Assembly (NCBI RefSeq): GCF_002159975.1
Contig: NZ_NFJR01000006.1
Location: 124,001 to 188,000, forward strand
DNA: 64,000 nucleotides
Origin: Barnesiella sp. An22
GTDB taxonomy: Bacteria; Bacteroidota; Bacteroidia; Bacteroidales; Barnesiellaceae
Direction: 5' to 3'
Notes under the pieces: model-generated
Database searches by the model: none
Seen by the model: the letters and a program-made list of their open reading frames with translations, nothing else
Told to the model about the DNA's origin: nothing
Shown: positions 1 through 64,000 of the stretch, piece after piece
How positions within the stretch are numbered: position 1 is the stretch's first letter
How the letters are laid out: each line of letters begins with the position of its first letter
Made by a program: the position numbers and the translations under genes

Positions 1-162
1 GAAGACACCACTGCCTATTGCCCCAAAGATGGCCACCAACGGGAACAGCAAATTCAGGACAGCAATAGCTACATACAACCAACGGAAGGGCTCACGATAA
101 AACGACCCGTTGTCGATAAACTGCCATAACGGCTCGAAAAAAGCAAATAACTTGTCTTTCAT
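1..162 (-). CDS. Hypothetical membrane protein, N-terminal part (cut by window edge)
   Basis: An open frame begins with ATG at 162 on the minus strand and runs off the left edge, giving 54 codons. The protein starts MKDKLFAFFEPLWQFID, then has a basic/aromatic stretch and a hydrophobic segment (WLYVAIAVLNLLFPLVAIFG) that looks like a first transmembrane helix with the N-terminus inside. I do not recognise the family from this fragment. A TATATTTG -7-like box lies about 165 bases upstream (326-333), so the leader may be long. The rest of the gene is outside the window. Confidence 0.6.
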   Translation of the reverse strand, partial: MKDKLFAFFEPLWQFIDNGSFYREPFRWLYVAIAVLNLLFPLVAIFGAIGSGVF

Positions 163-325
163 GATAAAAAGAAGTTTAGATGAAGGCCTTTATTCCATAA
201 AGCATGCAAAAAGAGGCCTTTTATTTTTACATACCCTTTGTTAGACAGAAAGAGAAACATAACGACAAACAAAAAGAGCCCATGTTCCCCTTTGACATTG
301 CCAGACAGTTCCCTCCCCTGCACTT

Positions 326-333
326 CAAATATA
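326..333 (-). promoter_or_regulatory. Possible -7 promoter box for the membrane protein at 1-162
   Basis: The minus strand reads TATATTTG, matching the Bacteroidetes -7 form TAnnTTTG. No TTTG lies 20 bases upstream, so only half of the consensus is present. The surrounding 325-365 stretch is clearly AT-rich compared with the rest of the window. Confidence 0.35.
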
Positions 334-399
334 GTAAATCTATTTTAACTTAGATAAAAATATGTAACTTTTTTTATACTCCCCTACCGATATTTCTCT

Positions 400-763
400 G
401 AATACCGCGTCGGGGGCGTGGAATGATGGGTGTGTCTCCCATGCACGCAATGCGCATCATGTCACCCCGCACCTCGATGCGGGGTCCAGAAGAGGACAAG
501 CGAGACTTTCATTTACGGGGTCTTTGCCGGTATTTACCTCATGCGGGTATTCCCCCTTTACGGGTATTCTCTAGATTCCGCGTCGGAGCGCGGAATGACA
601 AGAACGTCACCCCGCACCTCGATGCGGGGTCCAGAAGAGGATAAGCGAGGCTTTCATTTACGGAGTCCTTGCCAGTATTTACCTCATGCGGTATTCCCCC
701 CCCCTTTGCGGACTGTCTCCTTTGCGGGTATTTTCTGGATTCCGCGTCGGGGCGCGGAATGAC
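400..763. repeat. Array of alternating REP-like palindromes
   Basis: Two kinds of palindrome alternate. Type A (461-490 and 606-635) has a stem CCCCGCA/TGCGGGG around CCTCGA. Type B (400-427 degenerate, 574-599, 738-763) has a stem ATTCCGCG/CGCGGAAT around a six-base loop. The order is B-A-B-A-B. The spacers between A and the next B (491-573 and 636-737) are also alike and contain short direct repeats of CGGGTATT. The overlapping reading frames look accidental. This resembles bacterial REP/BIME-type intergenic repeats; I cannot see how many copies exist elsewhere in the genome. Confidence 0.8.
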
Positions 764-770
764 TACATAC

Positions 771-803
771 AAAAAAAAGAGCTCCAATTACCTGAAGCTC
801 TCT
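771..803 (-). terminator. Rho-independent terminator after tRNA-like copy 2
   Basis: On the minus strand an AGAGCT...AGCTCT hairpin is followed by an eight-base T run. It is nearly the same sequence as the terminator behind the true tRNA-Met (1277-1306), so tRNA-like body and terminator appear to have been duplicated together. Confidence 0.75.
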
Positions 804-806
804 TTG

Positions 807-872
807 TAGCGAGACCGGGGTATGATCCCGGGACCTTCCCGATGCTGTATCGGGACGCCCTAACCCTTCGCT
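807..872 (-). pseudogene. tRNA-like element, copy 2 (D-arm-less, derived from tRNA-Met)
   Basis: This 66-base element shares its whole T arm and 3' acceptor half with the true tRNA-Met at 1310-1383. It lacks most of the D arm and carries a TCCCGA/TCGGGA stem where the anticodon arm should be. The seven-base loop TACAGCA has no U33, so it should not decode. The acceptor stem still pairs, and position 1 is A opposite U72, a better pair than the G-U of the true tRNA. The stop codon and last codons of the GIY-YIG gene lie inside its 5' acceptor strand. Confidence 0.7.
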
Positions 873-1105
873 ATCAACTGCTTGATATATATTCTACTCT
901 TCTTATTCTTTATCTCTCGCTCCCGAGCCATGGCGGCCCCTTTCTCCGTATAGGATTCGCTATACACCAATTCCCAAGGCCTGCCGCTTCGGGTACTCGG
1001 CGTAGCTCCCGCATTGTGCTTCGACAAGCGAGTGGCTATATCGTGAGCATAACCTACATAGTATCGATTGCGTGTACGTGAATAGAGGATATAAACGTAA
1101 TACAT
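860..1105 (-). CDS. Small GIY-YIG endonuclease-domain protein
   Basis: This 81-residue protein is almost nothing but a GIY-YIG nuclease domain. The signature YYVYIL (residues 2-7) and YYVGYA (15-20) correspond to GIY and YIG. They are followed by the usual R (about 26), the H/N region, and a glutamate in EREIK (62-66) that would be the metal ligand. Length and ending fit the short UPF0213/YhbQ-like group. I chose ATG 1105, where homology starts; an upstream in-frame extension to 1252 runs through a terminator and a tRNA-like element and is not real. The start lies only about 10 bases past terminator 1116-1144. The last codons (LIAKG) and stop are supplied by tRNA-like copy 2. Members of this superfamily include homing nucleases and repair enzymes; which role applies here is unknown. 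Confidence 0.8.
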   Translation of the reverse strand: MYYVYILYSRTRNRYYVGYAHDIATRLSKHNAGATPSTRSGRPWELVYSESYTEKGAAMAREREIKNKKSRIYIKQLIAKG

Positions 1106-1115
1106 TGGAGAAGGT

Positions 1116-1144
1116 AAAAAAAATGCCTCACTGAATCGTGAGGC
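1116..1144 (-). terminator. Rho-independent terminator after tRNA-like copy 1
   Basis: A perfect 7-bp stem, GCCTCAC/GTGAGGC with a six-base loop, is followed on the minus strand by eight T residues. It differs in sequence from the other two terminators of this cluster. It sits just upstream of the GIY-YIG start, so that gene must rely on read-through or on a promoter I cannot see. Confidence 0.8.
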
Positions 1145-1159
1145 AACTTTTATTTTTCG

Positions 1160-1225
1160 TAGCGAGACCGGGGTATGATCCCGGGACCTTCCCGATGCTG
1201 CATCGGGACGCCCTAACCCTTCGCC
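1160..1225 (-). pseudogene. tRNA-like element, copy 1 (D-arm-less, derived from tRNA-Met)
   Basis: This 66-base element is the same length as the copy at 807-872 and nearly identical. It reads GGCGAAG for the 5' acceptor strand, a shrunken D region, a TCCCGA stem with loop TGCAGCA, and then the exact T arm and acceptor 3' half of the tRNA-Met next door. The two copies differ by one base in the loop and at the acceptor end. No encoded CCA. It is unlikely to be a working elongator tRNA because U33 and the D arm are missing. Confidence 0.7.
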
Positions 1226-1276
1226 ACAATAATAAAAAGCACCAAGCCTCACTTCAAGTGCTATATGAACTTAACG

Positions 1277-1306
1277 AAAAAGAGCTCCAGTCTCCTGAAG
1301 CTCTCT
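1277..1306 (-). terminator. Rho-independent terminator of tRNA-Met
   Basis: An AGAGCTTCAG/CTGGAGCTCT hairpin is followed by five T residues on the minus strand. It starts a few bases after the tRNA 3' end. Confidence 0.8.
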
Positions 1307-1309
1307 TTG

Positions 1310-1383
1310 TAGCGAGACCGGGGTATGATCCCGGGACCTCATGATTATGAATCATGCGCTCTAACCAACTGAGCTATCTCGCC
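1310..1383 (-). tRNA. tRNA-Met (anticodon CAT)
   Basis: The cloverleaf can be drawn: acceptor GGCGAGA/TCTCGCT (first pair G-U), D arm GCTC/GAGC, anticodon stem CATGA/TCATG with loop TTCATAA (anticodon CAT), five-base variable loop, T stem CCGGG/CCCGG, discriminator A. No CCA is encoded. The T loop reads ATCATAC rather than the usual TTCRANN, which swaps the U54-A58 pair to A54-U58. The gene is followed by its own terminator and has a promoter-like box at 1425-1432. An elongator Met identity is most likely, since position 1 pairs with 72, unlike initiator tRNAs. Confidence 0.9.
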
Positions 1384-1424
1384 ATCATGTCTATTTTTGC
1401 ATCGACCACTTGTCAAATGCGGTG

Positions 1425-1432
1425 CAAAGATA
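1425..1432 (-). promoter_or_regulatory. Promoter -7 box for tRNA-Met
   Basis: The minus strand reads TATCTTTG (TAnnTTTG form). A TTG lies about 20 bases upstream. The box is 42 bases before the tRNA 5' end. Confidence 0.55.
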
Positions 1433-1482
1433 AACGATTATTTTGGACTACGCAACAAATCGGCGCATTTTTTATCAACAAT

Positions 1483-4206
1483 TTATGCCACAATTCTGCG
1501 AATGAGTCGATAAATCTCGCCAATCCACAACACAATGGAGGTAGCGGCAAAGATATAAACCCAATCCATGAGCTGCAGCGGGGTCACGCTGAAGAGCGCA
1601 CCGCCCACACTCACGATGAGTATCTGCCCGGCCAGGATGATGAGCGTTACCCACAGGAAGCCTTTGCAGGTGTTCAAGCGGCTGAAGGCCGACTGCACAT
1701 TGCCGAAGGCCTTGGCGTTGAACATGTTCCAGAACTGCAGGAAGACGAATATAGAGAAGAAGAGGGTGAGCTCGTAACGGGTGAGACCTTCGTGTACGGG
1801 GCTGAAGTTGAAGAAGTTGGACAGGAAGAGCCCCAGGTCGAACTGAGCTATCGAAGTGACATCGACATGCTTGAAGTATTGCAGCAGCCCGAAGAGGAGC
1901 AGCACAAAGGCGATGCCGGTACCGAGGATGCCCTTGCCCATGGCGCGGGTCACGATATTGTCGTTGAGGTGGCGGGGCTTGTCGCGCATCACCCGCTCGT
2001 CGGGTGGCAGCGAGGCCAGAGCCAGCGCGGCAAAGGTATCCATAATGAGGTTCACCCACAGCATCTGCGTGACGGTGAGCGGCGACTCGGTGCCCAGGAA
2101 GGCCCCCAGCAGCACGATGAGGCAGGCCGCTACGTTGATGGTCATCTGGAAGAGAATGAATTTCTGGATATTGCGATAGAGCGAACGGCCCCACAGCACC
2201 GCTTTGGTGATGCTGCCGAACGAGTTGTCGATGATGGTGATGTCGCTGGCCTCCTTGGCTACCGAGGTGCCGTCGCCCATCGAGAGGCCCACCTGGGCGG
2301 CATTGAGGGCGGGAGCGTCGTTGGTACCATCGCCGGTCACGGCCACCACCTCGTCTTGCGACTGCAGCAACTTCACCAGCCGCTCCTTGTCCATAGGTCG
2401 GGCGCGGGCAATCACCTTCAGGTCGGGGATACGCTCGAGCAGCTCCTTGTCGGAGAGGTTGGCAAACTCGGTACCGGTGATAATGTTGCGGTCACCATCC
2501 TCGGGCTTCCACAACGAAATCTGGCGGGCTATCTCGCGAGCCGTAGCCGGGGTGTCGCCCGTCACAATCTTCACCTTGATGCCGGCATTCAGGCACTCGG
2601 CCACAGCCTCGGGCACCTCCTTGCGCACGGGGTCGGCAATAGCGGTCACACCCAGGAAGGTGAGGCGGATATGAGGCGACAGATGGCCGGCGATGAAGTA
2701 AGGCTCGTCGGGACCTACCAGCGCATAGGCAAAGCCCAAGGTACGCATGGCCTGGTTCTGATACTGCAACAGTTTCGCCTCCACGGCCGGACGGCTGCTC
2801 TCCATGGGCACGAGCCCCTGGGCCGTAACCATCTGCGAACAGAAATTCATCACATACTCGGGGGCACCCTTTACATAAACCACCCGATGGTTGAGCAACG
2901 GCGAATCGACTACCGTAGCCATATACTTACGCTCGGTCGAGAAGGTGAGCTGCTCCACCACATGTGCCCGGTTGCGCAACTCGGCATAGTCGACACCCTG
3001 GTCGGCCAGCCACAGCAGCAGAGCCCCCTCGGTGGGGTTACCCAGCACCTTCACCCCGTTGGCACCCTCGTCGAGGTGAGCCGTCGAGTTGGCGGCAATG
3101 CCTTCGGCTATAATCTCTTTGACATTCGAATCGGGAGCATAGGAAAAGTCGGCCGTATTGACCCGCATCTGGTTTTGGGTGAGGGTTCCCGTCTTGTCGG
3201 TACATATGACCGTAGCCGCACCCATCGTCTCGCAGGCGTGCATCTTGCGCACCAGGTTGTTGTTGGCCAGCATACGCTTCATGCTCATGGCCAGACTCAG
3301 GGTCACACTCATGGGCAACCCCTCGGGCACGGCCACCACGATAACGGTCACGGCAATCATGGCCGTCGAGAGCAGATAGCTGCCGAAGCTGAGCCAGTCG
3401 AGCACCGGATGGTCGGTGAGGTAGATGACCGTGCGGGCCACAAAGATGATAGCGGCAATCACATAACTGGCCTTCGTGATGAACGATGCCAGCGTATTGA
3501 GCTGCTTGTCGAGCGGAGTTTGGGTATTGTTCTCGATTTGTGAGCCGGTATAGACCTTGCCATACTCGGTAGCGTCGCCCACCTGAGTCACCTGCATCAC
3601 GCCATAGCCGCCCAGCATGGTCGAACCGTTCATCACGGCGTTGGAGGGATAGGTAGCATCCTTGTCGAAGTCGGCTTCGACCGTCGTCTTGGTGGCCATG
3701 GGCTCACCCGTGAGCGACGACTCGTTCACCTGCACCGAGACGGCACTCAGCAGAATACCGTCGGCCGGTATCTCGTCGCCGGCATTGAGCATGACGATGT
3801 CGCCCACCACCACCTCACGTTTGGGAATCTCGACAATATGTCCGCCCCGCACCACCTTCACGGGCAGGTCGTCGTTCACCTGATTGAGAATGTCGAACTT
3901 CTTGGCGGCACTCATCTCGAAGAGGAAGCCCACCACCGTAGCCAGCAGGATGGCCAGGGCGATGCCGGCCGGTTCGAACAGGGCCGAAGCTCCGGCCTCG
4001 CCGGTTGCCACGTGATAGACTGAAACGGCTATCGACAGCAACAAAGCTACCAATAAAATACGAATGATAGGGTCGGAGAATTTCTCCAGAAACAATTTCC
4101 ACATCGGGGTTCGGGCTGGTGGCGTCAACACGTTTTCGCCATACTTTTCCCTACTTTTCAACACCTCGGCCTCAGTCAAGCCGGTGTATTCCAATTTCGA
4201 GCTCAT
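1483..4206 (-). CDS. Calcium-translocating P-type ATPase (PMCA-type)
   Basis: The 907-residue protein is a P2-type cation pump of the inner membrane, most like plasma-membrane Ca2+ ATPases. In order it shows an N-terminal cation-ATPase segment, two membrane helices, the actuator domain with SLTGEP (about 165-170), the PEGLP motif in helix 4 typical of Ca2+ pumps (about 290), the phosphorylation site DKTGT (about 337), the nucleotide-binding domain, [10 protein letters not shown] (about 627), and four to six C-terminal helices. Length is normal. Its ATG overlaps the hisS stop codon in TGATG-type fashion (4203-4206), so it is probably translated by coupling from the hisS message. That partnership is odd functionally and may simply reflect shared transcription. 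Exporting Ca2+ (or Mn2+) is inferred from family. Confidence 0.92.
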
Positions 4207-5624
4207 CGATTCAATCTATCTATGGTTTTATTTTCTTTTATCGTTTCTTGCCGATTACGCAAAAGGGCAATAACCTCGTCGAGCGAGAGCAACGACTGCT
4301 CGCCCGTAGTCATGTTTTTCAGAGCTATCTTGCCGGCGGCGATTTCGGTCTCGCCCACCAGAGCCACATATTGGGCCCCTATCGAGTCGGCATAGCTCAT
4401 CTGTTTCTTCATCTTGGCCGGTTCGGGATAGATTTCGGCCCGCACACCGGCAGCCCGCAACCGAGCGAGGTGGCCCAGACAGACCTGGCTCTCGCGCTCC
4501 CCGAAGTTGACAAAGAGCACCTGTGTCGACTGCATCGACTCCTTGGGATAGAGGTCGAGCTGGTTGAGCACGTCGAAGATACGGTCGGCACCGAACGAGA
4601 TACCCACGCCCGATACACCCGGCAGACCAAATACACCGGTGAGGTTGTCGTAGCGGCCGCCACCCGTGATGCTGCCTATCTGCACATCGAGCGCCTTCAC
4701 CTCGAGAATGGCACCCGTATAGTAGTTGAGGCCGCGCGCCAATGTCAAGTCTATCTCGAGCGTCGAGCGCAACGGCGAGGCCGAGAGTTTCTGCAAGATA
4801 TACTCCAGCTCGTCGATACCCTTCAAGCCCGTCTCCGAGCCAGCCAATTCGCGGCGCAGCACCTGCAGCTTCTCCTCGTTGCTGCCCTGCAACTGGATGA
4901 TGGGTTGCAGTTGGGCCACAGCCTCCTGCGAAAGCCCCTTCTCCATCAGTTCGGCATTCACCTTGTCGAGCCCCATCTTGTCGAGTTTGTCGATGGCCAC
5001 AGTAATGTCGACAATCTTCTCGGGAGCCCCTATCCACTCGGCTATACCGCTCAATATCTTACGGTTGTTCAACTTGATGGCTACCCGTATGCCCAGACGG
5101 GAGAATACCTCGTCGATCATCTCGATGAGCTCTACCTCGTTCAGCAGCGAGTCGGAGCCCACCACGTCGGCATCGCACTGGTAGAACTCGCGATAACGCC
5201 CCTTCTGCGGACGGTCGGCCCGCCACACGGGCTGAATCTGATAACGCTTGAAGGGGAAGGTAAGTTCGTTGCGGTGCATCACCACAAAGCGGGCAAAGGG
5301 CACGGTGAGGTCGTAACGGAGCCCCTTCTCGCACAGGCGGGCAGCCAGGCGGTTGAGATTGCGCTCGGCCAGGTCGGCCTCCGAAACATCCGAGAGGAAA
5401 TCGCCCGAGTTGAGCACCTTGAAGAGCAACTTGTCACCCTCCTCGCCATATTTGCCCATGAGGGTCTGCAGGGTCTCCATGGCCGGCGTCTCAATCTGCC
5501 GGAACCCATAGAGAGCAAAAACTTGTTTTATCGTATCGAATATGTAATTGCGCTTGGCCATCTCGTCGACCGAGAAATCGCGCGTACCTTTGGGTATGGA
5601 AGGTTTTGCCATCATATTTTTCAT
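4203..5624 (-). CDS. hisS: Histidyl-tRNA synthetase
   Basis: A class II aminoacyl-tRNA synthetase of the cytoplasm that charges tRNA-His. Visible are the N-terminal KGTRDF motif, the class II motif 2 region with [12 protein letters not shown], the HisA-type histidine motif GLNYYTG, and the C-terminal anticodon-binding domain ending near residue 450. The start could be 5624, or 5612 ([13 protein letters not shown], which matches relatives better); I kept the longer form. The stop overlaps the ATG of the P-type ATPase. A TATCTTTG promoter box lies at 5763-5770. Length of about 470 is slightly longer than average because of a charged tail ([11 protein letters not shown]). Confidence 0.97.
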
Positions 5625-5762
5625 TGTCTATTTTATGTTCTTCGCGGGGAGAGCTCCCGGCTTCAATCTATCCCGGCAGCCACCTTGCCGATTGCAGGCT
5701 TCACGGCCCGGCCGTCCAATCGAAACCTATCGGGTATCTGCTGCCTTCGCTTTTTTACCGAG

Positions 5763-5770
5763 CAAAGATA
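5763..5770 (-). promoter_or_regulatory. Promoter -7 box for hisS
   Basis: The minus strand reads TATCTTTG. I see no matching TTTG at the -33 spacing. The leader to hisS would be about 130-140 bases. The rest of the 5,625-5,910 gap shows no gene that I can support. Confidence 0.5.
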
Positions 5771-5909
5771 ATGCAAAAAAGTGATATAGCGCACATACTC
5801 CGCGATATAGTTGGTTCTTTATCCTTGAAAAAAAAGCCGGTATTCACCCCCCCCTTCCGAGTATCCTGCCCCGAAAGCCGACGACAGGTATCCCTGGCCA
5901 CGACCTCTG

Positions 5910-5953
5910 AAAAACGCAGGCACCCGACTCACGCTCGAGAGTCGGGTGCCTGC
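5910..5953 (-). terminator. Strong rho-independent terminator of the envelope operon
   Basis: A perfect 15-bp stem (5916-5930 with 5939-5953, GCAGGCACCCGACTC and its complement, eight-base loop) is followed on the minus strand by GCGTTTTTC. It lies 18 bases after the stop of the six-repeat barrel gene. Confidence 0.85.
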
Positions 5954-5970
5954 AATATCATAGTCGTGCG

Positions 5971-8900
5971 TCAAAACCGATAGGCGGTTCCTACCGAAAC
6001 CCGGCCTACGCCGATAAAGTGGTGAGTGTTGGTTTCGAACAGCTTATCGTCCCAGAGGGTCATCGAAGGCTCCACAAAGAGGTCGAGCGTGCGCGATACG
6101 TTCCAGCGCAACTGAGCGGCACCGCGAGCCACCCAGCCTATACCGCCATCGCGGTTGTAGTTGCTCCAGCCCAGACCGGTACCCAACGAGGCAATCAAGT
6201 GGAACCGACGATCGGGGTCGGGCTCGAGTAGCGACGAGAGGTTCAGCAGATAGTCGGCATGGAGCGTCCCTACGTTGAGTGTAGGCGAAGTTCTCGGGGT
6301 AATGAAGTCATAGCCCAACCCTACCGATACACCCGATGCGGCCGTAAACCAACGACCCAGTGCAATGTCGGTAGCGACCGACACCTTGCGGTAACGGTCC
6401 ATCAATATCGTTTCGCTGAAGAGCGAAGGGCCTACCGATACCGATACAAAGGTGTTGCGGTCGGGAGCACGACGGCCACCCTCTACCGCATTGCGGCCCA
6501 GCTTGTAGTTGAGGCCCACCAGCACGCGGGCTTCGGTATCGACACTGCCATAGGTGTGAGGCAAGTGCGAAGCCACGAGTTGCGGCTCGACAAACAGGTC
6601 TATCCCCGACGAGAGGTTGAACCGTCCCTGAACGCCGGCCCGGGCTCCATACACAAATTCGTTCTGTTTCCGGCAATTGCCCACGCCGCCATACACACCA
6701 CCCAATACCAGCAGGTCGAAGAAGCGGTCGGGGTTATACCCCACGGTAAAGGCCGAGAGGTTGAACAGATAGTCGGCCGAGAGCGACAAGGCCATATATT
6801 GCGGTTGGGTGCGATAGTAGCCGTAGTCCAAGCCCAAACGCCAGGCCGACAGCGGAGTATACCACTTACCCAGCGAGAGGGTGGCTCCATAACCCGGAGA
6901 GAACTGCAGGCCCGACTTCCGGAGCCAGCGACCCGTATAGCCTACCGACACGAAATATTTGTTGTCGGTATCGTAGGCGGCATGATTGGCCTGGTAGTCG
7001 TAGTGGTTGAGCCTGTATTGAAGGCCCACGTTCACCGAGGTGAGCATGTCAATCGGCAAACTGGCCATGCCTTCGCGCGAATAGTTCTTCCCGAATACCC
7101 GCAGTTGAGGCTCGACGAACAAGCCGATACCCGAACCGACATTCCACAACCCTTGCAGACTCAGGGCGGCTCCGGGGTAGAATCCCGTGTGGTTGCCGGT
7201 AGCATAAGAGAGCACGGCACCTACCCCCAGGTGAGTCTCGAAGATGCGCGACGGGTTATAGCCGTAAAGGGTCGAATTGATATTCCACAGATAATCGAGT
7301 TGCACGAGCCCGAACTTGCGATACCCGATTTCGGAGTCGCGATAAGCACCGGCACCGGCCGAGAGCCGCACACCCGATGCCCCCGTAAACCATTTGCCCA
7401 CATAGGCCGAAGCCATGGGCCCGATGCGGTCGAGCGGATGAAAAACCAAATTGCGGTGCATAATACCGGCAACACCTACGCCTGCTCCGTAAAATATATG
7501 GTCTACGAAGTTTTCGTGGCGAAACTCCTGGGCCTTCTCCATCGTACCATGTGTGCGCCCGTAGCCATAGAGCGAATAGGTGAGACCGGCCGTAATCGTG
7601 GGCACGACATCGATGCTCGAGATAAGCTGCTGTTCCCAACGGTTATCCTGCCCTACAATCAGACGGGGCTCGATGAACAAGCCAAACATATCGTTGAGCC
7701 GGAAGAGACCTTGCAGACCTACACCTGCACCCACGCTGTGCTGGAAATAGCCCTCCGACGATACAAAATCGTAATTGAGACCGGCCACCCCACTCAGCGA
7801 GAAGAGGCGGCTGCGATCATAACCATAGAAGAGGTTAGTCAGGTTGAACAGATAGTCAAGCTGACCACCCACGGCCCACGTGTGGTGCGTCGTAAAGCGG
7901 GCATCGAGCGACGAGAAATTGGCCAGCAACCGCACGCCCGAAACCGGATTCCACCAGGTGCCTATACCGCCGAACAGGCGATAACCCTTGTTGGGTAACG
8001 GGTCGGAGATTGAGGTATTGAGGACACTGGCAAAGCCACCGCCTATCGTCAGGTAGAGGTCGCCGATGCTCCGAGGCAAGTCGAACGGGTCTTGCTCGAT
8101 GGTCGAGCGATTGATTGCAGGCGAAACCGGCCGATAGGTAAGTCCGGCCCATACCGAAGCCAACGGGTCTACCGCACTCAGGTGGTCGCCCCAGGCTCCG
8201 TTGGCAAAGACATCGACCCGAGGCTCTATGAACAGGCCCAGATTTCCAGACAAGCGGAACTCGCCGTGCAAACCGGCCCCCACACTCCAGCGACTCTGGA
8301 GCTTTTCATCGACAGCCACCTTGTTATAACCGGCTCCCAAAAGGCCCGACATCTCGAACACCCGACCAGGGTTATATCCACCGAAGAGGGCGTGCATGTT
8401 GAAGAGGTAATCGAGCTGGGCTCCTACCGATGCCTTATGGGTATTCCGGTCGGTTTTCAGATAACGGACCGTCCCCGACAAGCGCAGCGACGATACCGGC
8501 GTGAACTGTTCGCCAATCGACACCATGGAGGTATAACCCGAGTCGAGCAACGGATTCAACGAACTGGTCAAGGTCGACGACAGACCACCTGCCAACGAGA
8601 AGAAGAGACCTTGATTAGCCCCCCAGAACGATTCGTGCCGACGTACCGGCGCCGAGAGCAACCGATACCCCAGACCGGCCATGAGCGAGGCCTCCCAGTC
8701 GTATCGCATCCAGGTAGAGATGCCGTCGATGCCGTCGGTATAGATACCTACCCGCGGCTCGAGGTAGAAGAAGGTGAGCGGCGAGAAGTTGAAGCGCGTC
8801 TGCATACCCAGTCTGAAACCTCCGCCGTGGGTCCAGTTGCCCCGGCGGTACAACAGTTGATATTCACCGCCGGCTACCCCTATCAGCTCGAAGATGCGCG

Positions 8901-9354
8901 ACGCATTGTCTTTGTGCAACAAGGCCGAGAGATTCATCAGATAGTCGGCCGAGAGTCCGGCAAAATAGGGGTTGACCTCGCCCAGTCCATTGTGCAACCC
9001 GGCATTCAGGCCCAGCCGCACACCATGTACGGGGGTGAACCAGTCGCCCACCGTGAGACCGCTACGCAGCCCCAACCCCGGCGTAGAAAAGAGAGTCCCC
9101 GCCGAGCGGACGGCAGTGACTCCCGCCTCGCCCGTAAAGAAGAGGTGGTCGCCAAACTTTTTCCGGGCAAAGCGCTCGTTTCTGGCCGGACGCTGTAACA
9201 TGTAATTCAATCCGTTGAACTGGGTCGTATCGTTGTTCGCAGCCTCCTGTGTCTGGGCCGACGCGCTCCACGCACACAGCACCATCAACAGGCAGGCACA
9301 CCTTACTGCCCCTTTACAACCACGCATACTGTATTTCGAATTTTTCCTTTTCAT
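5971..9354 (-). CDS. Outer-membrane-like protein with six tandem beta-barrel-type repeats
   Basis: A 1,127-residue exported protein. The signal peptide is residues 1 to about 33 (hydrophobic core CACLLMVLCAW, cut after SASA). The rest is six diverged repeats of about 170-185 residues starting near 62, 243, 430, 625, 805 and 965. Each repeat has the same order of elements: a glycine/aromatic opening, GxWFTPxxGxRL, ADYLxNLSALxxGYxPxRxF, LGxxxGxGLxGxFxLxxxxxLFxEPR, and a closing GLxYRL strand. The pattern of alternating hydrophobic residues and terminal aromatics suggests membrane beta-strands, so each unit could be a small barrel like an OmpW/OmpA N-domain. I do not recognise a named family. 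It is the last gene of an operon with the genes at 9357 and 11406; the gap to the previous stop is two bases. Function unknown. Confidence 0.8.
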   Translation of the reverse strand: MKRKNSKYSMRGCKGAVRCACLLMVLCAWSASAQTQEAANNDTTQFNGLNYMLQRPARNERFARKKFGDHLFFTGEAGVTAVRSAGTLFSTPGLGLRSGLTVGDWFTPVHGVRLGLNAGLHNGLGEVNPYFAGLSADYLMNLSALLHKDNASRIFELIGVAGGEYQLLYRRGNWTHGGGFRLGMQTRFNFSPLTFFYLEPRVGIYTDGIDGISTWMRYDWEASLMAGLGYRLLSAPVRRHESFWGANQGLFFSLAGGLSSTLTSSLNPLLDSGYTSMVSIGEQFTPVSSLRLSGTVRYLKTDRNTHKASVGAQLDYLFNMHALFGGYNPGRVFEMSGLLGAGYNKVAVDEKLQSRWSVGAGLHGEFRLSGNLGLFIEPRVDVFANGAWGDHLSAVDPLASVWAGLTYRPVSPAINRSTIEQDPFDLPRSIGDLYLTIGGGFASVLNTSISDPLPNKGYRLFGGIGTWWNPVSGVRLLANFSSLDARFTTHHTWAVGGQLDYLFNLTNLFYGYDRSRLFSLSGVAGLNYDFVSSEGYFQHSVGAGVGLQGLFRLNDMFGLFIEPRLIVGQDNRWEQQLISSIDVVPTITAGLTYSLYGYGRTHGTMEKAQEFRHENFVDHIFYGAGVGVAGIMHRNLVFHPLDRIGPMASAYVGKWFTGASGVRLSAGAGAYRDSEIGYRKFGLVQLDYLWNINSTLYGYNPSRIFETHLGVGAVLSYATGNHTGFYPGAALSLQGLWNVGSGIGLFVEPQLRVFGKNYSREGMASLPIDMLTSVNVGLQYRLNHYDYQANHAAYDTDNKYFVSVGYTGRWLRKSGLQFSPGYGATLSLGKWYTPLSAWRLGLDYGYYRTQPQYMALSLSADYLFNLSAFTVGYNPDRFFDLLVLGGVYGGVGNCRKQNEFVYGARAGVQGRFNLSSGIDLFVEPQLVASHLPHTYGSVDTEARVLVGLNYKLGRNAVEGGRRAPDRNTFVSVSVGPSLFSETILMDRYRKVSVATDIALGRWFTAASGVSVGLGYDFITPRTSPTLNVGTLHADYLLNLSSLLEPDPDRRFHLIASLGTGLGWSNYNRDGGIGWVARGAAQLRWNVSRTLDLFVEPSMTLWDDKLFETNTHHFIGVGRVSVGTAYRF

Positions 9355-9356
9355 AC

Positions 9357-11396
9357 TTACTCCTCATCATCATGTTGTTGCAACAATTCCAGCACATCGC
9401 CATCGATGCTGGCCACATCGCGCAGCGACGGGTCTTTCTTGAACGCACTTTCCAGATACGAGAGTGCGAGCACCACTTCGTCGACACGATTGGCCGCAAC
9501 GGCCTTGATGTAGTTCTCGCGGGCCGAGTTACCCAACAGCTTGGCCTTCTCCCAGGCCTGGTCGTTGGCTTTGATGGCCAGCAACATCAACACTTCGTTG
9601 AAGGGCGAATCGGCCGAAACCTCCTGTATCACCTCGCTGTACCTGCCGTTCAAAGCCGCCGCATACACCCTAGCCTTGTGATAGACCCCGGTATCGGGCA
9701 AATCGGCGGCCAACGAATCGGCCTGACCGAACTTGCCGACCGCCATCCAGGCGACTACCTGGTTGAGCCGGGTTTCATCGGGCAAATCGGGCAAACTCAG
9801 ATAGGGGACGAGCAACTCGGCATCGGGCTTACCCTTCTCGATAAGGAGGGCTGCCAGGTCGGTGGCAGCTACCAGGAACTTCGGATAGACCTCGAGAGCC
9901 CGCCGGCATATCGCCTCGCGCTCGTCGGCCGAACCGGCCTGGTTGTACAACCGCCAGAACTCGTTGCGGGTGAGCTCGGCACTGTTGGTCCGATACAGAG
10001 TCCTTATCTCTTCGTCGGTGAGGTAGCGATACTGCGAGAAGAGCAGTTCGTAGCTGACCCGACGCAACTGCGGCAAATAGGTGCCCGTAATGAGCGGACG
10101 ATAGAAGGGCAGCGACACCACCTTGCGCCACTGCCGGTTGGGATTGTCGGGGTATTGGTCGATAATGGCCTGTATGGCGTCGGCCTCCTGGTTCTTGCCG
10201 TCGTCCCGAAGCAGTTCGACCACCCGGCTCCAGGGCTCTACCGCGGCATCGGTACTTATATCGAGTTGCCGACGAGTCGACTCGTTCAGCTCTTTCAACA
10301 CCCAATCCATGGCCGACGACATACGCTGCCCGGCCAACTTCAGGTTCTTTTCGTAACTACCGTCGGGCGAAGCCGTTCCCGCAATGGAGAAGCTCTTCAG
10401 CCGGGCATTGGGGTCGTTCTCGACCTCGCGCAGGCGGGCTACCAGCCGTTGCATCTCCTCGCGGTTGTTGCCGTCGTCGAGGTTGAGCCGGCTCTGGTTG
10501 ACCCGGAAAGTCAGATTCACATCGCCCCGGGTATCGCGCAACTGCATCTCGGGTTGCGGAAAAAAGCGCTCGTTCTTCACCGCACTGCCGGGAATGTCGT
10601 ACTCGAGGAACCGCAGCGGGTTGACCACGCCGCGGGCAATCACAAAGGTATCGCGGTAGAGCACCCGGTTGTAGTTCTCCATCGCCACCATCATGTCGCA
10701 ACGGAAGTCGTCGTTGGGGTTCTCGACATAGGTCGAGTCGTTGTAGCCCACCCAATCGTCCTTGCGCGACGAGGTAGTTTTTATCTGCACATATTGCGAC
10801 AAGGGGTCTTGCCGGGTGTCGTAGTCGTACATGCGCTCTTGCGTGATGGCATACTCCTTGCCGTCGAAAACTACCGGTTTGAGAAAGACCATCTGCCCGC
10901 GAGAGACATTGTAGATACCCGGTTGTATAATCATGCGGGCATCGGTCGTGAAGAGTTCGCGGGGAATCTTCACCCGGGTCTTCACGTGGAAGTAGTTGCC
11001 CTTCACCTCGATATCGGTAGGCTCGGGCACCACCTTGTCGACGATGCGTTTGGCCGAGACCACCACCTCGTTCAGCGCCACGGCCGAAGGTTCGAGTTCG
11101 ACATCGATGGTCAGTTCGCCACGCACGGCTACTTGTTTCTCTTCATATCCCAGCGACGAGAAGAGCAAATCGCCCTCCGAATCGATTTTCACCAAATACT
11201 TGCCATCCTCATTGGTAGCCCCCACCAGCTTGTTGGTAGCGGCGTTGAAGATGCTCACCCGGTAGAGCGGCTCACCCTCGATATTGGTGACCGTTCCCCG
11301 CACATTGATGTCGCGAGCCCACAGCGGCAGCAGTGCAGCCCCAATCAAAGCGCCTGCCACCCAGCAGGAGCGTAATCTATTTATCAGCATAGTCAC
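9357..11396 (-). CDS. Exported carboxypeptidase-regulatory-like / OmpA-like envelope protein
   Basis: A 679-residue protein with a signal peptide (cleavage after PLWA, about 28). Residues 30-110 form a carboxypeptidase-D regulatory-like domain (VRGTVTNIEGEPL... DGKYLVKI), ending in EVVVSAKR as in many TonB-linked proteins. A central beta-rich region follows. About residues 320-400 resemble an OmpA-type domain (IAGTASPDGSYEKNLKLAGQR, then MSSAMDWV). The last 200 residues are helical with a TPR-like look. It resembles proteins found beside DUF3575 genes in Bacteroidales, some of them in fimbrial loci, but no fimbrillin gene is present here. Start ATG 11396 is 9 bases after the DUF3575 stop. Likely periplasmic or outer-membrane associated. 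Confidence 0.75.
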   Translation of the reverse strand: MTMLINRLRSCWVAGALIGAALLPLWARDINVRGTVTNIEGEPLYRVSIFNAATNKLVGATNEDGKYLVKIDSEGDLLFSSLGYEEKQVAVRGELTIDVELEPSAVALNEVVVSAKRIVDKVVPEPTDIEVKGNYFHVKTRVKIPRELFTTDARMIIQPGIYNVSRGQMVFLKPVVFDGKEYAITQERMYDYDTRQDPLSQYVQIKTTSSRKDDWVGYNDSTYVENPNDDFRCDMMVAMENYNRVLYRDTFVIARGVVNPLRFLEYDIPGSAVKNERFFPQPEMQLRDTRGDVNLTFRVNQSRLNLDDGNNREEMQRLVARLREVENDPNARLKSFSIAGTASPDGSYEKNLKLAGQRMSSAMDWVLKELNESTRRQLDISTDAAVEPWSRVVELLRDDGKNQEADAIQAIIDQYPDNPNRQWRKVVSLPFYRPLITGTYLPQLRRVSYELLFSQYRYLTDEEIRTLYRTNSAELTRNEFWRLYNQAGSADEREAICRRALEVYPKFLVAATDLAALLIEKGKPDAELLVPYLSLPDLPDETRLNQVVAWMAVGKFGQADSLAADLPDTGVYHKARVYAAALNGRYSEVIQEVSADSPFNEVLMLLAIKANDQAWEKAKLLGNSARENYIKAVAANRVDEVVLALSYLESAFKKDPSLRDVASIDGDVLELLQQHDDEE

Positions 11397-11405
11397 AAAT
11401 TATTA

Positions 11406-11954
11406 TCACTTGAATATATAGGAAAACGAAAGGCCCAGCCGAATGGGAATCGGCGACCATTTGCGCAAGTTGGGCGTAGCGGGTTTCTCCTCGCCTTCGC
11501 GATAATCGAACGCCCGCAACCGGGCCATACCCACACCGAGCGTAGCCTCGAGGTTCCAGTGCCTACTCAATACGAACGCATAGCCATACGACAGCCCGGC
11601 GCCCCATATATCGCCCTGATACAGATGTTGTCTGATGTTCATGTTGTACAACCCGCCCAGAAAGCTAAGGCCCACGAAATGGCGGGCCATGGGACGGTTG
11701 AACCAATAGCGCAACTCGGGTTGCAATCGGGCATGTGTGGCCTTTACGTCGGCAACGGAAAACGTAAATGGATTGGCCGTGGCACTAATATCGAGGGTCA
11801 GCCGGCTGTTGAGCCGCATCTCCAGTGCCAGGTTGGGCGACAGTGTGGCCCAGTCGATTACATTACTCTTAAGCGCTACGCGCTGTGCATTGACAAATTG
11901 AGTACATAGGATAGCACACGCTATCCACACAATCTTATACCAATATTTCTTCAT
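11406..11954 (-). CDS. DUF3575 outer-membrane protein
   Basis: A 182-residue protein with a signal peptide (MKKYWYKIVWIACAIL... ending VNAQ at about 24). The mature part starts RVALKSNVIDWATLSPNLAL, the typical DUF3575 opening, and ends in an aromatic strand (LGLSFSYIFK), as outer-membrane barrels do. I set the start at ATG 11954. An in-frame extension to 12584 crosses the gene on the same strand at 12188 in another frame and has no family match. It is first in the three-gene operon, with a full-consensus promoter at 12061-12092. Family function is poorly known; members often accompany envelope or fimbrial genes. Confidence 0.85.
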   Translation of the reverse strand: MKKYWYKIVWIACAILCTQFVNAQRVALKSNVIDWATLSPNLALEMRLNSRLTLDISATANPFTFSVADVKATHARLQPELRYWFNRPMARHFVGLSFLGGLYNMNIRQHLYQGDIWGAGLSYGYAFVLSRHWNLEATLGVGMARLRAFDYREGEEKPATPNLRKWSPIPIRLGLSFSYIFK

Positions 11955-12060
11955 ACGTTCTATCGGGTCGATCAACGACCCGTCTCGCCGGCAGACTTCA
12001 CCCGAAGCACTTTGCCAACGATTCCATTCAAAAAAATTAGACCTTAAACAAAAACTATCG

Positions 12061-12092
12061 CAAAAGTAGGCAAATTGCTCATATTTACCAAA
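12061..12092 (-). promoter_or_regulatory. Consensus promoter of the DUF3575 envelope operon
   Basis: On the minus strand TTTG (12089-12092) is followed by exactly 20 bases and TACTTTTG (12061-12068). This is a full match to the Bacteroidetes sigma-ABfr consensus TTTG-N19-21-TAnnTTTG. Confidence 0.8.
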
Positions 12093-12111
12093 AAAGCTTT
12101 TACTTTTATAT

Positions 12112-12152
12112 CTTTTAAAAAAAAGCCGCTGCCCACACGGAGCAACGGCTTG
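12112..12152 (-). terminator. Rho-independent terminator of the YugP-type protease gene
   Basis: AGCCGTTGC/GCAGCGGCT hairpin followed by a run of eight T on the minus strand, 36 bases after the stop codon at 12188. Confidence 0.85.
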
Positions 12153-12187
12153 TACATCTATCGGCTCAAACGGTATGGTATCGTTCC

Positions 12188-12868
12188 TTACTCGTCGCGA
12201 CGACCTCCCACAAAAATGAGAATGTAGTACACCAGCGTAGCCAACGATCCCAGAGCAGCTACTACATAGGTGTAGGCGGCCCACTTGAGGGCATCTTGTG
12301 CCTTGTCGTGAGTCGTGGCATCGGTCACACCGGCCTGATTCAACCACGCCAAAGCCCGCTGACTGGCATTGATTTCGACCGGCAACGTAATGAAACTGAA
12401 CAACGTAGTGGCAGCAAACAAAATGATACCTACAAGCATAATCTGAGGCATCACCTGTATGGTGAAGATACCAATCAGCAAAATCCATTGTACCCAGTTC
12501 GAAGCAAAGCTGACAAACGGAACCAGAGCCGAGCGCAATGTCAGGAACGAATAGGCTCGGGCATGCTGTACCGCATGGCCACACTCGTGAGCAGCTACAG
12601 CCGCAGCAGCCACGCTGTTGCCGTAGTAGACCTCGCGGCTGAGGTTGACCGTGTGGGTCGTAGGGTTGTAGTGGTCGGTCAGGCGACCGTCGATCTGTGT
12701 CACCGTGACATTATTGATGCCATTCTCCTGCAACATACGCATGGCAATATCGCGACCGGTAAGTCCATAGGGAATAGGCACTTGCGAATAGCGTTCGAAT
12801 TTGCTCTGCAACGTACGCTGTACGGCGAAGCTCACCAACGCAATGACTATGAACAAGACATAAATCAT
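12188..12868 (-). CDS. Zinc metallopeptidase, YugP/Zn_peptidase_2 family
   Basis: A 226-residue inner-membrane protein. An N-terminal membrane helix (IYVLFIVIALVSFAVQ) is followed by a soluble region holding the zinc-protease motif HECGH (about residue 94-98, HECGHAVQHA). Two or three further membrane helices follow, between about 115 and 160 and near 205-222. Family length is 225-235, so it is complete. YugP-like proteins are thought to be membrane-embedded proteases; natural substrates are unknown. It stands alone on the minus strand with its own terminator. A TATATTTG-like promoter box lies near 12905, about 35 bases upstream, and the next gene is divergent. Confidence 0.93.
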   Translation of the reverse strand: MIYVLFIVIALVSFAVQRTLQSKFERYSQVPIPYGLTGRDIAMRMLQENGINNVTVTQIDGRLTDHYNPTTHTVNLSREVYYGNSVAAAAVAAHECGHAVQHARAYSFLTLRSALVPFVSFASNWVQWILLIGIFTIQVMPQIMLVGIILFAATTLFSFITLPVEINASQRALAWLNQAGVTDATTHDKAQDALKWAAYTYVVAALGSLATLVYYILIFVGGRRDE

Positions 12869-13074
12869 GACTTTCTCTTTTATTTTCTGTTAGTAACCTG
12901 CCGCAAATATATAGGAAATAGTGCATCAATTGTGTTAATTCAAGAGGAGTTATAACCAAATTGTGTTAAATCAGAATCTTCGAACAGAAAATCCGAACAA
13001 ATGAAGAAAGAGCCGCGTCCTACCCGAAAAGCCAAAAAAATTTAACAAGAGTTCCAAGGTCAAAGAATAATCTC

Positions 13075-13103
13075 TACATTTGCGTCTGACAGTATAGTCA
13101 GAC
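13075..13103 (+). promoter_or_regulatory. Promoter -7 box with overlapping palindromic operator
   Basis: TACATTTG (13075-13082) fits the -7 consensus. Immediately after it is a perfect inverted repeat GTCTGAC-N6-GTCAGAC (13084-13103), which would overlap the transcription start. That position and symmetry suit a TetR-type repressor, and a TetR gene is the second gene of this transcription unit. Binding is inference. Confidence 0.65.
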
Positions 13104-13144
13104 ATATAAGACAAATTATTTTTTTGACTTCAAATCATCGACTC

Positions 13145-16100
13145 ATGCAAGCGACCAACTATTACAGAACAGGGTTAGACGTTGGCTCTACGACCGCCAA
13201 GATGGTGATTCTCGACAACCACGGACAGGTAGTATTCTCGCGCTACGAACGGCACAACGCTCAAGTAAACCGATTGCTCGAAACCTACTTTCGCGAAGCC
13301 CGCGAGCAACTGGGCGACGTGACTACGGCCATCGCCGTCACCGGCTCGGTAGGTATGGGCACGGCCGAACAGTTGCAGGCCGGGTTTGTACAGGAGGTGG
13401 TAGCCGCCACCCGGTACGCTCAGGAAAGATACCCCGAAGCCTCGGCCTTGATCGACATCGGTGGAGAGGATGCCAAGGTAGTCCTCTTTCAAGGCGAGAA
13501 TATCGACCTGCGCATGAACGGGAACTGTGCCGGCGGCACGGGAGCCTTCATAGACCAAATGGCTGTATTGTTGGGCGTGAGCATCGAGCGATTGAACGAA
13601 CTGGCCCTGCAGGCCGATCACATCCATCCCATCGCTGCCCGATGCGGTGTATTTTCGAAAACCGACATCCAAAACCTGGTCAGTCGCAACGTCCCTCTCG
13701 CCGACATTGCCGCCTCAATTTTCCATGCCGTAGCCGTGCAGACGATTGTCACACTGTCGCGGGGATGGACCTTCCGCCCGCCCATCCTGTTGTGTGGCGG
13801 CCCACTCACCTTTATCCCGGCCCTGCGCAAGGCCTTTGCCGACTACCTGCAAATTGCCGAGAGCGACTTCATCCTCCCGGCCGGAGGCAACTTGCTGCCC
13901 GCTCTGGGATGCGCCTTGTGTGCCGATGAGAACCAAGTCACCTCGCTTTCGCGCCTGTCACAAGCCATCGCCCGGCACAACGACACACCCCGCCAGGCCT
14001 CTTTGCCTCCCCTCTTTGCTTCGGCTCAAGAGTATGAGCGATGGCAAGCCGAGAAGGCCCGCTACAACTGGCCCTCACGGCCGCTTGCACCGGGACACCA
14101 GCAGGCAGTACTCGGCATCGATTCGGGCTCTACCACGACAAAGATTGTAGCCGTGGCCCCCGACGGAGCTATCCTCTTCACCCACTACGCCCCCAATCTG
14201 GGCAACCCCATCGAGGCGGTTCGCCAGGGACTCGCCGAACTGAAGAAACAGTGCGACGACCGGCAGACCCGACTCGACATCATCGGCTCGTGCTCAACCG
14301 GCTATGGCGAAGAGCTTATCAAGGCGGCCTTTGCCCTCGACGGGAGCATGATCGAGACCATGGCCCACTACAAGGCTGCCCGGCAGATGGAGCCCGAGGT
14401 AAGTTTTATCCTCGACATCGGCGGGCAAGACATGAAGGCCATCTTTGTCAAGCAAGGAGCCATCATCCGCATGGAGCTGAACGAAGCCTGTTCGTCGGGA
14501 TGCGGTTCGTTCATCGAGACCTTCGCCCGCACGCTCGGCTACAAGGTTTCCGACTTTGCCCAAGCCGCCTGCACCGCCTCGCGACCTTGCGATTTGGGGA
14601 CCCGCTGCACGGTATTTATGAATTCGAAAATCAAACAGGTACTGCGCGAAGGGGCCACCATTGCCGACATTGCCGCAGGCCTCTCCTACTCGGTCGTAAA
14701 AAACTGCCTCTACAAGGTACTGAAACTGAAGCACAGCAAAGAGCTGGGCGATACCCTTGTCGTGCAGGGAGGCACCATGCACAACGACGCTATCGTGCGG
14801 GCCTTCGAACTGGAAACCGGCCGACAGGTAGCCCGAAGCAACCACCCCGAACTGATGGGGGCCTATGGTTGTGCCCTTCAGGCGCTGGAACGGCAGTCGG
14901 CACCCCGCACACTCGACTCGCTGCTTGCCTCGACCGGCTACACCAGTCGTCAGATTCAGTGCGGCGGTTGCGAAAACCGTTGCTTCGTATGCCGCTACAC
15001 CTTCCCCAACGGCAACACCTTCTACTCGGGAAACAAATGCGAACGGATATTCACCAACCGGGGCGAAAGCGAAAATCCCGGCCAGAACATCTACCCCTAC
15101 AAGTACCGGTTGCTTTTCGACCGGGCGACTCCCGAACAGGGCTCGCCGGTCGTGGGGATTCCCCGGGTACTCAATCTCTACGAGAACTATCCCTTCTGGC
15201 ACGCCCTCTTCACCCGTTGCGGCATCCGGGTCGTGCTCTCCGACCTGTCGACTTTCGTCAGCTACGAAAAGGCACTGCACACGGTCATGTCCGACAACAT
15301 CTGTTTCCCGGCCAAACTGGTGCACAGCCACATCCAGAATCTCGTACAAAAGAAGGTCGACCGCATATTCCTCCCTTATGTTGTCTACGAACACGAGAGC
15401 GACGAAAAGATGTCGAACAGCTATACCTGCCCCATCGTAGCCGGATATTCCGACGTGATACGCAGTGCCATGTCGCCCGACATACCGGTCGACTCGCCGG
15501 CTATCACCTTTGCCGACATCGACCTGCTCACCAAGCAGTGCACCCGCTACCTGGCTACACTGGGTATCCCGCACGAACAGGCCCGCGAAGCGGTGAAGCA
15601 GGCCTGGCAAGCCCAGCGACAATACAACATCGACATCCGACAAAAGGCCGAAGCCATCGTACGGGAGAGCCGGCAGAAGGGCGAACCTGTCATTCTACTG
15701 GCCGGGCGCCCCTACCACACCGACCCGCTCGTACAGCACAAACTCTCCGAGATGATTGCCAACCTGGGGGTGAATGTCATCTCCGACGACATCGTGCGGG
15801 GAGATGACGGAATCGATACCCACGACACCTACCTCGTCAAACAGTGGGCCTACATGAACCGCATCTTGAAGGCCGCCGAATGGGTGGCCCGACAAGGTAA
15901 CGATATTCACTTCGTGCAGATGACCTCCTTCGGCTGCGGCCCCGACGCGTTCCTGCTCGACGAAATCCGCGACATCCTGCACCGCAACGGCAAGCCATTC
16001 ACCCTGTTGAAAATCGACGACGTGAACAACATAGGCTCCCTGAAACTGCGGGTACGCTCGCTGGTCGAGAGCCTGCGACAAAACAATCGCCCCGTCACGA

Positions 16101-17341
16101 CCGAAGCATTCCGCACGACCCAGGTATTCCACAAGAGCGACCGCCGTCGAAAAATCATCGCCCCCTTCATGTCGGAGTACATCACACCCATGCTGGTACC
16201 GCTTTTCAAACTGTCGGGATACGACGTCGAAGTGCTGCCTCCGAGCGATGCCGCTTCGGCCGAGACGGGATTGAAATATGCCAACAACGAGGTTTGCTAC
16301 CCGGCCACCCTCATCGTGGGCGACATCATCAAGGCACTGGAATCGGGGCGATACGACCTCGACCACACGGCCGTAGCCATCACCCAAACCGGCGGACAGT
16401 GCCGCGCCACCAACTACCTGGCCCTTATCAAGCGGGCCATGCTCGATGCCGGGTTCGGCCATGTGCCGGTCGTCACGCTGGGGCTGGGACGAAAGGCCGT
16501 AAACGAACAAGAGGGATTCGAACTGAAGTGGGGCAAGATACTGTCGGTAGCCCTCAATGCCCTGCTCTACACCGATACCATCTCCAAGTTCTACCACGCC
16601 TCGGTCGTACGGGAACGGGAGCCGGGAGCCGCAGCCCGTCTGCGCGACCAATATCTGGCCATGGCCGAGAAGCCTATCCTCGACAACACGCCGTCTCTGC
16701 TGGTCGAATATGCAGCCCGGGCCGCCCGGGATTTCAACGGCATCTGCCTCGACAAAACGTGCCCCCGCGTAGGCGTAGTGGGCGAGATTTTCCTGAAGTT
16801 CAACTCCTTTGCCCACCAGCACGTGGTCCGCGTCCTTACCGAACAGGGCATCGAGGTTGCCCCGCCGCTGCTGTTGCCCTTCTTCATGCAGGGATTCGTC
16901 AACCGGGACAACAAGGAGTCGATGTACCTGTCGAAGCAGCACATCCCCCACTTCCTCTCCCGGATGGCCTATCGGCTCATCGACAAACGGATAGCGCAGT
17001 TCAACCGCACGGGCTCGGAGTTCCGCTACTTCGTCCCCTTCAGCGACATCTACGAAGAGGCTGCAAACACCCGAGGCGTAGTATCGGGTGCCGCCCAGTT
17101 CGGCGAGGGGTGGCTGCTCCCGGCCGAGATCATCGAGTTTACGAAACAGGGCATTCACAATGTCATTTCGCTACAACCTTTCGGCTGCATTGCCAACCAC
17201 ATTGTATCGAAAGGCATCGAAAAGAGACTGCGCATGCTCTATCCTGAATTAAATTTATTATCTTTGGATTTTGACAGCGGTGTAAGCAGCGTGAATGTAA
17301 CCAACCGATTGTTGCTTTTCACCCACCACTTAAGAGCCTAA
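13145..17341 (+). CDS. Giant acyl-CoA dehydratase activase / 2-hydroxyglutaryl-CoA dehydratase activator-like protein
   Basis: About 1,398 residues from ATG 13145; a TTG seven codons upstream is also possible. Two BcrAD/BadFG ATPase domains lie in tandem: the first has DVGSTTAK (about 10-17) and DIGGEDAK, the second DSGSTTTK (about 325) and DIGGQDMK. Between them, and at about 605 (CGGCENRCFVCRY), are cysteine clusters that could hold iron-sulfur. The DUF2229 region begins near 670 (GIPRVLNLYENYPFW), followed by an HgdB-like dehydratase portion. Related activators use ATP to inject an electron into a 2-hydroxyacyl-CoA dehydratase. In this large fused form the natural reaction is not established. 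It is widespread in anaerobes. The TetR gene follows after 5 bases and a palindromic operator sits at the promoter. Confidence 0.88.
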   Translation: MQATNYYRTGLDVGSTTAKMVILDNHGQVVFSRYERHNAQVNRLLETYFREAREQLGDVTTAIAVTGSVGMGTAEQLQAGFVQEVVAATRYAQERYPEASALIDIGGEDAKVVLFQGENIDLRMNGNCAGGTGAFIDQMAVLLGVSIERLNELALQADHIHPIAARCGVFSKTDIQNLVSRNVPLADIAASIFHAVAVQTIVTLSRGWTFRPPILLCGGPLTFIPALRKAFADYLQIAESDFILPAGGNLLPALGCALCADENQVTSLSRLSQAIARHNDTPRQASLPPLFASAQEYERWQAEKARYNWPSRPLAPGHQQAVLGIDSGSTTTKIVAVAPDGAILFTHYAPNLGNPIEAVRQGLAELKKQCDDRQTRLDIIGSCSTGYGEELIKAAFALDGSMIETMAHYKAARQMEPEVSFILDIGGQDMKAIFVKQGAIIRMELNEACSSGCGSFIETFARTLGYKVSDFAQAACTASRPCDLGTRCTVFMNSKIKQVLREGATIADIAAGLSYSVVKNCLYKVLKLKHSKELGDTLVVQGGTMHNDAIVRAFELETGRQVARSNHPELMGAYGCALQALERQSAPRTLDSLLASTGYTSRQIQCGGCENRCFVCRYTFPNGNTFYSGNKCERIFTNRGESENPGQNIYPYKYRLLFDRATPEQGSPVVGIPRVLNLYENYPFWHALFTRCGIRVVLSDLSTFVSYEKALHTVMSDNICFPAKLVHSHIQNLVQKKVDRIFLPYVVYEHESDEKMSNSYTCPIVAGYSDVIRSAMSPDIPVDSPAITFADIDLLTKQCTRYLATLGIPHEQAREAVKQAWQAQRQYNIDIRQKAEAIVRESRQKGEPVILLAGRPYHTDPLVQHKLSEMIANLGVNVISDDIVRGDDGIDTHDTYLVKQWAYMNRILKAAEWVARQGNDIHFVQMTSFGCGPDAFLLDEIRDILHRNGKPFTLLKIDDVNNIGSLKLRVRSLVESLRQNNRPVTTEAFRTTQVFHKSDRRRKIIAPFMSEYITPMLVPLFKLSGYDVEVLPPSDAASAETGLKYANNEVCYPATLIVGDIIKALESGRYDLDHTAVAITQTGGQCRATNYLALIKRAMLDAGFGHVPVVTLGLGRKAVNEQEGFELKWGKILSVALNALLYTDTISKFYHASVVREREPGAAARLRDQYLAMAEKPILDNTPSLLVEYAARAARDFNGICLDKTCPRVGVVGEIFLKFNSFAHQHVVRVLTEQGIEVAPPLLLPFFMQGFVNRDNKESMYLSKQHIPHFLSRMAYRLIDKRIAQFNRTGSEFRYFVPFSDIYEEAANTRGVVSGAAQFGEGWLLPAEIIEFTKQGIHNVISLQPFGCIANHIVSKGIEKRLRMLYPELNLLSLDFDSGVSSVNVTNRLLLFTHHLRA

Positions 17342-17346
17342 CAACC

Positions 17347-18009
17347 ATGAAAACCCAACCGACACATACCGTCCCCAAAAGCGGAGCAACCGAAAATATA
17401 GAAACCCGCATTATCGAAGCGGCCAAACAGGAGTTTATCGAAAAAGGATTCGAGCAAACCTCGATGAGCGACATCGCGGCCGTCGTGGGAATAAACCGCC
17501 CCACGCTGCACTACTACTTCAGGACAAAAGACAAAATGTTCCAGGCGGTCTTTGCCTCGATTGTGAGCAATTTCCTGCCCCATATCGATGCCATTTTTTC
17601 GCAAGACAAACCATTCGAAAAGAAACTGGAAGAGATTATCGACATCTATTTCGACATCTTCACGGCCAACCCCTCGCTACCCAAATTTATCGTCGGCGAG
17701 ATTCACCGCGACGTCAATCACCTCATCGATACCTTCTACATCCTGAAGTTCGACCAGTACCTGAGCCACATCGGCGAGCTGCTCAAGCAGGAGATTGACA
17801 AGAACCATCTCGAAAAGGTACCGATGCAGTTCCTCTTTATGACTTTTTACAGCCAGATTACCTTCCCGTTCCTCAGCCGCAACCTTTCGAAAAAGCTCTT
17901 TTTCCACGACAATCCCGAGGAGTATGCCCGGTTTCTGCCTCAATGGAAACAGCATATCATCGCACAAATCCTGCTCCTGCTCAATCCCCGGGAAGGCCTG
18001 CCCCTTTAA
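17347..18009 (+). CDS. TetR family transcriptional regulator
   Basis: A 220-residue one-domain-plus-ligand-pocket repressor. The N-terminal helix-turn-helix is clear at about residues 18-62 (IIEAAKQEFIEKGFEQTSMS, then GINRPTLHYYFRTKDKMF). The C-terminal helical half would bind an effector. It begins 5 bases after the activase stop and so shares its message. It probably controls its own operon through the palindrome at 13084-13103 (inference). Length is typical. Confidence 0.93.
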   Translation: MKTQPTHTVPKSGATENIETRIIEAAKQEFIEKGFEQTSMSDIAAVVGINRPTLHYYFRTKDKMFQAVFASIVSNFLPHIDAIFSQDKPFEKKLEEIIDIYFDIFTANPSLPKFIVGEIHRDVNHLIDTFYILKFDQYLSHIGELLKQEIDKNHLEKVPMQFLFMTFYSQITFPFLSRNLSKKLFFHDNPEEYARFLPQWKQHIIAQILLLLNPREGLPL

Positions 18010-18056
18010 AAGGGAGCACCCCCGTCGAATCACTTCGCCGGAGGCACCATTCACTG
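18010..18056. terminator. Terminator-like hairpin between TetR and a truncated DUF4465 gene
   Basis: A GTGCCTCCG...CGGGGGTGC hairpin lies just past the TetR stop codon. Its core, CGTCGAATCACTTCGCCGGAG, is repeated almost exactly in the terminator of the neighbouring DUF4465 gene (18753-18803), so it came with the gene duplication. It could serve the genes on both strands. Confidence 0.55.
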
Positions 18057-18105
18057 TAGCAGTAGAGACTTAGCTAACAATAATCATCATCACTTTTTAT
18101 AGAAG

Positions 18106-18562
18106 TCATTTTACAATCTTCACTCTGTACTCGCCACAGCGTATTACGTAAACACCCGAAGGATAGGCTGTCATATCGATAGTTGCAGTACCATCTATCG
18201 GCTGAGTCACAACCGGAGTTCCGCTCAGGCTGTAAAGTGTGGCGTCGACCCGACGATCGGACTCTACCCGCACTACCCCGGCCGCACGGTCGTAATAGGC
18301 TTTGACGGCAGGAGCCACAGCCTCTTCGACCGACGAGGGCGCAGTCAGAACCGTAAGACGGTCGAGGCAAAAGTAGGTCGGGGTCTTGGGTCCACGCTCG
18401 CCTGGGCGGCTCGACTCCATCGTGAAGTAAAGCGAAGCGACTCTTCCCAGCGGGCTCAAATCGACCCACTCCCACGATTTATTCAAAGTCCAGGTGTTGG
18501 AATCTTTGCCCCGGTAATCGGCCAGATAACAGTTACAATTAAAGCAAGTAATATTCTTCTCA
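18106..18562 (-). pseudogene. 5'-truncated copy of the DUF4465 T9SS-sorted protein
   Basis: The last roughly 150 codons parallel the C-terminal half of the intact neighbour at 18855-19817: YLADY, SWEWVDLS, LYFTMESS, YFCLDRLTV, then the linker SSVEEA and the sorting tail ending YRVKIVK. Going upstream, similarity stops near YLADY and an in-frame stop follows at about 18575. The first possible ATG (18486) would give 126 residues without a signal peptide. It therefore cannot be exported and looks like a remnant of a tandem duplication. Its 3' noncoding sequence is also duplicated. Confidence 0.75.
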
Positions 18563-18752
18563 TTTACAAATTCATTTTAATGGATTATTTCATTTCGTCC
18601 GCCTCTGTCTCCACTCTGGTGGAAGGCGATTCGATAGGATAACGCACCGAGTCTGTTTTCCCCCTACTGGAGAAATGAAAAAAAATGATTTCTCGAATAC
18701 TTTTGGCCTGAGAAGCGCAGCCATACATCTATTATACAAGCTATTACGACTA
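18563..18752. other. Intergenic stretch upstream of the truncated copy
   Basis: No reading frame with recognisable similarity. It replaces the missing first half of the truncated DUF4465 copy. I see no insertion sequence ends or target duplication. Confidence 0.5.
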
Positions 18753-18803
18753 TCAAAAAAAAGAAACGCCTCCGTCGAATCACTTCGCCGGAGGCGCCAT
18801 ACC
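18753..18803 (-). terminator. Rho-independent terminator of the DUF4465 gene
   Basis: CGCCTCCG/CGGAGGCG stem with a 14-base loop followed on the minus strand by GTTTCTTTTTTTT. It closes the cobalamin-riboswitch-led operon. Confidence 0.85.
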
Positions 18804-18854
18804 CTATGGCAGTAGGGACTTAACTAATAAATTATCATACACTTGCTATAAAAT

Positions 18855-19817
18855 TTATTTTACAATCTTCACGCTATAATCGCCACAGCGCACTACATAT
18901 ACGCCCGAAGGACAAGCGCTCATGTCGATTGCAGCCGTACCCTCTACATGCTGATTCAGCACCAAAGCACCGTTCATGTTGTATACAGCAGCCATAACCG
19001 GCTCGGCTGACTCTATGCGCACGGCACCATCGGCGCGATTGTAGTAGGCTTTAACGGCAGCTACCGTAGGCTCTTCGACCGACGAAGGTTCGGTCGACAC
19101 CGTGAGTTTATCGAGACAGAAATAGCCGGGTGTATTCATGCCCCATTCGCCCGTATCGCTCGACTCCATCGTGAAATAAATCGAAGACACCTTGCCTAGT
19201 GAGCTCAGGTCGACCCATTCCCACGAGTCGTTGAGTTTCCACTCGTCGGAGTTTTCCGAACAGTAATCGGCCAGATAATATTCAACCGTTCCTATTTCGT
19301 CTCTATTCCCGTCAAGGCCATGAGCTACCAACTTGAACCAGGAACCTTGTTCAAATTTAGCGGCATAATTATTCCCGTTTTTCATTACATAATAGGAATA
19401 GGGACTGTTGCACACATAGCAACCTACGGCATAATGAGGAGACGAAATCTTTACTTCACACGATTTCCAGTCTTCGGTTTCATTACTGGTTTCCCAATAT
19501 GCGCCCAGATAGGGAGTACCTTCACCGGCTACTCCCCCTTTGGCCATACACCCATATTGGTCGTCATAATCGGCCGAAGCTAAAATGGTGGTCATCTTAC
19601 TGGCAAAGAATCCACAAGAATACTGGGGAAAGGGCGACCTGTGTGCAAACGTAAACTCTTGGGATTTCACCTTGGCTTCACCATTAAAGACCTCGGTCCA
19701 CAAGCCATCTTTGTCATAATTAATAGGTTCATTGGGGGTAGACAAATCCAACACAATGTTTTCGGCCGAAGCCATGCCGCTCAAAAGAACAGCCAACGCA
19801 AGTAAAACTTTCTTCAT
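18855..19817 (-). CDS. DUF4465 secreted protein with T9SS sorting tail
   Basis: A 320-residue exported protein. The signal peptide is about residues 1-18 (cut at ASA-EN). The DUF4465 domain spans about 20-235, with markers GAYW, GCYVCNSPY, WEWVDLSSLG and PGYFCLDKLTV. A short linker with SSVEEP leads to a T9SS-type tail (AVYNMNGALVL... PSGVYVVRCGDYSVKIVK). It should be secreted by T9SS and attached to, or released from, the cell surface. DUF4465 genes recur beside cobalamin-uptake genes in Bacteroidales (recollection, not checked). Here it is the third gene behind cobalamin riboswitch 2, which supports a B12-related surface role. The binding partner is unknown. Confidence 0.85.
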   Translation of the reverse strand: MKKVLLALAVLLSGMASAENIVLDLSTPNEPINYDKDGLWTEVFNGEAKVKSQEFTFAHRSPFPQYSCGFFASKMTTILASADYDDQYGCMAKGGVAGEGTPYLGAYWETSNETEDWKSCEVKISSPHYAVGCYVCNSPYSYYVMKNGNNYAAKFEQGSWFKLVAHGLDGNRDEIGTVEYYLADYCSENSDEWKLNDSWEWVDLSSLGKVSSIYFTMESSDTGEWGMNTPGYFCLDKLTVSTEPSSVEEPTVAAVKAYYNRADGAVRIESAEPVMAAVYNMNGALVLNQHVEGTAAIDMSACPSGVYVVRCGDYSVKIVK

Positions 19818-19843
19818 TGCTATATGATTTAATTGGTTGATAA

Positions 19844-22024
19844 CTATCGTTTTACAATTCGCATATTTTTCACGCTACCGCCATTTTGGACGGTCAGCAC
19901 ATAGATGCCCGGCGCAATGGACGACAGGTCGACGGCCGCTTTTCCACCCGAGACGACACCCCGGCAAACGGGTATGCCCCGCAGGTCGACCAGCCCGAAT
20001 ACCGAACCGTCGACGGCTACAATCGTAAGCCGGTCGTGCACCGGGTTGGGCCAGGCCTCGACGGCAGTACACATCGCCTCGTCGATACCGCTCGCCTCGG
20101 TCACCTGCACATCGACGGTGCGGGTCGCCTTTTTCCCGTTCGAGTTGACCGTGAGGGTCAAGCGGGTATCCCCTATGCTCACGCCGCTCACCGTGAGGTC
20201 ATAGCCCGAGATGCGGGCCGTAGCAACCGAGGAATCCTCGACCTCGACGGCCGACACAATGGAGGCCGACAGATTGTCGGCATCGGTCACTGCTTCGAGC
20301 AACGAGATTTTTACCGGCTCACGGCCTATCGACAGCCGGTCGGGAAGAGCGATGACTGGCGCCTCGTTGTCGGGAAATACCGGCAGGGCCGGGAACCAGT
20401 AGTAGGGCTCGAGCTCTATCGTACCGAGCAGCTCGCCCGAAAGGCCGTCGACCACATGCACCCAGTTGTTCATGTAGTGCGACAGGTATCCGCTCTGGGT
20501 CGCCGTCACAATCAGGCGGTCGTTTCGCGGGTCTACCCGCAGGCCGGCACCCTGGAACTGCTGCACATAGGCCTTGTCCTGGTCGGGCAGGGTGAAGAAG
20601 TCGGCATCCAATTCGTCGGTCGGAATATGATAACGTGCAATTTGGTTTCCTTTTTCGTTTGCAAAATAAAGAAAATTATTTCGATATGCCGCACACAAAC
20701 TGCCCGCATTCCACGCGCCCCAGGTGCTGGATACCCGGCAATCGTCGGGCAAGAGGCGGCTTCGGGTCTCGAGTGTAGCCACATCGATGCGCACGAGCGA
20801 CGTGGCATCGGCGGCCCACACGCCACCGTCGCGTCCCAGCGTCAGGGTCGAGATGGTAGGCAGGTCGATTGTGGCGTGCAACGTGTGGGTAGCGGCATCG
20901 ATTACCAGCACCCCCACCGACTGCTTGGCGGCAAACACATAGCTGCCGGCCCGCACCATGGCACCGATTTGTCCGGCATAGAGGCCGCCCTCGCCACCGG
21001 TCCCGGCTATCGTTTCGCCCAGACTCATCGACTCCAGATCGAGGCGGGTGATACCCGACGAGGTCCCTATGTAGGCCGTGTGTTCATCCACACCCACAAA
21101 GGAGCGCCCGTCGCCCCCTATCTCGTCGAAGGCGGCCACCCTCTTCAGGGTGAGGGCATCGGCCACCACCAGACGGCCTCCGGTCGAAGTGCCGGCCGTA
21201 TTGTTGGCCTGCTTCGAGACGAAAAAGAAGCGCCCGCCATAGATGGCGCCATACTGTGTGGTCACCCCCAGCGTTTCGCCGGGATTCTCCCGCCGGAAAG
21301 CCCGATAGACCCAACGTCCGTCGGACGTGAGGAAGTTGACCGTACCGTTGTCCCAGCCATACCAATCCTCATTGACCAGAAAGAGGCCCTGCGTGTAATC
21401 GACGGGGGCCTGTTCGTAGGGCTCCACCGCCACGGCCCCGGTATAGTCGGGGCGACTGCCGTCGGCCTTCTCGTAGAGAAACAGATAGGTAGCGCCGGCT
21501 TGCAGACGGGTGGCATTTACATCGGCCTCGACCGTAGTGCCGTCGGGCTGTTGTTCGAGACAGCGCCACACCCCGGGCTCGGCCTCCGAAGGCGAATTCC
21601 AGTGGTCCTCCTCATCGGTACAGGTCCAGCGGTTGTAGTTGCCGGGAGTCGAGGTGAAGAGACCCGACGTCTGGTATTTGGGATAGGTGGTATTGCCGCC
21701 CACAACGAGCGCGACGGTATTCTCGCCGTTCAGGTCGAAGCCGAGGCCGTCGACCGTATATCCGCCTTGACGGCGAGTGAGCGAAAAGAGCCGCGGGTCG
21801 GCCTTCACCACCTCGTTGAGCATAGCAATGACGGTAGTCTCGACGGTACCCCGATAGCCCCAGGCCAGCGCCTCGGGCGACCGTCCGTCGTTCCAGGCAA
21901 TCACCAGCGCCACCTCGGTATCGCCCTCGCCGGTCCAACTGGCAATATCGGCCAGCGGATAGGCCCCGACGAGCGCAAACAGGCTGCTCGCCCAGGCGGT
22001 CAAAAGGAGTACATAGCGTTTCAT
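19844..22024 (-). CDS. Surface beta-propeller (YncE/DUF5074-like) protein with shared N-terminal domain and T9SS tail
   Basis: A 726-residue exported protein with signal peptide (about 1-21). Residues 25-200 form a domain shared with the next gene upstream: SWTGEG, LVIAWNDG, LAWGYRG, ADPRLF, GLGFDL. A beta-propeller follows from about 215 to 560, with recurrent YxGTSSGI, VLVIDAATHTLHA and RLIVTATQSGYL blades like the YncE family that includes BtuG. A small Ig-like domain (about 560-640) and a T9SS sorting tail ending NMRIVKR close it. It lies 26 bases upstream of the DUF4465 gene and downstream of the leucine-rich protein, all behind cobalamin riboswitch 2. A role in capturing cobalamin or a cobalamin-protein complex is inference from the riboswitch and the BtuG-like propeller. 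Confidence 0.8.
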   Translation of the reverse strand: MKRYVLLLTAWASSLFALVGAYPLADIASWTGEGDTEVALVIAWNDGRSPEALAWGYRGTVETTVIAMLNEVVKADPRLFSLTRRQGGYTVDGLGFDLNGENTVALVVGGNTTYPKYQTSGLFTSTPGNYNRWTCTDEEDHWNSPSEAEPGVWRCLEQQPDGTTVEADVNATRLQAGATYLFLYEKADGSRPDYTGAVAVEPYEQAPVDYTQGLFLVNEDWYGWDNGTVNFLTSDGRWVYRAFRRENPGETLGVTTQYGAIYGGRFFFVSKQANNTAGTSTGGRLVVADALTLKRVAAFDEIGGDGRSFVGVDEHTAYIGTSSGITRLDLESMSLGETIAGTGGEGGLYAGQIGAMVRAGSYVFAAKQSVGVLVIDAATHTLHATIDLPTISTLTLGRDGGVWAADATSLVRIDVATLETRSRLLPDDCRVSSTWGAWNAGSLCAAYRNNFLYFANEKGNQIARYHIPTDELDADFFTLPDQDKAYVQQFQGAGLRVDPRNDRLIVTATQSGYLSHYMNNWVHVVDGLSGELLGTIELEPYYWFPALPVFPDNEAPVIALPDRLSIGREPVKISLLEAVTDADNLSASIVSAVEVEDSSVATARISGYDLTVSGVSIGDTRLTLTVNSNGKKATRTVDVQVTEASGIDEAMCTAVEAWPNPVHDRLTIVAVDGSVFGLVDLRGIPVCRGVVSGGKAAVDLSSIAPGIYVLTVQNGGSVKNMRIVKR

Positions 22025-22104
22025 CTCTTCTATCTCTTTTTTTGAGGGGAGCCTCCCGGAGCCGAGCCCCGGGAGGTCGCCCTCTATGCCATGACCTCGT
22101 TCGC

Positions 22105-25100
22105 TCAGCGTCTGAGATCGGTATTTACAAACACTTTCAAAACCTCTACCGAATGGTCGTCATACACGACCTTCACCAGATTGATACCCGGCACGGGAGC
22201 GGGCAACCGCTTGCCGTCGACCGAATAGTATTCGCGTGTCAGCACCACCTTGTCGGCCCCGACACCCTCGATGCCGGTGGGAGTAGCCACCCGGAAGGAG
22301 ATTCGGAGCGTCGCCGTCGAGGTGGTCAGCACCAGCGTATAGTCGCCGGCCGGGAGCTCCTCGCCCTCACGCACGAGCGTAAGCACGGCCCCTTCGCTCG
22401 AGAGCGAGAAGGTCTGCCCGGCAAGCTCGGTATCGCCCTGTTTCAGGCGGACCGTAACGGCATCGGCCTCCACGAGGCTGCGATTGAAGGTGATGGCAAA
22501 GGTGGTTGTCTTTCCGTCGATTTCGAGCAACTCGCCACCGTCGAGCGTCATCTCGGGAGCAGTCGATACGATGGAGAGTTGGGTGAGCCAGGGCTGTATG
22601 TCGAACGCCTTCCAGTAGTTGGCCTCGGCATAATCGCCGCACGACTCGGCCGGCACATAGATTTTACAGCTCTCGGGCACCTTGTCGAAGGTGTTCGAGC
22701 TGGCCCCCGAGGGGAGCGCGCTGTTGATGTAGAGGCTCTCGAGGGCCGAACAGCCGCCAAAGGTATAGTTTGCTACCGAAGCGATGGCGCCGTTTACCAC
22801 CACCCGGGTGAGCGAGGTATTGTTTCTGAAGAGGTTCGATTCGAGCGCCTTCACGCCGGTACCCAGCTCGGCCGACTGCAGGGCCGAACAACCGTAGAAG
22901 GCCGAGGCTCCCAACGAAGTTACCCCGTCGGGCACCACAATCGAGGTGAGCGAAGTACAGCCCGAGAAGAGGGCCGAACCCAGCGTGGTCACCTTATCGG
23001 AAAATTGAGCCGATTCCAGCCCCGTGCAACCGTAGAAGGCCGAGCGGCCGAAGGTGGTCACTCCGGGAGCATCGGGCAGACGTTTCAACCCGCGGCAGTT
23101 GTAGAAGGCGTAGTCGGCAATCTCGACAATCCGGTCGGAGAGCACCACCGAGTCGAGCACCGTACAGCCGTAGAAGGCATAGTCGGGAACTGAAGTTACC
23201 CCACCGCCGATGCGTGCCGTACGCAGGCCGGTACACTCTCTGAACACATAGCCGCCCAACATGGTCACCCGGTCGGGAATATCGACCTCGGTCAACTTCG
23301 CACACCCCTTGAAGGCATACTCCCTTATTTCGACAATCTGCTCGGTCAGGGGCAGTTGGCTGAGGCCGCTGTTCTGGAAGGCATATTTTCCTATCGCCGT
23401 AATGTTGGCGGGCAATACCACCGATTCCAGAGCCGTACAGCCGCTAAAGGCATAGTCGGGTACCGCAGCAATGCCCGTGCCGAGCGTGGCCGAGGTCAAT
23501 GCCGTACACTTTTCAAAGGCGTAGGAACCTATCGAGGTGATGCTGTTGGGCACCGTCAACTCGGTAATGCCCGTACAGCCCGAGAAGGCCGAGGCTCCCA
23601 GCGTCACAATCCGGTCGCTCAAGGGCAACGACTTCAACGCCGAACACCCTTTGAAGGCACTGGCCCCTATCTCGGTCACCGAGGGGCAGGCAATCTGCGA
23701 CAGCATCGTACAGGAGTTGAAGGCATAGTCGCCAATCTTGGTGATGCCGTTCCCCACGGTGAGGGTCTCCAGCTTCTTGCAGTTGCTGAAGGCATAGGTG
23801 CCCAGCATGGTGACACTGTTGGGAATATCGAGGGTCTGTATCGCCGCTCCATAGAAGGCACGGCTGCCAATCGACTGCAACCCGTCGTTGAGGGTAAGGG
23901 TCGTGAGCGGACAGTTGAAGAAACTCCACTCCCCTATCGTCTGCACCGTAGCGGGCAATACCAGCGAGGTGAGGCCGGCACTGTCGAAAGCGCGGTCGCC
24001 GATGGCGGTGAGCCGGTTGCCCAGCGTGAGCGACGTCAGCTTCTTGCAGTCGGCAAAGGCATAGTCGCCGACAGTCGTGAGGCCGTTGCCCAACGATACG
24101 GTCGTGAGCGAAGCGCACTTGCTGAAGGCATGGCTACCCAGCGAGGTCACCCCGTCGGGCAGCGACACCGAGGCGATGGCCGTCTCGGCAAAGGCATATT
24201 TCCCGATTTCGCGCAAAGCCGATTGCCCGGACAGGGTCAGGCTCTGCAAGGCACTGCAACCGTAACAGGCATAATCGCCCACCCGTGTCACCGTAGCCGG
24301 AAGCTCCACCGCAGCCAGAGCCGAGCAGCCGTAAAAGGCCGAATCGCCTACCTGCGTGAGCGAATGGCCCAGCGAGGCCGAAGCCAGTTTGACACAGCCG
24401 TTGAAGGCCAGAGCCTCTATGGTAGTCAGACCGTCGGGCAACGCTACGGCGGTCAAAGCCGTACAGCCGGCAAAGGCCGAACGTCCCAGAGTCTTGAGAT
24501 TTTCGTTTGTCGTGAGCGTAGTCAGTGCCGTACAACCGCCGAAGGCTTCGGCACCAATCGTGGCGGCCGACTCGGGCAGCTCCACGGCGGTCAGCCCCGT
24601 ACAGCCGTAGAAAGTCCCCTCGCCTATCGTCTGCACCGTGGCGGGGAGCTCTATCGAAGTCAGTTTGGTACACCCCATGAAAGCCATGTCGCCGATGGCG
24701 GTCACCGTACAGGATTGGCCATCGAGCTCGACCGTGGCGGGTATGGTCAAGGAGCCCGAAAAGGTTGCATACGAGTCGTCATACATGATAACTGCCGTGT
24801 GGGGAGCCTCGCCCGGAATGGCCACCACGGCCTTTTCGCCCACGGTGAGAGTGACCGGGTCGGTCGATACCGAGCCCAGCCGGTTTCCGGCCACACAATA
24901 GTAGCTGCCGGCATCGGCCGTCGTAGCCGACGCTATCGAGTAGACAGCCTTCACGGCCCCTTCGATGGCGACCTTGTCCTTATACCACTGATAGGTGAGG
25001 CTGTCGCCCCGGAATACCGGCACAAAAGCAGCCGGCTCGCCCGGCGACACCACCAGGCTCTCGGGCTGACTCTTTATCGAGGGTTCGGTGAGCCCGTTCT

Positions 25101-25773
25101 TGGCGGCAGCGGCCAGCGGTTTCCAGTCATACGACTGCATGCCGGCCGAGAAATTCCAACCGTCCCAACACCCGTCGGTGAGCTTACGGCCCGAGATTCC
25201 CATGTTGCTGTAATACCACGAATCGCTATCGGCCGACTTCGTCCAGTACGACCAGTAGCCCTGATACCACCCCGACTGCCAATAGTCCTCGGGGTCGGTA
25301 CAGCTCCACCCGTCGTAGGAGTAGCCCGACATGGGTATCAATCCCAACTCGTTGGCCTGCCGCACCTCACCATCCTTGACGATGGCAAAATCGCCGCTCT
25401 TGTTCACATCGTAGCCTAAGCCCGAGACCGTGCTGCCGAACGCCGTGCCCGACTCCGAGGCAATGACAAACCGCGGGTCGGCTGCCGCAATGGCCGTAAT
25501 CATGGTGGCGCCGGTAGCCTCGCCGTCCCAGCGGAAGCCCCACACCAGAGCACTCTCCTCGCCGTCGACATTCCACTGCACCGCCAGAGCCGCCCGGTTG
25601 GCGCCCTCGCCGGTCCAGTTTTCAATCATTTCCATCGTGAAGGTTCCATCGGCAATAGCCCGAGGCGATACCTGCTGCACGGCGGTAGGGTGCGGCCGCC
25701 CCTGCACAAGTATCTGTGCCGGCAACTGCATCACCGCAAACAGCAAAAGCATGAAAACATAAATCTTTTTCAT
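22105..25773 (-). CDS. BspA-like leucine-rich-repeat surface protein behind a cobalamin riboswitch
   Basis: A 1,222-residue exported protein. Signal peptide about 1-19. Residues 45-215 carry the same domain as the 726-residue neighbour (NWTGEG, LAVQWNVDG, LVWGFRWDG, ADPRF, GLGYDV). An immunoglobulin-like domain follows (about 235-310, YQWYKD... AGSYYCVAGN). Then come about 29 BspA/LRR_5 repeats of 22-24 residues (pattern LTSxxLPxxVTxIGxxAFxGC), about 330-1000. A beta domain and an unusual tail (VDGKRLPAPVPGINLVKVVY) end it. BspA-type repeats bind host or bacterial proteins. Placement directly after cobalamin riboswitch 2 means it should be made when B12 is scarce. That is unusual for this family and points to capture of B12 or a B12-carrier (inference). 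Confidence 0.88.
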   Translation of the reverse strand: MKKIYVFMLLLFAVMQLPAQILVQGRPHPTAVQQVSPRAIADGTFTMEMIENWTGEGANRAALAVQWNVDGEESALVWGFRWDGEATGATMITAIAAADPRFVIASESGTAFGSTVSGLGYDVNKSGDFAIVKDGEVRQANELGLIPMSGYSYDGWSCTDPEDYWQSGWYQGYWSYWTKSADSDSWYYSNMGISGRKLTDGCWDGWNFSAGMQSYDWKPLAAAAKNGLTEPSIKSQPESLVVSPGEPAAFVPVFRGDSLTYQWYKDKVAIEGAVKAVYSIASATTADAGSYYCVAGNRLGSVSTDPVTLTVGEKAVVAIPGEAPHTAVIMYDDSYATFSGSLTIPATVELDGQSCTVTAIGDMAFMGCTKLTSIELPATVQTIGEGTFYGCTGLTAVELPESAATIGAEAFGGCTALTTLTTNENLKTLGRSAFAGCTALTAVALPDGLTTIEALAFNGCVKLASASLGHSLTQVGDSAFYGCSALAAVELPATVTRVGDYACYGCSALQSLTLSGQSALREIGKYAFAETAIASVSLPDGVTSLGSHAFSKCASLTTVSLGNGLTTVGDYAFADCKKLTSLTLGNRLTAIGDRAFDSAGLTSLVLPATVQTIGEWSFFNCPLTTLTLNDGLQSIGSRAFYGAAIQTLDIPNSVTMLGTYAFSNCKKLETLTVGNGITKIGDYAFNSCTMLSQIACPSVTEIGASAFKGCSALKSLPLSDRIVTLGASAFSGCTGITELTVPNSITSIGSYAFEKCTALTSATLGTGIAAVPDYAFSGCTALESVVLPANITAIGKYAFQNSGLSQLPLTEQIVEIREYAFKGCAKLTEVDIPDRVTMLGGYVFRECTGLRTARIGGGVTSVPDYAFYGCTVLDSVVLSDRIVEIADYAFYNCRGLKRLPDAPGVTTFGRSAFYGCTGLESAQFSDKVTTLGSALFSGCTSLTSIVVPDGVTSLGASAFYGCSALQSAELGTGVKALESNLFRNNTSLTRVVVNGAIASVANYTFGGCSALESLYINSALPSGASSNTFDKVPESCKIYVPAESCGDYAEANYWKAFDIQPWLTQLSIVSTAPEMTLDGGELLEIDGKTTTFAITFNRSLVEADAVTVRLKQGDTELAGQTFSLSSEGAVLTLVREGEELPAGDYTLVLTTSTATLRISFRVATPTGIEGVGADKVVLTREYYSVDGKRLPAPVPGINLVKVVYDDHSVEVLKVFVNTDLRR

Positions 25774-25930
25774 TTCGGTTAAATCTTTAAGTATTAAAAT
25801 TGAACAATCGTTTTTGCCATTTCAATACTTGCAAGATATGGTTTACCCCTGCCCATAGAACCGCCTCCGGCCTGCCGGCCCGGAATCGTTTTTTGCCACA
25901 GCTCATACCTCGCAAGCTATCGGGACAATA

Positions 25931-26098
25931 CGCACGGCAGGTCTTCTGACTCACTCCGGCAGCCGAGGCCTTCCCAATCGCACGGATCAGTGGCTTGTCT
26001 CTCGGCTCCTTTTCGATGGAGTTCACAGCAGCGGGACTGTTCGGGACTCACACCCGATTCCCTTTTAATCGGCCTTCAACGGGCCGAACCGGTGCGCA
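25931..26098 (-). promoter_or_regulatory. Cobalamin riboswitch 2 (leucine-rich protein operon)
   Basis: The minus strand shows the conserved blocks of the AdoCbl riboswitch in order: AAAAGGGAATCGGGTG, CCCGAACAGTCCCGCTGCTG, GCCACTG, GGGAAGGCCTCGGCTGCC, and GTCAGAAGACCTGCC (25938-25954). It precedes the leucine-rich protein gene by about 155 bases. That leader region (25,774-25,930) has no other gene. The upstream flank (26,099-26,139) runs into the stop of the 401-residue lipoprotein gene. I see no clear TAnnTTTG box there, so read-through from the btuB operon is possible. Confidence 0.95.
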
Positions 26099-26139
26099 CT
26101 ATACGCTATTTTATTCTTACTATTCTATCTCTCTTTTTC

Positions 26140-27345
26140 TTACTTTTCCGCGATGTGCAAATCGGTCACTCCGGCCACCTCGGTCGAGCACTCGCCCAAC
26201 CAGCCGTTGAACTGATTGACACCGGTATAGATCTTGATAAAGTCGATGCCCTGCAAATGCACGGGATTGCCCTCGGCATCGACCGCCCAGTCGATTTTGA
26301 AGTTGGACTTTTCGCTGTCGTTGGGGTGGTTGTCGGCATACCCCCAGTCGTAGGCATAGAGCACATAATAGGAGCCGTCGCCGCTCTCGTCGATGGCATT
26401 GTCGGGCAAGCGGGTGCCCTCGAACGTGAGCGTCTCGTCGGAGAGCCACTGCGGGTAATAGGATTGCTTGTGGAAAACGACCTTCGACACGTAGCCGGTC
26501 CCGCCCTGGTTGTCGGTCCAGCGCACATAGGTCGAGTCGGTCACGCTGGTATCGGTACCGGGCACCGGAGTCTTGTTTTCGTCGGGGCGGTAATAGGTGA
26601 TTCCGTAATTTTTCACCGTCTCTTCCTTGTGATATTCACTGCCGGCCAGTTCGTACCACTCGTCATCGGGGAGGCCGTTGCCGTTGACATCGACCGATAC
26701 CATCACGATACCGGGCTCGCTGCTGCCGCCCGATGCGGCAGTGGGTTTGCCCGTGGAGTAGAAGGCATTGCCCAGGACCTTGAAGTCATATTCGCCCGGA
26801 CGGTTGACAATCGTATGGTCGAACCCTACGACAATGTAGCCGCCATAGCCACCCAAGGTCACCATAGTACCGGCATTGTAGGCGAGGCAATCCTCGGCCT
26901 TCTGCCGCATGGACTCCTCGGTGTCGCCCTCGCTATACTCGGGCAGCTCGTTGACAAACTGCCCCGGAGCCGGGCGATACTCATGCACCCGGGTGATGTA
27001 GGGGCTGTAAGCTACCTCCTCCTGGCGGACCACAATCTGCATGAGGTGTTCGACAGGGTTGACCGAGTCGTAGATGTTCAACTTCAGCCAGTAGGTTCCG
27101 GTCTCGTAGGCCACGAAGGTATAGTCGCGGGTGGTGGCCACGAGCGAGTCGACCGCCGTCGATTCGTAGGAGAGCTTCCACTCATAGCGCTCCCCGCTGA
27201 ACTCGGGGTGAAGCGTGAGGCTCTTCATGCGTTCCACCACATAGGTATCGTCGAGTCCCAGCGAAATCATGGCCGGGGAATCGGACTGACAAGCGGCCAG
27301 GAAACCAAGCCACACGATCGACAAAAAGTACAATATCCGTTTCAT
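26140..27345 (-). CDS. Cell-surface lipoprotein of the btuB-btuG operon
   Basis: A 401-residue lipoprotein: signal with lipobox LAAC, cysteine at about 19, followed by an acidic/serine start (QSDSP) as for surface-exposed Bacteroidales lipoproteins. A PKD/Ig-like domain covers about 25-110. The rest has GGYGGYIVVGFDH and VSVDVNGNGLPDDEWYELAG, the latter like calcium-binding DxNxNGxPDD motifs, and ends with TGVNQFNGWLGECSTEV. Proteins of this type recur after btuB/btuG in Bacteroidales. I do not know a proven function; another cobalamin-binding surface component is plausible. It starts 6 bases after the btuG stop. Confidence 0.75.
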   Translation of the reverse strand: MKRILYFLSIVWLGFLAACQSDSPAMISLGLDDTYVVERMKSLTLHPEFSGERYEWKLSYESTAVDSLVATTRDYTFVAYETGTYWLKLNIYDSVNPVEHLMQIVVRQEEVAYSPYITRVHEYRPAPGQFVNELPEYSEGDTEESMRQKAEDCLAYNAGTMVTLGGYGGYIVVGFDHTIVNRPGEYDFKVLGNAFYSTGKPTAASGGSSEPGIVMVSVDVNGNGLPDDEWYELAGSEYHKEETVKNYGITYYRPDENKTPVPGTDTSVTDSTYVRWTDNQGGTGYVSKVVFHKQSYYPQWLSDETLTFEGTRLPDNAIDESGDGSYYVLYAYDWGYADNHPNDSEKSNFKIDWAVDAEGNPVHLQGIDFIKIYTGVNQFNGWLGECSTEVAGVTDLHIAEK

Positions 27346-27351
27346 ATCCTG

Positions 27352-28521
27352 TTAGTTTGTTTTCTTCAAAAAAGCCATGTGCGCCGGTATGTCGCCGGTA
27401 CGCACCTTCCACTTGAGCTTCCCGTCGCGGCCATAGCACAGCAGGTTTCCGCTCGACACATAGTTCTTGGCATCGGTCACGTAGATGTCGCCGTTCTCGG
27501 GGTTTACCTTCAACCCGTAGGGAATCTCGATATCGGTCTCGGTACCGTCCGTGATGAAGTTGTCCGATACCAACCGGCCGGTGCGCACGTCGACAATACC
27601 GTAGGTCACCCGGTTCTCCTGCGATATATCGCTCCAGGCCACGCTGTAGAGGTAGAGCGAGTCGCCGCAAATCTCCATCTCGCTACACGGAATATCGAGC
27701 GTGTCGCTCACCTCCATGCGGCCGGTGCGCTTGTCTTTCTCCAGCACGAAGAGGCGCGAAGGCACCGACTTGTAGTCGCCTCGCGAGGAGACCCACAGCT
27801 TGCCGTAGCGGTCGGCCCTGACACGGTGCAGATTGATTCCCACGGGAATCTTGCGTATCTGGGTCATCGTGGCAATGTCGATGACCGAGACCGTGTAGTC
27901 GTAGTTGGGCTTGCGGTATCCGCCCGAGTTGGCCACATAGATGAGGCCGTCCTGCACCACCAGCTCGTCGGGCTGATAGCCCACCGTCACCTCGGCCGTC
28001 ACCTCGAGGGTGGCCGTATCGACCTGGAAGACGGCGCCGAGCTGGGCGTTCGGGTCGATACCTACCGGCCCCACATAAGACGACACATAGGCGTAGCCGC
28101 CGTCGAAGGCCACATACCGGCAGTTGGGAATATCGACCTGGCCGATACGCTGGCAGGTACGGGCGTCGAGCACCTCGACCTTGTGCGAGCAGTTGATGAC
28201 GGCATAGAGTTTGGAACCGTAAATCTGTATGTCGTTCCCCACGTCGCCCAGCTCCTTGACTACATTGGGGTTACGCTCGGCATAGAGGTTGCGGGCATAC
28301 TGCCCCTGCTCGAAGTCGACAAAGTCGAGCGTACACTTGTTCGACCCCATGTTGCCCTCGTTGAGCAGATAGAACCCGGCAAAGGGCGACTCACGGTCGA
28401 GCATCGGCAACGACTCGTATTCGGTGAGGACAATCACATCGTCCTCCCGGCACGAGGTCATCGATACCAGCATCGCCAGCATCATCCCGATAATTATATG
28501 TAAAATTCTGCCTCTCATCAT
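27352..28521 (-). CDS. btuG: BtuG-like surface lipoprotein (YncE-type beta-propeller, cobalamin capture)
   Basis: A 389-residue lipoprotein with lipobox near TSC (about residue 23) and an acidic start (REDDV). The remainder is a seven-blade-type propeller with recurrent motifs: GFYLLNEGNMGSNKC, GNDIQIYGSKLYAV, YVSSYVGP, QPDELVVQDGLIYVANSGG, NPENGDIYVTDAKNY. This is the pattern of BtuG, the surface protein of Bacteroides that binds B12 with very high affinity and caps BtuB (known for B. thetaiotaomicron). It directly follows btuB, with its ATG overlapping the btuB stop (28518-28521), and shares the upstream cobalamin riboswitch. The next ATG, 28518, is an alternative start. Confidence 0.85.
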   Translation of the reverse strand: MMRGRILHIIIGMMLAMLVSMTSCREDDVIVLTEYESLPMLDRESPFAGFYLLNEGNMGSNKCTLDFVDFEQGQYARNLYAERNPNVVKELGDVGNDIQIYGSKLYAVINCSHKVEVLDARTCQRIGQVDIPNCRYVAFDGGYAYVSSYVGPVGIDPNAQLGAVFQVDTATLEVTAEVTVGYQPDELVVQDGLIYVANSGGYRKPNYDYTVSVIDIATMTQIRKIPVGINLHRVRADRYGKLWVSSRGDYKSVPSRLFVLEKDKRTGRMEVSDTLDIPCSEMEICGDSLYLYSVAWSDISQENRVTYGIVDVRTGRLVSDNFITDGTETDIEIPYGLKVNPENGDIYVTDAKNYVSSGNLLCYGRDGKLKWKVRTGDIPAHMAFLKKTN

Positions 28522-30533
28522 AATTCAATAGCTATGCCAAACCGATAGTTACGCATCGGCATGGGGTAATTGAGCACTACGTCGTAGGCCTGGTCGAACA
28601 GGTTGTTGACCTCAGCCGTCACTTTCAGATTCACAGCTTTGATTTTGAACGACTTCACCAGCGATATGTCGCTCGTGTACCACGGCTGCACATAGTTATA
28701 CTCGATATTCTCCTGCTGGTTGTACCGCTCGCCCACGTAGACAAAGCTGTAGTTGAGGCCCCAATCCTTGTAGGTGAGCCCCAGAATGGCCGAGCCGCTG
28801 TGCCAGGGGATATAGGGTATCTGGTCGCGGTAGTAGTTGTCGCTGGGGTTGGTGATGTCGATGGCCTCCTGATAGGTATACTGCACCTTGGTCATCAGCC
28901 CTATTTCGAGCGGCAGCCGGAAGGTGGCCGTGGCCTGCACGTCGACGCCCCGGATGTCGACCTTCCCCAGGTTGAGCATGGTCCAGCGGAACTGCTGCCC
29001 CTTGGGATAGGCGACAATCTTGTCCTTCACCAGATTGTAATAGGCATCCACACCGGTATGGAATCCCGAGAGGAATCCCGTCTTGGGTGCCACGGCATAG
29101 GTAAAGCCCACGTTGTACTGGGTGGCACTCTCGGGCTTTAGGGCCGAGTTGCCCATATCGGTGTAATAGAGGTCGTTGAAGGTGGGCATGCGGTATATCT
29201 GCTTGTAGAAGGCTCGCAGCACCCAGTTGTATCGCTTGAGCGGCTGGTACGAGAGGAAGACGGCGGGTGTCACCTTGCTCTTGTTGGGAGCCTTGGTCTG
29301 CCCTTCGGCCGTCTCGTCGACCAGCGTAGCCAGCACGCTGGCCTGCATCTTCAGCCGGTCGGCCAGCGAGAAGGCGGTGGCGGCCGAAATCCAGTGGGTG
29401 TAGCGGCTGGCCGAGAGATACTCCGACAGCCCGTTCCACTGCATGTCGTAGGCCACCGACACGTCCCAGTTGCGGAGTATCGAATACTTGTTGGCCAACG
29501 ACACGTAGACCTCGCGCTGCTTGTACTGGTTGTCGACCCGCATCAGCTTGTCGTCGTTGTTCACATAGTGGGTATAATCGAACGCATACTTGGCATTGAC
29601 CTTGAGGCTGTACTTGCGGGTAATATCCTGCTGATAGACGCCTTGCACGAAGGTGTTGCGGTCCCACAACCGCTCGCCGTTGCGCCACACGTTGTTGACG
29701 ATGGCGCCGGGGATACCCCGCTCGGAGCTGTAATGGTAGACGTAGGCTTTCCAAAAACCGTTGGAGAGATAGCCCTGCAGACCGCCCTCGAAACGCACGG
29801 CATCGATGTCGCCGTTTTGCCGGGTAGCCGTGGTGTCGTAGGCCACCTCGCCCGAGGGGGTAACCCGCTTGTAACGGAATTTGTACTTACCGCTCGAGTT
29901 GGTCCACTCGCTGTTGAAGGTCATGCTCACGCTCTCGCTGAGCTTGTATTCGAAGAGCACCGAGGGGTTGACCAAGTCGAACGACCCCGTTTTGAACGAG
30001 GCCTTCAGGTGCGACTTCTCGCCCGGCTTGAACTTGGGCCGACGGGTGGTGAGGTAGATGGAACCGGCCGAGCCGAACTCACGGGCCGACTGGAATATCT
30101 CGCTCTTCTGCCCGTTGTAGAGCGAAATCTCCTCGATGTTCTCGAGCGAGAATTTCCCCAGGTCCACTTGGCCGTTCTGAGCATTGCCCAACTGGATACC
30201 GTTGTAATATACCCCCATGTGGTTGGTACCCATGCTGCGGATGTTGACGGTCTTCAAACCGCCCACTCCACCGTAATCCTTAATCTGAATACCCGAAAAG
30301 TAACGTATGGCATCGGCCACCGAAAAACTGTTGAGAGCCTGTAACTCCTTCCCTGCAAGTTTCTGTGAGGGTATCACCTCGCTATACCGGTTGGCCGTGA
30401 CCATTACCTCGCCCAGCGACCGGGTCTGTATCGAGTCGGTCGACGAAGTCTCATCGGCCCACACCCGCACGGGCAGAGCAGCCAGTACCCCAATCGCACA
30501 CACAAACGATACCCAACGACAAAGTCTTTCCAT
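28518..30533 (-). CDS. btuB: TonB-dependent cobalamin receptor BtuB
   Basis: An outer-membrane receptor of about 671 residues from ATG 30533, where a signal peptide begins (MERLCRWVSFVCAIGVLAAL). An upstream in-frame start at 30662 would read into the riboswitch. The plug domain is seen at about 40-165 (SVADAIRYFSGIQIKDYGG, VNIRSMG, GQVDLGKFSLENIEEISLY). The barrel ends in NYRFGIAIEL, a terminal strand with an aromatic. Length is typical of BtuB-like receptors. The cobalamin riboswitch directly upstream and the coupled btuG gene make vitamin B12 the likely substrate. Energy comes from TonB, not encoded here. Confidence 0.92.
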   Translation of the reverse strand: MERLCRWVSFVCAIGVLAALPVRVWADETSSTDSIQTRSLGEVMVTANRYSEVIPSQKLAGKELQALNSFSVADAIRYFSGIQIKDYGGVGGLKTVNIRSMGTNHMGVYYNGIQLGNAQNGQVDLGKFSLENIEEISLYNGQKSEIFQSAREFGSAGSIYLTTRRPKFKPGEKSHLKASFKTGSFDLVNPSVLFEYKLSESVSMTFNSEWTNSSGKYKFRYKRVTPSGEVAYDTTATRQNGDIDAVRFEGGLQGYLSNGFWKAYVYHYSSERGIPGAIVNNVWRNGERLWDRNTFVQGVYQQDITRKYSLKVNAKYAFDYTHYVNNDDKLMRVDNQYKQREVYVSLANKYSILRNWDVSVAYDMQWNGLSEYLSASRYTHWISAATAFSLADRLKMQASVLATLVDETAEGQTKAPNKSKVTPAVFLSYQPLKRYNWVLRAFYKQIYRMPTFNDLYYTDMGNSALKPESATQYNVGFTYAVAPKTGFLSGFHTGVDAYYNLVKDKIVAYPKGQQFRWTMLNLGKVDIRGVDVQATATFRLPLEIGLMTKVQYTYQEAIDITNPSDNYYRDQIPYIPWHSGSAILGLTYKDWGLNYSFVYVGERYNQQENIEYNYVQPWYTSDISLVKSFKIKAVNLKVTAEVNNLFDQAYDVVLNYPMPMRNYRFGIAIEL

Positions 30534-30656
30534 CGGACTATTTTTTAACAGCCTCGGAGCGGGTTCTTTCGATACAAGTCGGTGTAAACAGACGGACGCG
30601 TGTAGGCCACCCTTCCGCAGATTCACAAGCTCTACCCCCCGAAAGCTAATGACTAA

Positions 30657-30836
30657 AAGCATGGCAGGTCTTCTGACTTACTCCGGTAACCGAGGCCTTC
30701 CCAATCGTCATAATCAGTGGCTTTCAAGTATTCTCGGCACCTCTACGGGAGCTTACAGCAGCGGGACTGTTCGGGATTTTCACCCGATTCCCTTTTCATT
30801 CTACGCCCCGGACGGGGTTTCGAAACCAATGCGTGA
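30657..30836 (-). promoter_or_regulatory. Cobalamin riboswitch 1 (btuB operon)
   Basis: The minus strand carries the conserved AdoCbl riboswitch blocks: AAAAGGGAATCGGGTG, CCCGAACAGTCCCGCTGCTG, GCCACTG, GGGAAGGCCTCGGTTACC and GTCAGAAGACCTGCC. Flanking GCATTGG and CCATGC can pair as the closing stem P1. It lies about 125 bases upstream of the btuB start and should shut the operon when cobalamin is plentiful. Confidence 0.96.
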
Positions 30837-30844
30837 CAAAGGTA
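30837..30844 (-). promoter_or_regulatory. Promoter -7 box of the btuB operon
   Basis: TACCTTTG on the minus strand, immediately upstream of the riboswitch, so the aptamer would start within a few bases of the transcript 5' end. No TTTG at -33. Confidence 0.55.
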
Positions 30845-30954
30845 ACACAAATTATTGATACTGTTCTATTTTTTCTTGGAAATTATTCCAAACCAAACCT
30901 GCACCCCAATCGTTACTTGTGAAAAAAGTATTGATTCGTAATAAAAAATAACGG

Positions 30955-30962
30955 TTATAAAT
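30955..30962 (+). promoter_or_regulatory. Promoter -7 box of the DUF4492-cydAB operon
   Basis: The plus strand has TATAAATTTG ending near 30966; TAAATTTG fits TAnnTTTG, with TTGATTCG about 20 bases upstream. It precedes the DUF4492 ATG by about 65 bases. The rest of the 30,845-31,026 gap is AT-rich and empty. Confidence 0.5.
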
Positions 30963-31026
30963 TTGTATCAATCACAAATTTTACCGAATATTGCGAAAAT
31001 TTTCTTCATCTACATACAATACACTT

Positions 31027-31296
31027 ATGGAAGAAAACCAAACCTTGAAAAACGACAATTTCGTAGTGCGCGTATGGCGATTCTACCTTGAAGGATTCCG
31101 ATCGATGACCTTGGGAAAAACACTTTGGGCAATCATTCTTATCAAACTGTTCATCATGTTTTTTATCCTGCGGCTCTTCTTTTTCCCCAACATTTTGCAA
31201 AAAGAGTTCGATACCGACGAGGAGCGGGCCAATGCCGTCATCGAAAATCTCACCAATACCAATAATTCTCAACAACAACAATCACAGGAGTTATGA
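31027..31296 (+). CDS. DUF4492 small membrane protein, cytochrome bd operon
   Basis: An 89-residue protein from ATG 31027 (MEENQTLKNDNF). It has one membrane helix (LWAIILIKLFIMFFILRLFFF, about 37-58) and a charged, glutamine-rich tail. DUF4492 proteins sit directly before cydA in Bacteroidetes and are thought to be small accessory subunits or assembly aids of cytochrome bd, like CydX in proteobacteria; that comparison is inference from size and position. Its stop codon overlaps the cydA ATG (TTATGA), so translation is coupled. The in-frame extension to 30991 uses a non-ATG start and is unlikely. Confidence 0.85.
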   Translation: MEENQTLKNDNFVVRVWRFYLEGFRSMTLGKTLWAIILIKLFIMFFILRLFFFPNILQKEFDTDEERANAVIENLTNTNNSQQQQSQEL

Positions 31297-32846
31297 ACGA
31301 TCTTTTCACGCTCGTAGACTGGTCGAGGGCACAATTTGCACTCACCGCTATTTATCACTGGCTGTTTGTCCCCCTCACGCTGGGGTTGGGCATAATCGTC
31401 AGTATCATGGAAACCATCTACTACCGTACCGGCGACGAACGATGGAAAACCATTACCAAATACTGGATGACCCTCTTCGGCGTCAACTTCGCCATCGGGG
31501 TGGCAACCGGTATCATTCTCGAGTTCCAGTTCGGTACCAACTGGTCCAATTACAGCTGGTTCGTGGGCGACATTTTCGGGGCGCCGCTCGCCATCGAGGG
31601 CATCATGGCCTTCTTCATGGAGGCGACCTTCATCGCCGTCATGTTCTTCGGCTGGAACAAAGTGAGCAAACGGTTCCACCTGGCTTCGACCTGGCTCACC
31701 GCCATAGGGGCCTCGATTTCGGCGCTGTGGATTCTGGTAGCCAACTCGTGGATGCAATACCCCGTGGGCATGAAGTTCGACCCCGAGACTGCCCGCAACG
31801 TCATGGACGACTTCTGGGCGCTGGTACTCTCGCCGGTAGCTGTCAACAAGTTTTTCCACGCCGTATCGGCCGGCTGGGTGCTGGGCGGCATCTTCGTCGT
31901 GGGCGTGAGTGCATGGTATCTGCTTAAGAATCGCGAAAACTTCCTGGCCAAACAGAGCATCCGCGTGGGGGCCTGGGTAGGTCTGGTGGGGGCTCTCGTC
32001 GTAGCCTACACCGGTGACGGTTCGGCCTATCAGGTAGCCGACAAGCAACCCATGAAACTGGCTGCCATGGAGGGTGTCTACCACGGCAAGGAGGGGCAGG
32101 AGCTTATCGCCTTCGGTATTCTCAATCCGGCCAAGGAGTTCAACAACAACGAGAAGGAGTTTCTCTTCGACATACCTATCCCCAAACTGCTCTCAATACT
32201 GGCTACGCGCCAGGTCGACGGTTTCGTGCCGGGTATCAACGACATCATCGACGGCGGTTACCCCGACAAGAACCTCAAGGGTGAGGAGATTATCGCTCTC
32301 TCGGCTCAGGAGAAGATGGAGCGCGGCCGCCTGGCCATCGCCGCTCTGGCCGACTTCAACACGGCCCGGCAAAACAACGACACCACAGCCATGAACGAGG
32401 CCCGGGCCCGACTCGATGCCAACTACGAATACTTCGGCTACGGCTATGTCGACTCGGTCGAACAGCTCATTCCCCACGTGCCGTTTGTCTTCTACTCGTT
32501 CCACATCATGATTATCCTGGGCGGTTACTTTATCCTCTTCTTCATCCTCGTGCTCATCCTCTCCTACAAAGAGAAACTGCATAACCTCAAATGGATGTTG
32601 TGGGTAGCCATACTCACCATTCCGCTGGGATACGTCTGCCTCGAAGCCGGCTGGATTGTGGCCGAGATGGGCCGCCAACCGTGGGTTATCCAGGACATCA
32701 TGCCTACCTTCGCCGCCATCTCGAAAATCGAGGTAGCCTCGGTACAGACCACCTTCTGGTTGTTTGCCGCACTCTTTACCATCCTGCTCATCGCCGAGGT
32801 GGGTATCATGTTGAAACAAATCAAAAAAGGAACCGAAAAAAAATAA
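31293..32846 (+). CDS. cydA: Cytochrome bd ubiquinol oxidase subunit I
   Basis: A 517-residue integral membrane subunit that carries heme b558, b595 and d and reduces O2 to water with quinol electrons. Seen are QFALTAIYHWLFVPLTLG near the N-terminus with the heme-ligand histidine (about 19), the ANSWMQYPVG loop, FHAVSAGWVLGG with another ligand histidine (about 187), and the C-terminal GWIVAEMGRQPW motif (about 450). The Q-loop region (about 240-370) is long, with inserted charged sequence (KEFNNNEKEFLFDIPIPKLL). It allows gut Bacteroidales to respire or scavenge trace oxygen. Operon: DUF4492-cydA-cydB. Confidence 0.97.
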   Translation: MNDLFTLVDWSRAQFALTAIYHWLFVPLTLGLGIIVSIMETIYYRTGDERWKTITKYWMTLFGVNFAIGVATGIILEFQFGTNWSNYSWFVGDIFGAPLAIEGIMAFFMEATFIAVMFFGWNKVSKRFHLASTWLTAIGASISALWILVANSWMQYPVGMKFDPETARNVMDDFWALVLSPVAVNKFFHAVSAGWVLGGIFVVGVSAWYLLKNRENFLAKQSIRVGAWVGLVGALVVAYTGDGSAYQVADKQPMKLAAMEGVYHGKEGQELIAFGILNPAKEFNNNEKEFLFDIPIPKLLSILATRQVDGFVPGINDIIDGGYPDKNLKGEEIIALSAQEKMERGRLAIAALADFNTARQNNDTTAMNEARARLDANYEYFGYGYVDSVEQLIPHVPFVFYSFHIMIILGGYFILFFILVLILSYKEKLHNLKWMLWVAILTIPLGYVCLEAGWIVAEMGRQPWVIQDIMPTFAAISKIEVASVQTTFWLFAALFTILLIAEVGIMLKQIKKGTEKK

Positions 32847-32855
32847 AGACACACT

Positions 32856-34007
32856 ATGGAACTGAACGAACTATTTTACCAGCACTATTGGTGGTTTCTC
32901 ATCTCGCTGCTGGGCGCAATACTGGTATTCCTGCTCTTTGTGCAGGGCGGACAATCGCTGCTGGCGACCATGGGTAAAAACGAAATTGAAAAGAGCATGA
33001 TGGTCAACTCGCTGGGCCGCAAGTGGGAGTTCACCTTCACCACCCTCGTGGTGTTCGGCGGGGCCTTCTTCGCCTCCTTCCCCCTCTTCTACTCCACCAG
33101 TTTCGGCGGGGCCTACTGGCTGTGGATGGCCATCCTGTTCAGCTTCATCATACAGGCCGTATCGTATGAATACCGTTCGAAGAGCGGCAACTTCCTGGGC
33201 AAAAAGACCTACGACGCCTTCCTCTTTGTCAACGGCGTGGTGGGCCCCCTACTGCTGGGCGTAGCCGTGGGTACCTTCTTCACCGGAGCCGATTTCGTGG
33301 TCGACAAGGCCAACCTCACCACTCCTGGGGCACCGGTCATCAGCAGCTGGACCAACGACTGGAACGGCCTGGAGGCTCTGCTCGACGTGCGCAACCTGTT
33401 GCTGGGCATCACGGTGCTCCTGCTGGCCCGCACACAAGGAGCCCTCTACTTCATGAACAATATCAAGGACGATACCCTCTTCGAACGGGCACGCAAACAG
33501 GTGCTGGTCAACGGCATCGTGTTCGTGCTCTTCTTCCTCTCGTTCGTGGCTGCTACCCTGATGGCTACCGGCTACGAGACCAACCCGCTCACCGGCGAGG
33601 TATTTACCCGGCCCTACAAATATTTCTACAATTTCGTTGAAATGCCGTGGGTAGCCTTCATGTTCCTCGTGGGTGTGGTGCTGGTGCTCTATGCCCTCAT
33701 CCGCTCGGTATTCGGGCAGCACTTCACCCGAGGCATCTGGTTCTCGGGTATCGGCACCGTACTGGTGGTTCTCAGCCTCTTCTTCATCGCCGGCTACAAC
33801 CACACCCCCTACTACCCTTCGGCTGCCGACATGCAGAGCTCGCTCACCATCTGCAACAGCTCGTCGAGCCTCTTCACCTTGAAAACCATGAGCGTAGTAT
33901 CGCTGCTCATCCCCTTTGTGCTGGCCTATATCTTCTACGTATGGCGCGCCATGGACAAAAAGCCCATCACCGCCAGTGAAATGGAAAGCAACGAACACAA
34001 ATATTGA
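32856..34007 (+). CDS. cydB: Cytochrome bd ubiquinol oxidase subunit II
   Basis: A 383-residue membrane protein of eight or nine helices, starting MELNELFYQHYWWFLISLLG. Typical CydB features are the early FLLFVQGGQSL segment, WEFTFTTLVVFGGAFFASFPLFYS, and a helix with NGLEALLDVRNLLLG. It partners CydA in the oxidase; the start is 9 bases after the cydA stop. The operon terminator is at 34024-34061. Confidence 0.96.
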   Translation: MELNELFYQHYWWFLISLLGAILVFLLFVQGGQSLLATMGKNEIEKSMMVNSLGRKWEFTFTTLVVFGGAFFASFPLFYSTSFGGAYWLWMAILFSFIIQAVSYEYRSKSGNFLGKKTYDAFLFVNGVVGPLLLGVAVGTFFTGADFVVDKANLTTPGAPVISSWTNDWNGLEALLDVRNLLLGITVLLLARTQGALYFMNNIKDDTLFERARKQVLVNGIVFVLFFLSFVAATLMATGYETNPLTGEVFTRPYKYFYNFVEMPWVAFMFLVGVVLVLYALIRSVFGQHFTRGIWFSGIGTVLVVLSLFFIAGYNHTPYYPSAADMQSSLTICNSSSSLFTLKTMSVVSLLIPFVLAYIFYVWRAMDKKPITASEMESNEHKY

Positions 34008-34023
34008 TACTTGCGTATTCCCC

Positions 34024-34061
34024 AAAAAGAGCTTACTTTTGCAGAGGTAAGCTCTTTTTTT
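34024..34061 (+). terminator. Terminator of cydAB that contains the next gene's promoter box
   Basis: A 9-bp perfect stem, AGAGCTTAC/GTAAGCTCT (34028-34036 with 34047-34055), is followed by a T run. The sequence TACTTTTG (34035-34042), formed by the end of the stem and the loop, matches the -7 promoter consensus. A TTGC lies about 19-20 bases upstream. Transcription of the YigZ gene could thus begin within the terminator, with a leader of under 20 bases. Confidence 0.75.
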
Positions 34062-34065
34062 GTAT

Positions 34066-34668
34066 ATGGACGACACCTACCTGACCATATCGCGCACCTC
34101 GGAGGGAATTTACAAGGAGAAGATGAGTAAGTTCCTCTCCTTCGCTATCCCCGTGACCACCGTCGACGAGGTGAAGCGTGAGCTCGAAAAATACCAGAAG
34201 GAGTACTACGACGCCCGCCACGTGTGCTGGGCCTACATGCTGGGACACGAGCGCACCCAGTTCCGCTCGAACGACAACGGCGAACCCTCGGGGACGGCCG
34301 GGAAACCGATACTCGGGCAAATCAACTCGGCCAACCTGACCGACATCCTCATCGTCGTGATACGCTACTTCGGAGGCATCAAGCTGGGTACCAGCGGACT
34401 CATCGTGGCCTACCGCGAAGCGGCTGCCGAAGCCATCGCCGCCAACGAAATCGTGGAGCGGCTGGTCGAAGACGAGGTGCAGTTCGGTTTCGAATACCCC
34501 CTGATGAACGAGGTGATGCGTGTCGTCAAGGAGGAGGGGCCAACCATCGTCTCGCAACTCTTCGACATGGACTGCGAGATGACCCTGCGCATACGCCGCT
34601 CCCGCATGGAGAACCTCAAAAACCGGCTGTCGAAAATCGACGGTCTTCACTTTCTAAACGAACCTTAG
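34066..34668 (+). CDS. yigZ: YigZ/IMPACT family protein
   Basis: A 200-residue cytosolic protein from ATG 34066 (MDDTYLTI); the longer frame uses TTG inside the terminator T run. The UPF0029/IMPACT domain covers about 15-125 with family motifs HVCWAYMLG, DNGEPSGTAGKPIL, VIRYFGGIKLGTSGL and AYREAA. A C-terminal DUF1949 ferredoxin-like domain follows. Bacterial YigZ is of unknown function, with suggested links to translation or proteolysis. The following acetyltransferase gene starts 3 bases after the stop. Confidence 0.95.
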   Translation: MDDTYLTISRTSEGIYKEKMSKFLSFAIPVTTVDEVKRELEKYQKEYYDARHVCWAYMLGHERTQFRSNDNGEPSGTAGKPILGQINSANLTDILIVVIRYFGGIKLGTSGLIVAYREAAAEAIAANEIVERLVEDEVQFGFEYPLMNEVMRVVKEEGPTIVSQLFDMDCEMTLRIRRSRMENLKNRLSKIDGLHFLNEP

Positions 34669-34671
34669 CCG

Positions 34672-35307
34672 ATGATGACCGAACAAGAGAAAATGGAGAG
34701 AGGGCAACTGTACGATGCCTCGGCTCCCGAACTGTTGCAAAAACTGTTTGCCACCCGCGATAAACTTTTCGAACTCAACTACCGCCTGCTACCCTCGCAA
34801 ACCGAGGAGCGGGAGCGGCTGCTCCGCGACATTCTGGGCACCACGCCCGAACGGTTCACCATCGTATCGCCCTTCCTGTGCGACTACGGCCACAACATCC
34901 ACGTAGGCAAAAACTTCTTTGCCAACTACAACTGCGTGATGCTCGACGAGGCTCCCATCACCATCGGCGACAACGTGCTCATTGCCCCCAACGTGGGCCT
35001 CTATACCGCCGGCCACCCCATCGACGTGGAGCGTCGCAACCAGTGGCTCGAGTATGCCTGGCCCATCACCATCGGCAACAACGTGTGGATTTGCGGCGGC
35101 GTGACCATCGCCCCCGGCGTAACCATCGGCGACAACAGCATCATCGCAGCCGGCAGCGTGGTGACCGGCGACATCCCGGCCAACGTCATCGCCGGCGGTA
35201 ACCCTTGCCGCGTCATACGCCCCGTCACCGAAGCTGACCGCCAACGCTCCTACGACTGGACCGAAGAGCAGGCTCGACGCACTCAAAAGAAACAAAATCG
35301 AGATTAA
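34672..35307 (+). CDS. Maltose/galactoside O-acetyltransferase-type hexapeptide acetyltransferase
   Basis: A 211-residue trimeric left-handed beta-helix acetyltransferase. The N-terminal maltose-acetyltransferase domain (EKMERGQLYDA, about 6-60) is followed by hexapeptide turns (ITIGDNVLIAPNV, ITIGNNVWICGGVTIAPGVT) and the catalytic-histidine region LYTAGHPID (about residue 113-121). A short basic tail ends it. It would transfer acetyl from acetyl-CoA to a sugar hydroxyl; the natural acceptor is not predictable. ATG 34672 is three bases after yigZ, so the two are co-transcribed. Confidence 0.9.
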   Translation: MMTEQEKMERGQLYDASAPELLQKLFATRDKLFELNYRLLPSQTEERERLLRDILGTTPERFTIVSPFLCDYGHNIHVGKNFFANYNCVMLDEAPITIGDNVLIAPNVGLYTAGHPIDVERRNQWLEYAWPITIGNNVWICGGVTIAPGVTIGDNSIIAAGSVVTGDIPANVIAGGNPCRVIRPVTEADRQRSYDWTEEQARRTQKKQNRD

Positions 35308-35385
35308 ACCCAAACAGGACCGACGGGAGTTTCCGGCTCACACCGGCGCCTCCCATACCCACGGGCATACTCAACCGCCACCGCC

Positions 35386-36099
35386 TCACAGAATTGCCTT
35401 CAGTTGAGAAAGCTCGGTAACCATATAGTCGGGTTGGGGCCCGGTTACGGGCAGGTTGTCGCGGTTGAAATAGATGGCTCGCCACCCGGCATTCATCGCC
35501 CCCAGAATATCGGCGTCGTAGTTGTCGCCCACAATCACCGTATCGGCAGCGGTGCTCCCCACCACCTGCAAGGCATAGTCGAAGAGCCGGCGGTCGGGCT
35601 TGGTGATGCCTATCTCGTCAGAGAGGATGAGCCGCTTGAAATAGCGATCGATACCCCCCGACTGCAATTTGCGAGCCTGCACTTCGGCAAAGCCGTTGCT
35701 CAGGATGTAGAGCGGGTAGCCCTTGGCCGTGAGGTAATCGAGCAGATCGATAGCCCCCGGCACCAGCGTCTTCTGCTGGGCCAACACATCGAGATAGCGG
35801 TGGTTGAGAGCCATGATGAAGTCCATGTCGCCGCTCAACGCACTGCCCGCCTCACGAAACGGACGGGCAAAACGCTCCACAATCAGGAAATCTTTCGTCA
35901 CCCGATTGTGGTGATACTCCTCCCACAACTCGTGATTAGCCGTCATGTAGAGCTTCTCGAACTGTTCGTAACCGGTAAATGCACGCCCGAGCGAAAACTC
36001 GTCGTACACCTGCCGCAACGACAGTTTGGAGTTGGCCTGGAAATCCCATATCGTATCGTCCAAATCGATAAACAGCGTCTTACACATCAAACCACTCAT
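35386..36099 (-). CDS. yjjG: YjjG-type noncanonical pyrimidine nucleotidase (HAD family)
   Basis: A 237-residue HAD phosphatase. Motif I is DLDDTIWDF (about 11-19), motif II ILSNGF (about 133), motif III KPDRRLFDYAL (about 167), and motif IV GDNYDADILGA (about 194). The helical cap lies between about 20 and 100. YjjG-like enzymes dephosphorylate unusual nucleoside monophosphates and so protect DNA. ATG 36087 (MCKTLFIDL) is an equally good start. A full-consensus promoter lies at 36179-36210. It is convergent with the acetyltransferase gene; the 78-base gap between them shows nothing clear. Confidence 0.9.
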   Translation of the reverse strand: MSGLMCKTLFIDLDDTIWDFQANSKLSLRQVYDEFSLGRAFTGYEQFEKLYMTANHELWEEYHHNRVTKDFLIVERFARPFREAGSALSGDMDFIMALNHRYLDVLAQQKTLVPGAIDLLDYLTAKGYPLYILSNGFAEVQARKLQSGGIDRYFKRLILSDEIGITKPDRRLFDYALQVVGSTAADTVIVGDNYDADILGAMNAGWRAIYFNRDNLPVTGPQPDYMVTELSQLKAIL

Positions 36100-36178
36100 A
36101 GCTTTCTTGTTTTAGAACCGGCCATTGCATGCCTCATCGACAACACGGCCACAGGAGAGGTAACCTCCCACTCCGGCG

Positions 36179-36210
36179 CAAAGATAGTGCAAAAAAAGAG
36201 CAGAGACAAA
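36179..36210 (-). promoter_or_regulatory. Consensus promoter of the YjjG-type gene
   Basis: Minus strand TTTG (36207-36210), exactly 20 bases, then TATCTTTG (36179-36186). The segment TTTGTCTCTGCTC and the -7 flank are also found in the promoter at 63580-63611. Confidence 0.8.
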
Positions 36211-36330
36211 CCACGGTCTGCCTCTGCCTGTACAAGCTATCGAAAAATTTTCCCAACTTCCCGATAGAGCCGATTTTATTCGAAATACAGCGTCCCCCTG
36301 TGCAAAGGGGGGAACATTCACACACGTATC

Positions 36331-37332
36331 TTATTTCTCGACAATGGCAAAGCCGTTGCCCACGGCGCGAGGGGTGCCGTCGGAGGGCCGGTTGCGCACC
36401 ACGAACGAGGCCCGGTCGGTTACATTCTCGTCGCGCAGCACCATAATCGAAGAGCCGCCGCCATCGTAGTTCACGGCATCGTAACTGCCTATGCCCCACA
36501 TGAAGTCGGCCAGTTCGTAGATGTCAAGACCTTCGGCATAGTTCACCCGACGGCCGTCGACCACCACGACATAGAGCGTCTGCTTGTCTTCGGAGAGCCC
36601 GATGGCCGTGCGCGGATGCGTATCGCACAGATAGGTACCTATGCTGCTGATGCCGTCGTTGAACACGCCGCGGCGAATGAGACAACCCAGACCGCCCAAT
36701 GCCTGATAAATCTCGGCACTGCGCTTGACCACGTTGCTGGCCACGTCGATGTCAACACTGCCGTCGCGCGTCATATAGACGGTAAACTCGTGATTGGGGT
36801 CCTGCCACCAGTCGCTCAACGGATAACCGTCTTTCCAAAAGAGCTCCTTGGGCTTGATGAGCGTAATCTCTCCGTCCGAAGCCGTTTTGTATACCCAAAA
36901 GCCACCGTTCACCGCCACATGTACCCGACGGCCCGAGTTCTCGAGATACTTGGCCTGCTCGGGAATCGTGTTCACCCGGGTAGGCATCACGTTCACCTCG
37001 CCATAGGGTGTAGTGGTGGCAATGGTCAGTTTCGACAAATCGACCTCGGCCACATAGGCATGTTGCCGGGCCTTGGCCGTGTTGAAGTCAATCTCCGAAA
37101 GCACCAGCCCGGGGAAACGCTCTTCGGTCGTCACCCGCGTTACTTTCGTCACCAAGTCGGTACGACTCAGGATGCGCTGCACCAATACCGACGTCGTGTC
37201 GATAGTTACCGGGTAGGAGGGCGTGTTGTTGCCTGTTCCACCCGGTTCGTCATTTCCGCTGCACGATGTAACACCCAGTGCCACAATCACGCACCAGAGC
37301 CAATACTTGCAATCTTTACCAAACCTTTTCAT
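36331..37332 (-). CDS. Phosphodiester glycosidase (NAGPA/DUF2233) lipoprotein
   Basis: A 333-residue lipoprotein: signal with lipobox VTSC (cysteine about 24) and SGNDEPGG after it. The NAGPA-type domain spans about 95-330: VAVNGGFWV, PRTAIGLSEDKQTLYVVVVDG, and the hallmark NYDGGGSS near 290. This family cleaves sugar-1-phosphodiester bonds; the founding mammalian enzyme removes GlcNAc from GlcNAc-phospho-mannose. A long stretch between residues 45 and 95 is specific. It is the last gene of the SusCD-led cluster, 24 bases after the preceding stop. Downstream (36,211-36,330) is a CCCCC/GGGGG hairpin without a good T run. Confidence 0.85.
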   Translation of the reverse strand: MKRFGKDCKYWLWCVIVALGVTSCSGNDEPGGTGNNTPSYPVTIDTTSVLVQRILSRTDLVTKVTRVTTEERFPGLVLSEIDFNTAKARQHAYVAEVDLSKLTIATTTPYGEVNVMPTRVNTIPEQAKYLENSGRRVHVAVNGGFWVYKTASDGEITLIKPKELFWKDGYPLSDWWQDPNHEFTVYMTRDGSVDIDVASNVVKRSAEIYQALGGLGCLIRRGVFNDGISSIGTYLCDTHPRTAIGLSEDKQTLYVVVVDGRRVNYAEGLDIYELADFMWGIGSYDAVNYDGGGSSIMVLRDENVTDRASFVVRNRPSDGTPRAVGNGFAIVEK

Positions 37333-37356
37333 CTTGTTTTACCTGTTTACAATTAA

Positions 37357-39930
37357 CTATTCGTTTATCAATACTTTAATCACTTTTACCTGTCCGGCCC
37401 GGTCGTGGACATACACCACATACACACCGGCGGGCAACGACGAAAGGTCGACCGGAGTACCCGGCACCGCTTCGCCTTCGATTTGTAAACTGCCCGATGC
37501 GGTATATATTGCGTAGCTTGCCGACGAATTTTCGGACAATACATAAAGCCGATTCTCCGATACATAAAGGTCGAGACCACTGTCGCTCGAGGCCGCCTCT
37601 ATTCCCGACTCGCCGGTATACTCATAGGCACCCACCATCGAGCCGCTCGTGTTGCGCTCCACACCCCGGCCGTCGACCGTCAACTGGTCGGTATACTTAC
37701 CGTTGCCGTCGATGTCGATATAAAAAGACGATTCGCGCAGAGAGGCAGCTTTCAGCACGTTCAGATTGTTGTTGCCGCAAGCGACCGACAGCACCCGCAC
37801 CGTAGGCGCATGGCCACCGTTATCGGTCAATATGGGGCACAGCTTGCCGTCGACCACTTCGCTGTGAAGCATGCCGTTCAGGTCCTGCACGCTGCGGTCG
37901 TAGCTGTAACATACCATATCGCGCGTTTTAGCCGTGATGTTCATCCGGTCGGCAGCACCGTAGAGGTTGTAGGTCGAGGTCATCAGCTTGGCCGAAGTTC
38001 CCAGATAGACCTCGCCGGCCTCGGCAGCCGACGAGAAGTTGCCGGCAATGATGTTGTTGACCAGCTTCACACTACCGGCCATGACATGCACGGCCGAACC
38101 GTTGAAGTTGGCCGAGGGGGTACCGCTGCTCGTGTAGCACGAGTCGGTGTTGCCCGTGATGGTATTGTTGACCAGGTTGAGAGCCCCCGACGCGGCATTG
38201 AAATAGATGGCCGCCCCGCCGTTCGACTTGTCGGAGAGGGCGTTGCTCGTGGCTGTCAACCGATTGTTGACAAAGGTATTGTTGACCCATGTACTGCGGG
38301 TATATATCGAGGTCCCCGTCTGGGTATAGACCCCGTTACGGGCACTCACGTTGCCGGCAATCGTATTGCCCCGCAGCATGGCCAGCACCAGTCCGGCAGA
38401 ATAGGCGGCACTGCCCTGGGTCGCCTGGTTATCCACGAAATAGGAGTCGTCGATGTCGGTACGCCAACCCGGAGTCTGCGAATAGAAGGCCCCACCCTGC
38501 ATGCCCGACTGGTTGCGGGCAAAGGTCGTACGCTCGGCCGTGAGGTTGCCCTCGGTATATATGCCGCCGCCGTAACCGGCTGCATAGTTGTCGGTAATGT
38601 CGACATCGCGCAACACGAGGTCGATGCCTTTCGAATAGATGGCTCCGCCGCTGTTGGCACCCGAGAGGTCGGCATAGCCGCCGGTGATTTCGAGCCCGCC
38701 CAGGTCAAGGAAGCACGAGTCGGCCACCGTCACCACATGACAGGCATTATCGCCGGCCCCCGAAACGATGCGGCCGTCGGGGCCGATTACATCGTTACGA
38801 CCCAGGTCGCCCGAGAGTACCGTCTTGCCCACCACAGCCGAGAAATCGGCATTGTATCCACCCCGAATGTAGACCCCCGTCGAGACATTCATCGTGGCCT
38901 GACGCCCCGTGAGCGAACCCGACTCCACGGGATAAAAAGTACCTTCGGTCATATAGATGGTATCTTGTTTCGAAGCCGCATCGAGAGCCTCCTGCAACGA
39001 AGCGAAGGGAGCCTCTTTCGAGCCGTCGCCCGCACCCGAAGCCGAAGCACTCACATACCACTTGCCGGCCTCGGCACCCTCCTGTAAGGTACAAGTAATG
39101 AGGATAGGCAGGTGATCCGAAGGGGTGACTCCCCGCCCGAAATCCTCGGTTATCGTTTCATAGGACAACACATTCACGCGATTGCAAAAGACATAGTCGA
39201 TAGGCTCACCGCCCGAAAGAGTCGGGTCCCACGGTCCAAACGTGGCACCCGGCCCTACCGGAGCAGATTGTGTCGTCTTGCGACTATCATTAAAATAAGC
39301 ATTAAATGTGTTATACATAGCTTTCTCGTCATAATAGGCATTGAAATCGCCTACGATAAAAGCGGGATAGTCGCCCGCTATCTCCTGCATCTTGCGCACA
39401 TTCAGGCGCGCAGTCTCGGCCCGGGCAAATTCTCCCTTATGGTCGAGATGAGTAGAAAAATAGAAAAAGATTTCGCCCGTTTCCTTATTTTGCAGTTTCA
39501 CCCATACGGTAATTCGCCGCACGGCCGTATCGAACGGCAACCCCGGAGCAGTAGGGTCCTCGGCCAGGAAGAACTGTCCCTTGTCGAGCAAAGTGAACTT
39601 GTCGGCTTTATAGACAACGGTCGTGTGTGTGCCCGAGCGGTTGTCCGAGGCCGAGCCTGCACCCCACGAATGGTTGGCATAGGCATCGCCCAGCAGTTTT
39701 TCGAGATCGGGCAGCATGTCGGTACTGTTCTCTTGGAGACCTATCACATCGAAATCGTGGTCTACGATATTCTTGACCACGTATCCATTGCGCACGTCCC
39801 ACGACTTGTCGCCCGTATCGCTATCGTTTTTGCCTCGTATATTGTACGAGCCCATTTTGTACACGGGCGAAGCCACGAGCACCGAGGCAAAACAGCAGCT
39901 TATCAGCAATCCTAAAAATCTTTTCTTCAT
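37357..39930 (-). CDS. Secreted endonuclease/exonuclease/phosphatase-beta-helix fusion with T9SS tail
   Basis: About 857 residues from ATG 39930 (MKKRFLGLLISCCFAS signal); ATG 39942, one base after the upstream stop, is also possible. Residues 25-285 are an EEP (DNase I-like) metal hydrolase domain: MGSYNIRGKN, DVIGLQENS with the metal-binding glutamate, STHLDHKGEFAR, VGDFNAYYDE, and SDHLPILI. Residues 290-780 form a right-handed parallel beta-helix (repeated GGAIYS, GGGIYTEGN, NNTF, NNTITGN). A T9SS sorting tail follows (GVYVVYVHDRAGQVKVIK). EEP enzymes cut phosphodiester or phosphomonoester bonds in nucleic acids, lipids or sugars. With its neighbours, action on a phosphodiester-linked glycan is likely (inference). 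Confidence 0.88.
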   Translation of the reverse strand: MKKRFLGLLISCCFASVLVASPVYKMGSYNIRGKNDSDTGDKSWDVRNGYVVKNIVDHDFDVIGLQENSTDMLPDLEKLLGDAYANHSWGAGSASDNRSGTHTTVVYKADKFTLLDKGQFFLAEDPTAPGLPFDTAVRRITVWVKLQNKETGEIFFYFSTHLDHKGEFARAETARLNVRKMQEIAGDYPAFIVGDFNAYYDEKAMYNTFNAYFNDSRKTTQSAPVGPGATFGPWDPTLSGGEPIDYVFCNRVNVLSYETITEDFGRGVTPSDHLPILITCTLQEGAEAGKWYVSASASGAGDGSKEAPFASLQEALDAASKQDTIYMTEGTFYPVESGSLTGRQATMNVSTGVYIRGGYNADFSAVVGKTVLSGDLGRNDVIGPDGRIVSGAGDNACHVVTVADSCFLDLGGLEITGGYADLSGANSGGAIYSKGIDLVLRDVDITDNYAAGYGGGIYTEGNLTAERTTFARNQSGMQGGAFYSQTPGWRTDIDDSYFVDNQATQGSAAYSAGLVLAMLRGNTIAGNVSARNGVYTQTGTSIYTRSTWVNNTFVNNRLTATSNALSDKSNGGAAIYFNAASGALNLVNNTITGNTDSCYTSSGTPSANFNGSAVHVMAGSVKLVNNIIAGNFSSAAEAGEVYLGTSAKLMTSTYNLYGAADRMNITAKTRDMVCYSYDRSVQDLNGMLHSEVVDGKLCPILTDNGGHAPTVRVLSVACGNNNLNVLKAASLRESSFYIDIDGNGKYTDQLTVDGRGVERNTSGSMVGAYEYTGESGIEAASSDSGLDLYVSENRLYVLSENSSASYAIYTASGSLQIEGEAVPGTPVDLSSLPAGVYVVYVHDRAGQVKVIKVLINE

Positions 39931-39943
39931 ATTTTTGCCCATA

Positions 39944-42418
39944 TTATTTCGTTATCCATATTTTCTGCGAAACAGATTGGCCGTCGCTTACCACACGCAC
40001 CACATAGAGGCCCACGCCGGGAGCCGATATGCGGTCGCTCTCCCGGGCCAAAGCCACCAGCCCGCCACCGACGTTATACAGTTCGATGCGGTCGGCGGTG
40101 CGGCCCAGCAGCACCGTGCGCCCCTCGACCGTCCAGGCGAGACCGGCATTTGCCACCGACTCGATACCGGACGCATTTTCGTTGTAATAATTATAGATTA
40201 CCTCTACGGCGGGAATCGTCAGGTGATAGGTCTCGCCCAAGGTATTCATATCCAAGCCCAGGGTCAGATACGACAGCGTGATGGGATAGTTGGCCATATC
40301 GATAGTCTCGCCCAGCGCATCGGGGAAAACAATATCGGCCACACTCTCCCGCCCCACTGCCGGAACAGGCAGGTCGACGGTATGCGTCCCCGACGGGGTC
40401 CGCAACGTGCAGGAGAGGCTCTTCATTCGGGCTTCGCCGGGATTGACATGTATGCGCAGCGTATCGGGCAAGCTGTACAACGGGATATTGCCCGACAGGG
40501 TGATGGTCTTGGCCGAAGGACTGTTGTAGAGGAACGAGAGTTCCAGCCCCTTGTCGACCGAATTGGTAACCGAGGTATTCTTGAACCCGGCCGATGTCAC
40601 GAACGACACCCGCATCCAGTCGGCCGAACCGTCGTTCAGGTTCATGCAGTGGCGCACAGGCTCCTGTACTTTCACCAGCAGCGTATCGGTAAATCCCGAC
40701 ATCGAGCCGTAAACCTCGGCCACACCGCTCGCGAGGCCTCTCAAAACGCCTTCCTCAACCACTGCCACCTGTTCGTCGGAGCTGCGCCACGAAAGCATTT
40801 GCGGAGCTATCGATACCTCCTCGCCTTTGAGGTTGGTCATAAATACCTCGACCGGGTAGCGGTAGTGGCAATCGTTGATGACCGAGTCGAGCCGGAAATA
40901 GAGGTCCTCGATATTCTCGCGGATTGAGATTTCCATCTCGCAAGTATAGCCGGCCGGGGTGCGGGCATAGATTTTGCCCTTGCCGCTGCCGTCGGCCACG
41001 AAGCTCTTGCCGTCGGAGGTGATGTGCCCGATACCCTCGTCGCAGGTGAGGGTATAGTTGGTCACTTCGGTACTTATCAATAGGCCGTATGCGTTATAAC
41101 CGTATACCTCGGGGGTATACTCCTCGCCCTTGGCCAGCACATGCGGAGGCGTGGCAAAACCGATGCCCCCGATATAGACCGATCTGGGCGCCGTGGAGAC
41201 CACAAAGACGCCATCGCCCACCTGGCGCTGCACGCCGTTGGAACTGGGGTGATTGCGCACCCCCAGCATGCTGGTATATAGAGTGCTCGAACCGCCGCCG
41301 TCGAGATTCAAGGCTTCGTAAGCCCCGGCATAGCGCATGAGGTCGGCCAGCTCGCGGGTGCGTACACCCCGCGACACCGACGTGCGCCCGTCGCAGACGA
41401 GCATAATCAATGTCTTTTTATCCCGGCTGTATCCGATCGAGGTGCGCGGGTGCCACTCTACGGCATCCTTCCGCTCGTCCTCGGTATCGAGTACGGTACC
41501 GTTCCCCAGTATCTTGGGATTGCCGGTCACCAGATTGTCGACCGGCACCTCCTCGCCATCGAACGACATGGGCAGGTATACCTCTACCTCATCGCCATCG
41601 TTCAGGCTTTGGATAAAGACTCCCGACATGCCTTTCCCGCTGATGACATAGCCGCCGTCGGGCACGGCCATGTTGGTACCCCGGGCCCACGAGCCCGAGA
41701 CTTTCATTTTGCAAGGTTTGCCGGGCACCAGTTTCTCGCCCGACTTGGGCAAAAGGGCAATCTCGTAATACAGCGGAAACGAGTTGCTCGTCACCTGGGT
41801 GACTTGCCCCGGCATTTTATCGGTATAAAGTATCAGTTTGTTGTTTGCGGCGTCGACATTCACCCCCGAAATTTCATAAGATTGAGTAGCCGATGTGATG
41901 GTTCCCGTGAAATCGACCGAGGCGTTGCTCAGGTAAGGGACCTTGTCGGCCGTGATGCCAAAGTGTCGACAAATCGACGAGGTAGAGGTGCGGAATATCT
42001 CGCCCTCGGCCACCGTGGCGTGGTGGGGTCGTCCCACAATACTGGTCTTGCCGTCGTTGGCTTTGCCCGACATGGCGAAGAAACCGCCGTTGATGCCGGC
42101 AAAATAGAGGCTTTCGCCCTCGACGCTGTGACTCTCGGCCATATCGGTCACGGTCTGTGCTCCGGCCAGATGGTCTTTGGCGCACACCGTGCGTATATCG
42201 ACATAGGGATTGGTAAGGTCGACCGTCAGATAAAATACCGTCAAGGTGGTATCGGGGCCTGTGAGCAGCAGCGAGGTCTGGGTAGTTCCCGGCCCTATCT
42301 GGGCATGAAACGTGGTGTCTACCCGATATTCGGTATTCCACACTTTCCAGGTAACCGAAGCAAACGCATTACCGGTCACAAGGGCCAAAAGCAAAAACAG
42401 GCATTTACTTATCTTCAT
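39944..42418 (-). CDS. Secreted phosphodiester glycosidase (NAGPA family) with T9SS tail
   Basis: About 824 residues from ATG 42418, where the signal peptide MKISKCLFLLLALVTGNAFA begins. A NAGPA domain lies at about 60-440: FAGINGGFFA, HPRTSIGYSRDKKTLIMLVCDG, LNLDGGGSSTLY. After it come Big-type Ig-like domains (about 440-600), a beta-sandwich region to about 740, and a T9SS tail (SAPGVGLYVVRVVSDG... KIWITK). It should act outside the cell on sugar-1-phosphodiester bonds. It differs from the smaller lipoprotein paralogue at 36331 in size and export route, so the locus has one secreted and one outer-membrane-anchored enzyme. Confidence 0.87.
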   Translation of the reverse strand: MKISKCLFLLLALVTGNAFASVTWKVWNTEYRVDTTFHAQIGPGTTQTSLLLTGPDTTLTVFYLTVDLTNPYVDIRTVCAKDHLAGAQTVTDMAESHSVEGESLYFAGINGGFFAMSGKANDGKTSIVGRPHHATVAEGEIFRTSTSSICRHFGITADKVPYLSNASVDFTGTITSATQSYEISGVNVDAANNKLILYTDKMPGQVTQVTSNSFPLYYEIALLPKSGEKLVPGKPCKMKVSGSWARGTNMAVPDGGYVISGKGMSGVFIQSLNDGDEVEVYLPMSFDGEEVPVDNLVTGNPKILGNGTVLDTEDERKDAVEWHPRTSIGYSRDKKTLIMLVCDGRTSVSRGVRTRELADLMRYAGAYEALNLDGGGSSTLYTSMLGVRNHPSSNGVQRQVGDGVFVVSTAPRSVYIGGIGFATPPHVLAKGEEYTPEVYGYNAYGLLISTEVTNYTLTCDEGIGHITSDGKSFVADGSGKGKIYARTPAGYTCEMEISIRENIEDLYFRLDSVINDCHYRYPVEVFMTNLKGEEVSIAPQMLSWRSSDEQVAVVEEGVLRGLASGVAEVYGSMSGFTDTLLVKVQEPVRHCMNLNDGSADWMRVSFVTSAGFKNTSVTNSVDKGLELSFLYNSPSAKTITLSGNIPLYSLPDTLRIHVNPGEARMKSLSCTLRTPSGTHTVDLPVPAVGRESVADIVFPDALGETIDMANYPITLSYLTLGLDMNTLGETYHLTIPAVEVIYNYYNENASGIESVANAGLAWTVEGRTVLLGRTADRIELYNVGGGLVALARESDRISAPGVGLYVVRVVSDGQSVSQKIWITK

Positions 42419-42522
42419 GGCACGACAAATCATGGCATTGACAACCGTTTTGAGAAAGATATGCTGCCGGCAAAACACCGGCAGCATACCCGATGAAAAA
42501 ACTACTTAATTAAAGATTCTTA

Positions 42523-44331
42523 TTATTTAATCACTTTGAAGGCTTCGCCATCGACATGAATGATATACACACCCTTGGCGAGCGAAGAGAGATCGATAAC
42601 GTCGTTGGCCGGAACCACCTTCACGACATTTCCGCTCAGGTTGTAGACCGTAGCCTCGGCCCGGGCACCGTTTACCCGGAAGAGGCCGTTACCCAGCGTG
42701 CTGATTGTCAAGCGGTCGGCAACGGTTACATCGGCAATACCCGAAGTGGCGTCGCCGTCGTACGAACCTACACAGGTCGTAGCAGCCCGTTTGTAACCGC
42801 GTTGGTCAACCGTGAGGTCGATATTCTCGGGCAAATTCCATTCGGTCTTCAAGGCATTCAGCTCATCGATAGTCAAGCTCTTCACGGGCGAAACCGGAGC
42901 CAAAGTCTGGCTGAAACCGCCGTTGTCGCCGAAAGTGTTGTCGCCGAAGACATCGGCATAGGTATACGTTTCTCCGTCGGTATCGCTCAGATAGAGGTAG
43001 GTACCTTGTACGATTTTGCCCGTACCGTCGTCATGGTCGTCTTGAACCGAGGGGTCTTGCGTGCGGTCTCTCGGCGAGGCCCAGGAGGTGCAATACCAAG
43101 CCGTACCGGAGAGGTTGTAACCGCCGCTATACCATTTGCCGGGACGGGTATTGTTACTACGGCTCATTAATATAGCAGGATTAGAAGGTGCGGATTCGCC
43201 TAAAACACCATTCACAATATAATTATTCGCCATATAATTGAATCCGCCATAGCTCATTACCCCCAGACCACGACCTACATCCTTTGTAGCATTTTGATTA
43301 CCGGAAACCGTACGAGTTTCTTGTGCAGGGGTATAATCTTTATTAGCGATTGTATTGGAAATCATATACATCGTCGTTCCGGGATAGCCCATTATAACAC
43401 CAAATCCTTCGGTATAGTTATCGGCAACCAAACTGTTCACCAAATAGAGGCGGAGACGCTCGTCATTGCTACCCAAAATGATTGCCGTTCCGCGAAGTTT
43501 ATTGGTATAAGCCGGTTTACCGTCGTCGCCATATTCAGCTTCAGGATAATAGTCGGTCGTAAAATAATTATCGGTAAACTGGCAACGTTGAACCACAGCT
43601 TGCGTCAGATATTCATCTCCTGCATAAGCCGAGCTTATAAACAATCCTAAGGCAGCACCCTTCTCACTAGAAAAGTTTTCTGAAAAGACACAATCAGAGA
43701 TATTTGCCTCAGAAGCAATAAGTGTCAAACCCGATGTTCCGACAAAGGCGGCTCCATTTTGAATAAAGTTACACCATTGCATATCCAAATCGGTATTGAA
43801 CACCATCACCGCCCCTTTATAATTACTGGCACTGTCGTAGTTGCGGAAAGCGTGTTTGAAGGTAAAACCTTTCACCGTCACGTTGATGCGCACAGGCTGG
43901 TCGCCGTCTTTGCGCTCCATATACCACAAGTGAGTGCGGTTACCGGGCACGGCGGCCACATCGCTCTCGATACCGCCCGAAATCACGGTCTCGTAGGGCG
44001 AAGGATAGGTAATATCGGTATTCGTTCCCGTACTGTTGGGGTCGAAACCACCCAGGAAAGTCACACTGCGGTTCACCGACAGATACTTGTCGAAATCGGG
44101 CGAAGAGAGTTTGTAGACACCACCGGCAAAACAGAACACGTCACCATCTTCAAAATTGCCCTGCTCCATGTTCTCGGCAAAATAGTCGTAGTTGATTGCC
44201 TGTTCCCAAGACGAACCATCGGTATCATCCGACCCGTCGGCCTTGATAAAATACGTCGTGGCAAATGTGCTGGGCACCGATGCCAACATAAACCCTGCAG
44301 CAAGCAGGCAAGAAGTCAATTTTCTTTTCAT
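42523..44331 (-). CDS. Secreted right-handed beta-helix protein with T9SS tail
   Basis: About 602 residues from ATG 44331 (MKRKLTSCLLAAGFMLAS; a GTG two codons earlier is less likely). After the signal peptide comes TYFIKADGSDDTDGSSWEQA, the usual opening of Bacteroidetes pectate-lyase-like beta-helix proteins. Parallel beta-helix coils run from about 50 to 430 (VSGGIES, VFNTDLDMQWCNF, VLSFEN-type turns). The tail has GIADVTVADRLTIST and ends GVYIIHVDGEAFKVIK, a T9SS sorting signal. Such helices can be polysaccharide lyases, hydrolases or binding proteins; I see no catalytic set that decides. It is first after susD, separated by a 13-bp hairpin. Confidence 0.83.
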   Translation of the reverse strand: MKRKLTSCLLAAGFMLASVPSTFATTYFIKADGSDDTDGSSWEQAINYDYFAENMEQGNFEDGDVFCFAGGVYKLSSPDFDKYLSVNRSVTFLGGFDPNSTGTNTDITYPSPYETVISGGIESDVAAVPGNRTHLWYMERKDGDQPVRINVTVKGFTFKHAFRNYDSASNYKGAVMVFNTDLDMQWCNFIQNGAAFVGTSGLTLIASEANISDCVFSENFSSEKGAALGLFISSAYAGDEYLTQAVVQRCQFTDNYFTTDYYPEAEYGDDGKPAYTNKLRGTAIILGSNDERLRLYLVNSLVADNYTEGFGVIMGYPGTTMYMISNTIANKDYTPAQETRTVSGNQNATKDVGRGLGVMSYGGFNYMANNYIVNGVLGESAPSNPAILMSRSNNTRPGKWYSGGYNLSGTAWYCTSWASPRDRTQDPSVQDDHDDGTGKIVQGTYLYLSDTDGETYTYADVFGDNTFGDNGGFSQTLAPVSPVKSLTIDELNALKTEWNLPENIDLTVDQRGYKRAATTCVGSYDGDATSGIADVTVADRLTISTLGNGLFRVNGARAEATVYNLSGNVVKVVPANDVIDLSSLAKGVYIIHVDGEAFKVIK

Positions 44332-44380
44332 AACCACTTTGTTTTAGATTAGATTTACTGTTAATTATTGAACTGTAACC

Positions 44381-44414
44381 GGAGAGAAAGAGACTGTACA
44401 ATCTCCTTCTCTCC
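44381..44414 (-). other. Intercistronic stem-loop between susD and the beta-helix gene
   Basis: A 13-bp stem (44381-44393 with 44402-44414, GGAGAGAAGGAGA against TCTCTTTCTCTCC, one G-U) with an eight-base loop. No T run follows on the minus strand, so it is more likely an mRNA processing or stabilising hairpin than a full terminator. It may give higher susCD levels than the distal genes. Confidence 0.6.
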
Positions 44415-44422
44415 GTGATGGT

Positions 44423-46168
44423 TTAGAAGGACAGACCGTCGTCCCAGCCCGGATTCTGCGTGAGATTATGGTTTTTCACACGTTCTTCGGTGGGGATAGG
44501 CCACAGGTAGTCGCGGTCTTCGTCCCAGGTACGTTTCACATCTTTATGAGGCCACATGTAGCCTTCGGTATCGTTGGTAAGGAAGAAATCAACTCCTAAC
44601 TGATATTTGGTCAATCCAAGGCCCGATACCGGTTCGTCTTTCCAAAGAGCTGTTTCATTGCGCCCATCACCGTTGAGATCATATTTACCCACACCAGGGA
44701 AATAAACGCCATGGAACTCGTGAGTAAACTGTTTTCCCTCTTTCCAGCGGAACATATCCCACTGGCGGAAGCCTTCGAGACAAAGCTCGACGGTGCGCTC
44801 GCGGCGAATCTCCAGGATTACACCGGTCATGGCACTCTTCGTCACGTTGGGATAGCCCGTCACGTCGGCCTTCAGGTAGGGGTCGGGGTTGTTGTTGGCC
44901 TCCTCCAGGTCGATGCCCGGCATGCCCACGCGGTCACGCAAGAGGTTGACCGAAATATCGAGGTCGTTCTGCGTGAGGGTGCCCAGCTCGGCTTTGGCCT
45001 CGGCATAGTTGAGGTAAACCTCGGCCAAGCGGAAGAGCGGGTAATACATGGGCGACTTGTTCGACTGGTCGTATTTGGGTTCCATCACGAACTTGATATA
45101 CTGGTAGCCGGTCAAGGTGTATTTCGACAAGGTATTGATCATCTCTTTCTCAGTACCCATCTGCACATAACCCGGTGTCAAGATGGTTTGCGCCAGACGC
45201 GGGTCGCGGCCGGTCACCTCGTCGACAAACTGTTTCTTCTCATGCCCGGGAATATCGGTGTAGCGCGAGCCGTCGGCCATGAGGTAGTGGTCGACAAAAC
45301 GCTTGGTGAACGATACCCGCTGGTTGCCGGTCATCGAGTTGCACTGCGTGTTGTGCAGGATAGAGAGCTCGGTGCTGTACCGGCGGCCCAGGATAATCTC
45401 CTCGGCGGGAGCCTCGAGGCGGGCAAAGAGGTCGCGGTAAGGAGTGCTACCCTCTTTGTAAAGCGAGTAACCGCCTTTCTGAATCAGTTCGAGCGAAGCA
45501 TCGGCCGAGAGTTGCAACATCTCTTCCCAATCGCCCAGATTGTGATATTTGCGGAAAGTACCCTCGAACAGGGCGGCACGCGACTTCAAGGCCAGTGCCG
45601 TCCACTTGTTCACCTCGTAAGGCGTGTGAGCCTCGGGCAGTTTGTTGATTGCCGAGTCGAGATCGGCCATGACATGAGCCATCACCACCTTGCGCGAATC
45701 GCGGGCCTTGAAGAGAAGTTCGTTGTCTTTCGACCCGATTACCTCGTCGTACCAAGGCACATCGCCATAGCGTTGTACCTTCTCGTAATAGAAGAAGGCA
45801 CGCATGAAATAGGAGAAACCGTCGTAGTGGTTGCGGGCATTTACGTCGTCACAGTTTCCGCAATGTTGGAAATAGAAATTGATTTTGCGCAGGTCGCCCC
45901 AATTCCAGCCGCCCTCGGTGGCCGGAAGCCGGTTGCCCAAAAGGACATCGGAAAGGATATTCTTTACCACATCGTCGGCGCAAATATCGTTGAGGTCATC
46001 GGCATCGGGGAGCATGGCATAGTAGGCGTTGGTCCACAGGCGCAACTCCGTTTCGTTCGAGAAATAAGACTCGGGTGTAACCGTATCCTCGGGAATCAAA
46101 TCCAAATCGGTACAGCCGAACAAAGCGGCTCCGATCAACACGCTGGATATATATAAAAACTTTTTCAT
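44423..46168 (-). CDS. SusD-like surface glycan-binding lipoprotein
   Basis: A 581-residue RagB/SusD-family lipoprotein. The lipobox is ALFGC (cysteine about 19), followed by TDLDLIPEDTVTPESYFSNE, the classical N-terminus. TPR-like helices and the C-terminal SusD domain follow, with LRLAEVYLNYAEAKAELG and IRRERTVELCLEGFRQWDMFRW. It sits on the cell surface and lids the SusC channel. Its start is 19 bases from the susC stop. Ligand cannot be read from sequence; neighbours suggest a phosphodiester-containing glycan. Confidence 0.95.
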   Translation of the reverse strand: MKKFLYISSVLIGAALFGCTDLDLIPEDTVTPESYFSNETELRLWTNAYYAMLPDADDLNDICADDVVKNILSDVLLGNRLPATEGGWNWGDLRKINFYFQHCGNCDDVNARNHYDGFSYFMRAFFYYEKVQRYGDVPWYDEVIGSKDNELLFKARDSRKVVMAHVMADLDSAINKLPEAHTPYEVNKWTALALKSRAALFEGTFRKYHNLGDWEEMLQLSADASLELIQKGGYSLYKEGSTPYRDLFARLEAPAEEIILGRRYSTELSILHNTQCNSMTGNQRVSFTKRFVDHYLMADGSRYTDIPGHEKKQFVDEVTGRDPRLAQTILTPGYVQMGTEKEMINTLSKYTLTGYQYIKFVMEPKYDQSNKSPMYYPLFRLAEVYLNYAEAKAELGTLTQNDLDISVNLLRDRVGMPGIDLEEANNNPDPYLKADVTGYPNVTKSAMTGVILEIRRERTVELCLEGFRQWDMFRWKEGKQFTHEFHGVYFPGVGKYDLNGDGRNETALWKDEPVSGLGLTKYQLGVDFFLTNDTEGYMWPHKDVKRTWDEDRDYLWPIPTEERVKNHNLTQNPGWDDGLSF

Positions 46169-46187
46169 CGTCGTTCTGTTTTAATCG

Positions 46188-49100
46188 TTAAAATGTAATA
46201 TCCACACCCACCGAGAAGTTACGCGAGTAGCTGTATGCCATACCGGTACCGTCGTTCTGTCCGGCAGCCTCGGGGTCGATATAGAGGGTATGCTTCTTCA
46301 TCGGCGACCAGTACCACAAGTTTTCACCCGTGAAATAGACACGCAATCTGGTAAAGACTTTTTTCAATACCGGCAAGGTATAACCAATGGTAAGGTTTTT
46401 CAACCGCAGGTAAGAGGCATTTTGCAGATAGCGGTCGTTGGCCACGCCCAGCTGACTGGAAGCAAAAGTCTGATAACCACGGAAACGGGGGAAGTATCCA
46501 CCGGGATTCTCCTCCGACCAGCACTGGTCCATAAAGTTGGCCGGGATAAAGCTCGTGAATGCGCGTGCATAGGGGCCCCAGAATCCGGTCGAGAGGTAAT
46601 CGGGGTACCAGTCTCTCTTGCCTACACCTTGGAAGAAGGCGGTAAAGTCAATGCCGTTCCAGTCGGCACCCAAACGGAAACTGTAGCAGTAACGAGGAGT
46701 TTCGTTACCGATAATCTCACGGTCACCCGGGCTGTCGGCAGTCTCGTCACCCTTGCTGATGACATTGTCGCCGTCGAGGTCAATAAACTTCAAGTCGCCG
46801 GCACGGTAGTAAGGATCGACTTTATCGGTGAGGATACGAGTATTCACAGCATCCTGGTTTACCCGCGAGGTATATTCGGCTGCCTCTTCATCGGTAGCGA
46901 ACAAGCCGGCTACACGATAACCCCAAATTTCACCCCACTCCATACCTTCGTAGATGTCGGTCAAGTTCTTTTCGGGGTTGTTATACTTGGTAATAACCGT
47001 TTTGTTATCGCCCAATGTAGCCGAAATGCTATAATTGAAACGCTTGCCCATCAATGCAAACGAGTCGTTCCAGCCCACAGCAAGTTCCCAACCCTTCGTG
47101 CGCAGGTTGGCACAGTTCTCATCGGGTTCTACCGCCCCAAAGACACCGGGCAATACAATCGATTTACCCAGCATACCTTCGGTATCACGAATGAAGTAAT
47201 CGCCTGTGAAATTCAAACGATTGTTGAGGAACGACATGTCGAGACCCACGTTCCAGGTAGCGATGGTCTCCCAAGTCAAGTAACTGGTTTTGGGATTGGA
47301 TACACTGGCATATTGCAACTTCGAGGTTCCATCGAGCGTATAGCTCATGGTATTGCCCGTGAGAATCTCTTCAATATAAGAGTAGTCGTCTACCTCCTGG
47401 TTGCCCAGTTTACCGTATGAGAGACGTATCTTGGTATTGTCAACCACGTCTCGGATAGGCTCCCAGAAACTCTCCTCGCTGATGCGCCAACCGGCCGATG
47501 CCGAGGGAGTGAATACCCAGCGGTGGTCGCTGCGGAAACGCGAAGAACCATCGTAACGGGCACTGGCTTCGAAGAGATAACGGCCTTTGTAATCGTAGTT
47601 CACACGACCGAAGAAACCGCTGTTACGCCACTCGGAGATGGTTTGAGCACGAGTAATATCACCCGTAGCGTTGGCAAAGGTCGACATGTTCTCGTTCAAC
47701 AGAGCCAGCTGCTGCAACTGCAAATAGGTGTTGCGAGAGCCACGATACTGATAACCGGCCAATGCGGTAAAGTTATGCGCCTTGTTCCAGGTGTGGGTAT
47801 AGGTAGCATAGGCATTCAAGTTGTGCTCGTTGGTCTCGTAGTGATTTTCACGATAGTAATCCTTGAAGTTACCGGTAATGATGGTCTTCTCCTCGCCCTG
47901 CTTGTTGGAGTAGTGCAGGTTGTAGTTACGCACCGAGTTGAGACGTTTGCGGTATTTGTAGCCGTAATCGACCGTCAAGACGAGGTCTTTGAAAATATCG
48001 ATGTCGAAGCGGTTGCCTATGATAATATACTTTTGGTTGTTCTGATGGTGCGAACGGTCGTCGACCAGATAGGGCCCGGCACCGTTGAGGGTAGTGTTGG
48101 CATGAGTTTCGGCATAGACCGGCAGTCCCTCGGGAGTCTTGGCCGGCCACGAAGCCATCAAGGTTTTGTCGACCTCCATCAGGGTCGAGTTGATGGTAGC
48201 CAGACCGCTGTATTTATAGGACGAGGAGAAGAAGTTGACATTGGTCGAGTAACGCAACCAAGGTTTAACCTTCACATCGAGTTTGGCGCGGGTCGAATAG
48301 GTGTCGTAGGTATCGGGGGTTACGTTCAAGATACCCTCCTCGCGGTTGTACCGGCCGCTCACATAATATTTCACCCGGTCGTTTCCTCCCCGTATCGAGA
48401 GGTTGTATTCCTGTTGCGGACGGGTTTTGCGGAAGAGATAATGATACCAGTCAAAGTTGGCATAATACCGATACGAACCGTCGTCTTGCAGTACTACCCA
48501 GGGACGCTCGGGATTCTCGGTCTTGTCGTTGCGGCGCTCATACAGCATCTGCATCTCCTCGGCCGTATAGTTGGTAAAGTTGGTAGCATACTGCGAGTAG
48601 TAGGCCTTGTCGACCAGGCTCACCTGATCGTAACCCGAGGTCATATAGTCGGTCGATGTCGTATTCTGCGACCAACCGAACCGGCCGTTGAAGCTTACCG
48701 TAGCTTTGCCGGCCTGGTCGGCACCCGTCTTTGTCGTAATAAGTACAACACCTTTCGACGCGGTAGCACCATAGATGGCGGCAGCCGAAGCATCTTTCAA
48801 AATAGAAACCGACTCGATGTCGTTGGGGTTGACCATATTCAGCTCGGTCACCACACCGTCGACCATAATCAGCGGGGTATTGGACGTAGAGATAGACGAT
48901 ATACCACGAATATTCATCGAATAGCCGCCGCTCGACCGACCCGACTCCATCGTCAGGTTCAACGAAGGATCGGCACCTTGCAGGGCCATGGCCACGTTGC
49001 TTACCGGGCGGGCGTTAATCTCCTTGGCGCTGATGGTTCCCACGGCTCCCGTCAGGTTCACCTTCTTCTGGGTACCGTAGCCCACCACAACCACCTCGTC

Positions 49101-49439
49101 GAGCAGCTGATCGGCATCTTTCATCCTGATAAGAACAAAGTTCTTGCCGTTGACCGAAACATTCTGTTTTTCATAACCGATAGAAGTGACCTCGAGGGTC
49201 GCATCGGAGGGTACGTTTTTCATAGTAAAAGCTCCGTCCACATCGGTCGAACGCCCGATAGAGGTTCCGGCAACCTTGACTACGGCCCCGATAATGGGTT
49301 GGTCATACTTGTCGACCACCTTACCGGACAGCGAATTACCACCTCCAGACTGAGCAAACATCTGTAGACCAGACATCAAGATGATAGCCACCAGCAGGCA
49401 AGCCCATCTTCTGTGCAGTGTGTTTGTTAGTAAATTCAT
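46188..49439 (-). CDS. SusC/RagA family TonB-dependent outer-membrane transporter
   Basis: A 1,083-residue receptor. Signal peptide about 1-29, then a carboxypeptidase-regulatory-like domain (LSGKVVDKYDQPIIGAVVKV), the SusC-typical box DEVVVVGYGTQKK (about 113-126), the plug (about 130-240, NVAMALQGADPSL), and a large barrel. Neither an N-terminal STN domain nor a nearby anti-sigma gene is present, so FecIR-type signalling is not expected. The pair with SusD imports oligomers through the outer membrane. The glpT gene lies 91 bases upstream on the same strand, with only a weak hairpin between them. Confidence 0.96.
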   Translation of the reverse strand: MNLLTNTLHRRWACLLVAIILMSGLQMFAQSGGGNSLSGKVVDKYDQPIIGAVVKVAGTSIGRSTDVDGAFTMKNVPSDATLEVTSIGYEKQNVSVNGKNFVLIRMKDADQLLDEVVVVGYGTQKKVNLTGAVGTISAKEINARPVSNVAMALQGADPSLNLTMESGRSSGGYSMNIRGISSISTSNTPLIMVDGVVTELNMVNPNDIESVSILKDASAAAIYGATASKGVVLITTKTGADQAGKATVSFNGRFGWSQNTTSTDYMTSGYDQVSLVDKAYYSQYATNFTNYTAEEMQMLYERRNDKTENPERPWVVLQDDGSYRYYANFDWYHYLFRKTRPQQEYNLSIRGGNDRVKYYVSGRYNREEGILNVTPDTYDTYSTRAKLDVKVKPWLRYSTNVNFFSSSYKYSGLATINSTLMEVDKTLMASWPAKTPEGLPVYAETHANTTLNGAGPYLVDDRSHHQNNQKYIIIGNRFDIDIFKDLVLTVDYGYKYRKRLNSVRNYNLHYSNKQGEEKTIITGNFKDYYRENHYETNEHNLNAYATYTHTWNKAHNFTALAGYQYRGSRNTYLQLQQLALLNENMSTFANATGDITRAQTISEWRNSGFFGRVNYDYKGRYLFEASARYDGSSRFRSDHRWVFTPSASAGWRISEESFWEPIRDVVDNTKIRLSYGKLGNQEVDDYSYIEEILTGNTMSYTLDGTSKLQYASVSNPKTSYLTWETIATWNVGLDMSFLNNRLNFTGDYFIRDTEGMLGKSIVLPGVFGAVEPDENCANLRTKGWELAVGWNDSFALMGKRFNYSISATLGDNKTVITKYNNPEKNLTDIYEGMEWGEIWGYRVAGLFATDEEAAEYTSRVNQDAVNTRILTDKVDPYYRAGDLKFIDLDGDNVISKGDETADSPGDREIIGNETPRYCYSFRLGADWNGIDFTAFFQGVGKRDWYPDYLSTGFWGPYARAFTSFIPANFMDQCWSEENPGGYFPRFRGYQTFASSQLGVANDRYLQNASYLRLKNLTIGYTLPVLKKVFTRLRVYFTGENLWYWSPMKKHTLYIDPEAAGQNDGTGMAYSYSRNFSVGVDITF

Positions 49440-49495
49440 AATTTTTTTGATTTATGGTTTTTATTAGGTTTTTGAAGTTTCCTTATATCGTCCCG

Positions 49496-49522
49496 AAAAG
49501 CGGCCGGAACCAACTCTCCGGC
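49496..49522 (-). terminator. Weak terminator/attenuator hairpin between glpT and susC
   Basis: Stem GCCGGA/TCCGGC (49503-49508 with 49517-49522), followed on the minus strand by CGCTTTTCGG. The stem is short and the T run has only four T, so read-through from glpT into susC seems possible. No consensus promoter is visible in the 49,440-49,530 gap. Confidence 0.4.
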
Positions 49523-49530
49523 TATCGGGG

Positions 49531-50868
49531 TTATCGACGGTTCACCGCCCTATCCTCTTTGCAAAACAGCATCAGCACCACCGTAACGGCACAGGCCCCC
49601 AGCAGCAGGAAGAAACCTCCATCCCAGCCGAAGTGCTCGAAGACATAGCCCATGCCGATGTTGGCAAAGACGGCCGAACCCAACAGATAGCCGAAGAGAC
49701 CGGTGAATCCGGCAGCCGTACCGGCGGCTTTCTTCGGAACCAGGTCGAGGGCCGAGACACCAATCAGCATCACCGGGCCGTAAATGAGGAATCCGATAGC
49801 GGCCATGGCCACATTGGTCACCGTAGCCGAAGCGCTGTTCCAATAGACATACACGGCCACCATCACCAGCAACATGTAGATGATGGTCACCGGCGAACGG
49901 CGGCCCTTAAAGACCTTGTCGGAGAGCCAACCGCAGAGTATCGTACCAAAAATGCCGGCAATCTCGAAAGCGAAATAGGACCAACTGCTGTTGGCCAAAT
50001 CCATGTGTTTCACCTGCTCGAGATACATCGGCGCCCAGTCGAGTACACCGTAACGCACAAAATAGATGAAGGCATTGGCAAAGGCAATGACCCACAACAG
50101 CTTGTTATTGAACACATGACCAAACAGAATCTCACGGGTAGAGAGTTCCTTCTCCTGTTCGGCCGAATAGGCCTGCATACACTCATCGGGTTTATAAAGC
50201 TCGATGGGAGGCAGACCGCACGATTGTGGAGTGTCGCGTACCAGCAGATAGGCTATGGCCGCTACCCCCACGGCTACGATGGCCGGGAAGTAGAATGCGC
50301 CGGTCCAATTACCAAAAAGGGTGATACCGAAGACAGCCAACGGGGCCATCACCGCACCACCTATATTATGAGCTACATTCCAAATCGACATCTTCACGCC
50401 ACGTTCGCGGGCCGAGAACCAATGCACCATCACCCGTCCGCACGGAGGCCAACCCATACCTTGCACCCAACCGTTTACAAACAAGATGCAGAACATAAAA
50501 AGTATGGAGAGCGAACCGACGCTCCAAGGAATAAGACCCATGACGGTCATTATCACCGCCGAAGCGACCAGACCCAGCGGAATGAACACCCGCGCATTGC
50601 TGTGATCGGAGACGGTTCCCATCACAAACTTGCTGATGCCGTAGGCTATCGAAACTGCCGACAGAGCCCAACCCAAATCGGCCTTGTCGAAACCCATCTC
50701 CTCGAGAGCCGGCATGGCTATCGAGAAGTTCTTGCGTACCAGATAGTAGCCGGCATACCCGATGAATATACCGAGGAACACCTGCCATCTCAACTTCTTG
50801 TACTCCTTGTCGACCTTTTCCTTGGGAAGGGGGTCGATGACGGGAGCCGGTCTGAACAACTTCAACAT
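49531..50868 (-). CDS. glpT: Glycerol-3-phosphate transporter (GlpT-type MFS antiporter)
   Basis: A 445-residue inner-membrane protein with 12 predicted helices of the organophosphate:phosphate antiporter family. Typical sequence: KLRWQVFLGIFIGYAGYYLVRKNFS near the start with the substrate-binding arginine (about 46), WVQGMGWPPCGRVMVHWFS, and ERG in the middle loop. Length fits GlpT (about 450) rather than UhpT (about 463), and pairing with glpD supports glycerol-3-phosphate as substrate. ATG 50868 lies 45 bases after the glpD stop. Confidence 0.9.
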   Translation of the reverse strand: MLKLFRPAPVIDPLPKEKVDKEYKKLRWQVFLGIFIGYAGYYLVRKNFSIAMPALEEMGFDKADLGWALSAVSIAYGISKFVMGTVSDHSNARVFIPLGLVASAVIMTVMGLIPWSVGSLSILFMFCILFVNGWVQGMGWPPCGRVMVHWFSARERGVKMSIWNVAHNIGGAVMAPLAVFGITLFGNWTGAFYFPAIVAVGVAAIAYLLVRDTPQSCGLPPIELYKPDECMQAYSAEQEKELSTREILFGHVFNNKLLWVIAFANAFIYFVRYGVLDWAPMYLEQVKHMDLANSSWSYFAFEIAGIFGTILCGWLSDKVFKGRRSPVTIIYMLLVMVAVYVYWNSASATVTNVAMAAIGFLIYGPVMLIGVSALDLVPKKAAGTAAGFTGLFGYLLGSAVFANIGMGYVFEHFGWDGGFFLLLGACAVTVVLMLFCKEDRAVNRR

Positions 50869-50913
50869 ATTATCCTCTATCTTTTTTTATCCTCTATTCC
50901 TCTTGCGCAACCG

Positions 50914-52482
50914 TCAAGCCAAAATGTAATTCTTGGCCAAACGGGTAAAGGCTTCGACCTGGTCGGCCTCCCACCGTCGGTCCTTATCCATCTCGCGAGC
51001 CATGATCGAGGCCACCCGGGGTGCCATGTCGATAGCGGCGCGGGCATCCATAAAGAGGGCTCTCACCCGGCGGGCCAATACATCCTCGACAGTCTGCGCC
51101 ATCTCTTCACGCACGGCCCACACCACATGAGCCACCCGGAAGGTGTAACCGATATGGAGCAGGTCGCCCAGCGAAGCATCATTCTCAATCATGGCGGCTA
51201 TCTCGTCGGCATCGCTTCCATAGACGTAGTCCCACGTCGAGCGGTCTACCTGCTCGCGATAGCCGTGCAGCCTCATCTTGCACGTCACGCACGGGCGACG
51301 TTCGAGCCCTATCAGTTCGGCCACCTTATCGACCGCATCCTCGGCCATCTGCCGGTAGGTAGTCCACTTGCCGCCGGTAATGGTGAGCATGCCCGAGTCG
51401 GAAACATATATCTTGTGGTTGCGCGAAATCTCTTTCGTCTTTTTGCAATCGCTGTGCGAGGGTGCAGCCAACGGACGCAGACCGGCAAAGACCGACAGCA
51501 CGTCGCTGCGTTTGGGCTTGCGGGTGAGGTATTGTCCGGCCTGGTCGAGAATGAAATCGATCTCCTCGTCGAGCGGTTTGGGCTCGAGCGAATTTTCATT
51601 GAGCGGCGTATCGGTCGTACCCAGCACCGCCTTGCCGTGCCAAGGCACCCCGAAGAGCACCCGGCCGTCGCGGGTCTTGGGAATCATCAGGGCCGACTCT
51701 CCACCCAGAAAGGCGGCATCGACCACGATATGCACCCCTTGACTGGGGCGTACCTTCTTGCGGCTCTCGGGCTTGTCCATCTGCATGATGTCGTCGACAT
51801 ACACGCCGGTGGCATTGACCACCCCTTTCACATTCACTTCGTAGGTACCGCCCTCGAGCGTATCCTCCAGAACGGCCCCCCGAATCTTGCCCGAAGGGTC
51901 CTTGAGCAGCGAAGTCACCTTCATATAGTTGATGCACACGGCTCCGTGATCGGCAGCACTCTGCATGAGCGTAATGGCCATGCGCGAATCGTCGAACTGT
52001 CCGTCGTGATATACCACACCGCCGCGCAGGTGGTCGTGCAGCAGACCCGGCAGCTCCTTCAACGTCTGTTTCTTCGACAGCGGCAACGAACGTCCCAAAC
52101 CCAGCCGGCCGGCCAGGAAGTCGTAGCAGCACAACCCAATCGTGTAGAACGGCTGCTCCCACCAACGATAATTGCCTATAATGAAACGCATGTCTTTCAC
52201 CAGATGCGGAGCATTACGCCACAGGCGACCACGCTCGTGCAAAGCCTCGATTACCATCGATATATCGCCCTGCCGCAAATAACGCACCCCCCCGTGCACC
52301 AGCTTCGTACTTCTGCTCGAAGTAGCTTTGGCAAAGTCGTGTTGTTCAACCAATAAGACACGATAGCCTCGACTCGACGCATCGACTGCCACGCCCAGCC
52401 CGGTGGCTCCGCCTCCTATCACCAACAAATCCCATGGTCTCTTTTCCTCGGCCATCTCTTTTATCAAGCCCTTACGTTTCAT
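50914..52482 (-). CDS. glpD: Glycerol-3-phosphate dehydrogenase, FAD-dependent
   Basis: About 522 residues from ATG 52482 (MKRKGLIKEMAEEKRPW); ATG 52455 is another option, while the longer frame to 52548 uses TTG. The FAD-binding motif DLLVIGGGATGLGVAVDASSRG is near the N-terminus, followed by KATSSRSTKLVHGGVRYL, typical of GlpD. The C-terminal DAO_C domain begins near 380. The enzyme oxidises glycerol-3-phosphate to dihydroxyacetone phosphate at the inner membrane and passes electrons to quinone. It is first in a unit with glpT and is divergent from a DeoR-type regulator; TTTCGTTT operators overlap its promoter. Confidence 0.95.
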   Translation of the reverse strand: MKRKGLIKEMAEEKRPWDLLVIGGGATGLGVAVDASSRGYRVLLVEQHDFAKATSSRSTKLVHGGVRYLRQGDISMVIEALHERGRLWRNAPHLVKDMRFIIGNYRWWEQPFYTIGLCCYDFLAGRLGLGRSLPLSKKQTLKELPGLLHDHLRGGVVYHDGQFDDSRMAITLMQSAADHGAVCINYMKVTSLLKDPSGKIRGAVLEDTLEGGTYEVNVKGVVNATGVYVDDIMQMDKPESRKKVRPSQGVHIVVDAAFLGGESALMIPKTRDGRVLFGVPWHGKAVLGTTDTPLNENSLEPKPLDEEIDFILDQAGQYLTRKPKRSDVLSVFAGLRPLAAPSHSDCKKTKEISRNHKIYVSDSGMLTITGGKWTTYRQMAEDAVDKVAELIGLERRPCVTCKMRLHGYREQVDRSTWDYVYGSDADEIAAMIENDASLGDLLHIGYTFRVAHVVWAVREEMAQTVEDVLARRVRALFMDARAAIDMAPRVASIMAREMDKDRRWEADQVEAFTRLAKNYILA

Positions 52483-52591
52483 TTTCTTATCTTTCAATTT
52501 TTGATTTCTTATCAACCTTCGCGATTCTACTTTCTTTTCGTGATACAAAGAAAATAAAAAAGGATAGATAAAACAAGAAAATATGTGTATA

Positions 52592-52635
52592 TTTTTCGTT
52601 TCGTTTTCGTTTCAAAGATATTTCATTTCGTTTTC
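52592..52635. promoter_or_regulatory. DeoR-type operator repeats at the glpD promoter
   Basis: Two clusters of TTTCGTTT-type direct repeats (52592-52613, TTTCGTTTCGTTTTCGTTTC; and 52621-52635, TTTCATTTCGTTTTC) flank a minus-strand TATCTTTG box (52613-52620). DeoR-family regulators such as E. coli AgaR bind repeated TTTCRTTT elements, and a DeoR-family gene begins 80 bases away. Binding by that protein is inference. Confidence 0.6.
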
Positions 52636-52655
52636 AAAAATATTTATCTATATTA

Positions 52656-52687
52656 TTTGGGCTTTATTCAAATAAATTTTATATTTG
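52656..52687 (+). promoter_or_regulatory. Consensus promoter of the DeoR-family regulator gene
   Basis: Plus-strand TTTG (52656-52659), exactly 20 bases, then TATATTTG (52680-52687). The start codon is 27 bases downstream. Confidence 0.8.
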
Positions 52688-52713
52688 TCGTATAAATACA
52701 TTATATAATATAT

Positions 52714-53478
52714 ATGCTCAGTATTGCAGAACGACACAAATACATTCTCGACAAGCTCAATTCCCAAGGATTTGTAAAGGTTCTGGACATCGCCCGCGAA
52801 CTGGACGTAACCCCCGTTACCATACGAAAAGACCTGAAGCTGCTGGAAGAAAAGAAACTTTTGTTCCGTACGCACGGGAGTGCCAGCCCGGTGAATCCCC
52901 ATACGGCCGACATCAATATCCACATCAAAGAGCGTATCAACAGCGAAGCCAAGCGGCGTATCGCCCACAAAGCCATCAAACTGATCGAGCCCAACGATTC
53001 GATTATCGTGGCCTCGGGCAGCACCGTCTACGCCTTTGCCGAAGAGATTACCGACGACTTGAACCTGACGGTGGTCACGGCTTCGCTCAACGTATCGACC
53101 CTGCTCAACCGGTTTGAGCATATCCATGTGATTCAGTTGGGCGGGACACTGCGCAAAAGCTCCTTCTCGGTGATTGGCGACCTGGCCACTCACGCCTTCG
53201 ACAACCTCACCTGCTCCAAGCTCTTCATGGGTGTCGACGGCATCGACCTCGACTATGGTCTCACCACCTCGAACATCGACGAGGCCCGACTCAACCAACG
53301 CATGATTGCCGCTTCGCTGCGCACCATCGTACTGGCCGACTCGTCCAAGTTCGGCAAACGGGGTTTCGGAAAAATCTGCACCCTCGACCAGGTCGATGTC
53401 ATCGTTACCGATTCGGGCATCTCGCCCTCGATTGCCAAGAGTATCGAAGAGGCCGGTATCGAATTGATTATTGCCTGA
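52714..53478 (+). CDS. DeoR/GlpR family transcriptional regulator
   Basis: A 254-residue regulator. The N-terminal DeoR helix-turn-helix (about 5-57) reads HKYILDKLNSQGFVKV, then LDVTPVTIRKDLKLLEEK. The C-terminal DeoRC sugar-phosphate sensor domain (about 75-235) has VASGSTVYAFAEE, TVVTASLNV, and LFMGVDGID. Divergent orientation from glpD-glpT and the TTTCGTTT repeats between them indicate that it represses glycerol-3-phosphate genes, with a sugar or glycerol phosphate as inducer. Whether it also controls the SusCD cluster beyond glpT is open. Confidence 0.92.
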   Translation: MLSIAERHKYILDKLNSQGFVKVLDIARELDVTPVTIRKDLKLLEEKKLLFRTHGSASPVNPHTADINIHIKERINSEAKRRIAHKAIKLIEPNDSIIVASGSTVYAFAEEITDDLNLTVVTASLNVSTLLNRFEHIHVIQLGGTLRKSSFSVIGDLATHAFDNLTCSKLFMGVDGIDLDYGLTTSNIDEARLNQRMIAASLRTIVLADSSKFGKRGFGKICTLDQVDVIVTDSGISPSIAKSIEEAGIELIIA

Positions 53479-53513
53479 TTTCGAATTTAATCCTATTTAT
53501 AAACAGGCATAAA

Positions 53514-53565
53514 GAAACGAAAGGCGTGGAAGTCGATTCCACGCCTTTCGTTTCTTATCGTTTTT
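53514..53565. terminator. Bidirectional terminator between the regulator and a truncated T9SS protein gene
   Basis: A perfect 18-bp stem (53514-53531 with 53537-53554) with five-base loop. The plus strand continues TTATCGTTTTT, and the minus strand has T-rich sequence too. It serves the two convergent genes. Confidence 0.85.
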
Positions 53566-53598
53566 ACAGTCGGTTAAGGGTGTAATAGACCCATCGGT

Positions 53599-55271
53599 CT
53601 ATTTCACCACCACTTTCCCCTTAACCGGATTTTTCTGTCCAATCCGTATCACATAAACACCCGACTCGATTTCAAACTCGTCGGTTGCACCGGCGGCCTG
53701 ACGCACCACTTGCTGACGGCCCAACGTATCGTAGACACGTATCGTCTCGCCGCCCTGCAGATTCACCACGCGCAACCGCCGCTTTTCGGGCGAATAGAAG
53801 CGAGGCGAAAGCATTTCGTCGTCCAGCGCGCCAAACGACAGCGTGAAGCGGCCGTTTTCGTTGGCCTTATCATCGACCGTAAAGCTATACGAGCCCTCTT
53901 TCAGGTCGACCTTGGAGCTGGTGAAGTGATCGCTCAGGATTACCCGCTCGTAGCGGTCGTAGTCCGAGTCGTCGGTCAAAGCTATCTCGTAGATGCCAGC
54001 CTCGCCGGTATAGACGCCCAGCGGGGTCTCGCCCTCGACATCGGCCGTCTGGGTGTGGGCAAACCGCACCCCGTCGGCATTGTAGACGTAAATCTGGGGT
54101 ACCCGCGGGTCGAAGCTCATCATCTTCAACGCATCGTTGCTCATGTCGAAGTCCATAGGCTCATCGTCTATCACATCGGCTACAAGCGATACACAGTCGC
54201 TGCCGGCCGCCGGGTTGTTGCCCGATATGCTCAGCCGGAGGCCGTGCGGTGCCGGCGAGGTAGTCAGCGGAATGGCGGGTTTGTCCAAGGTCAGTTCTTC
54301 CGACTCGAGCAGAGTTGCCGTCTGGGTGAAGAGAGCCGAGAAGGGAGCTATCGTGTTGCCCTCCCACGAGTTCAAGGCGACGAAGCTGCGGGCTGCCGAA
54401 TCATACGAGTAGAGAATGTGGTCGATGCTCATCTGCTCGCTGGTATAGGAGCAGAGATACGGAATACCGAAGAGGTTCCAGCCCATGTTCTCCTTATAGG
54501 TAAACTGAGGACGTCCGTTCACCACATTCTTCAGATTGTATTGCCGCAAGAGCAGACTCTTCGCTCCACTGGCCGTCTCTTCATAAACAGGCAGAGCCGA
54601 TGAAGACTTAGTGAAGCGCACGGTCACCGCATCGGTTGCCACAGGGGTAGCCATGAGGTAACCCACGTTGGCGCCTATCTGACTATTTTCGAAGGTCCAG
54701 TATTTGCTGTTTTGAGGAGCTACGGCACTATACAAATCCTCGGCCCGTTTGGCTCCGTCGTATTGGTAGAGATACAACTGTTGTCCACCATTGTCGTTCA
54801 CCGCGTCGGATGCCTGTATGGCCTCGACGGGATTGCCGTCGATAGTAACGCCGTTTTGCAACGACCCTCCACCGACTGCCAACGAGAAGGGCAGGCTCAC
54901 CATATCCCACGAAGCGGTCGAGGCATCGATGAGCGGACTCAGGTCGCGCTCGATGGCCAGATTGTAGAGCGATACGGCATGATTGCCGGCCCGCAATCCG
55001 GCCGAATGACGCAACAGCAGGAAGGAAGGCGAGAAGGTGCGTGTAAAGGCCGAAGTCATGCGCAGCTCGCCATACTTACCCACATAGACCACACTACCGG
55101 CCCGCGGATAATCGGTATCGTTCAGGTTGACAACCAGGTTGTCGGCCGTATTCCAGGTTTCGAAGCAACCATAGTCGGGACGTCTCTGCCCGTCGGCACT
55201 CAAGGCCTTGTGACCGAGCATGCGCTTATTGCCCAGTGCATCGCAATCGGTCGAGAGGTTCGTTTAAAACA
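53599..55271 (-). pseudogene. 5'-truncated T9SS-sorted surface protein
   Basis: The frame is open from about 55271 (after an in-frame TAG) to 53599. The only usable ATG, 55221, gives 540 residues beginning MLGHKALSADG, without a signal peptide. The sequence LSTDCDALGNKR just before the ATG continues the same fold, so coding clearly began further upstream. The C-terminus is a normal T9SS tail (RIGQKNPVKGKVVVK), which would be useless without export. The body is a beta-rich region with repeated sandwich strands; I do not recognise the family. The likeliest reading is a remnant of a larger cell-surface protein whose 5' part was lost when the region holding the nuclease gene was joined. Confidence 0.65.
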
Positions 55272-55452
55272 ACCTATCGGGGAAAAACAGTTGATTCGAA
55301 CAATCGCCTCCCGTTCCTATCCAATACCCTCTCTCCCTCCAGGGGAATAGAGGTATTTGATATTTTTTAGCGGGTTAACAGGCTGCTCCACAACCTTTAT
55401 CAATGTATCTAAATCGAACTCTGCCCCAGTCGAACCTCTTCATGATGCACAT

Positions 55453-55518
55453 TTTGACGCATTGACGCCAAAATTTGACGCATTGCCCGCTCGCCTGGCC
55501 CGGTCTCGACTATTTTTG
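55453..55518 (+). promoter_or_regulatory. Promoter with direct-repeat activator site for the NUC1 nuclease gene
   Basis: A -7 box TATTTTTG (55511-55518) lies 28 bases before the ATG. Upstream is a 12-base direct repeat TTTGACGCATTG at 55453-55464 and 55474-55485, with a further TTGACGC at 55462-55468. The 21-base period is two helical turns, as expected for a dimer or tandem activator. No TTTG at -33. The regulator is unknown. The rest of the 55,272-55,545 gap has no gene I can support. Confidence 0.55.
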
Positions 55519-55545
55519 TAATTATATACAGAAAATACACCGACC

Positions 55546-57279
55546 ATGAGAAAAGTCATTTTCTTCCTTCTGGGGCTACTTCTTTCCCTCTGTGCATGCA
55601 AGGAGGAGAAACAGCAAGAACCCGAAATGCCCGGAACCCCTCCCGATGAGATTATCCTCACCGTATCGCCCGAACAACTGACTTTCGACGAGAACGATGC
55701 GTCGAAAAACGTCGTCACTGTCAGCACCAACACCTCGTGGCGGGCAACCGTGGCGAATGCCGCCCTGAAGATAGATCGAAGCGAGGGGACAAGCGGCGAG
55801 TGGACGATACGCATCACCGACGCTCCGGTCGGCGAGAGTTGCAAGCTCACCGTATCGACCGTACCCCGGAGCGACAACGAGAAAGCAGTCGTGCGCGAGG
55901 TGACCGTCACACGCGAAGCGGCGGTCGTTATCCCCGAACGCACTGTTATCTATAACAACGATTTCGACCGGGAGGTGGCGCAAAAGAATACCTACTGGCC
56001 CTACCTCGACCAGTTCGACGGCTGGAAAAATGCCTCGGGCACCGGCCAGGGCAGCGAGACCTACGACCAGATGAGCGTATCGGTGCGGAGCGACTGGACC
56101 TCGGACTACGCCCCGTCGGCCGACTACAAGCCTTACGCTTCAGGAAAAAACAACCTCTACTTCAACAAGAGCGGCAGTTTCGTCGCCATCAACGGCATAC
56201 GGGTGGGCGAAGAACGCGACTTCGTGTTGCAATTCGGTAGTTCCGAGAACAAACTGTTCGACTACACCGACCTGCGGGTCGAGGTGGGTAACGGCTCGAC
56301 GTGGATTGCTCTCGACTATACCCGGCCGCTGACCAACAACTGGGAGCTCACTACCTGCGAGTTTTCGGTCGAGGGCCTTACCGACGGCACCCTCGGTATC
56401 CGGTTCAGCACCACCGACGGGGCCAACATGATGCGCATCGACGATGTGCGGCTGACCGACGGCGACCCGTCGGGCCAGGTCATCGCCTTTGACAATACCG
56501 TCTACCCCCCGGCCGAGCTGCCGGTCTACGGCACCAGCGACGAGGTGGTGACACACTACGGACTCATCGACGGCCAACGGGTGCGCAACTACACCCTGCT
56601 CTTCGACCGCGACAAACATGCCGCCCTGTGGGTGGCCTACCCCCTGCACGCCTGCTACCGGGGTGGCAGCGGACGTACCGACGCCTGGGCAGCCGACCCC
56701 TTGATTGAGGAGAGTTTCCAGGCACTGCTCTACGGCAATCCCTACTGCTACTACGACGGCTACTCGCGCGGCCACCAGATACCCTCGGGCGACCGCACCG
56801 TGAACGACGAGCTGAACAGCCAGACCTTCTACGCCTCGAACATGACGCCGCAAAACAGCGACTTCAACAGCGGCGTGTGGGAGTCGCTCGAGAGTAAAAT
56901 CCGCAACAACATCTGCAACGATACCCTCTATGTGGTGACGGGCTGCTACTTCGGCAACGGATACACCACGACCTACGACGGCAGCTACGGCAGCAGCCGC
57001 GACCCCAACGCCAAACTGTGCGCCGTGCCTACCCACTACTTCAAGGTAATCCTGCGTACCCGCTCGGGCAATACGGGGAAAGCCATAGGCCAGTGCGACG
57101 CCGGCGAACTGAAAGCCATCGGCTTCTGGCTCGAGCATCGTAGCGACTATCCCGCCGCCTTCAGTACCGACTGTTGCAAATCGGTAGAGTATATCGAGCA
57201 ACAGACGGGATTCACCTTCTTCCCCACGGTCGACGCCGCGGTGAAACAACAATGCACACCCTCAGAGTGGGCTCTCTAA
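55546..57279 (+). CDS. Secreted lipoprotein with BACON-like domain and NUC1-type DNA/RNA endonuclease domain
   Basis: A 577-residue lipoprotein: lipobox LCAC (cysteine about 20) and acidic residues after it. Residues 35-125 are a BACON/Ig-like domain (LTVSPEQLTFDENDASKNVV). Residues 140-305 are a carbohydrate-binding-like beta-sandwich (NDFDREVAQKNTYWPYLDQF). From about 330 to 570 is a DNA/RNA non-specific endonuclease domain: YGLIDGQRVRNYTLLFDRDKH, the catalytic RGHQIPSGDR (the family's DRGH with S in place of D), NDELNSQTFYASNMTPQNSDFN, then WE. It likely degrades extracellular nucleic acid for nucleotides or phosphate. Terminator at 57358-57404. Confidence 0.88.
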   Translation: MRKVIFFLLGLLLSLCACKEEKQQEPEMPGTPPDEIILTVSPEQLTFDENDASKNVVTVSTNTSWRATVANAALKIDRSEGTSGEWTIRITDAPVGESCKLTVSTVPRSDNEKAVVREVTVTREAAVVIPERTVIYNNDFDREVAQKNTYWPYLDQFDGWKNASGTGQGSETYDQMSVSVRSDWTSDYAPSADYKPYASGKNNLYFNKSGSFVAINGIRVGEERDFVLQFGSSENKLFDYTDLRVEVGNGSTWIALDYTRPLTNNWELTTCEFSVEGLTDGTLGIRFSTTDGANMMRIDDVRLTDGDPSGQVIAFDNTVYPPAELPVYGTSDEVVTHYGLIDGQRVRNYTLLFDRDKHAALWVAYPLHACYRGGSGRTDAWAADPLIEESFQALLYGNPYCYYDGYSRGHQIPSGDRTVNDELNSQTFYASNMTPQNSDFNSGVWESLESKIRNNICNDTLYVVTGCYFGNGYTTTYDGSYGSSRDPNAKLCAVPTHYFKVILRTRSGNTGKAIGQCDAGELKAIGFWLEHRSDYPAAFSTDCCKSVEYIEQQTGFTFFPTVDAAVKQQCTPSEWAL

Positions 57280-57357
57280 CCTATCCCCACTGAGACAGAC
57301 AATACTAAAACAGGGGAAACGCCGACCGCCAGACGACTGATGTGCGGTCGATTATAA

Positions 57358-57404
57358 AAGACTGTAACCCGACGACTCGATCGAGGGTTCAGTCTTTTTT
57401 ATTT
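57358..57404. terminator. Bidirectional terminator between the nuclease gene and pgeF
   Basis: AAGACTGTAACCC pairs with GGGTTCAGTCTT around a 14-base loop. The plus strand ends in TTTTTTATTT, and the minus strand continues CTTTTATAATC, so it can stop transcription from both sides. Confidence 0.8.
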
Positions 57405-57476
57405 CGGTACAGACAGAGTTTCCCGGGCTGTAAAAAGAGGCCCGCGTAATGTCAAAGGCAGGCAACAGAACGGGGC

Positions 57477-58289
57477 TTACCCCTCCTGCCGAAAATACAA
57501 TCCGGTGAGAAAACGGCCGGAGCGCACACCCAGTGCCCGTGCCGAGAAAAATTCGTCGCTGTGCTCCCGGGTACAGATACCGGCCACCTCGATGTGCGAA
57601 AGTTCCACCCCGCAAGCCTCCAGCTCCTCGACGGCTGCCGCCCACAGGTCGATGTGCGACCGGCGCGACGGATAGCGCCGCACCACAGCCCGCTCGTCGA
57701 ATCCGGCCGAGAGGAAAGCCTCGACCACCTCGTCGCCCACCTCGAAACTGTCGGGACCTATCGACGGCCCCACCGCTGCATACAAGCGGGCGGGCCGGGT
57801 ATCGTAACGGGCTTGCATCGACTCGACCGTAGCGCGGATGATGTGGGCCGCCATGCCCCGCCACCCCGCATGCACGGCGGCACAAGCCCGGTGGTCGGGG
57901 TCGTAGAGCAGCACCGGCACACAATCGGCCGTAGAGACGGCCACAGCTATTCCGGTGCGGTCGGTCATCACCGCATCGACACCCTCGAGCATCTGTCGCC
58001 TATCGCCGTCAGGGCTGTCCTGCCAGTCGCGGGAAACCGCAGCCACCTCCACCCCATGCACCTGATGGGGAGCAGCCAGGCAGTCGAACCCCAGGGCATC
58101 GCGCAGCCGCTGCCGATTGGCAGCAACCCGCTCGGGAGCATCGTCGGTATATTCGCCCAGATTATCGGTCGAGAAAGAATCGTCCGTCACAACGCCCCCT
58201 CGGGTAGTGACAAAGGTGACGACACCCGGCAGCGCATCGAAAAGCGGGAAAGAGTACCAGCGGAAGGTATCGGTCGTGTGCAGAATCAT
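57477..58289 (-). CDS. pgeF: PgeF-type peptidoglycan editing factor / multicopper polyphenol oxidase family
   Basis: A 270-residue protein from ATG 58289, which overlaps the obg stop as TGATG; the longer frame uses GTG. Family motifs with metal-binding His/Cys: APHQVHGVEV (about 75), DCVPVLLYDP (about 120), AAVHAGWRGMAA (about 135). The tail CTREHSDEFFSARA is typical. In E. coli, PgeF (YfiH) clears wrongly made UDP-MurNAc-L-Ser in the cytosol; related proteins also act as purine nucleoside phosphorylases or deaminases. The role here is by homology. Confidence 0.93.
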   Translation of the reverse strand: MILHTTDTFRWYSFPLFDALPGVVTFVTTRGGVVTDDSFSTDNLGEYTDDAPERVAANRQRLRDALGFDCLAAPHQVHGVEVAAVSRDWQDSPDGDRRQMLEGVDAVMTDRTGIAVAVSTADCVPVLLYDPDHRACAAVHAGWRGMAAHIIRATVESMQARYDTRPARLYAAVGPSIGPDSFEVGDEVVEAFLSAGFDERAVVRRYPSRRSHIDLWAAAVEELEACGVELSHIEVAGICTREHSDEFFSARALGVRSGRFLTGLYFRQEG

Positions 58290-59425
58290 CACCACTCCTC
58301 TTCGTCGAAGTTATCGCCGTCGACCAGGTCGTCGGCCTCATCGTCGAGCCCGGCGCTCGTATCGAAATTGTCCTCCTCGGCTACCCGGTGACGGGCATCG
58401 AGGTTGCGGTGCGTCAAGGTCATCACCCGGTTGGACTCGTCGTTGAGCTGATTCCACAAGAGATCTTTCAATTCGGTAATGCCCAGCCCCGTCACCGACG
58501 AAATAAATACGGTAGGGATGTCGGGCAAATCCTCTTTCAGGGCCTCGAGCAACTCGTCGTCGAGCATGTCGCACTTGGTCACGGCCAGCACCCGCTGCTT
58601 GTCCTGCAAATCGGGGTTAAAGGCGGTGAGCTCGCGCAGCAGGATTTCGTACTCGCCCCGAATGCTGTCGGCATCGGCCGGCACCATAAAGAGCAACACG
58701 GCATTGCGCTCGACGTGGCGGAGGAAACGCAACCCCAGACCCTTGCCCTCGCTGGCCCCCTCGATGATACCTGGAATATCGGCCATCACAAACGAGCGGT
58801 TGTCGCGATACGAGACAATGCCCAGATTGGGTTCGAGGGTGGTAAAGGGATAGTCGGCAATCTTGGGACGGGCTGCCGATATGGTAGAGAGCAGGGTCGA
58901 TTTGCCCGCATTGGGGAATCCCACCAGACCCACATCGGCCAGCAGTTTCAGCTCCAGAATCACGGTGCGCTCGATAGCCGGCTCACCGGGCTGGGCATAA
59001 CGCGGAGTCTGGTTGGTGGCCGACTTGAAATGCCAGTTGCCCAAGCCTCCCCGGCCCCCTTTGAGAAGCACCAGCTCCTCGCCGTCCTGGGTTACCTCGC
59101 ACAGGAACTCGCCCGTGTCGGCATCGAATACCGCCGTACCGCAGGGCACCTCGATGGTCTTGTCCTCACCATCCTTGCCGAAACTGCGGTTGGCCCCGCC
59201 GGGCGAACCATTGCCGGCAAAGACGTGACGCGAATATTTCAGGTGCAGCAGAGTCCACAAATTGCGGTTGGCCCGCAAATAAATATTACCGCCCCGGCCG
59301 CCGTCGCCGCCGTCGGGACCGCCTTTGGGCACATACTTGGCCCGGTACAGGTGCATGGCTCCGGCGCCACCCTTGCCCGAGCGACAAAGTATCTTCACAT
59401 AATCTACAAAATTCGACTCTGCCAT
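58289..59425 (-). CDS. obg: GTPase Obg/CgtA
   Basis: A 378-residue ribosome-associated GTPase. The glycine-rich Obg fold (about 1-160) contains [21 protein letters not shown] and [12 protein letters not shown]. The G domain has G1 GFPNAGKS (about 168), G3 DIPGI (about 215) and G4 TKCD (about 283). The acidic tail ([18 protein letters not shown]) is common in Bacteroidetes. It supports 50S assembly and the stringent response. It is co-transcribed with pgeF from the duplicated promoters at 59454-59568. Confidence 0.97.
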
Positions 59426-59453
59426 ATTCTTCTCTTATTTTTATTATCCGCTG

Positions 59454-59709
59454 CAAAGATAGTGAAAGGCGAGAGCAGTGGCAAATGAAAACTTTGTTTT
59501 CAAATTTGACCATGCCGAGCCGCCTCCTGTCTTCTACAAAGATAGTGAAAGGCGAGAGCAGTGGCAAATGAAAACTTTGTTTTCAAATTTGACCATGTCG
59601 AGCCACCTCCTGTCTTCGTGTAACAAACGATAGTGAAAAGTGGTCGGAGAGGCAAACCGAAACAAAATTTCGAGTCTGATTATCCCGAACCGCATCCCAT
59701 CTTCTATCC
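59454..59709 (-). promoter_or_regulatory. Tandemly repeated promoter cassette upstream of obg
   Basis: Two nearly identical 83-base units (59455-59537 and 59538-59620) each contain, on the minus strand, a palindrome GAAAAC-TTT-GTTTTC read as GAAAACAAAGTTTTC (59487-59501; 59570-59584), then TTTG, exactly 20 bases, and TATCTTTG (59454-59461; 59537-59544). A third, decayed unit follows (about 59624-59709) with a broken -7 box. The 59,426-59,880 gap holds no gene. So obg has two intact consensus promoters plus a fossil one. Confidence 0.8.
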
Positions 59710-59887
59710 ATAAAGATAGAAACAAAAAGTCAAACCCCATCGGGTTTCAGACACTTTATCTTTTTTAAATAGGAATACCGATTTGTACAGCGATAGTCCC
59801 TTATCGAGATTTCAAGTAAAATCTACCGATAAGAAAAATAAATAAAAATTCACAATAACTCTTTTTAATAAAGATTTTATGTATATA

Positions 59888-59918
59888 TTTCCATATATTA
59901 TGGAAACATATACCTTTG
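59888..59918 (+). promoter_or_regulatory. Promoter with perfect palindrome for the second leucine-rich protein
   Basis: TTTCCATA-TAT-TATGGAAA (59888-59906) is a perfect 8+8 inverted repeat lying just before the -7 box TACCTTTG (59911-59918), where it would block RNA polymerase if bound. The protein that binds is unknown. Confidence 0.6.
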
Positions 59919-59947
59919 CAGTCGTATTAACTAAAACAGGTATAACT

Positions 59948-61984
59948 ATGAAGAGATTTCTTACTTTTTTTGCTCTCATTACAGCTCTTTGCCCGTTCCA
60001 GTCCAAAGCCGCAGATGCTACAACATTTGAGGTAAATCGAATCCAATACACCGTTACCGGCGAGAATACGGTAGGCGTGTCGGGATTTAACGAGACGTAT
60101 GGATCGGACGAAACCCCGATGACCGAAGTTATCATTCCCGAATCGGTCGCTTACGAAGGGAAAGACTACACCGTGACTTCGCTCGAAGAGTATGCCTTCC
60201 AGTGGTTGTCGGACATTCGCAAAATCGAAATGCCCAATACGGTAACGGCTCTGAAAAACAACGCCATCTACTACAACTACGATCTGGAAGAGGTGGTACT
60301 GTCGCAAAACCTCACCACACTGGGAGCCTATGCCCTGGCTTCGAACAGCAAACTGAGCTCGCTGGCTATTCCGGCCGGAGTGACCGAGATTCCGCAAAGT
60401 TGTTTCTTCAATGACCAGGGACTGACCACTATCACCTTTGCCGGTGACTTCACCTCGATAGGCAGTGGAGCCTTCTACAAGACGGCCATTACCGAGATTG
60501 AGATTCCCGGCAGCTGCAAGACGATTGGCAACAATGCCTTCCAGCTCTGCCCCAACCTGGCCCGGGTAACTCTGGACGAAGGAGTAGAAGTGCTGAGCGA
60601 AGGTGCCTTCAGAGAGTGCAGCAAACTGACCGAAATAAACCTCCCCGCCAGCCTCAAGTCGATAGGAGAATATGCTTTCCTCGATGACTCGTCGCTCGCT
60701 TCGGTAACCATCCCGGCCGGCGTAACCGAGATTGGCGACGCGGCCTTCTCCTACACGGGAGTAACAGCCTTCGAAGTAGAGGCCGGCAACACCGTATGCC
60801 AAGCCATAAACGGGGTATTGTACTCGGCCGACGGTAAAGTGCTCATGGCCTATCCGACAAAAGCCGAAGCTACCGAATACACCATTGCCGACGGCTGTCT
60901 GGGTGTGGGCGAAGGTGCATTTGCGCACTCAAACGTACAGAAAATAGTTGTGCCCGATGGTATGCGTGCCTTCGACGACAACGCCTTCTCCGAGTCGGCC
61001 CTGTCCGAAATCAACTTCCCCGCATCGCTCGTACTGATGGGTAACCAGGCTTTTGCCTTGACGCAACTGACCACACTAGTTCTTCCCGAAAACATGACTG
61101 CCGTGTATGAAGGGACCTTTGCCCAGTGTACCGCTCTGAAATCGATAACGATTCCCGCAAGCATCCGCGACATCGAGGCCTACGCCTTCAACGGCAGCAC
61201 CGCTCTCACCGAAGTATTCTGCCTGGGTGCCACCCCTCCCGTACTGAACTATTACGAGGGTTACGACCACCCCTTTGGCAACCTTGAAGCCTCACAGGTA
61301 ACCGTGTATGTTCCCAAAGGCTGCAAAGCCGACTATGAGGACAGCGAGTGGGGCTACCAGTTCGACCACATCGTCGAGTCGGCTACCGGAGTCTTGGCTT
61401 ACGAGAGTGTGCTCCCTGCCAACGATTCGGAGCTCGAGACCCTCGGCACACTCGAAATTACCTTTGCCGACAACATCTCGCTCGTGCAACAATACCCCGA
61501 GGTAACCGTCGTAAAAGGCCAAGAGCTCTATGGCGAACCGGTCGTGAACGAAGGTGGCTGGATGGCCTATGCCAGCGGAAAAACGGTAAATGTATTCCCG
61601 GCCGATGAGTATCAAGAGGGCGTTCAACCCATTGTTCTGGAAAGCGGCGAAGAGTATTATGTGACTATCCCGGCCGGTATTGTCGAAAATGCCGACGGCG
61701 ACCAAAATCAGAAAATCGTGCTCCACTACTCCGGCAAGGTTCAGTCGGGTATCGAACAACTCGAAGGCAATGCCTGCTTCGTAGCCCAAAATGCCGGCAT
61801 GCTGCAGGTGGTATTGGGCGAGCTGAGCAACTGTACGGTCGAGCTCTTCAACGCTACGGGCAACCTTGTCGATCGCATCGACGGGGCTCAAGGTTCGGTT
61901 TCGTTCCAACCTGCTGCCCAAGGCCTCTACCTCATTCGGGTAACTTCTGGTGGAACTGTCAAAACATTCAAAGTGGTCAAATAA
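59948..61984 (+). CDS. BspA-like leucine-rich-repeat surface protein with T9SS tail
   Basis: A 678-residue exported protein from ATG 59948, where the signal peptide MKRFLTFFALITALCPF begins; 23 upstream in-frame codons cover the operator and promoter. Residues 30-70 form an opening beta unit, then about 18 BspA/LRR_5 repeats (AFxxCxxLxxIxLPxxVTxIG) run to about 470. An Ig-like/SbsA-type domain (about 480-600, LESGEEYYVTIPAGIV) and a T9SS tail (GLYLIRVTSGGTVKTFKVVK) end it. BspA-like proteins bind host or bacterial surface proteins. Compared with the riboswitch-linked one at 22105, it lacks the WTGEG and Ig domains. Transcribed alone, ending at 62007-62051. Confidence 0.88.
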   Translation: MKRFLTFFALITALCPFQSKAADATTFEVNRIQYTVTGENTVGVSGFNETYGSDETPMTEVIIPESVAYEGKDYTVTSLEEYAFQWLSDIRKIEMPNTVTALKNNAIYYNYDLEEVVLSQNLTTLGAYALASNSKLSSLAIPAGVTEIPQSCFFNDQGLTTITFAGDFTSIGSGAFYKTAITEIEIPGSCKTIGNNAFQLCPNLARVTLDEGVEVLSEGAFRECSKLTEINLPASLKSIGEYAFLDDSSLASVTIPAGVTEIGDAAFSYTGVTAFEVEAGNTVCQAINGVLYSADGKVLMAYPTKAEATEYTIADGCLGVGEGAFAHSNVQKIVVPDGMRAFDDNAFSESALSEINFPASLVLMGNQAFALTQLTTLVLPENMTAVYEGTFAQCTALKSITIPASIRDIEAYAFNGSTALTEVFCLGATPPVLNYYEGYDHPFGNLEASQVTVYVPKGCKADYEDSEWGYQFDHIVESATGVLAYESVLPANDSELETLGTLEITFADNISLVQQYPEVTVVKGQELYGEPVVNEGGWMAYASGKTVNVFPADEYQEGVQPIVLESGEEYYVTIPAGIVENADGDQNQKIVLHYSGKVQSGIEQLEGNACFVAQNAGMLQVVLGELSNCTVELFNATGNLVDRIDGAQGSVSFQPAAQGLYLIRVTSGGTVKTFKVVK

Positions 61985-62006
61985 TTTTCCAAACACGCCA
62001 CTTGCA

Positions 62007-62051
62007 AAAGAGGGTGCCTTGTCAAGTCATCGACTTGAGGGCACCCTCTTC
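62007..62051 (+). terminator. Rho-independent terminator of the second leucine-rich protein gene
   Basis: GAGGGTGCC/GGCACCCTC outer stem with an inner TCAAGTC/GACTTGA stem, followed by TTCTTCTC. Unusually long two-part hairpin. Confidence 0.75.
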
Positions 62052-62100
62052 TTCTCTATCGACTCTTCCCTGCACGGGCAATTGAGGCAACACCAGACAC

Positions 62101-62137
62101 AAAAAAAAGGAGCACCCCGTCCGGGAGCACTCCTTTC
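62101..62137 (-). terminator. Rho-independent terminator of adk
   Basis: AGGAGTGCTCC pairs with GGGGTGCTCCT (some G-U), followed on the minus strand by eight T residues, shortly after the adk stop. Confidence 0.8.
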
Positions 62138-62155
62138 TGCCGGCTTGCATGCAGT

Positions 62156-62728
62156 TTACAAGCTGGCTATCTCTTTCTTGATGCTCTCGAAAATATCGTC
62201 GATGCTGCCCATGCCGGGGATAGCACGATATTTCTTCTCTTTCTGATAGAAGTCCTTGAGCGGTCTGGTCTGGTTGTGGTAGACATCGAGACGTTTCTGG
62301 ATAGTCTCCAGGTTGTCGTCGCTGCGGCCCGATACCTGTCCGCGTTTCAGCAGACGGTCGATCAGCTCCTGCTCCTCGACCTCGAGACCCAGCACCACAT
62401 CTACCTGAGCCTGACGCTCGGCCAACATGCGGTTCAAAGCCTCGGCCTGTGCAATGGTACGGGGAAAACCGTCGAAGATGACGCCCTTCTTGGCCTCTTC
62501 GTGCGAGTCGAGTACATGAGCCAGAATATCGACCATCAACTCGTCGGGAATAAGCTGACCTTTCGAAATATACGAATCGGCTGTCTTGCCCAGTTCGGTA
62601 CCTTTGGCAATCTGCTCGCGCAATACATCACCCGTAGAAATATGGAACAGACCATACTCCTTGATAAGATTCTCGCTCTGAGTTCCTTTACCCGAACCCG
62701 GAGCGCCAAAAATAACTACATTCAACAT
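62156..62728 (-). CDS. adk: Adenylate kinase
   Basis: A 190-residue cytosolic enzyme interconverting ATP, AMP and ADP. P-loop GAPGSGKGTQ (about 8-17), the AMP-binding ISTGDVLR (about 31), FDGFPRTIAQA (about 84), and the RSDDNLETIQKRL segment. It is the short type without a zinc LID, as usual in Bacteroidetes. It follows hpt by 37 bases on the same strand, a purine-metabolism pair. Confidence 0.97.
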   Translation of the reverse strand: MLNVVIFGAPGSGKGTQSENLIKEYGLFHISTGDVLREQIAKGTELGKTADSYISKGQLIPDELMVDILAHVLDSHEEAKKGVIFDGFPRTIAQAEALNRMLAERQAQVDVVLGLEVEEQELIDRLLKRGQVSGRSDDNLETIQKRLDVYHNQTRPLKDFYQKEKKYRAIPGMGSIDDIFESIKKEIASL

Positions 62729-62765
62729 TTTACCTTAATATTATCCTATTCAACCTTGTGTTTGT

Positions 62766-63308
62766 TCAATCTTCGACAACGACATAAATATCTTTCAGAT
62801 TACGCCCCTGCTCGTCATAGTCGAGGCCATAACCCACGATAAAGGCGGGGGGAATCTCGAGCGCCACATAGTCGGGCTTTACATCGCACTTGAGCGACTC
62901 GGGCTTGAACAGCAGCGTGGCCACCTTCACCTCTTTGGGATTGTGGGCATAAAGCTGCTTGAGCAGCTGCTGGATGGTGAAACCCGTATCGACAATATCC
63001 TCGACCACCACTACCGTGCGGTCGGTAATATCTTGTTGCAAACCATAGATTTGTTTTACTTCGCCCGTCGAGTGCATGCCCTCGTACGATTTCATGCGGA
63101 TAAACGAAATCTCGGAATCGACCTTGATTTCGCGAAACAGATCGGCGGCAAAAACAAATGCACCGTTCAATACGCATAAAAAGAGGGGGTTCTTTCCGGC
63201 CAGGTCTTCGTTCATCTGCGAAGCGACACGAGCCACAGCCTCGGCAATCTTTTCTTTCGAAATATAGGGCGTGAAAAAACGGTCCTTAATCTGAATCTTT
63301 GTGTCCAT
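62766..63308 (-). CDS. hpt: Hypoxanthine phosphoribosyltransferase
   Basis: A 180-residue purine-salvage enzyme that makes IMP or GMP from hypoxanthine or guanine and PRPP. The PRPP motif [17 protein letters not shown] (about 95-112), the flexible loop [15 protein letters not shown] (about 70-84), and [15 protein letters not shown] near the end fit the family. Length is standard. A TAACTTTG -7 box lies about 25 bases upstream. First of a two-gene unit with adk. Confidence 0.96.
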
Positions 63309-63562
63309 TGGTGTTATTCTGAATGTTGCACAAAGTTATAATAAATCGCAAAAACTCCGATAACGACACACTATATTTTTGCAGAATTACCGTTTGCATC
63401 GCCTCTTGACCTGCCAAAATATTTCTTAGCCCGTTTTTTTCGCATGTTTTCGAAGTAGACAGAATATGCTTCAATATAAAAAATCAAGCAAACTAGCTCT
63501 TCCTCTTTCGACTTTCGCTCTCTTTATAGATGATAAGATGCAGTTCGGCATAAATCAAAAAC

Positions 63563-63611
63563 GAAAACTTCGTTTTCTTTTTGTCTCTGCTCTCACCTTT
63601 CACTATCTTTG
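63563..63611 (+). promoter_or_regulatory. Consensus promoter with palindrome upstream of nnr (same cassette as at obg)
   Basis: A palindrome GAAAAC-TTC-GTTTTC (63563-63577) is followed by TTTG (63580-63583), exactly 20 bases, and TATCTTTG (63604-63611). Sequence around it is clearly related, on the opposite strand, to the 83-base units at 59455-59620. Confidence 0.8.
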
Positions 63612-63656
63612 TAAGACTCCTCCCGGCCCTGTAGCCGAGGGTAAAACCTGTACGAC

Positions 63657-64000
63657 ATGAAACTATTTACGACCCAATCGACCAAGTTGCTCGACCAACT
63701 TACTTTAGAATACGAGCCTATCGACTCGATCGACCTGATGGAGCGGGCAGCCGAAGCTCTCACCGAAGAGATCAGTAAAACCGTATCGCCCGACCGCCGC
63801 CTCTATATCTTTGCCGGCCCCGGCAACAACGGGGGCGATGCACTGGCTACGGCTCGCCTGCTGCTGGGATTGGGCTATCAACCGGCCGTCTATCTGTTCA
63901 ATACCATGCCCAGCCATCGCCTGTCGACCGACTGCGCGCGCAACTGCGACCGATTGAGGGCTACCGGCATCACCCAGTTCTACGAAATCACCAACCAGTT
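63657..64000 (+). CDS. nnr: NAD(P)H-hydrate epimerase/dehydratase, N-terminal part (cut by window edge)
   Basis: Starts at ATG 63657 (MKLFTTQSTKLLDQ) and is open to the window end, 114 codons. The YjeF N-terminal epimerase domain shows IDSIDLMERAAEALTEE and the nucleotide-binding FAGPGNNGGDALATARLL (about 52-69). In most bacteria this domain is fused to an ADP-dependent (S)-NAD(P)H-hydrate dehydratase; whether that holds here is beyond the edge. It repairs damaged NADH and NADPH. The promoter cassette is 46 bases upstream. Confidence 0.9.
   Translation, partial: MKLFTTQSTKLLDQLTLEYEPIDSIDLMERAAEALTEEISKTVSPDRRLYIFAGPGNNGGDALATARLLLGLGYQPAVYLFNTMPSHRLSTDCARNCDRLRATGITQFYEITNQ

Follow-up and report, generated by a model that had tools for sequence, protein, structure and literature searches.

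The phosphate utilisation systems (PUS) of Flavobacterium, with their PusCD pairs, are the closest described kind of system to the locus analyzed here, as far as excerpts of PMC8115612 portray them; the name PusCD also occurs in the excerpted part of PMC8812569. In both the Flavobacterium systems and our locus, SusCD lies beside enzymes of phosphodiesterase or phosphatase type rather than beside ordinary glycoside hydrolases, and the phosphate-regulated proteins of Flavobacterium include lipoproteins homologous to polygalacturonase (PMC8115612, excerpts). Among the best-matching titles and abstracts of the open-access literature there was no report of a SusCD-glp locus, a NAGPA locus or the use of teichoic acid by Bacteroidota. 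Polygalacturonase has a beta-helix fold, and proteins with beta-helix-like repeats belong to our locus as well.

The locus lies in a window of 64,000 nucleotides, which is part of contig C53 of a 3.35-Mb genome, and its genes were identified by Pfam and NCBIfam searches. These confirmed the arrangement proposed by the sequence-only reading, with identical coordinates and strands: eight genes from glpD to a small NAGPA gene on one strand and a divergent DeoR gene beyond glpD. The DeoR/GlpR-family regulator (52714..53478, plus strand; DeoRC, 4.8e-51) has AgaR as its best NCBIfam score, 224 bits and thus below the cut-off of 260 bits, and orthologs 95 to 96% identical occupy the same position in two other genomes of the genus, G003 and G007. 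An Endonuclease_NS gene is found in the window 2 kb past DeoR. The divergent promoter region between DeoR and glpD (52483..52713, no strand assigned) contains repeats and promoter-like boxes: TTTCGTTT occurs four times (52594, 52599, 52605 and 52626), and TAnnTTTG boxes lie on the minus strand at 52642 and 52620. By their match to a consensus the TTTCGTTT repeats are candidate DeoR operators; the orthologous regions of G003 and G007 have three each, and four sister species have none or one. A sigma-70 promoter scan gave 15 matches versus 14.6 in shuffled sequences, hence no excess.

All genes of the block are encoded on the minus strand. The first, glpD (50914..52482; Pfam DAO, 1.5e-53, and DAO_C, 1.5e-20), is assigned to FAD-dependent glycerol-3-phosphate dehydrogenase, with NCBIfam glpD models scoring under their cut-offs (e.g., 309 versus 360 bits) and with the ATG at 52482 being a likelier start than the longer TTG at 52548. 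It is followed by glpT, a glycerol-3-phosphate transporter of the MFS type (49531..50868; TIGR00712, 639 bits, above the cut-off of 632.55), and by adjacent susC and susD homologs, as in a SusCD-type polysaccharide utilisation locus, which encode a TonB-dependent outer membrane transporter (46188..49439; TIGR04056, 873.5 bits, above cut-off) and a surface lipoprotein (44423..46168; PF07980, 8.8e-49). Further downstream lie a T9SS-secreted beta-helix-like protein (42523..44337; Por_Secre_tail), a large NAGPA protein of the phosphodiester glycosidase family (39944..42487; PF09992, 1.1e-29) whose translation likely starts at internal Met 24, a protein combining an EEP domain with POMP/Chlam_PMP beta-helix-like repeats and a T9SS tail (37357..39942; EEP, 2.1e-16), and the small NAGPA lipoprotein (36331..37332; PF09992, 5e-28). 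A terminator-like hairpin with a 13-pair stem and a T tail stands 3' of the last gene (36199..36228, minus strand).

The gaps from glpD to the small NAGPA gene measure 45, 91, 19, 85, 35, 1 and 24 bp, a close same-strand packing that fits a single transcription unit. A terminator scan, which overall returned 13 sites versus 16.5 in shuffles and so no excess, placed no terminator-like site on the operon strand within these gaps; the 91-bp gap between glpT and susC holds a hairpin-like stretch, so separate expression is possible. In the block, glpT and glpD neighbor a DeoR-family gene, a combination kept in G003 and G007, and are joined to a SusCD pair co-located with phosphodiester-enzyme families (EEP and two NAGPA genes). 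As the sequence-only reading had remarked, ordinary carbohydrate-cleaving enzymes are missing from the block: Pfam assigned none of its proteins to a family of glycoside hydrolases or polysaccharide lyases.

The large NAGPA keeps the core motifs HPRT, DGR and NLDGGGSS. The alignments of the NAGPA proteins of the locus have the stretches RTxxG, DG and NxDGGGS in common with the uncovering-enzyme structures 6pku, 6pky, 6pkg and 6pki, but these match with 21 to 30 bits over part of the domain, and a DUF2233 protein, 3ohg, is much closer, being the nearest solved structure to the small NAGPA (1.4e-39, 139.5 bits). Ten NAGPA proteins are encoded in the window genome. The EEP protein contains the stretches NIR, GLQE, THLDH, GDFN, IDYVF and SDHLP, which we take to be the usual EEP motifs. 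Since the nearest solved relatives of its EEP domain include, besides 3g6s and 3mpr (named only as putative EEP proteins), the mannosyl-6-phosphatase 4c1r (1.6e-30), the domain could act as a monoesterase just as well as cut phosphodiesters, and it may strip leftover phosphate. The protein at 42523..44337 is probably a beta-helix, because its sequence is repeat-like and its G007 ortholog gives short BLAST matches to the EEP/helix protein; the sorting tail was its sole Pfam match, and no catalytic family was found. AlphaFold models computed from three-row alignments reached mean pLDDT values of 31.9 for this protein and 35.4 for the large NAGPA. Two enzymes were considered as comparisons and set aside: XanP of the xanthosan system, an enzyme for sugar phosphodiesters, which the excerpted source gives as a 2H phosphoesterase and not a NAGPA, and ShfP of B. 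subtilis, a calcineurin-like enzyme whose source mentions NAGPA only as a fusion partner (PMC11488536, excerpts).

How well is the arrangement conserved? Our family sample consists of nine genomes of a single genus, three of which, including the window genome, have the same operon order with proteins that are 70 to 98% identical. The SusD orthologs of G003 and G007 (84% and 97% identity) are surrounded by DeoR, GlpD, GlpT, SusC, beta-helix, large NAGPA, EEP and small NAGPA genes, and the recurrence of the whole gene order in two more species shows that the arrangement is not due to chance. A lack of linkage between glp and SusCD in relatives would, by the sequence-only reading, have refuted its proposal; the two are linked in all three genomes with this SusCD (at least 84% identity), so this check did not refute it. 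A scan of contigs with the EEP protein gave one locus, L040, most likely the G007 genome again and not a further genome.

Five of the remaining six genomes of the genus have a DeoR/glpA-glpB-glpC-glpT-GDPD cluster with a GlpT that is 54 to 57% identical, and in four of these five a porin O/P gene comes after GDPD (recognized by Pfam in G002 and by BLAST in the others, at 91% in two and 32% in G008), the contig end falling inside GDPD in the fifth, G006. The sixth genome, G004, had no GlpT at an E-value of ≤1e-60. The two kinds of cluster occupy different surroundings, and a GlpT tree, which left out G007, places the window and G003 proteins outside a well-supported clade of sister-species GlpT; hence, the block was probably acquired. 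The sister-species cluster (L031 to L034 and L039) resembles the window operon in joining DeoR-linked uptake and oxidation of glycerol-3-phosphate (G3P) to a passage through the outer membrane and a phosphodiester hydrolase, but it does so with porin O/P, GDPD, GlpABC and a GlpT of another clade, whereas the window operon has SusCD, NAGPA/EEP and GlpD. The operon therefore seems to have been acquired independently and to follow the logic of the sister-species cluster: a passage across the outer membrane, an enzyme for phosphodiesters, GlpT, a dehydrogenase for G3P and DeoR.

GlpT is rare: a search of 392 genomes of the order detected it in 24 (E-value, ≤1e-90), 19 of them outside the genus, and a search of a phylum sample of 392 genomes detected it in 8 (E-value, ≤1e-120). 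From outside the genus this yielded 20 regions of the order and, besides the window's, 7 of the phylum sample, together 27, the genes of which were typed by BLAST, Pfam and home-made HMMs; several regions end with the contig, so the linkage counts are lower bounds. GDPD is present in 11 of the 20 order regions, the other 9, some being short contigs, lacking it, and in all 7 phylum-sample regions by HMM (5 of 7 by Pfam). A porin O/P homolog occurs in 5 of the 20 order regions, and one region, L080, has the order GH31-GlpT-[metallophosphoesterase+GDPD].

Linkage of GlpT to other SusCD pairs also extends beyond the genus, albeit in a minority of regions (4 of 27). Among the 20 order regions, SusC and SusD lie directly by GlpT only in L071, together with GH13, GH31 and two metallophosphoesterases, and in 3 of the 7 phylum regions (L111, L112 and L113) they are immediately upstream of GDPD and GlpT. 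These three loci, from another Bacteroidota family, resemble the window in bringing together SusCD, phosphodiester hydrolases and GlpT, and L112 also has GlpD and an adjoining DeoR gene (GlpD-SusC-SusD-DUF5689-metallophosphoesterase-GDPD-GlpT-GDSL); they differ in that their SusD is of the SusD-like_2 Pfam family and GDPD stands in place of NAGPA/EEP, accompanied by a metallophosphoesterase in L111 and L112. No NAGPA or EEP was detected in the 27 regions outside the genus (E-value, ≤1e-5). Among the regions compared, NAGPA accompanies GlpT in this genus alone, and the NAGPA-glp link thus rests on one genus.

The SusCD branch itself has a second connection to phosphoesterases. A search of the 392 genomes of the order gave close SusD relatives (E-value, ≤1e-130) in 10, and outside the genus the nearest ones form 9 loci in 7 genomes, with 43 to 56% identity. 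In seven of the nine, the cluster includes a gene for an EEP, a GDPD or a metallophosphoesterase, compared with 1 of 15 other SusC loci of the window genome searched within about 8 kb with the same HMMs (Fisher P = 0.0007). Several features bear on this comparison: the control comes from one genome and the SusD relatives from seven others, two control regions have reduced length (L151, at a contig end, and L156), the S1/P1 nuclease family was left out of the control search, and NAGPA, which is present in the control region C1:568667, was counted on neither side. Some of the test loci had also served to train the HMMs, and Pfam confirms six of the seven positive loci; for L135, the EEPs are assigned by 52% BLAST identity to a Pfam-typed C5 protein. 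At the closest locus outside the genus, L131 (56%), an S1/P1 nuclease gene adjoins susD and a NAGPA gene lies 2 kb upstream on the opposite strand, and L139, in which no phosphoesterase gene was found, stops 1.4 kb past susD at the contig end. Within the genus, each of the four fetched loci with SusD relatives at about 46 to 50% has one or two EEPs, one of them, the C5 locus of the window genome, also containing GH20, GH89 (NAGLU) and two esterase-type genes; weaker relatives (37 to 38%) are outside these counts.

We consider it probable that the block is a G3P operon whose SusCD pair and secreted phosphodiester-cutting enzymes provide the G3P. SusD and SusC would capture and take in fragments of a polymer or glycoconjugate in which sugar and glycerol are joined via phosphate. 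Mammalian NAGPA cleaves GlcNAc-alpha-1-P-6-Man on the sugar side, i.e., at the anomeric C-O bond, and if the NAGPA proteins of the locus split sugar-1-phosphodiesters in the same way, a sugar-1-P-glycerol unit would directly yield free sugar and G3P. From a sugar-1-P-6-sugar unit the same cleavage would leave a 6-phosphate that the EEP domain could then remove; alternatively, NAGPA action might free a wall polymer from peptidoglycan. GlpT would bring G3P into the cytoplasm in exchange for phosphate, GlpD would convert it to DHAP, and the DeoR protein would derepress the operon once a phosphorylated ligand is present. The specificity of the enzymes, the order of the steps, the ligand and the nature of the polymer as a glycerophosphate glycan (for instance, wall teichoic acid or capsular poly[glycosylglycerol phosphate]) are what we infer from the genes.

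The alternative that survives best, unlikely as we judge it, is that the locus scavenges organic phosphorus in the manner of PusCD, cleaving phosphodiesters (lipid head groups or nucleic acids, for example) to gain phosphate rather than to obtain glycan carbon. The phosphate-depletion-induced SusCD pairs near phosphodiesterases and phosphatases in Flavobacterium agree with it, and a table in the excerpts of PMC8115612 has an EEP protein with IPR011050, but as an orphan gene outside any SusCD cluster and with a small change (1.15). The S1/P1 nuclease gene that follows the closest outside-genus SusD and the Endonuclease_NS gene past DeoR in the window would suit this alternative too. IPR011050 denotes a beta-helix fold, as predicted for the EEP protein here. 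On the other hand, the operon is tied to DeoR and to GlpD, which would burn the carbon of G3P, and neither nucleic acids nor ordinary lipid head groups are known substrates of NAGPA.

Less probable still is a locus for a phosphomannan-like glycan with sugar-1-P-6-mannose units, in which NAGPA would uncover the 6-phosphate, EEP would take it and glpDT would be passengers in front. The mannosyl-6-phosphatase among the solved EEP relatives and the GlcNAc-1-P-6-Man chemistry of NAGPA speak for this idea; the block, however, has no mannosidase or other glycoside hydrolase, glpDT and SusCD occur together in all three genomes that have both, and GlpT is linked to different SusCD pairs elsewhere. That glpDT and the SusCD block serve unrelated pathways and adjoin through a chance insertion is the least probable explanation, for the acquired look of the block, with its GlpT of another clade and its other surroundings than in the sister species, and an adjacency that three related species could have inherited are countered by the recurrent GlpT-GDPD linkage outside the genus, by GlpT-SusCD in 4 of 27 regions and by a SusCD branch that is phosphoesterase-linked even without GlpT proper.

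Returning to the G3P operon, what would its substrate be? The recurrent linkage of GlpT with phosphodiester hydrolases and of SusCD with phosphoesterases makes the harvest of G3P from phosphodiester material well supported at the level of gene neighborhoods. This part of the claim of the sequence-only reading, which had named teichoic or lipoteichoic acid as the polymer, stands on comparative linkage, while teichoic acid is plausible only and lipoteichoic acid fits more poorly. GlpT and GlpD act on sn-G3P. Wall teichoic acid consists of sn-glycerol-3-phosphate and lipoteichoic acid of sn-glycerol-1-phosphate, and a G3P-specific GlpQ does not cleave intact lipoteichoic acid (PMC7086022, excerpts); because of this stereochemistry (Gro1P) and the resistance of the intact polymer to GlpQ, we marked down lipoteichoic acid as the main substrate and regard wall-type or glycosylated polymers as likelier. 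The ManNAc-GlcNAc linker of wall teichoic acid is attached to C6 of MurNAc via a glycosidic phosphodiester, and alpha-glucose is one possible decoration of the polymer (PMC7086022, excerpts). Pfam revealed no depolymerase of poly(glycerol phosphate) of the GDPD/GlpQ or PhoD type in the block (no GDPD and no metallophosphoesterase), and the only three GDPD genes of the window genome are all on other contigs. The lack of such an enzyme in the block makes it less likely that plain poly(GroP) is the only substrate and favors a polymer that contains sugar-1-phosphate bonds.

We tentatively entertain a more specific idea: a gut-type Bacteroidales may use a SusCD operon to feed on glycerophosphate polymers from the walls or capsules of other bacteria, with NAGPAs replacing the GDPD of the sister species through cleavage of sugar-1-phosphate bonds, among them that of GlcNAc-1-phosphate, the anchor of wall teichoic acid on peptidoglycan, and thereby giving G3P or releasing the polymer. 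If this were true, the locus would be one branch of a wider, unnamed class, the G3P-harvesting SusCD loci of Bacteroidota. A large part of the Gram-positive envelope consists of glycerophosphate polymers, potentially an abundant food in the gut, and among the best-matching open-access titles and abstracts none describes a Bacteroidota locus for their consumption. Relatives linking the same kinds of genes suggest that these bacteria may feed on teichoic-acid-like polymers. The recurring linkage of GlpT and phosphodiesterases, in several cases with SusCD, provides concrete candidates for assays, and the locus could assign a role to bacterial NAGPA proteins.

In comparison with known systems, the locus shares with the hydrolysis of teichoic acid by GlpQ and PhoD of B. 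subtilis the proposed liberation of glycerol phosphate units from a polymer of the cell wall, but the B. subtilis reaction is the self-digestion of a Gram-positive bacterium and employs other enzyme families (PMC7086022 and PMC11488536, excerpts). Flavobacterium PusCD, the closest counterpart, is induced by phosphate depletion (PMC8115612, excerpts), whereas the window locus is joined to DeoR, GlpD, GlpT and NAGPA.

Downstream of the last NAGPA gene there is a gene for a HAD-family hydrolase (35386-36099), a possible further member of the operon, which lies on the same (minus) strand past the terminator-like hairpin, is preceded by a promoter-like TTTG/TAnnTTTG match, and is retained next to the locus in the congeneric genomes G003 and G007. 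At the other end, a DNA/RNA non-specific endonuclease gene (Endonuclease_NS; 55546-57279) is found 2 kb from the DeoR gene, and a T9SS protein of 540 aa is encoded at 53599-55221. G007 has an open-ended frame that spans 2425 aa (in G003, 2719 aa); the 540-aa protein aligns only to its C-terminal end, residues 1874 to 2414, and the rest of this long frame has no match anywhere in the window.

Within the operon, the glpT-susC gap (49440-49530) holds a hairpin-like stretch that, judged by eye, has counterparts in G003 and G007, and the susD-beta-helix gap (44338-44422) holds another, with a counterpart in G003. The letters of these stretches differ. They might have a role in setting relative expression.

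Across the whole genome, 10 NAGPA genes score above the Pfam cut-off, and three SusCD clusters house six of these; at C1:568667, on another contig, a small NAGPA gene immediately follows a SusD gene. A paralogous SusCD locus on contig C5 (L035; C5:56400-72000) encodes GH20, GH89 (NAGLU), two EEPs, a GDSL protein and a BD-FAE-type esterase, and its candidate substrate is a phosphopolymer decorated with ester and GlcNAc.

Outside the genus but within the same order, GH31 adjoins GlpT in two regions (L071 and L080), additionally with GH13 in L071, and a metallophosphoesterase/GDPD is present in both; these regions are candidate loci for alpha-glucosylated glycerophosphate polymers. Outside the window on the same contig, a second SusCD locus (L001 and L002; C53:72346-91000) encodes a PKD protein, the glycosyl-hydrolase-like 10 protein GHL10 and a tandem run of three large NAGPA proteins. 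The pairing of GHL10 with one to three NAGPA proteins recurs in G003 and in the genomes G004, G005, G279 and G045.
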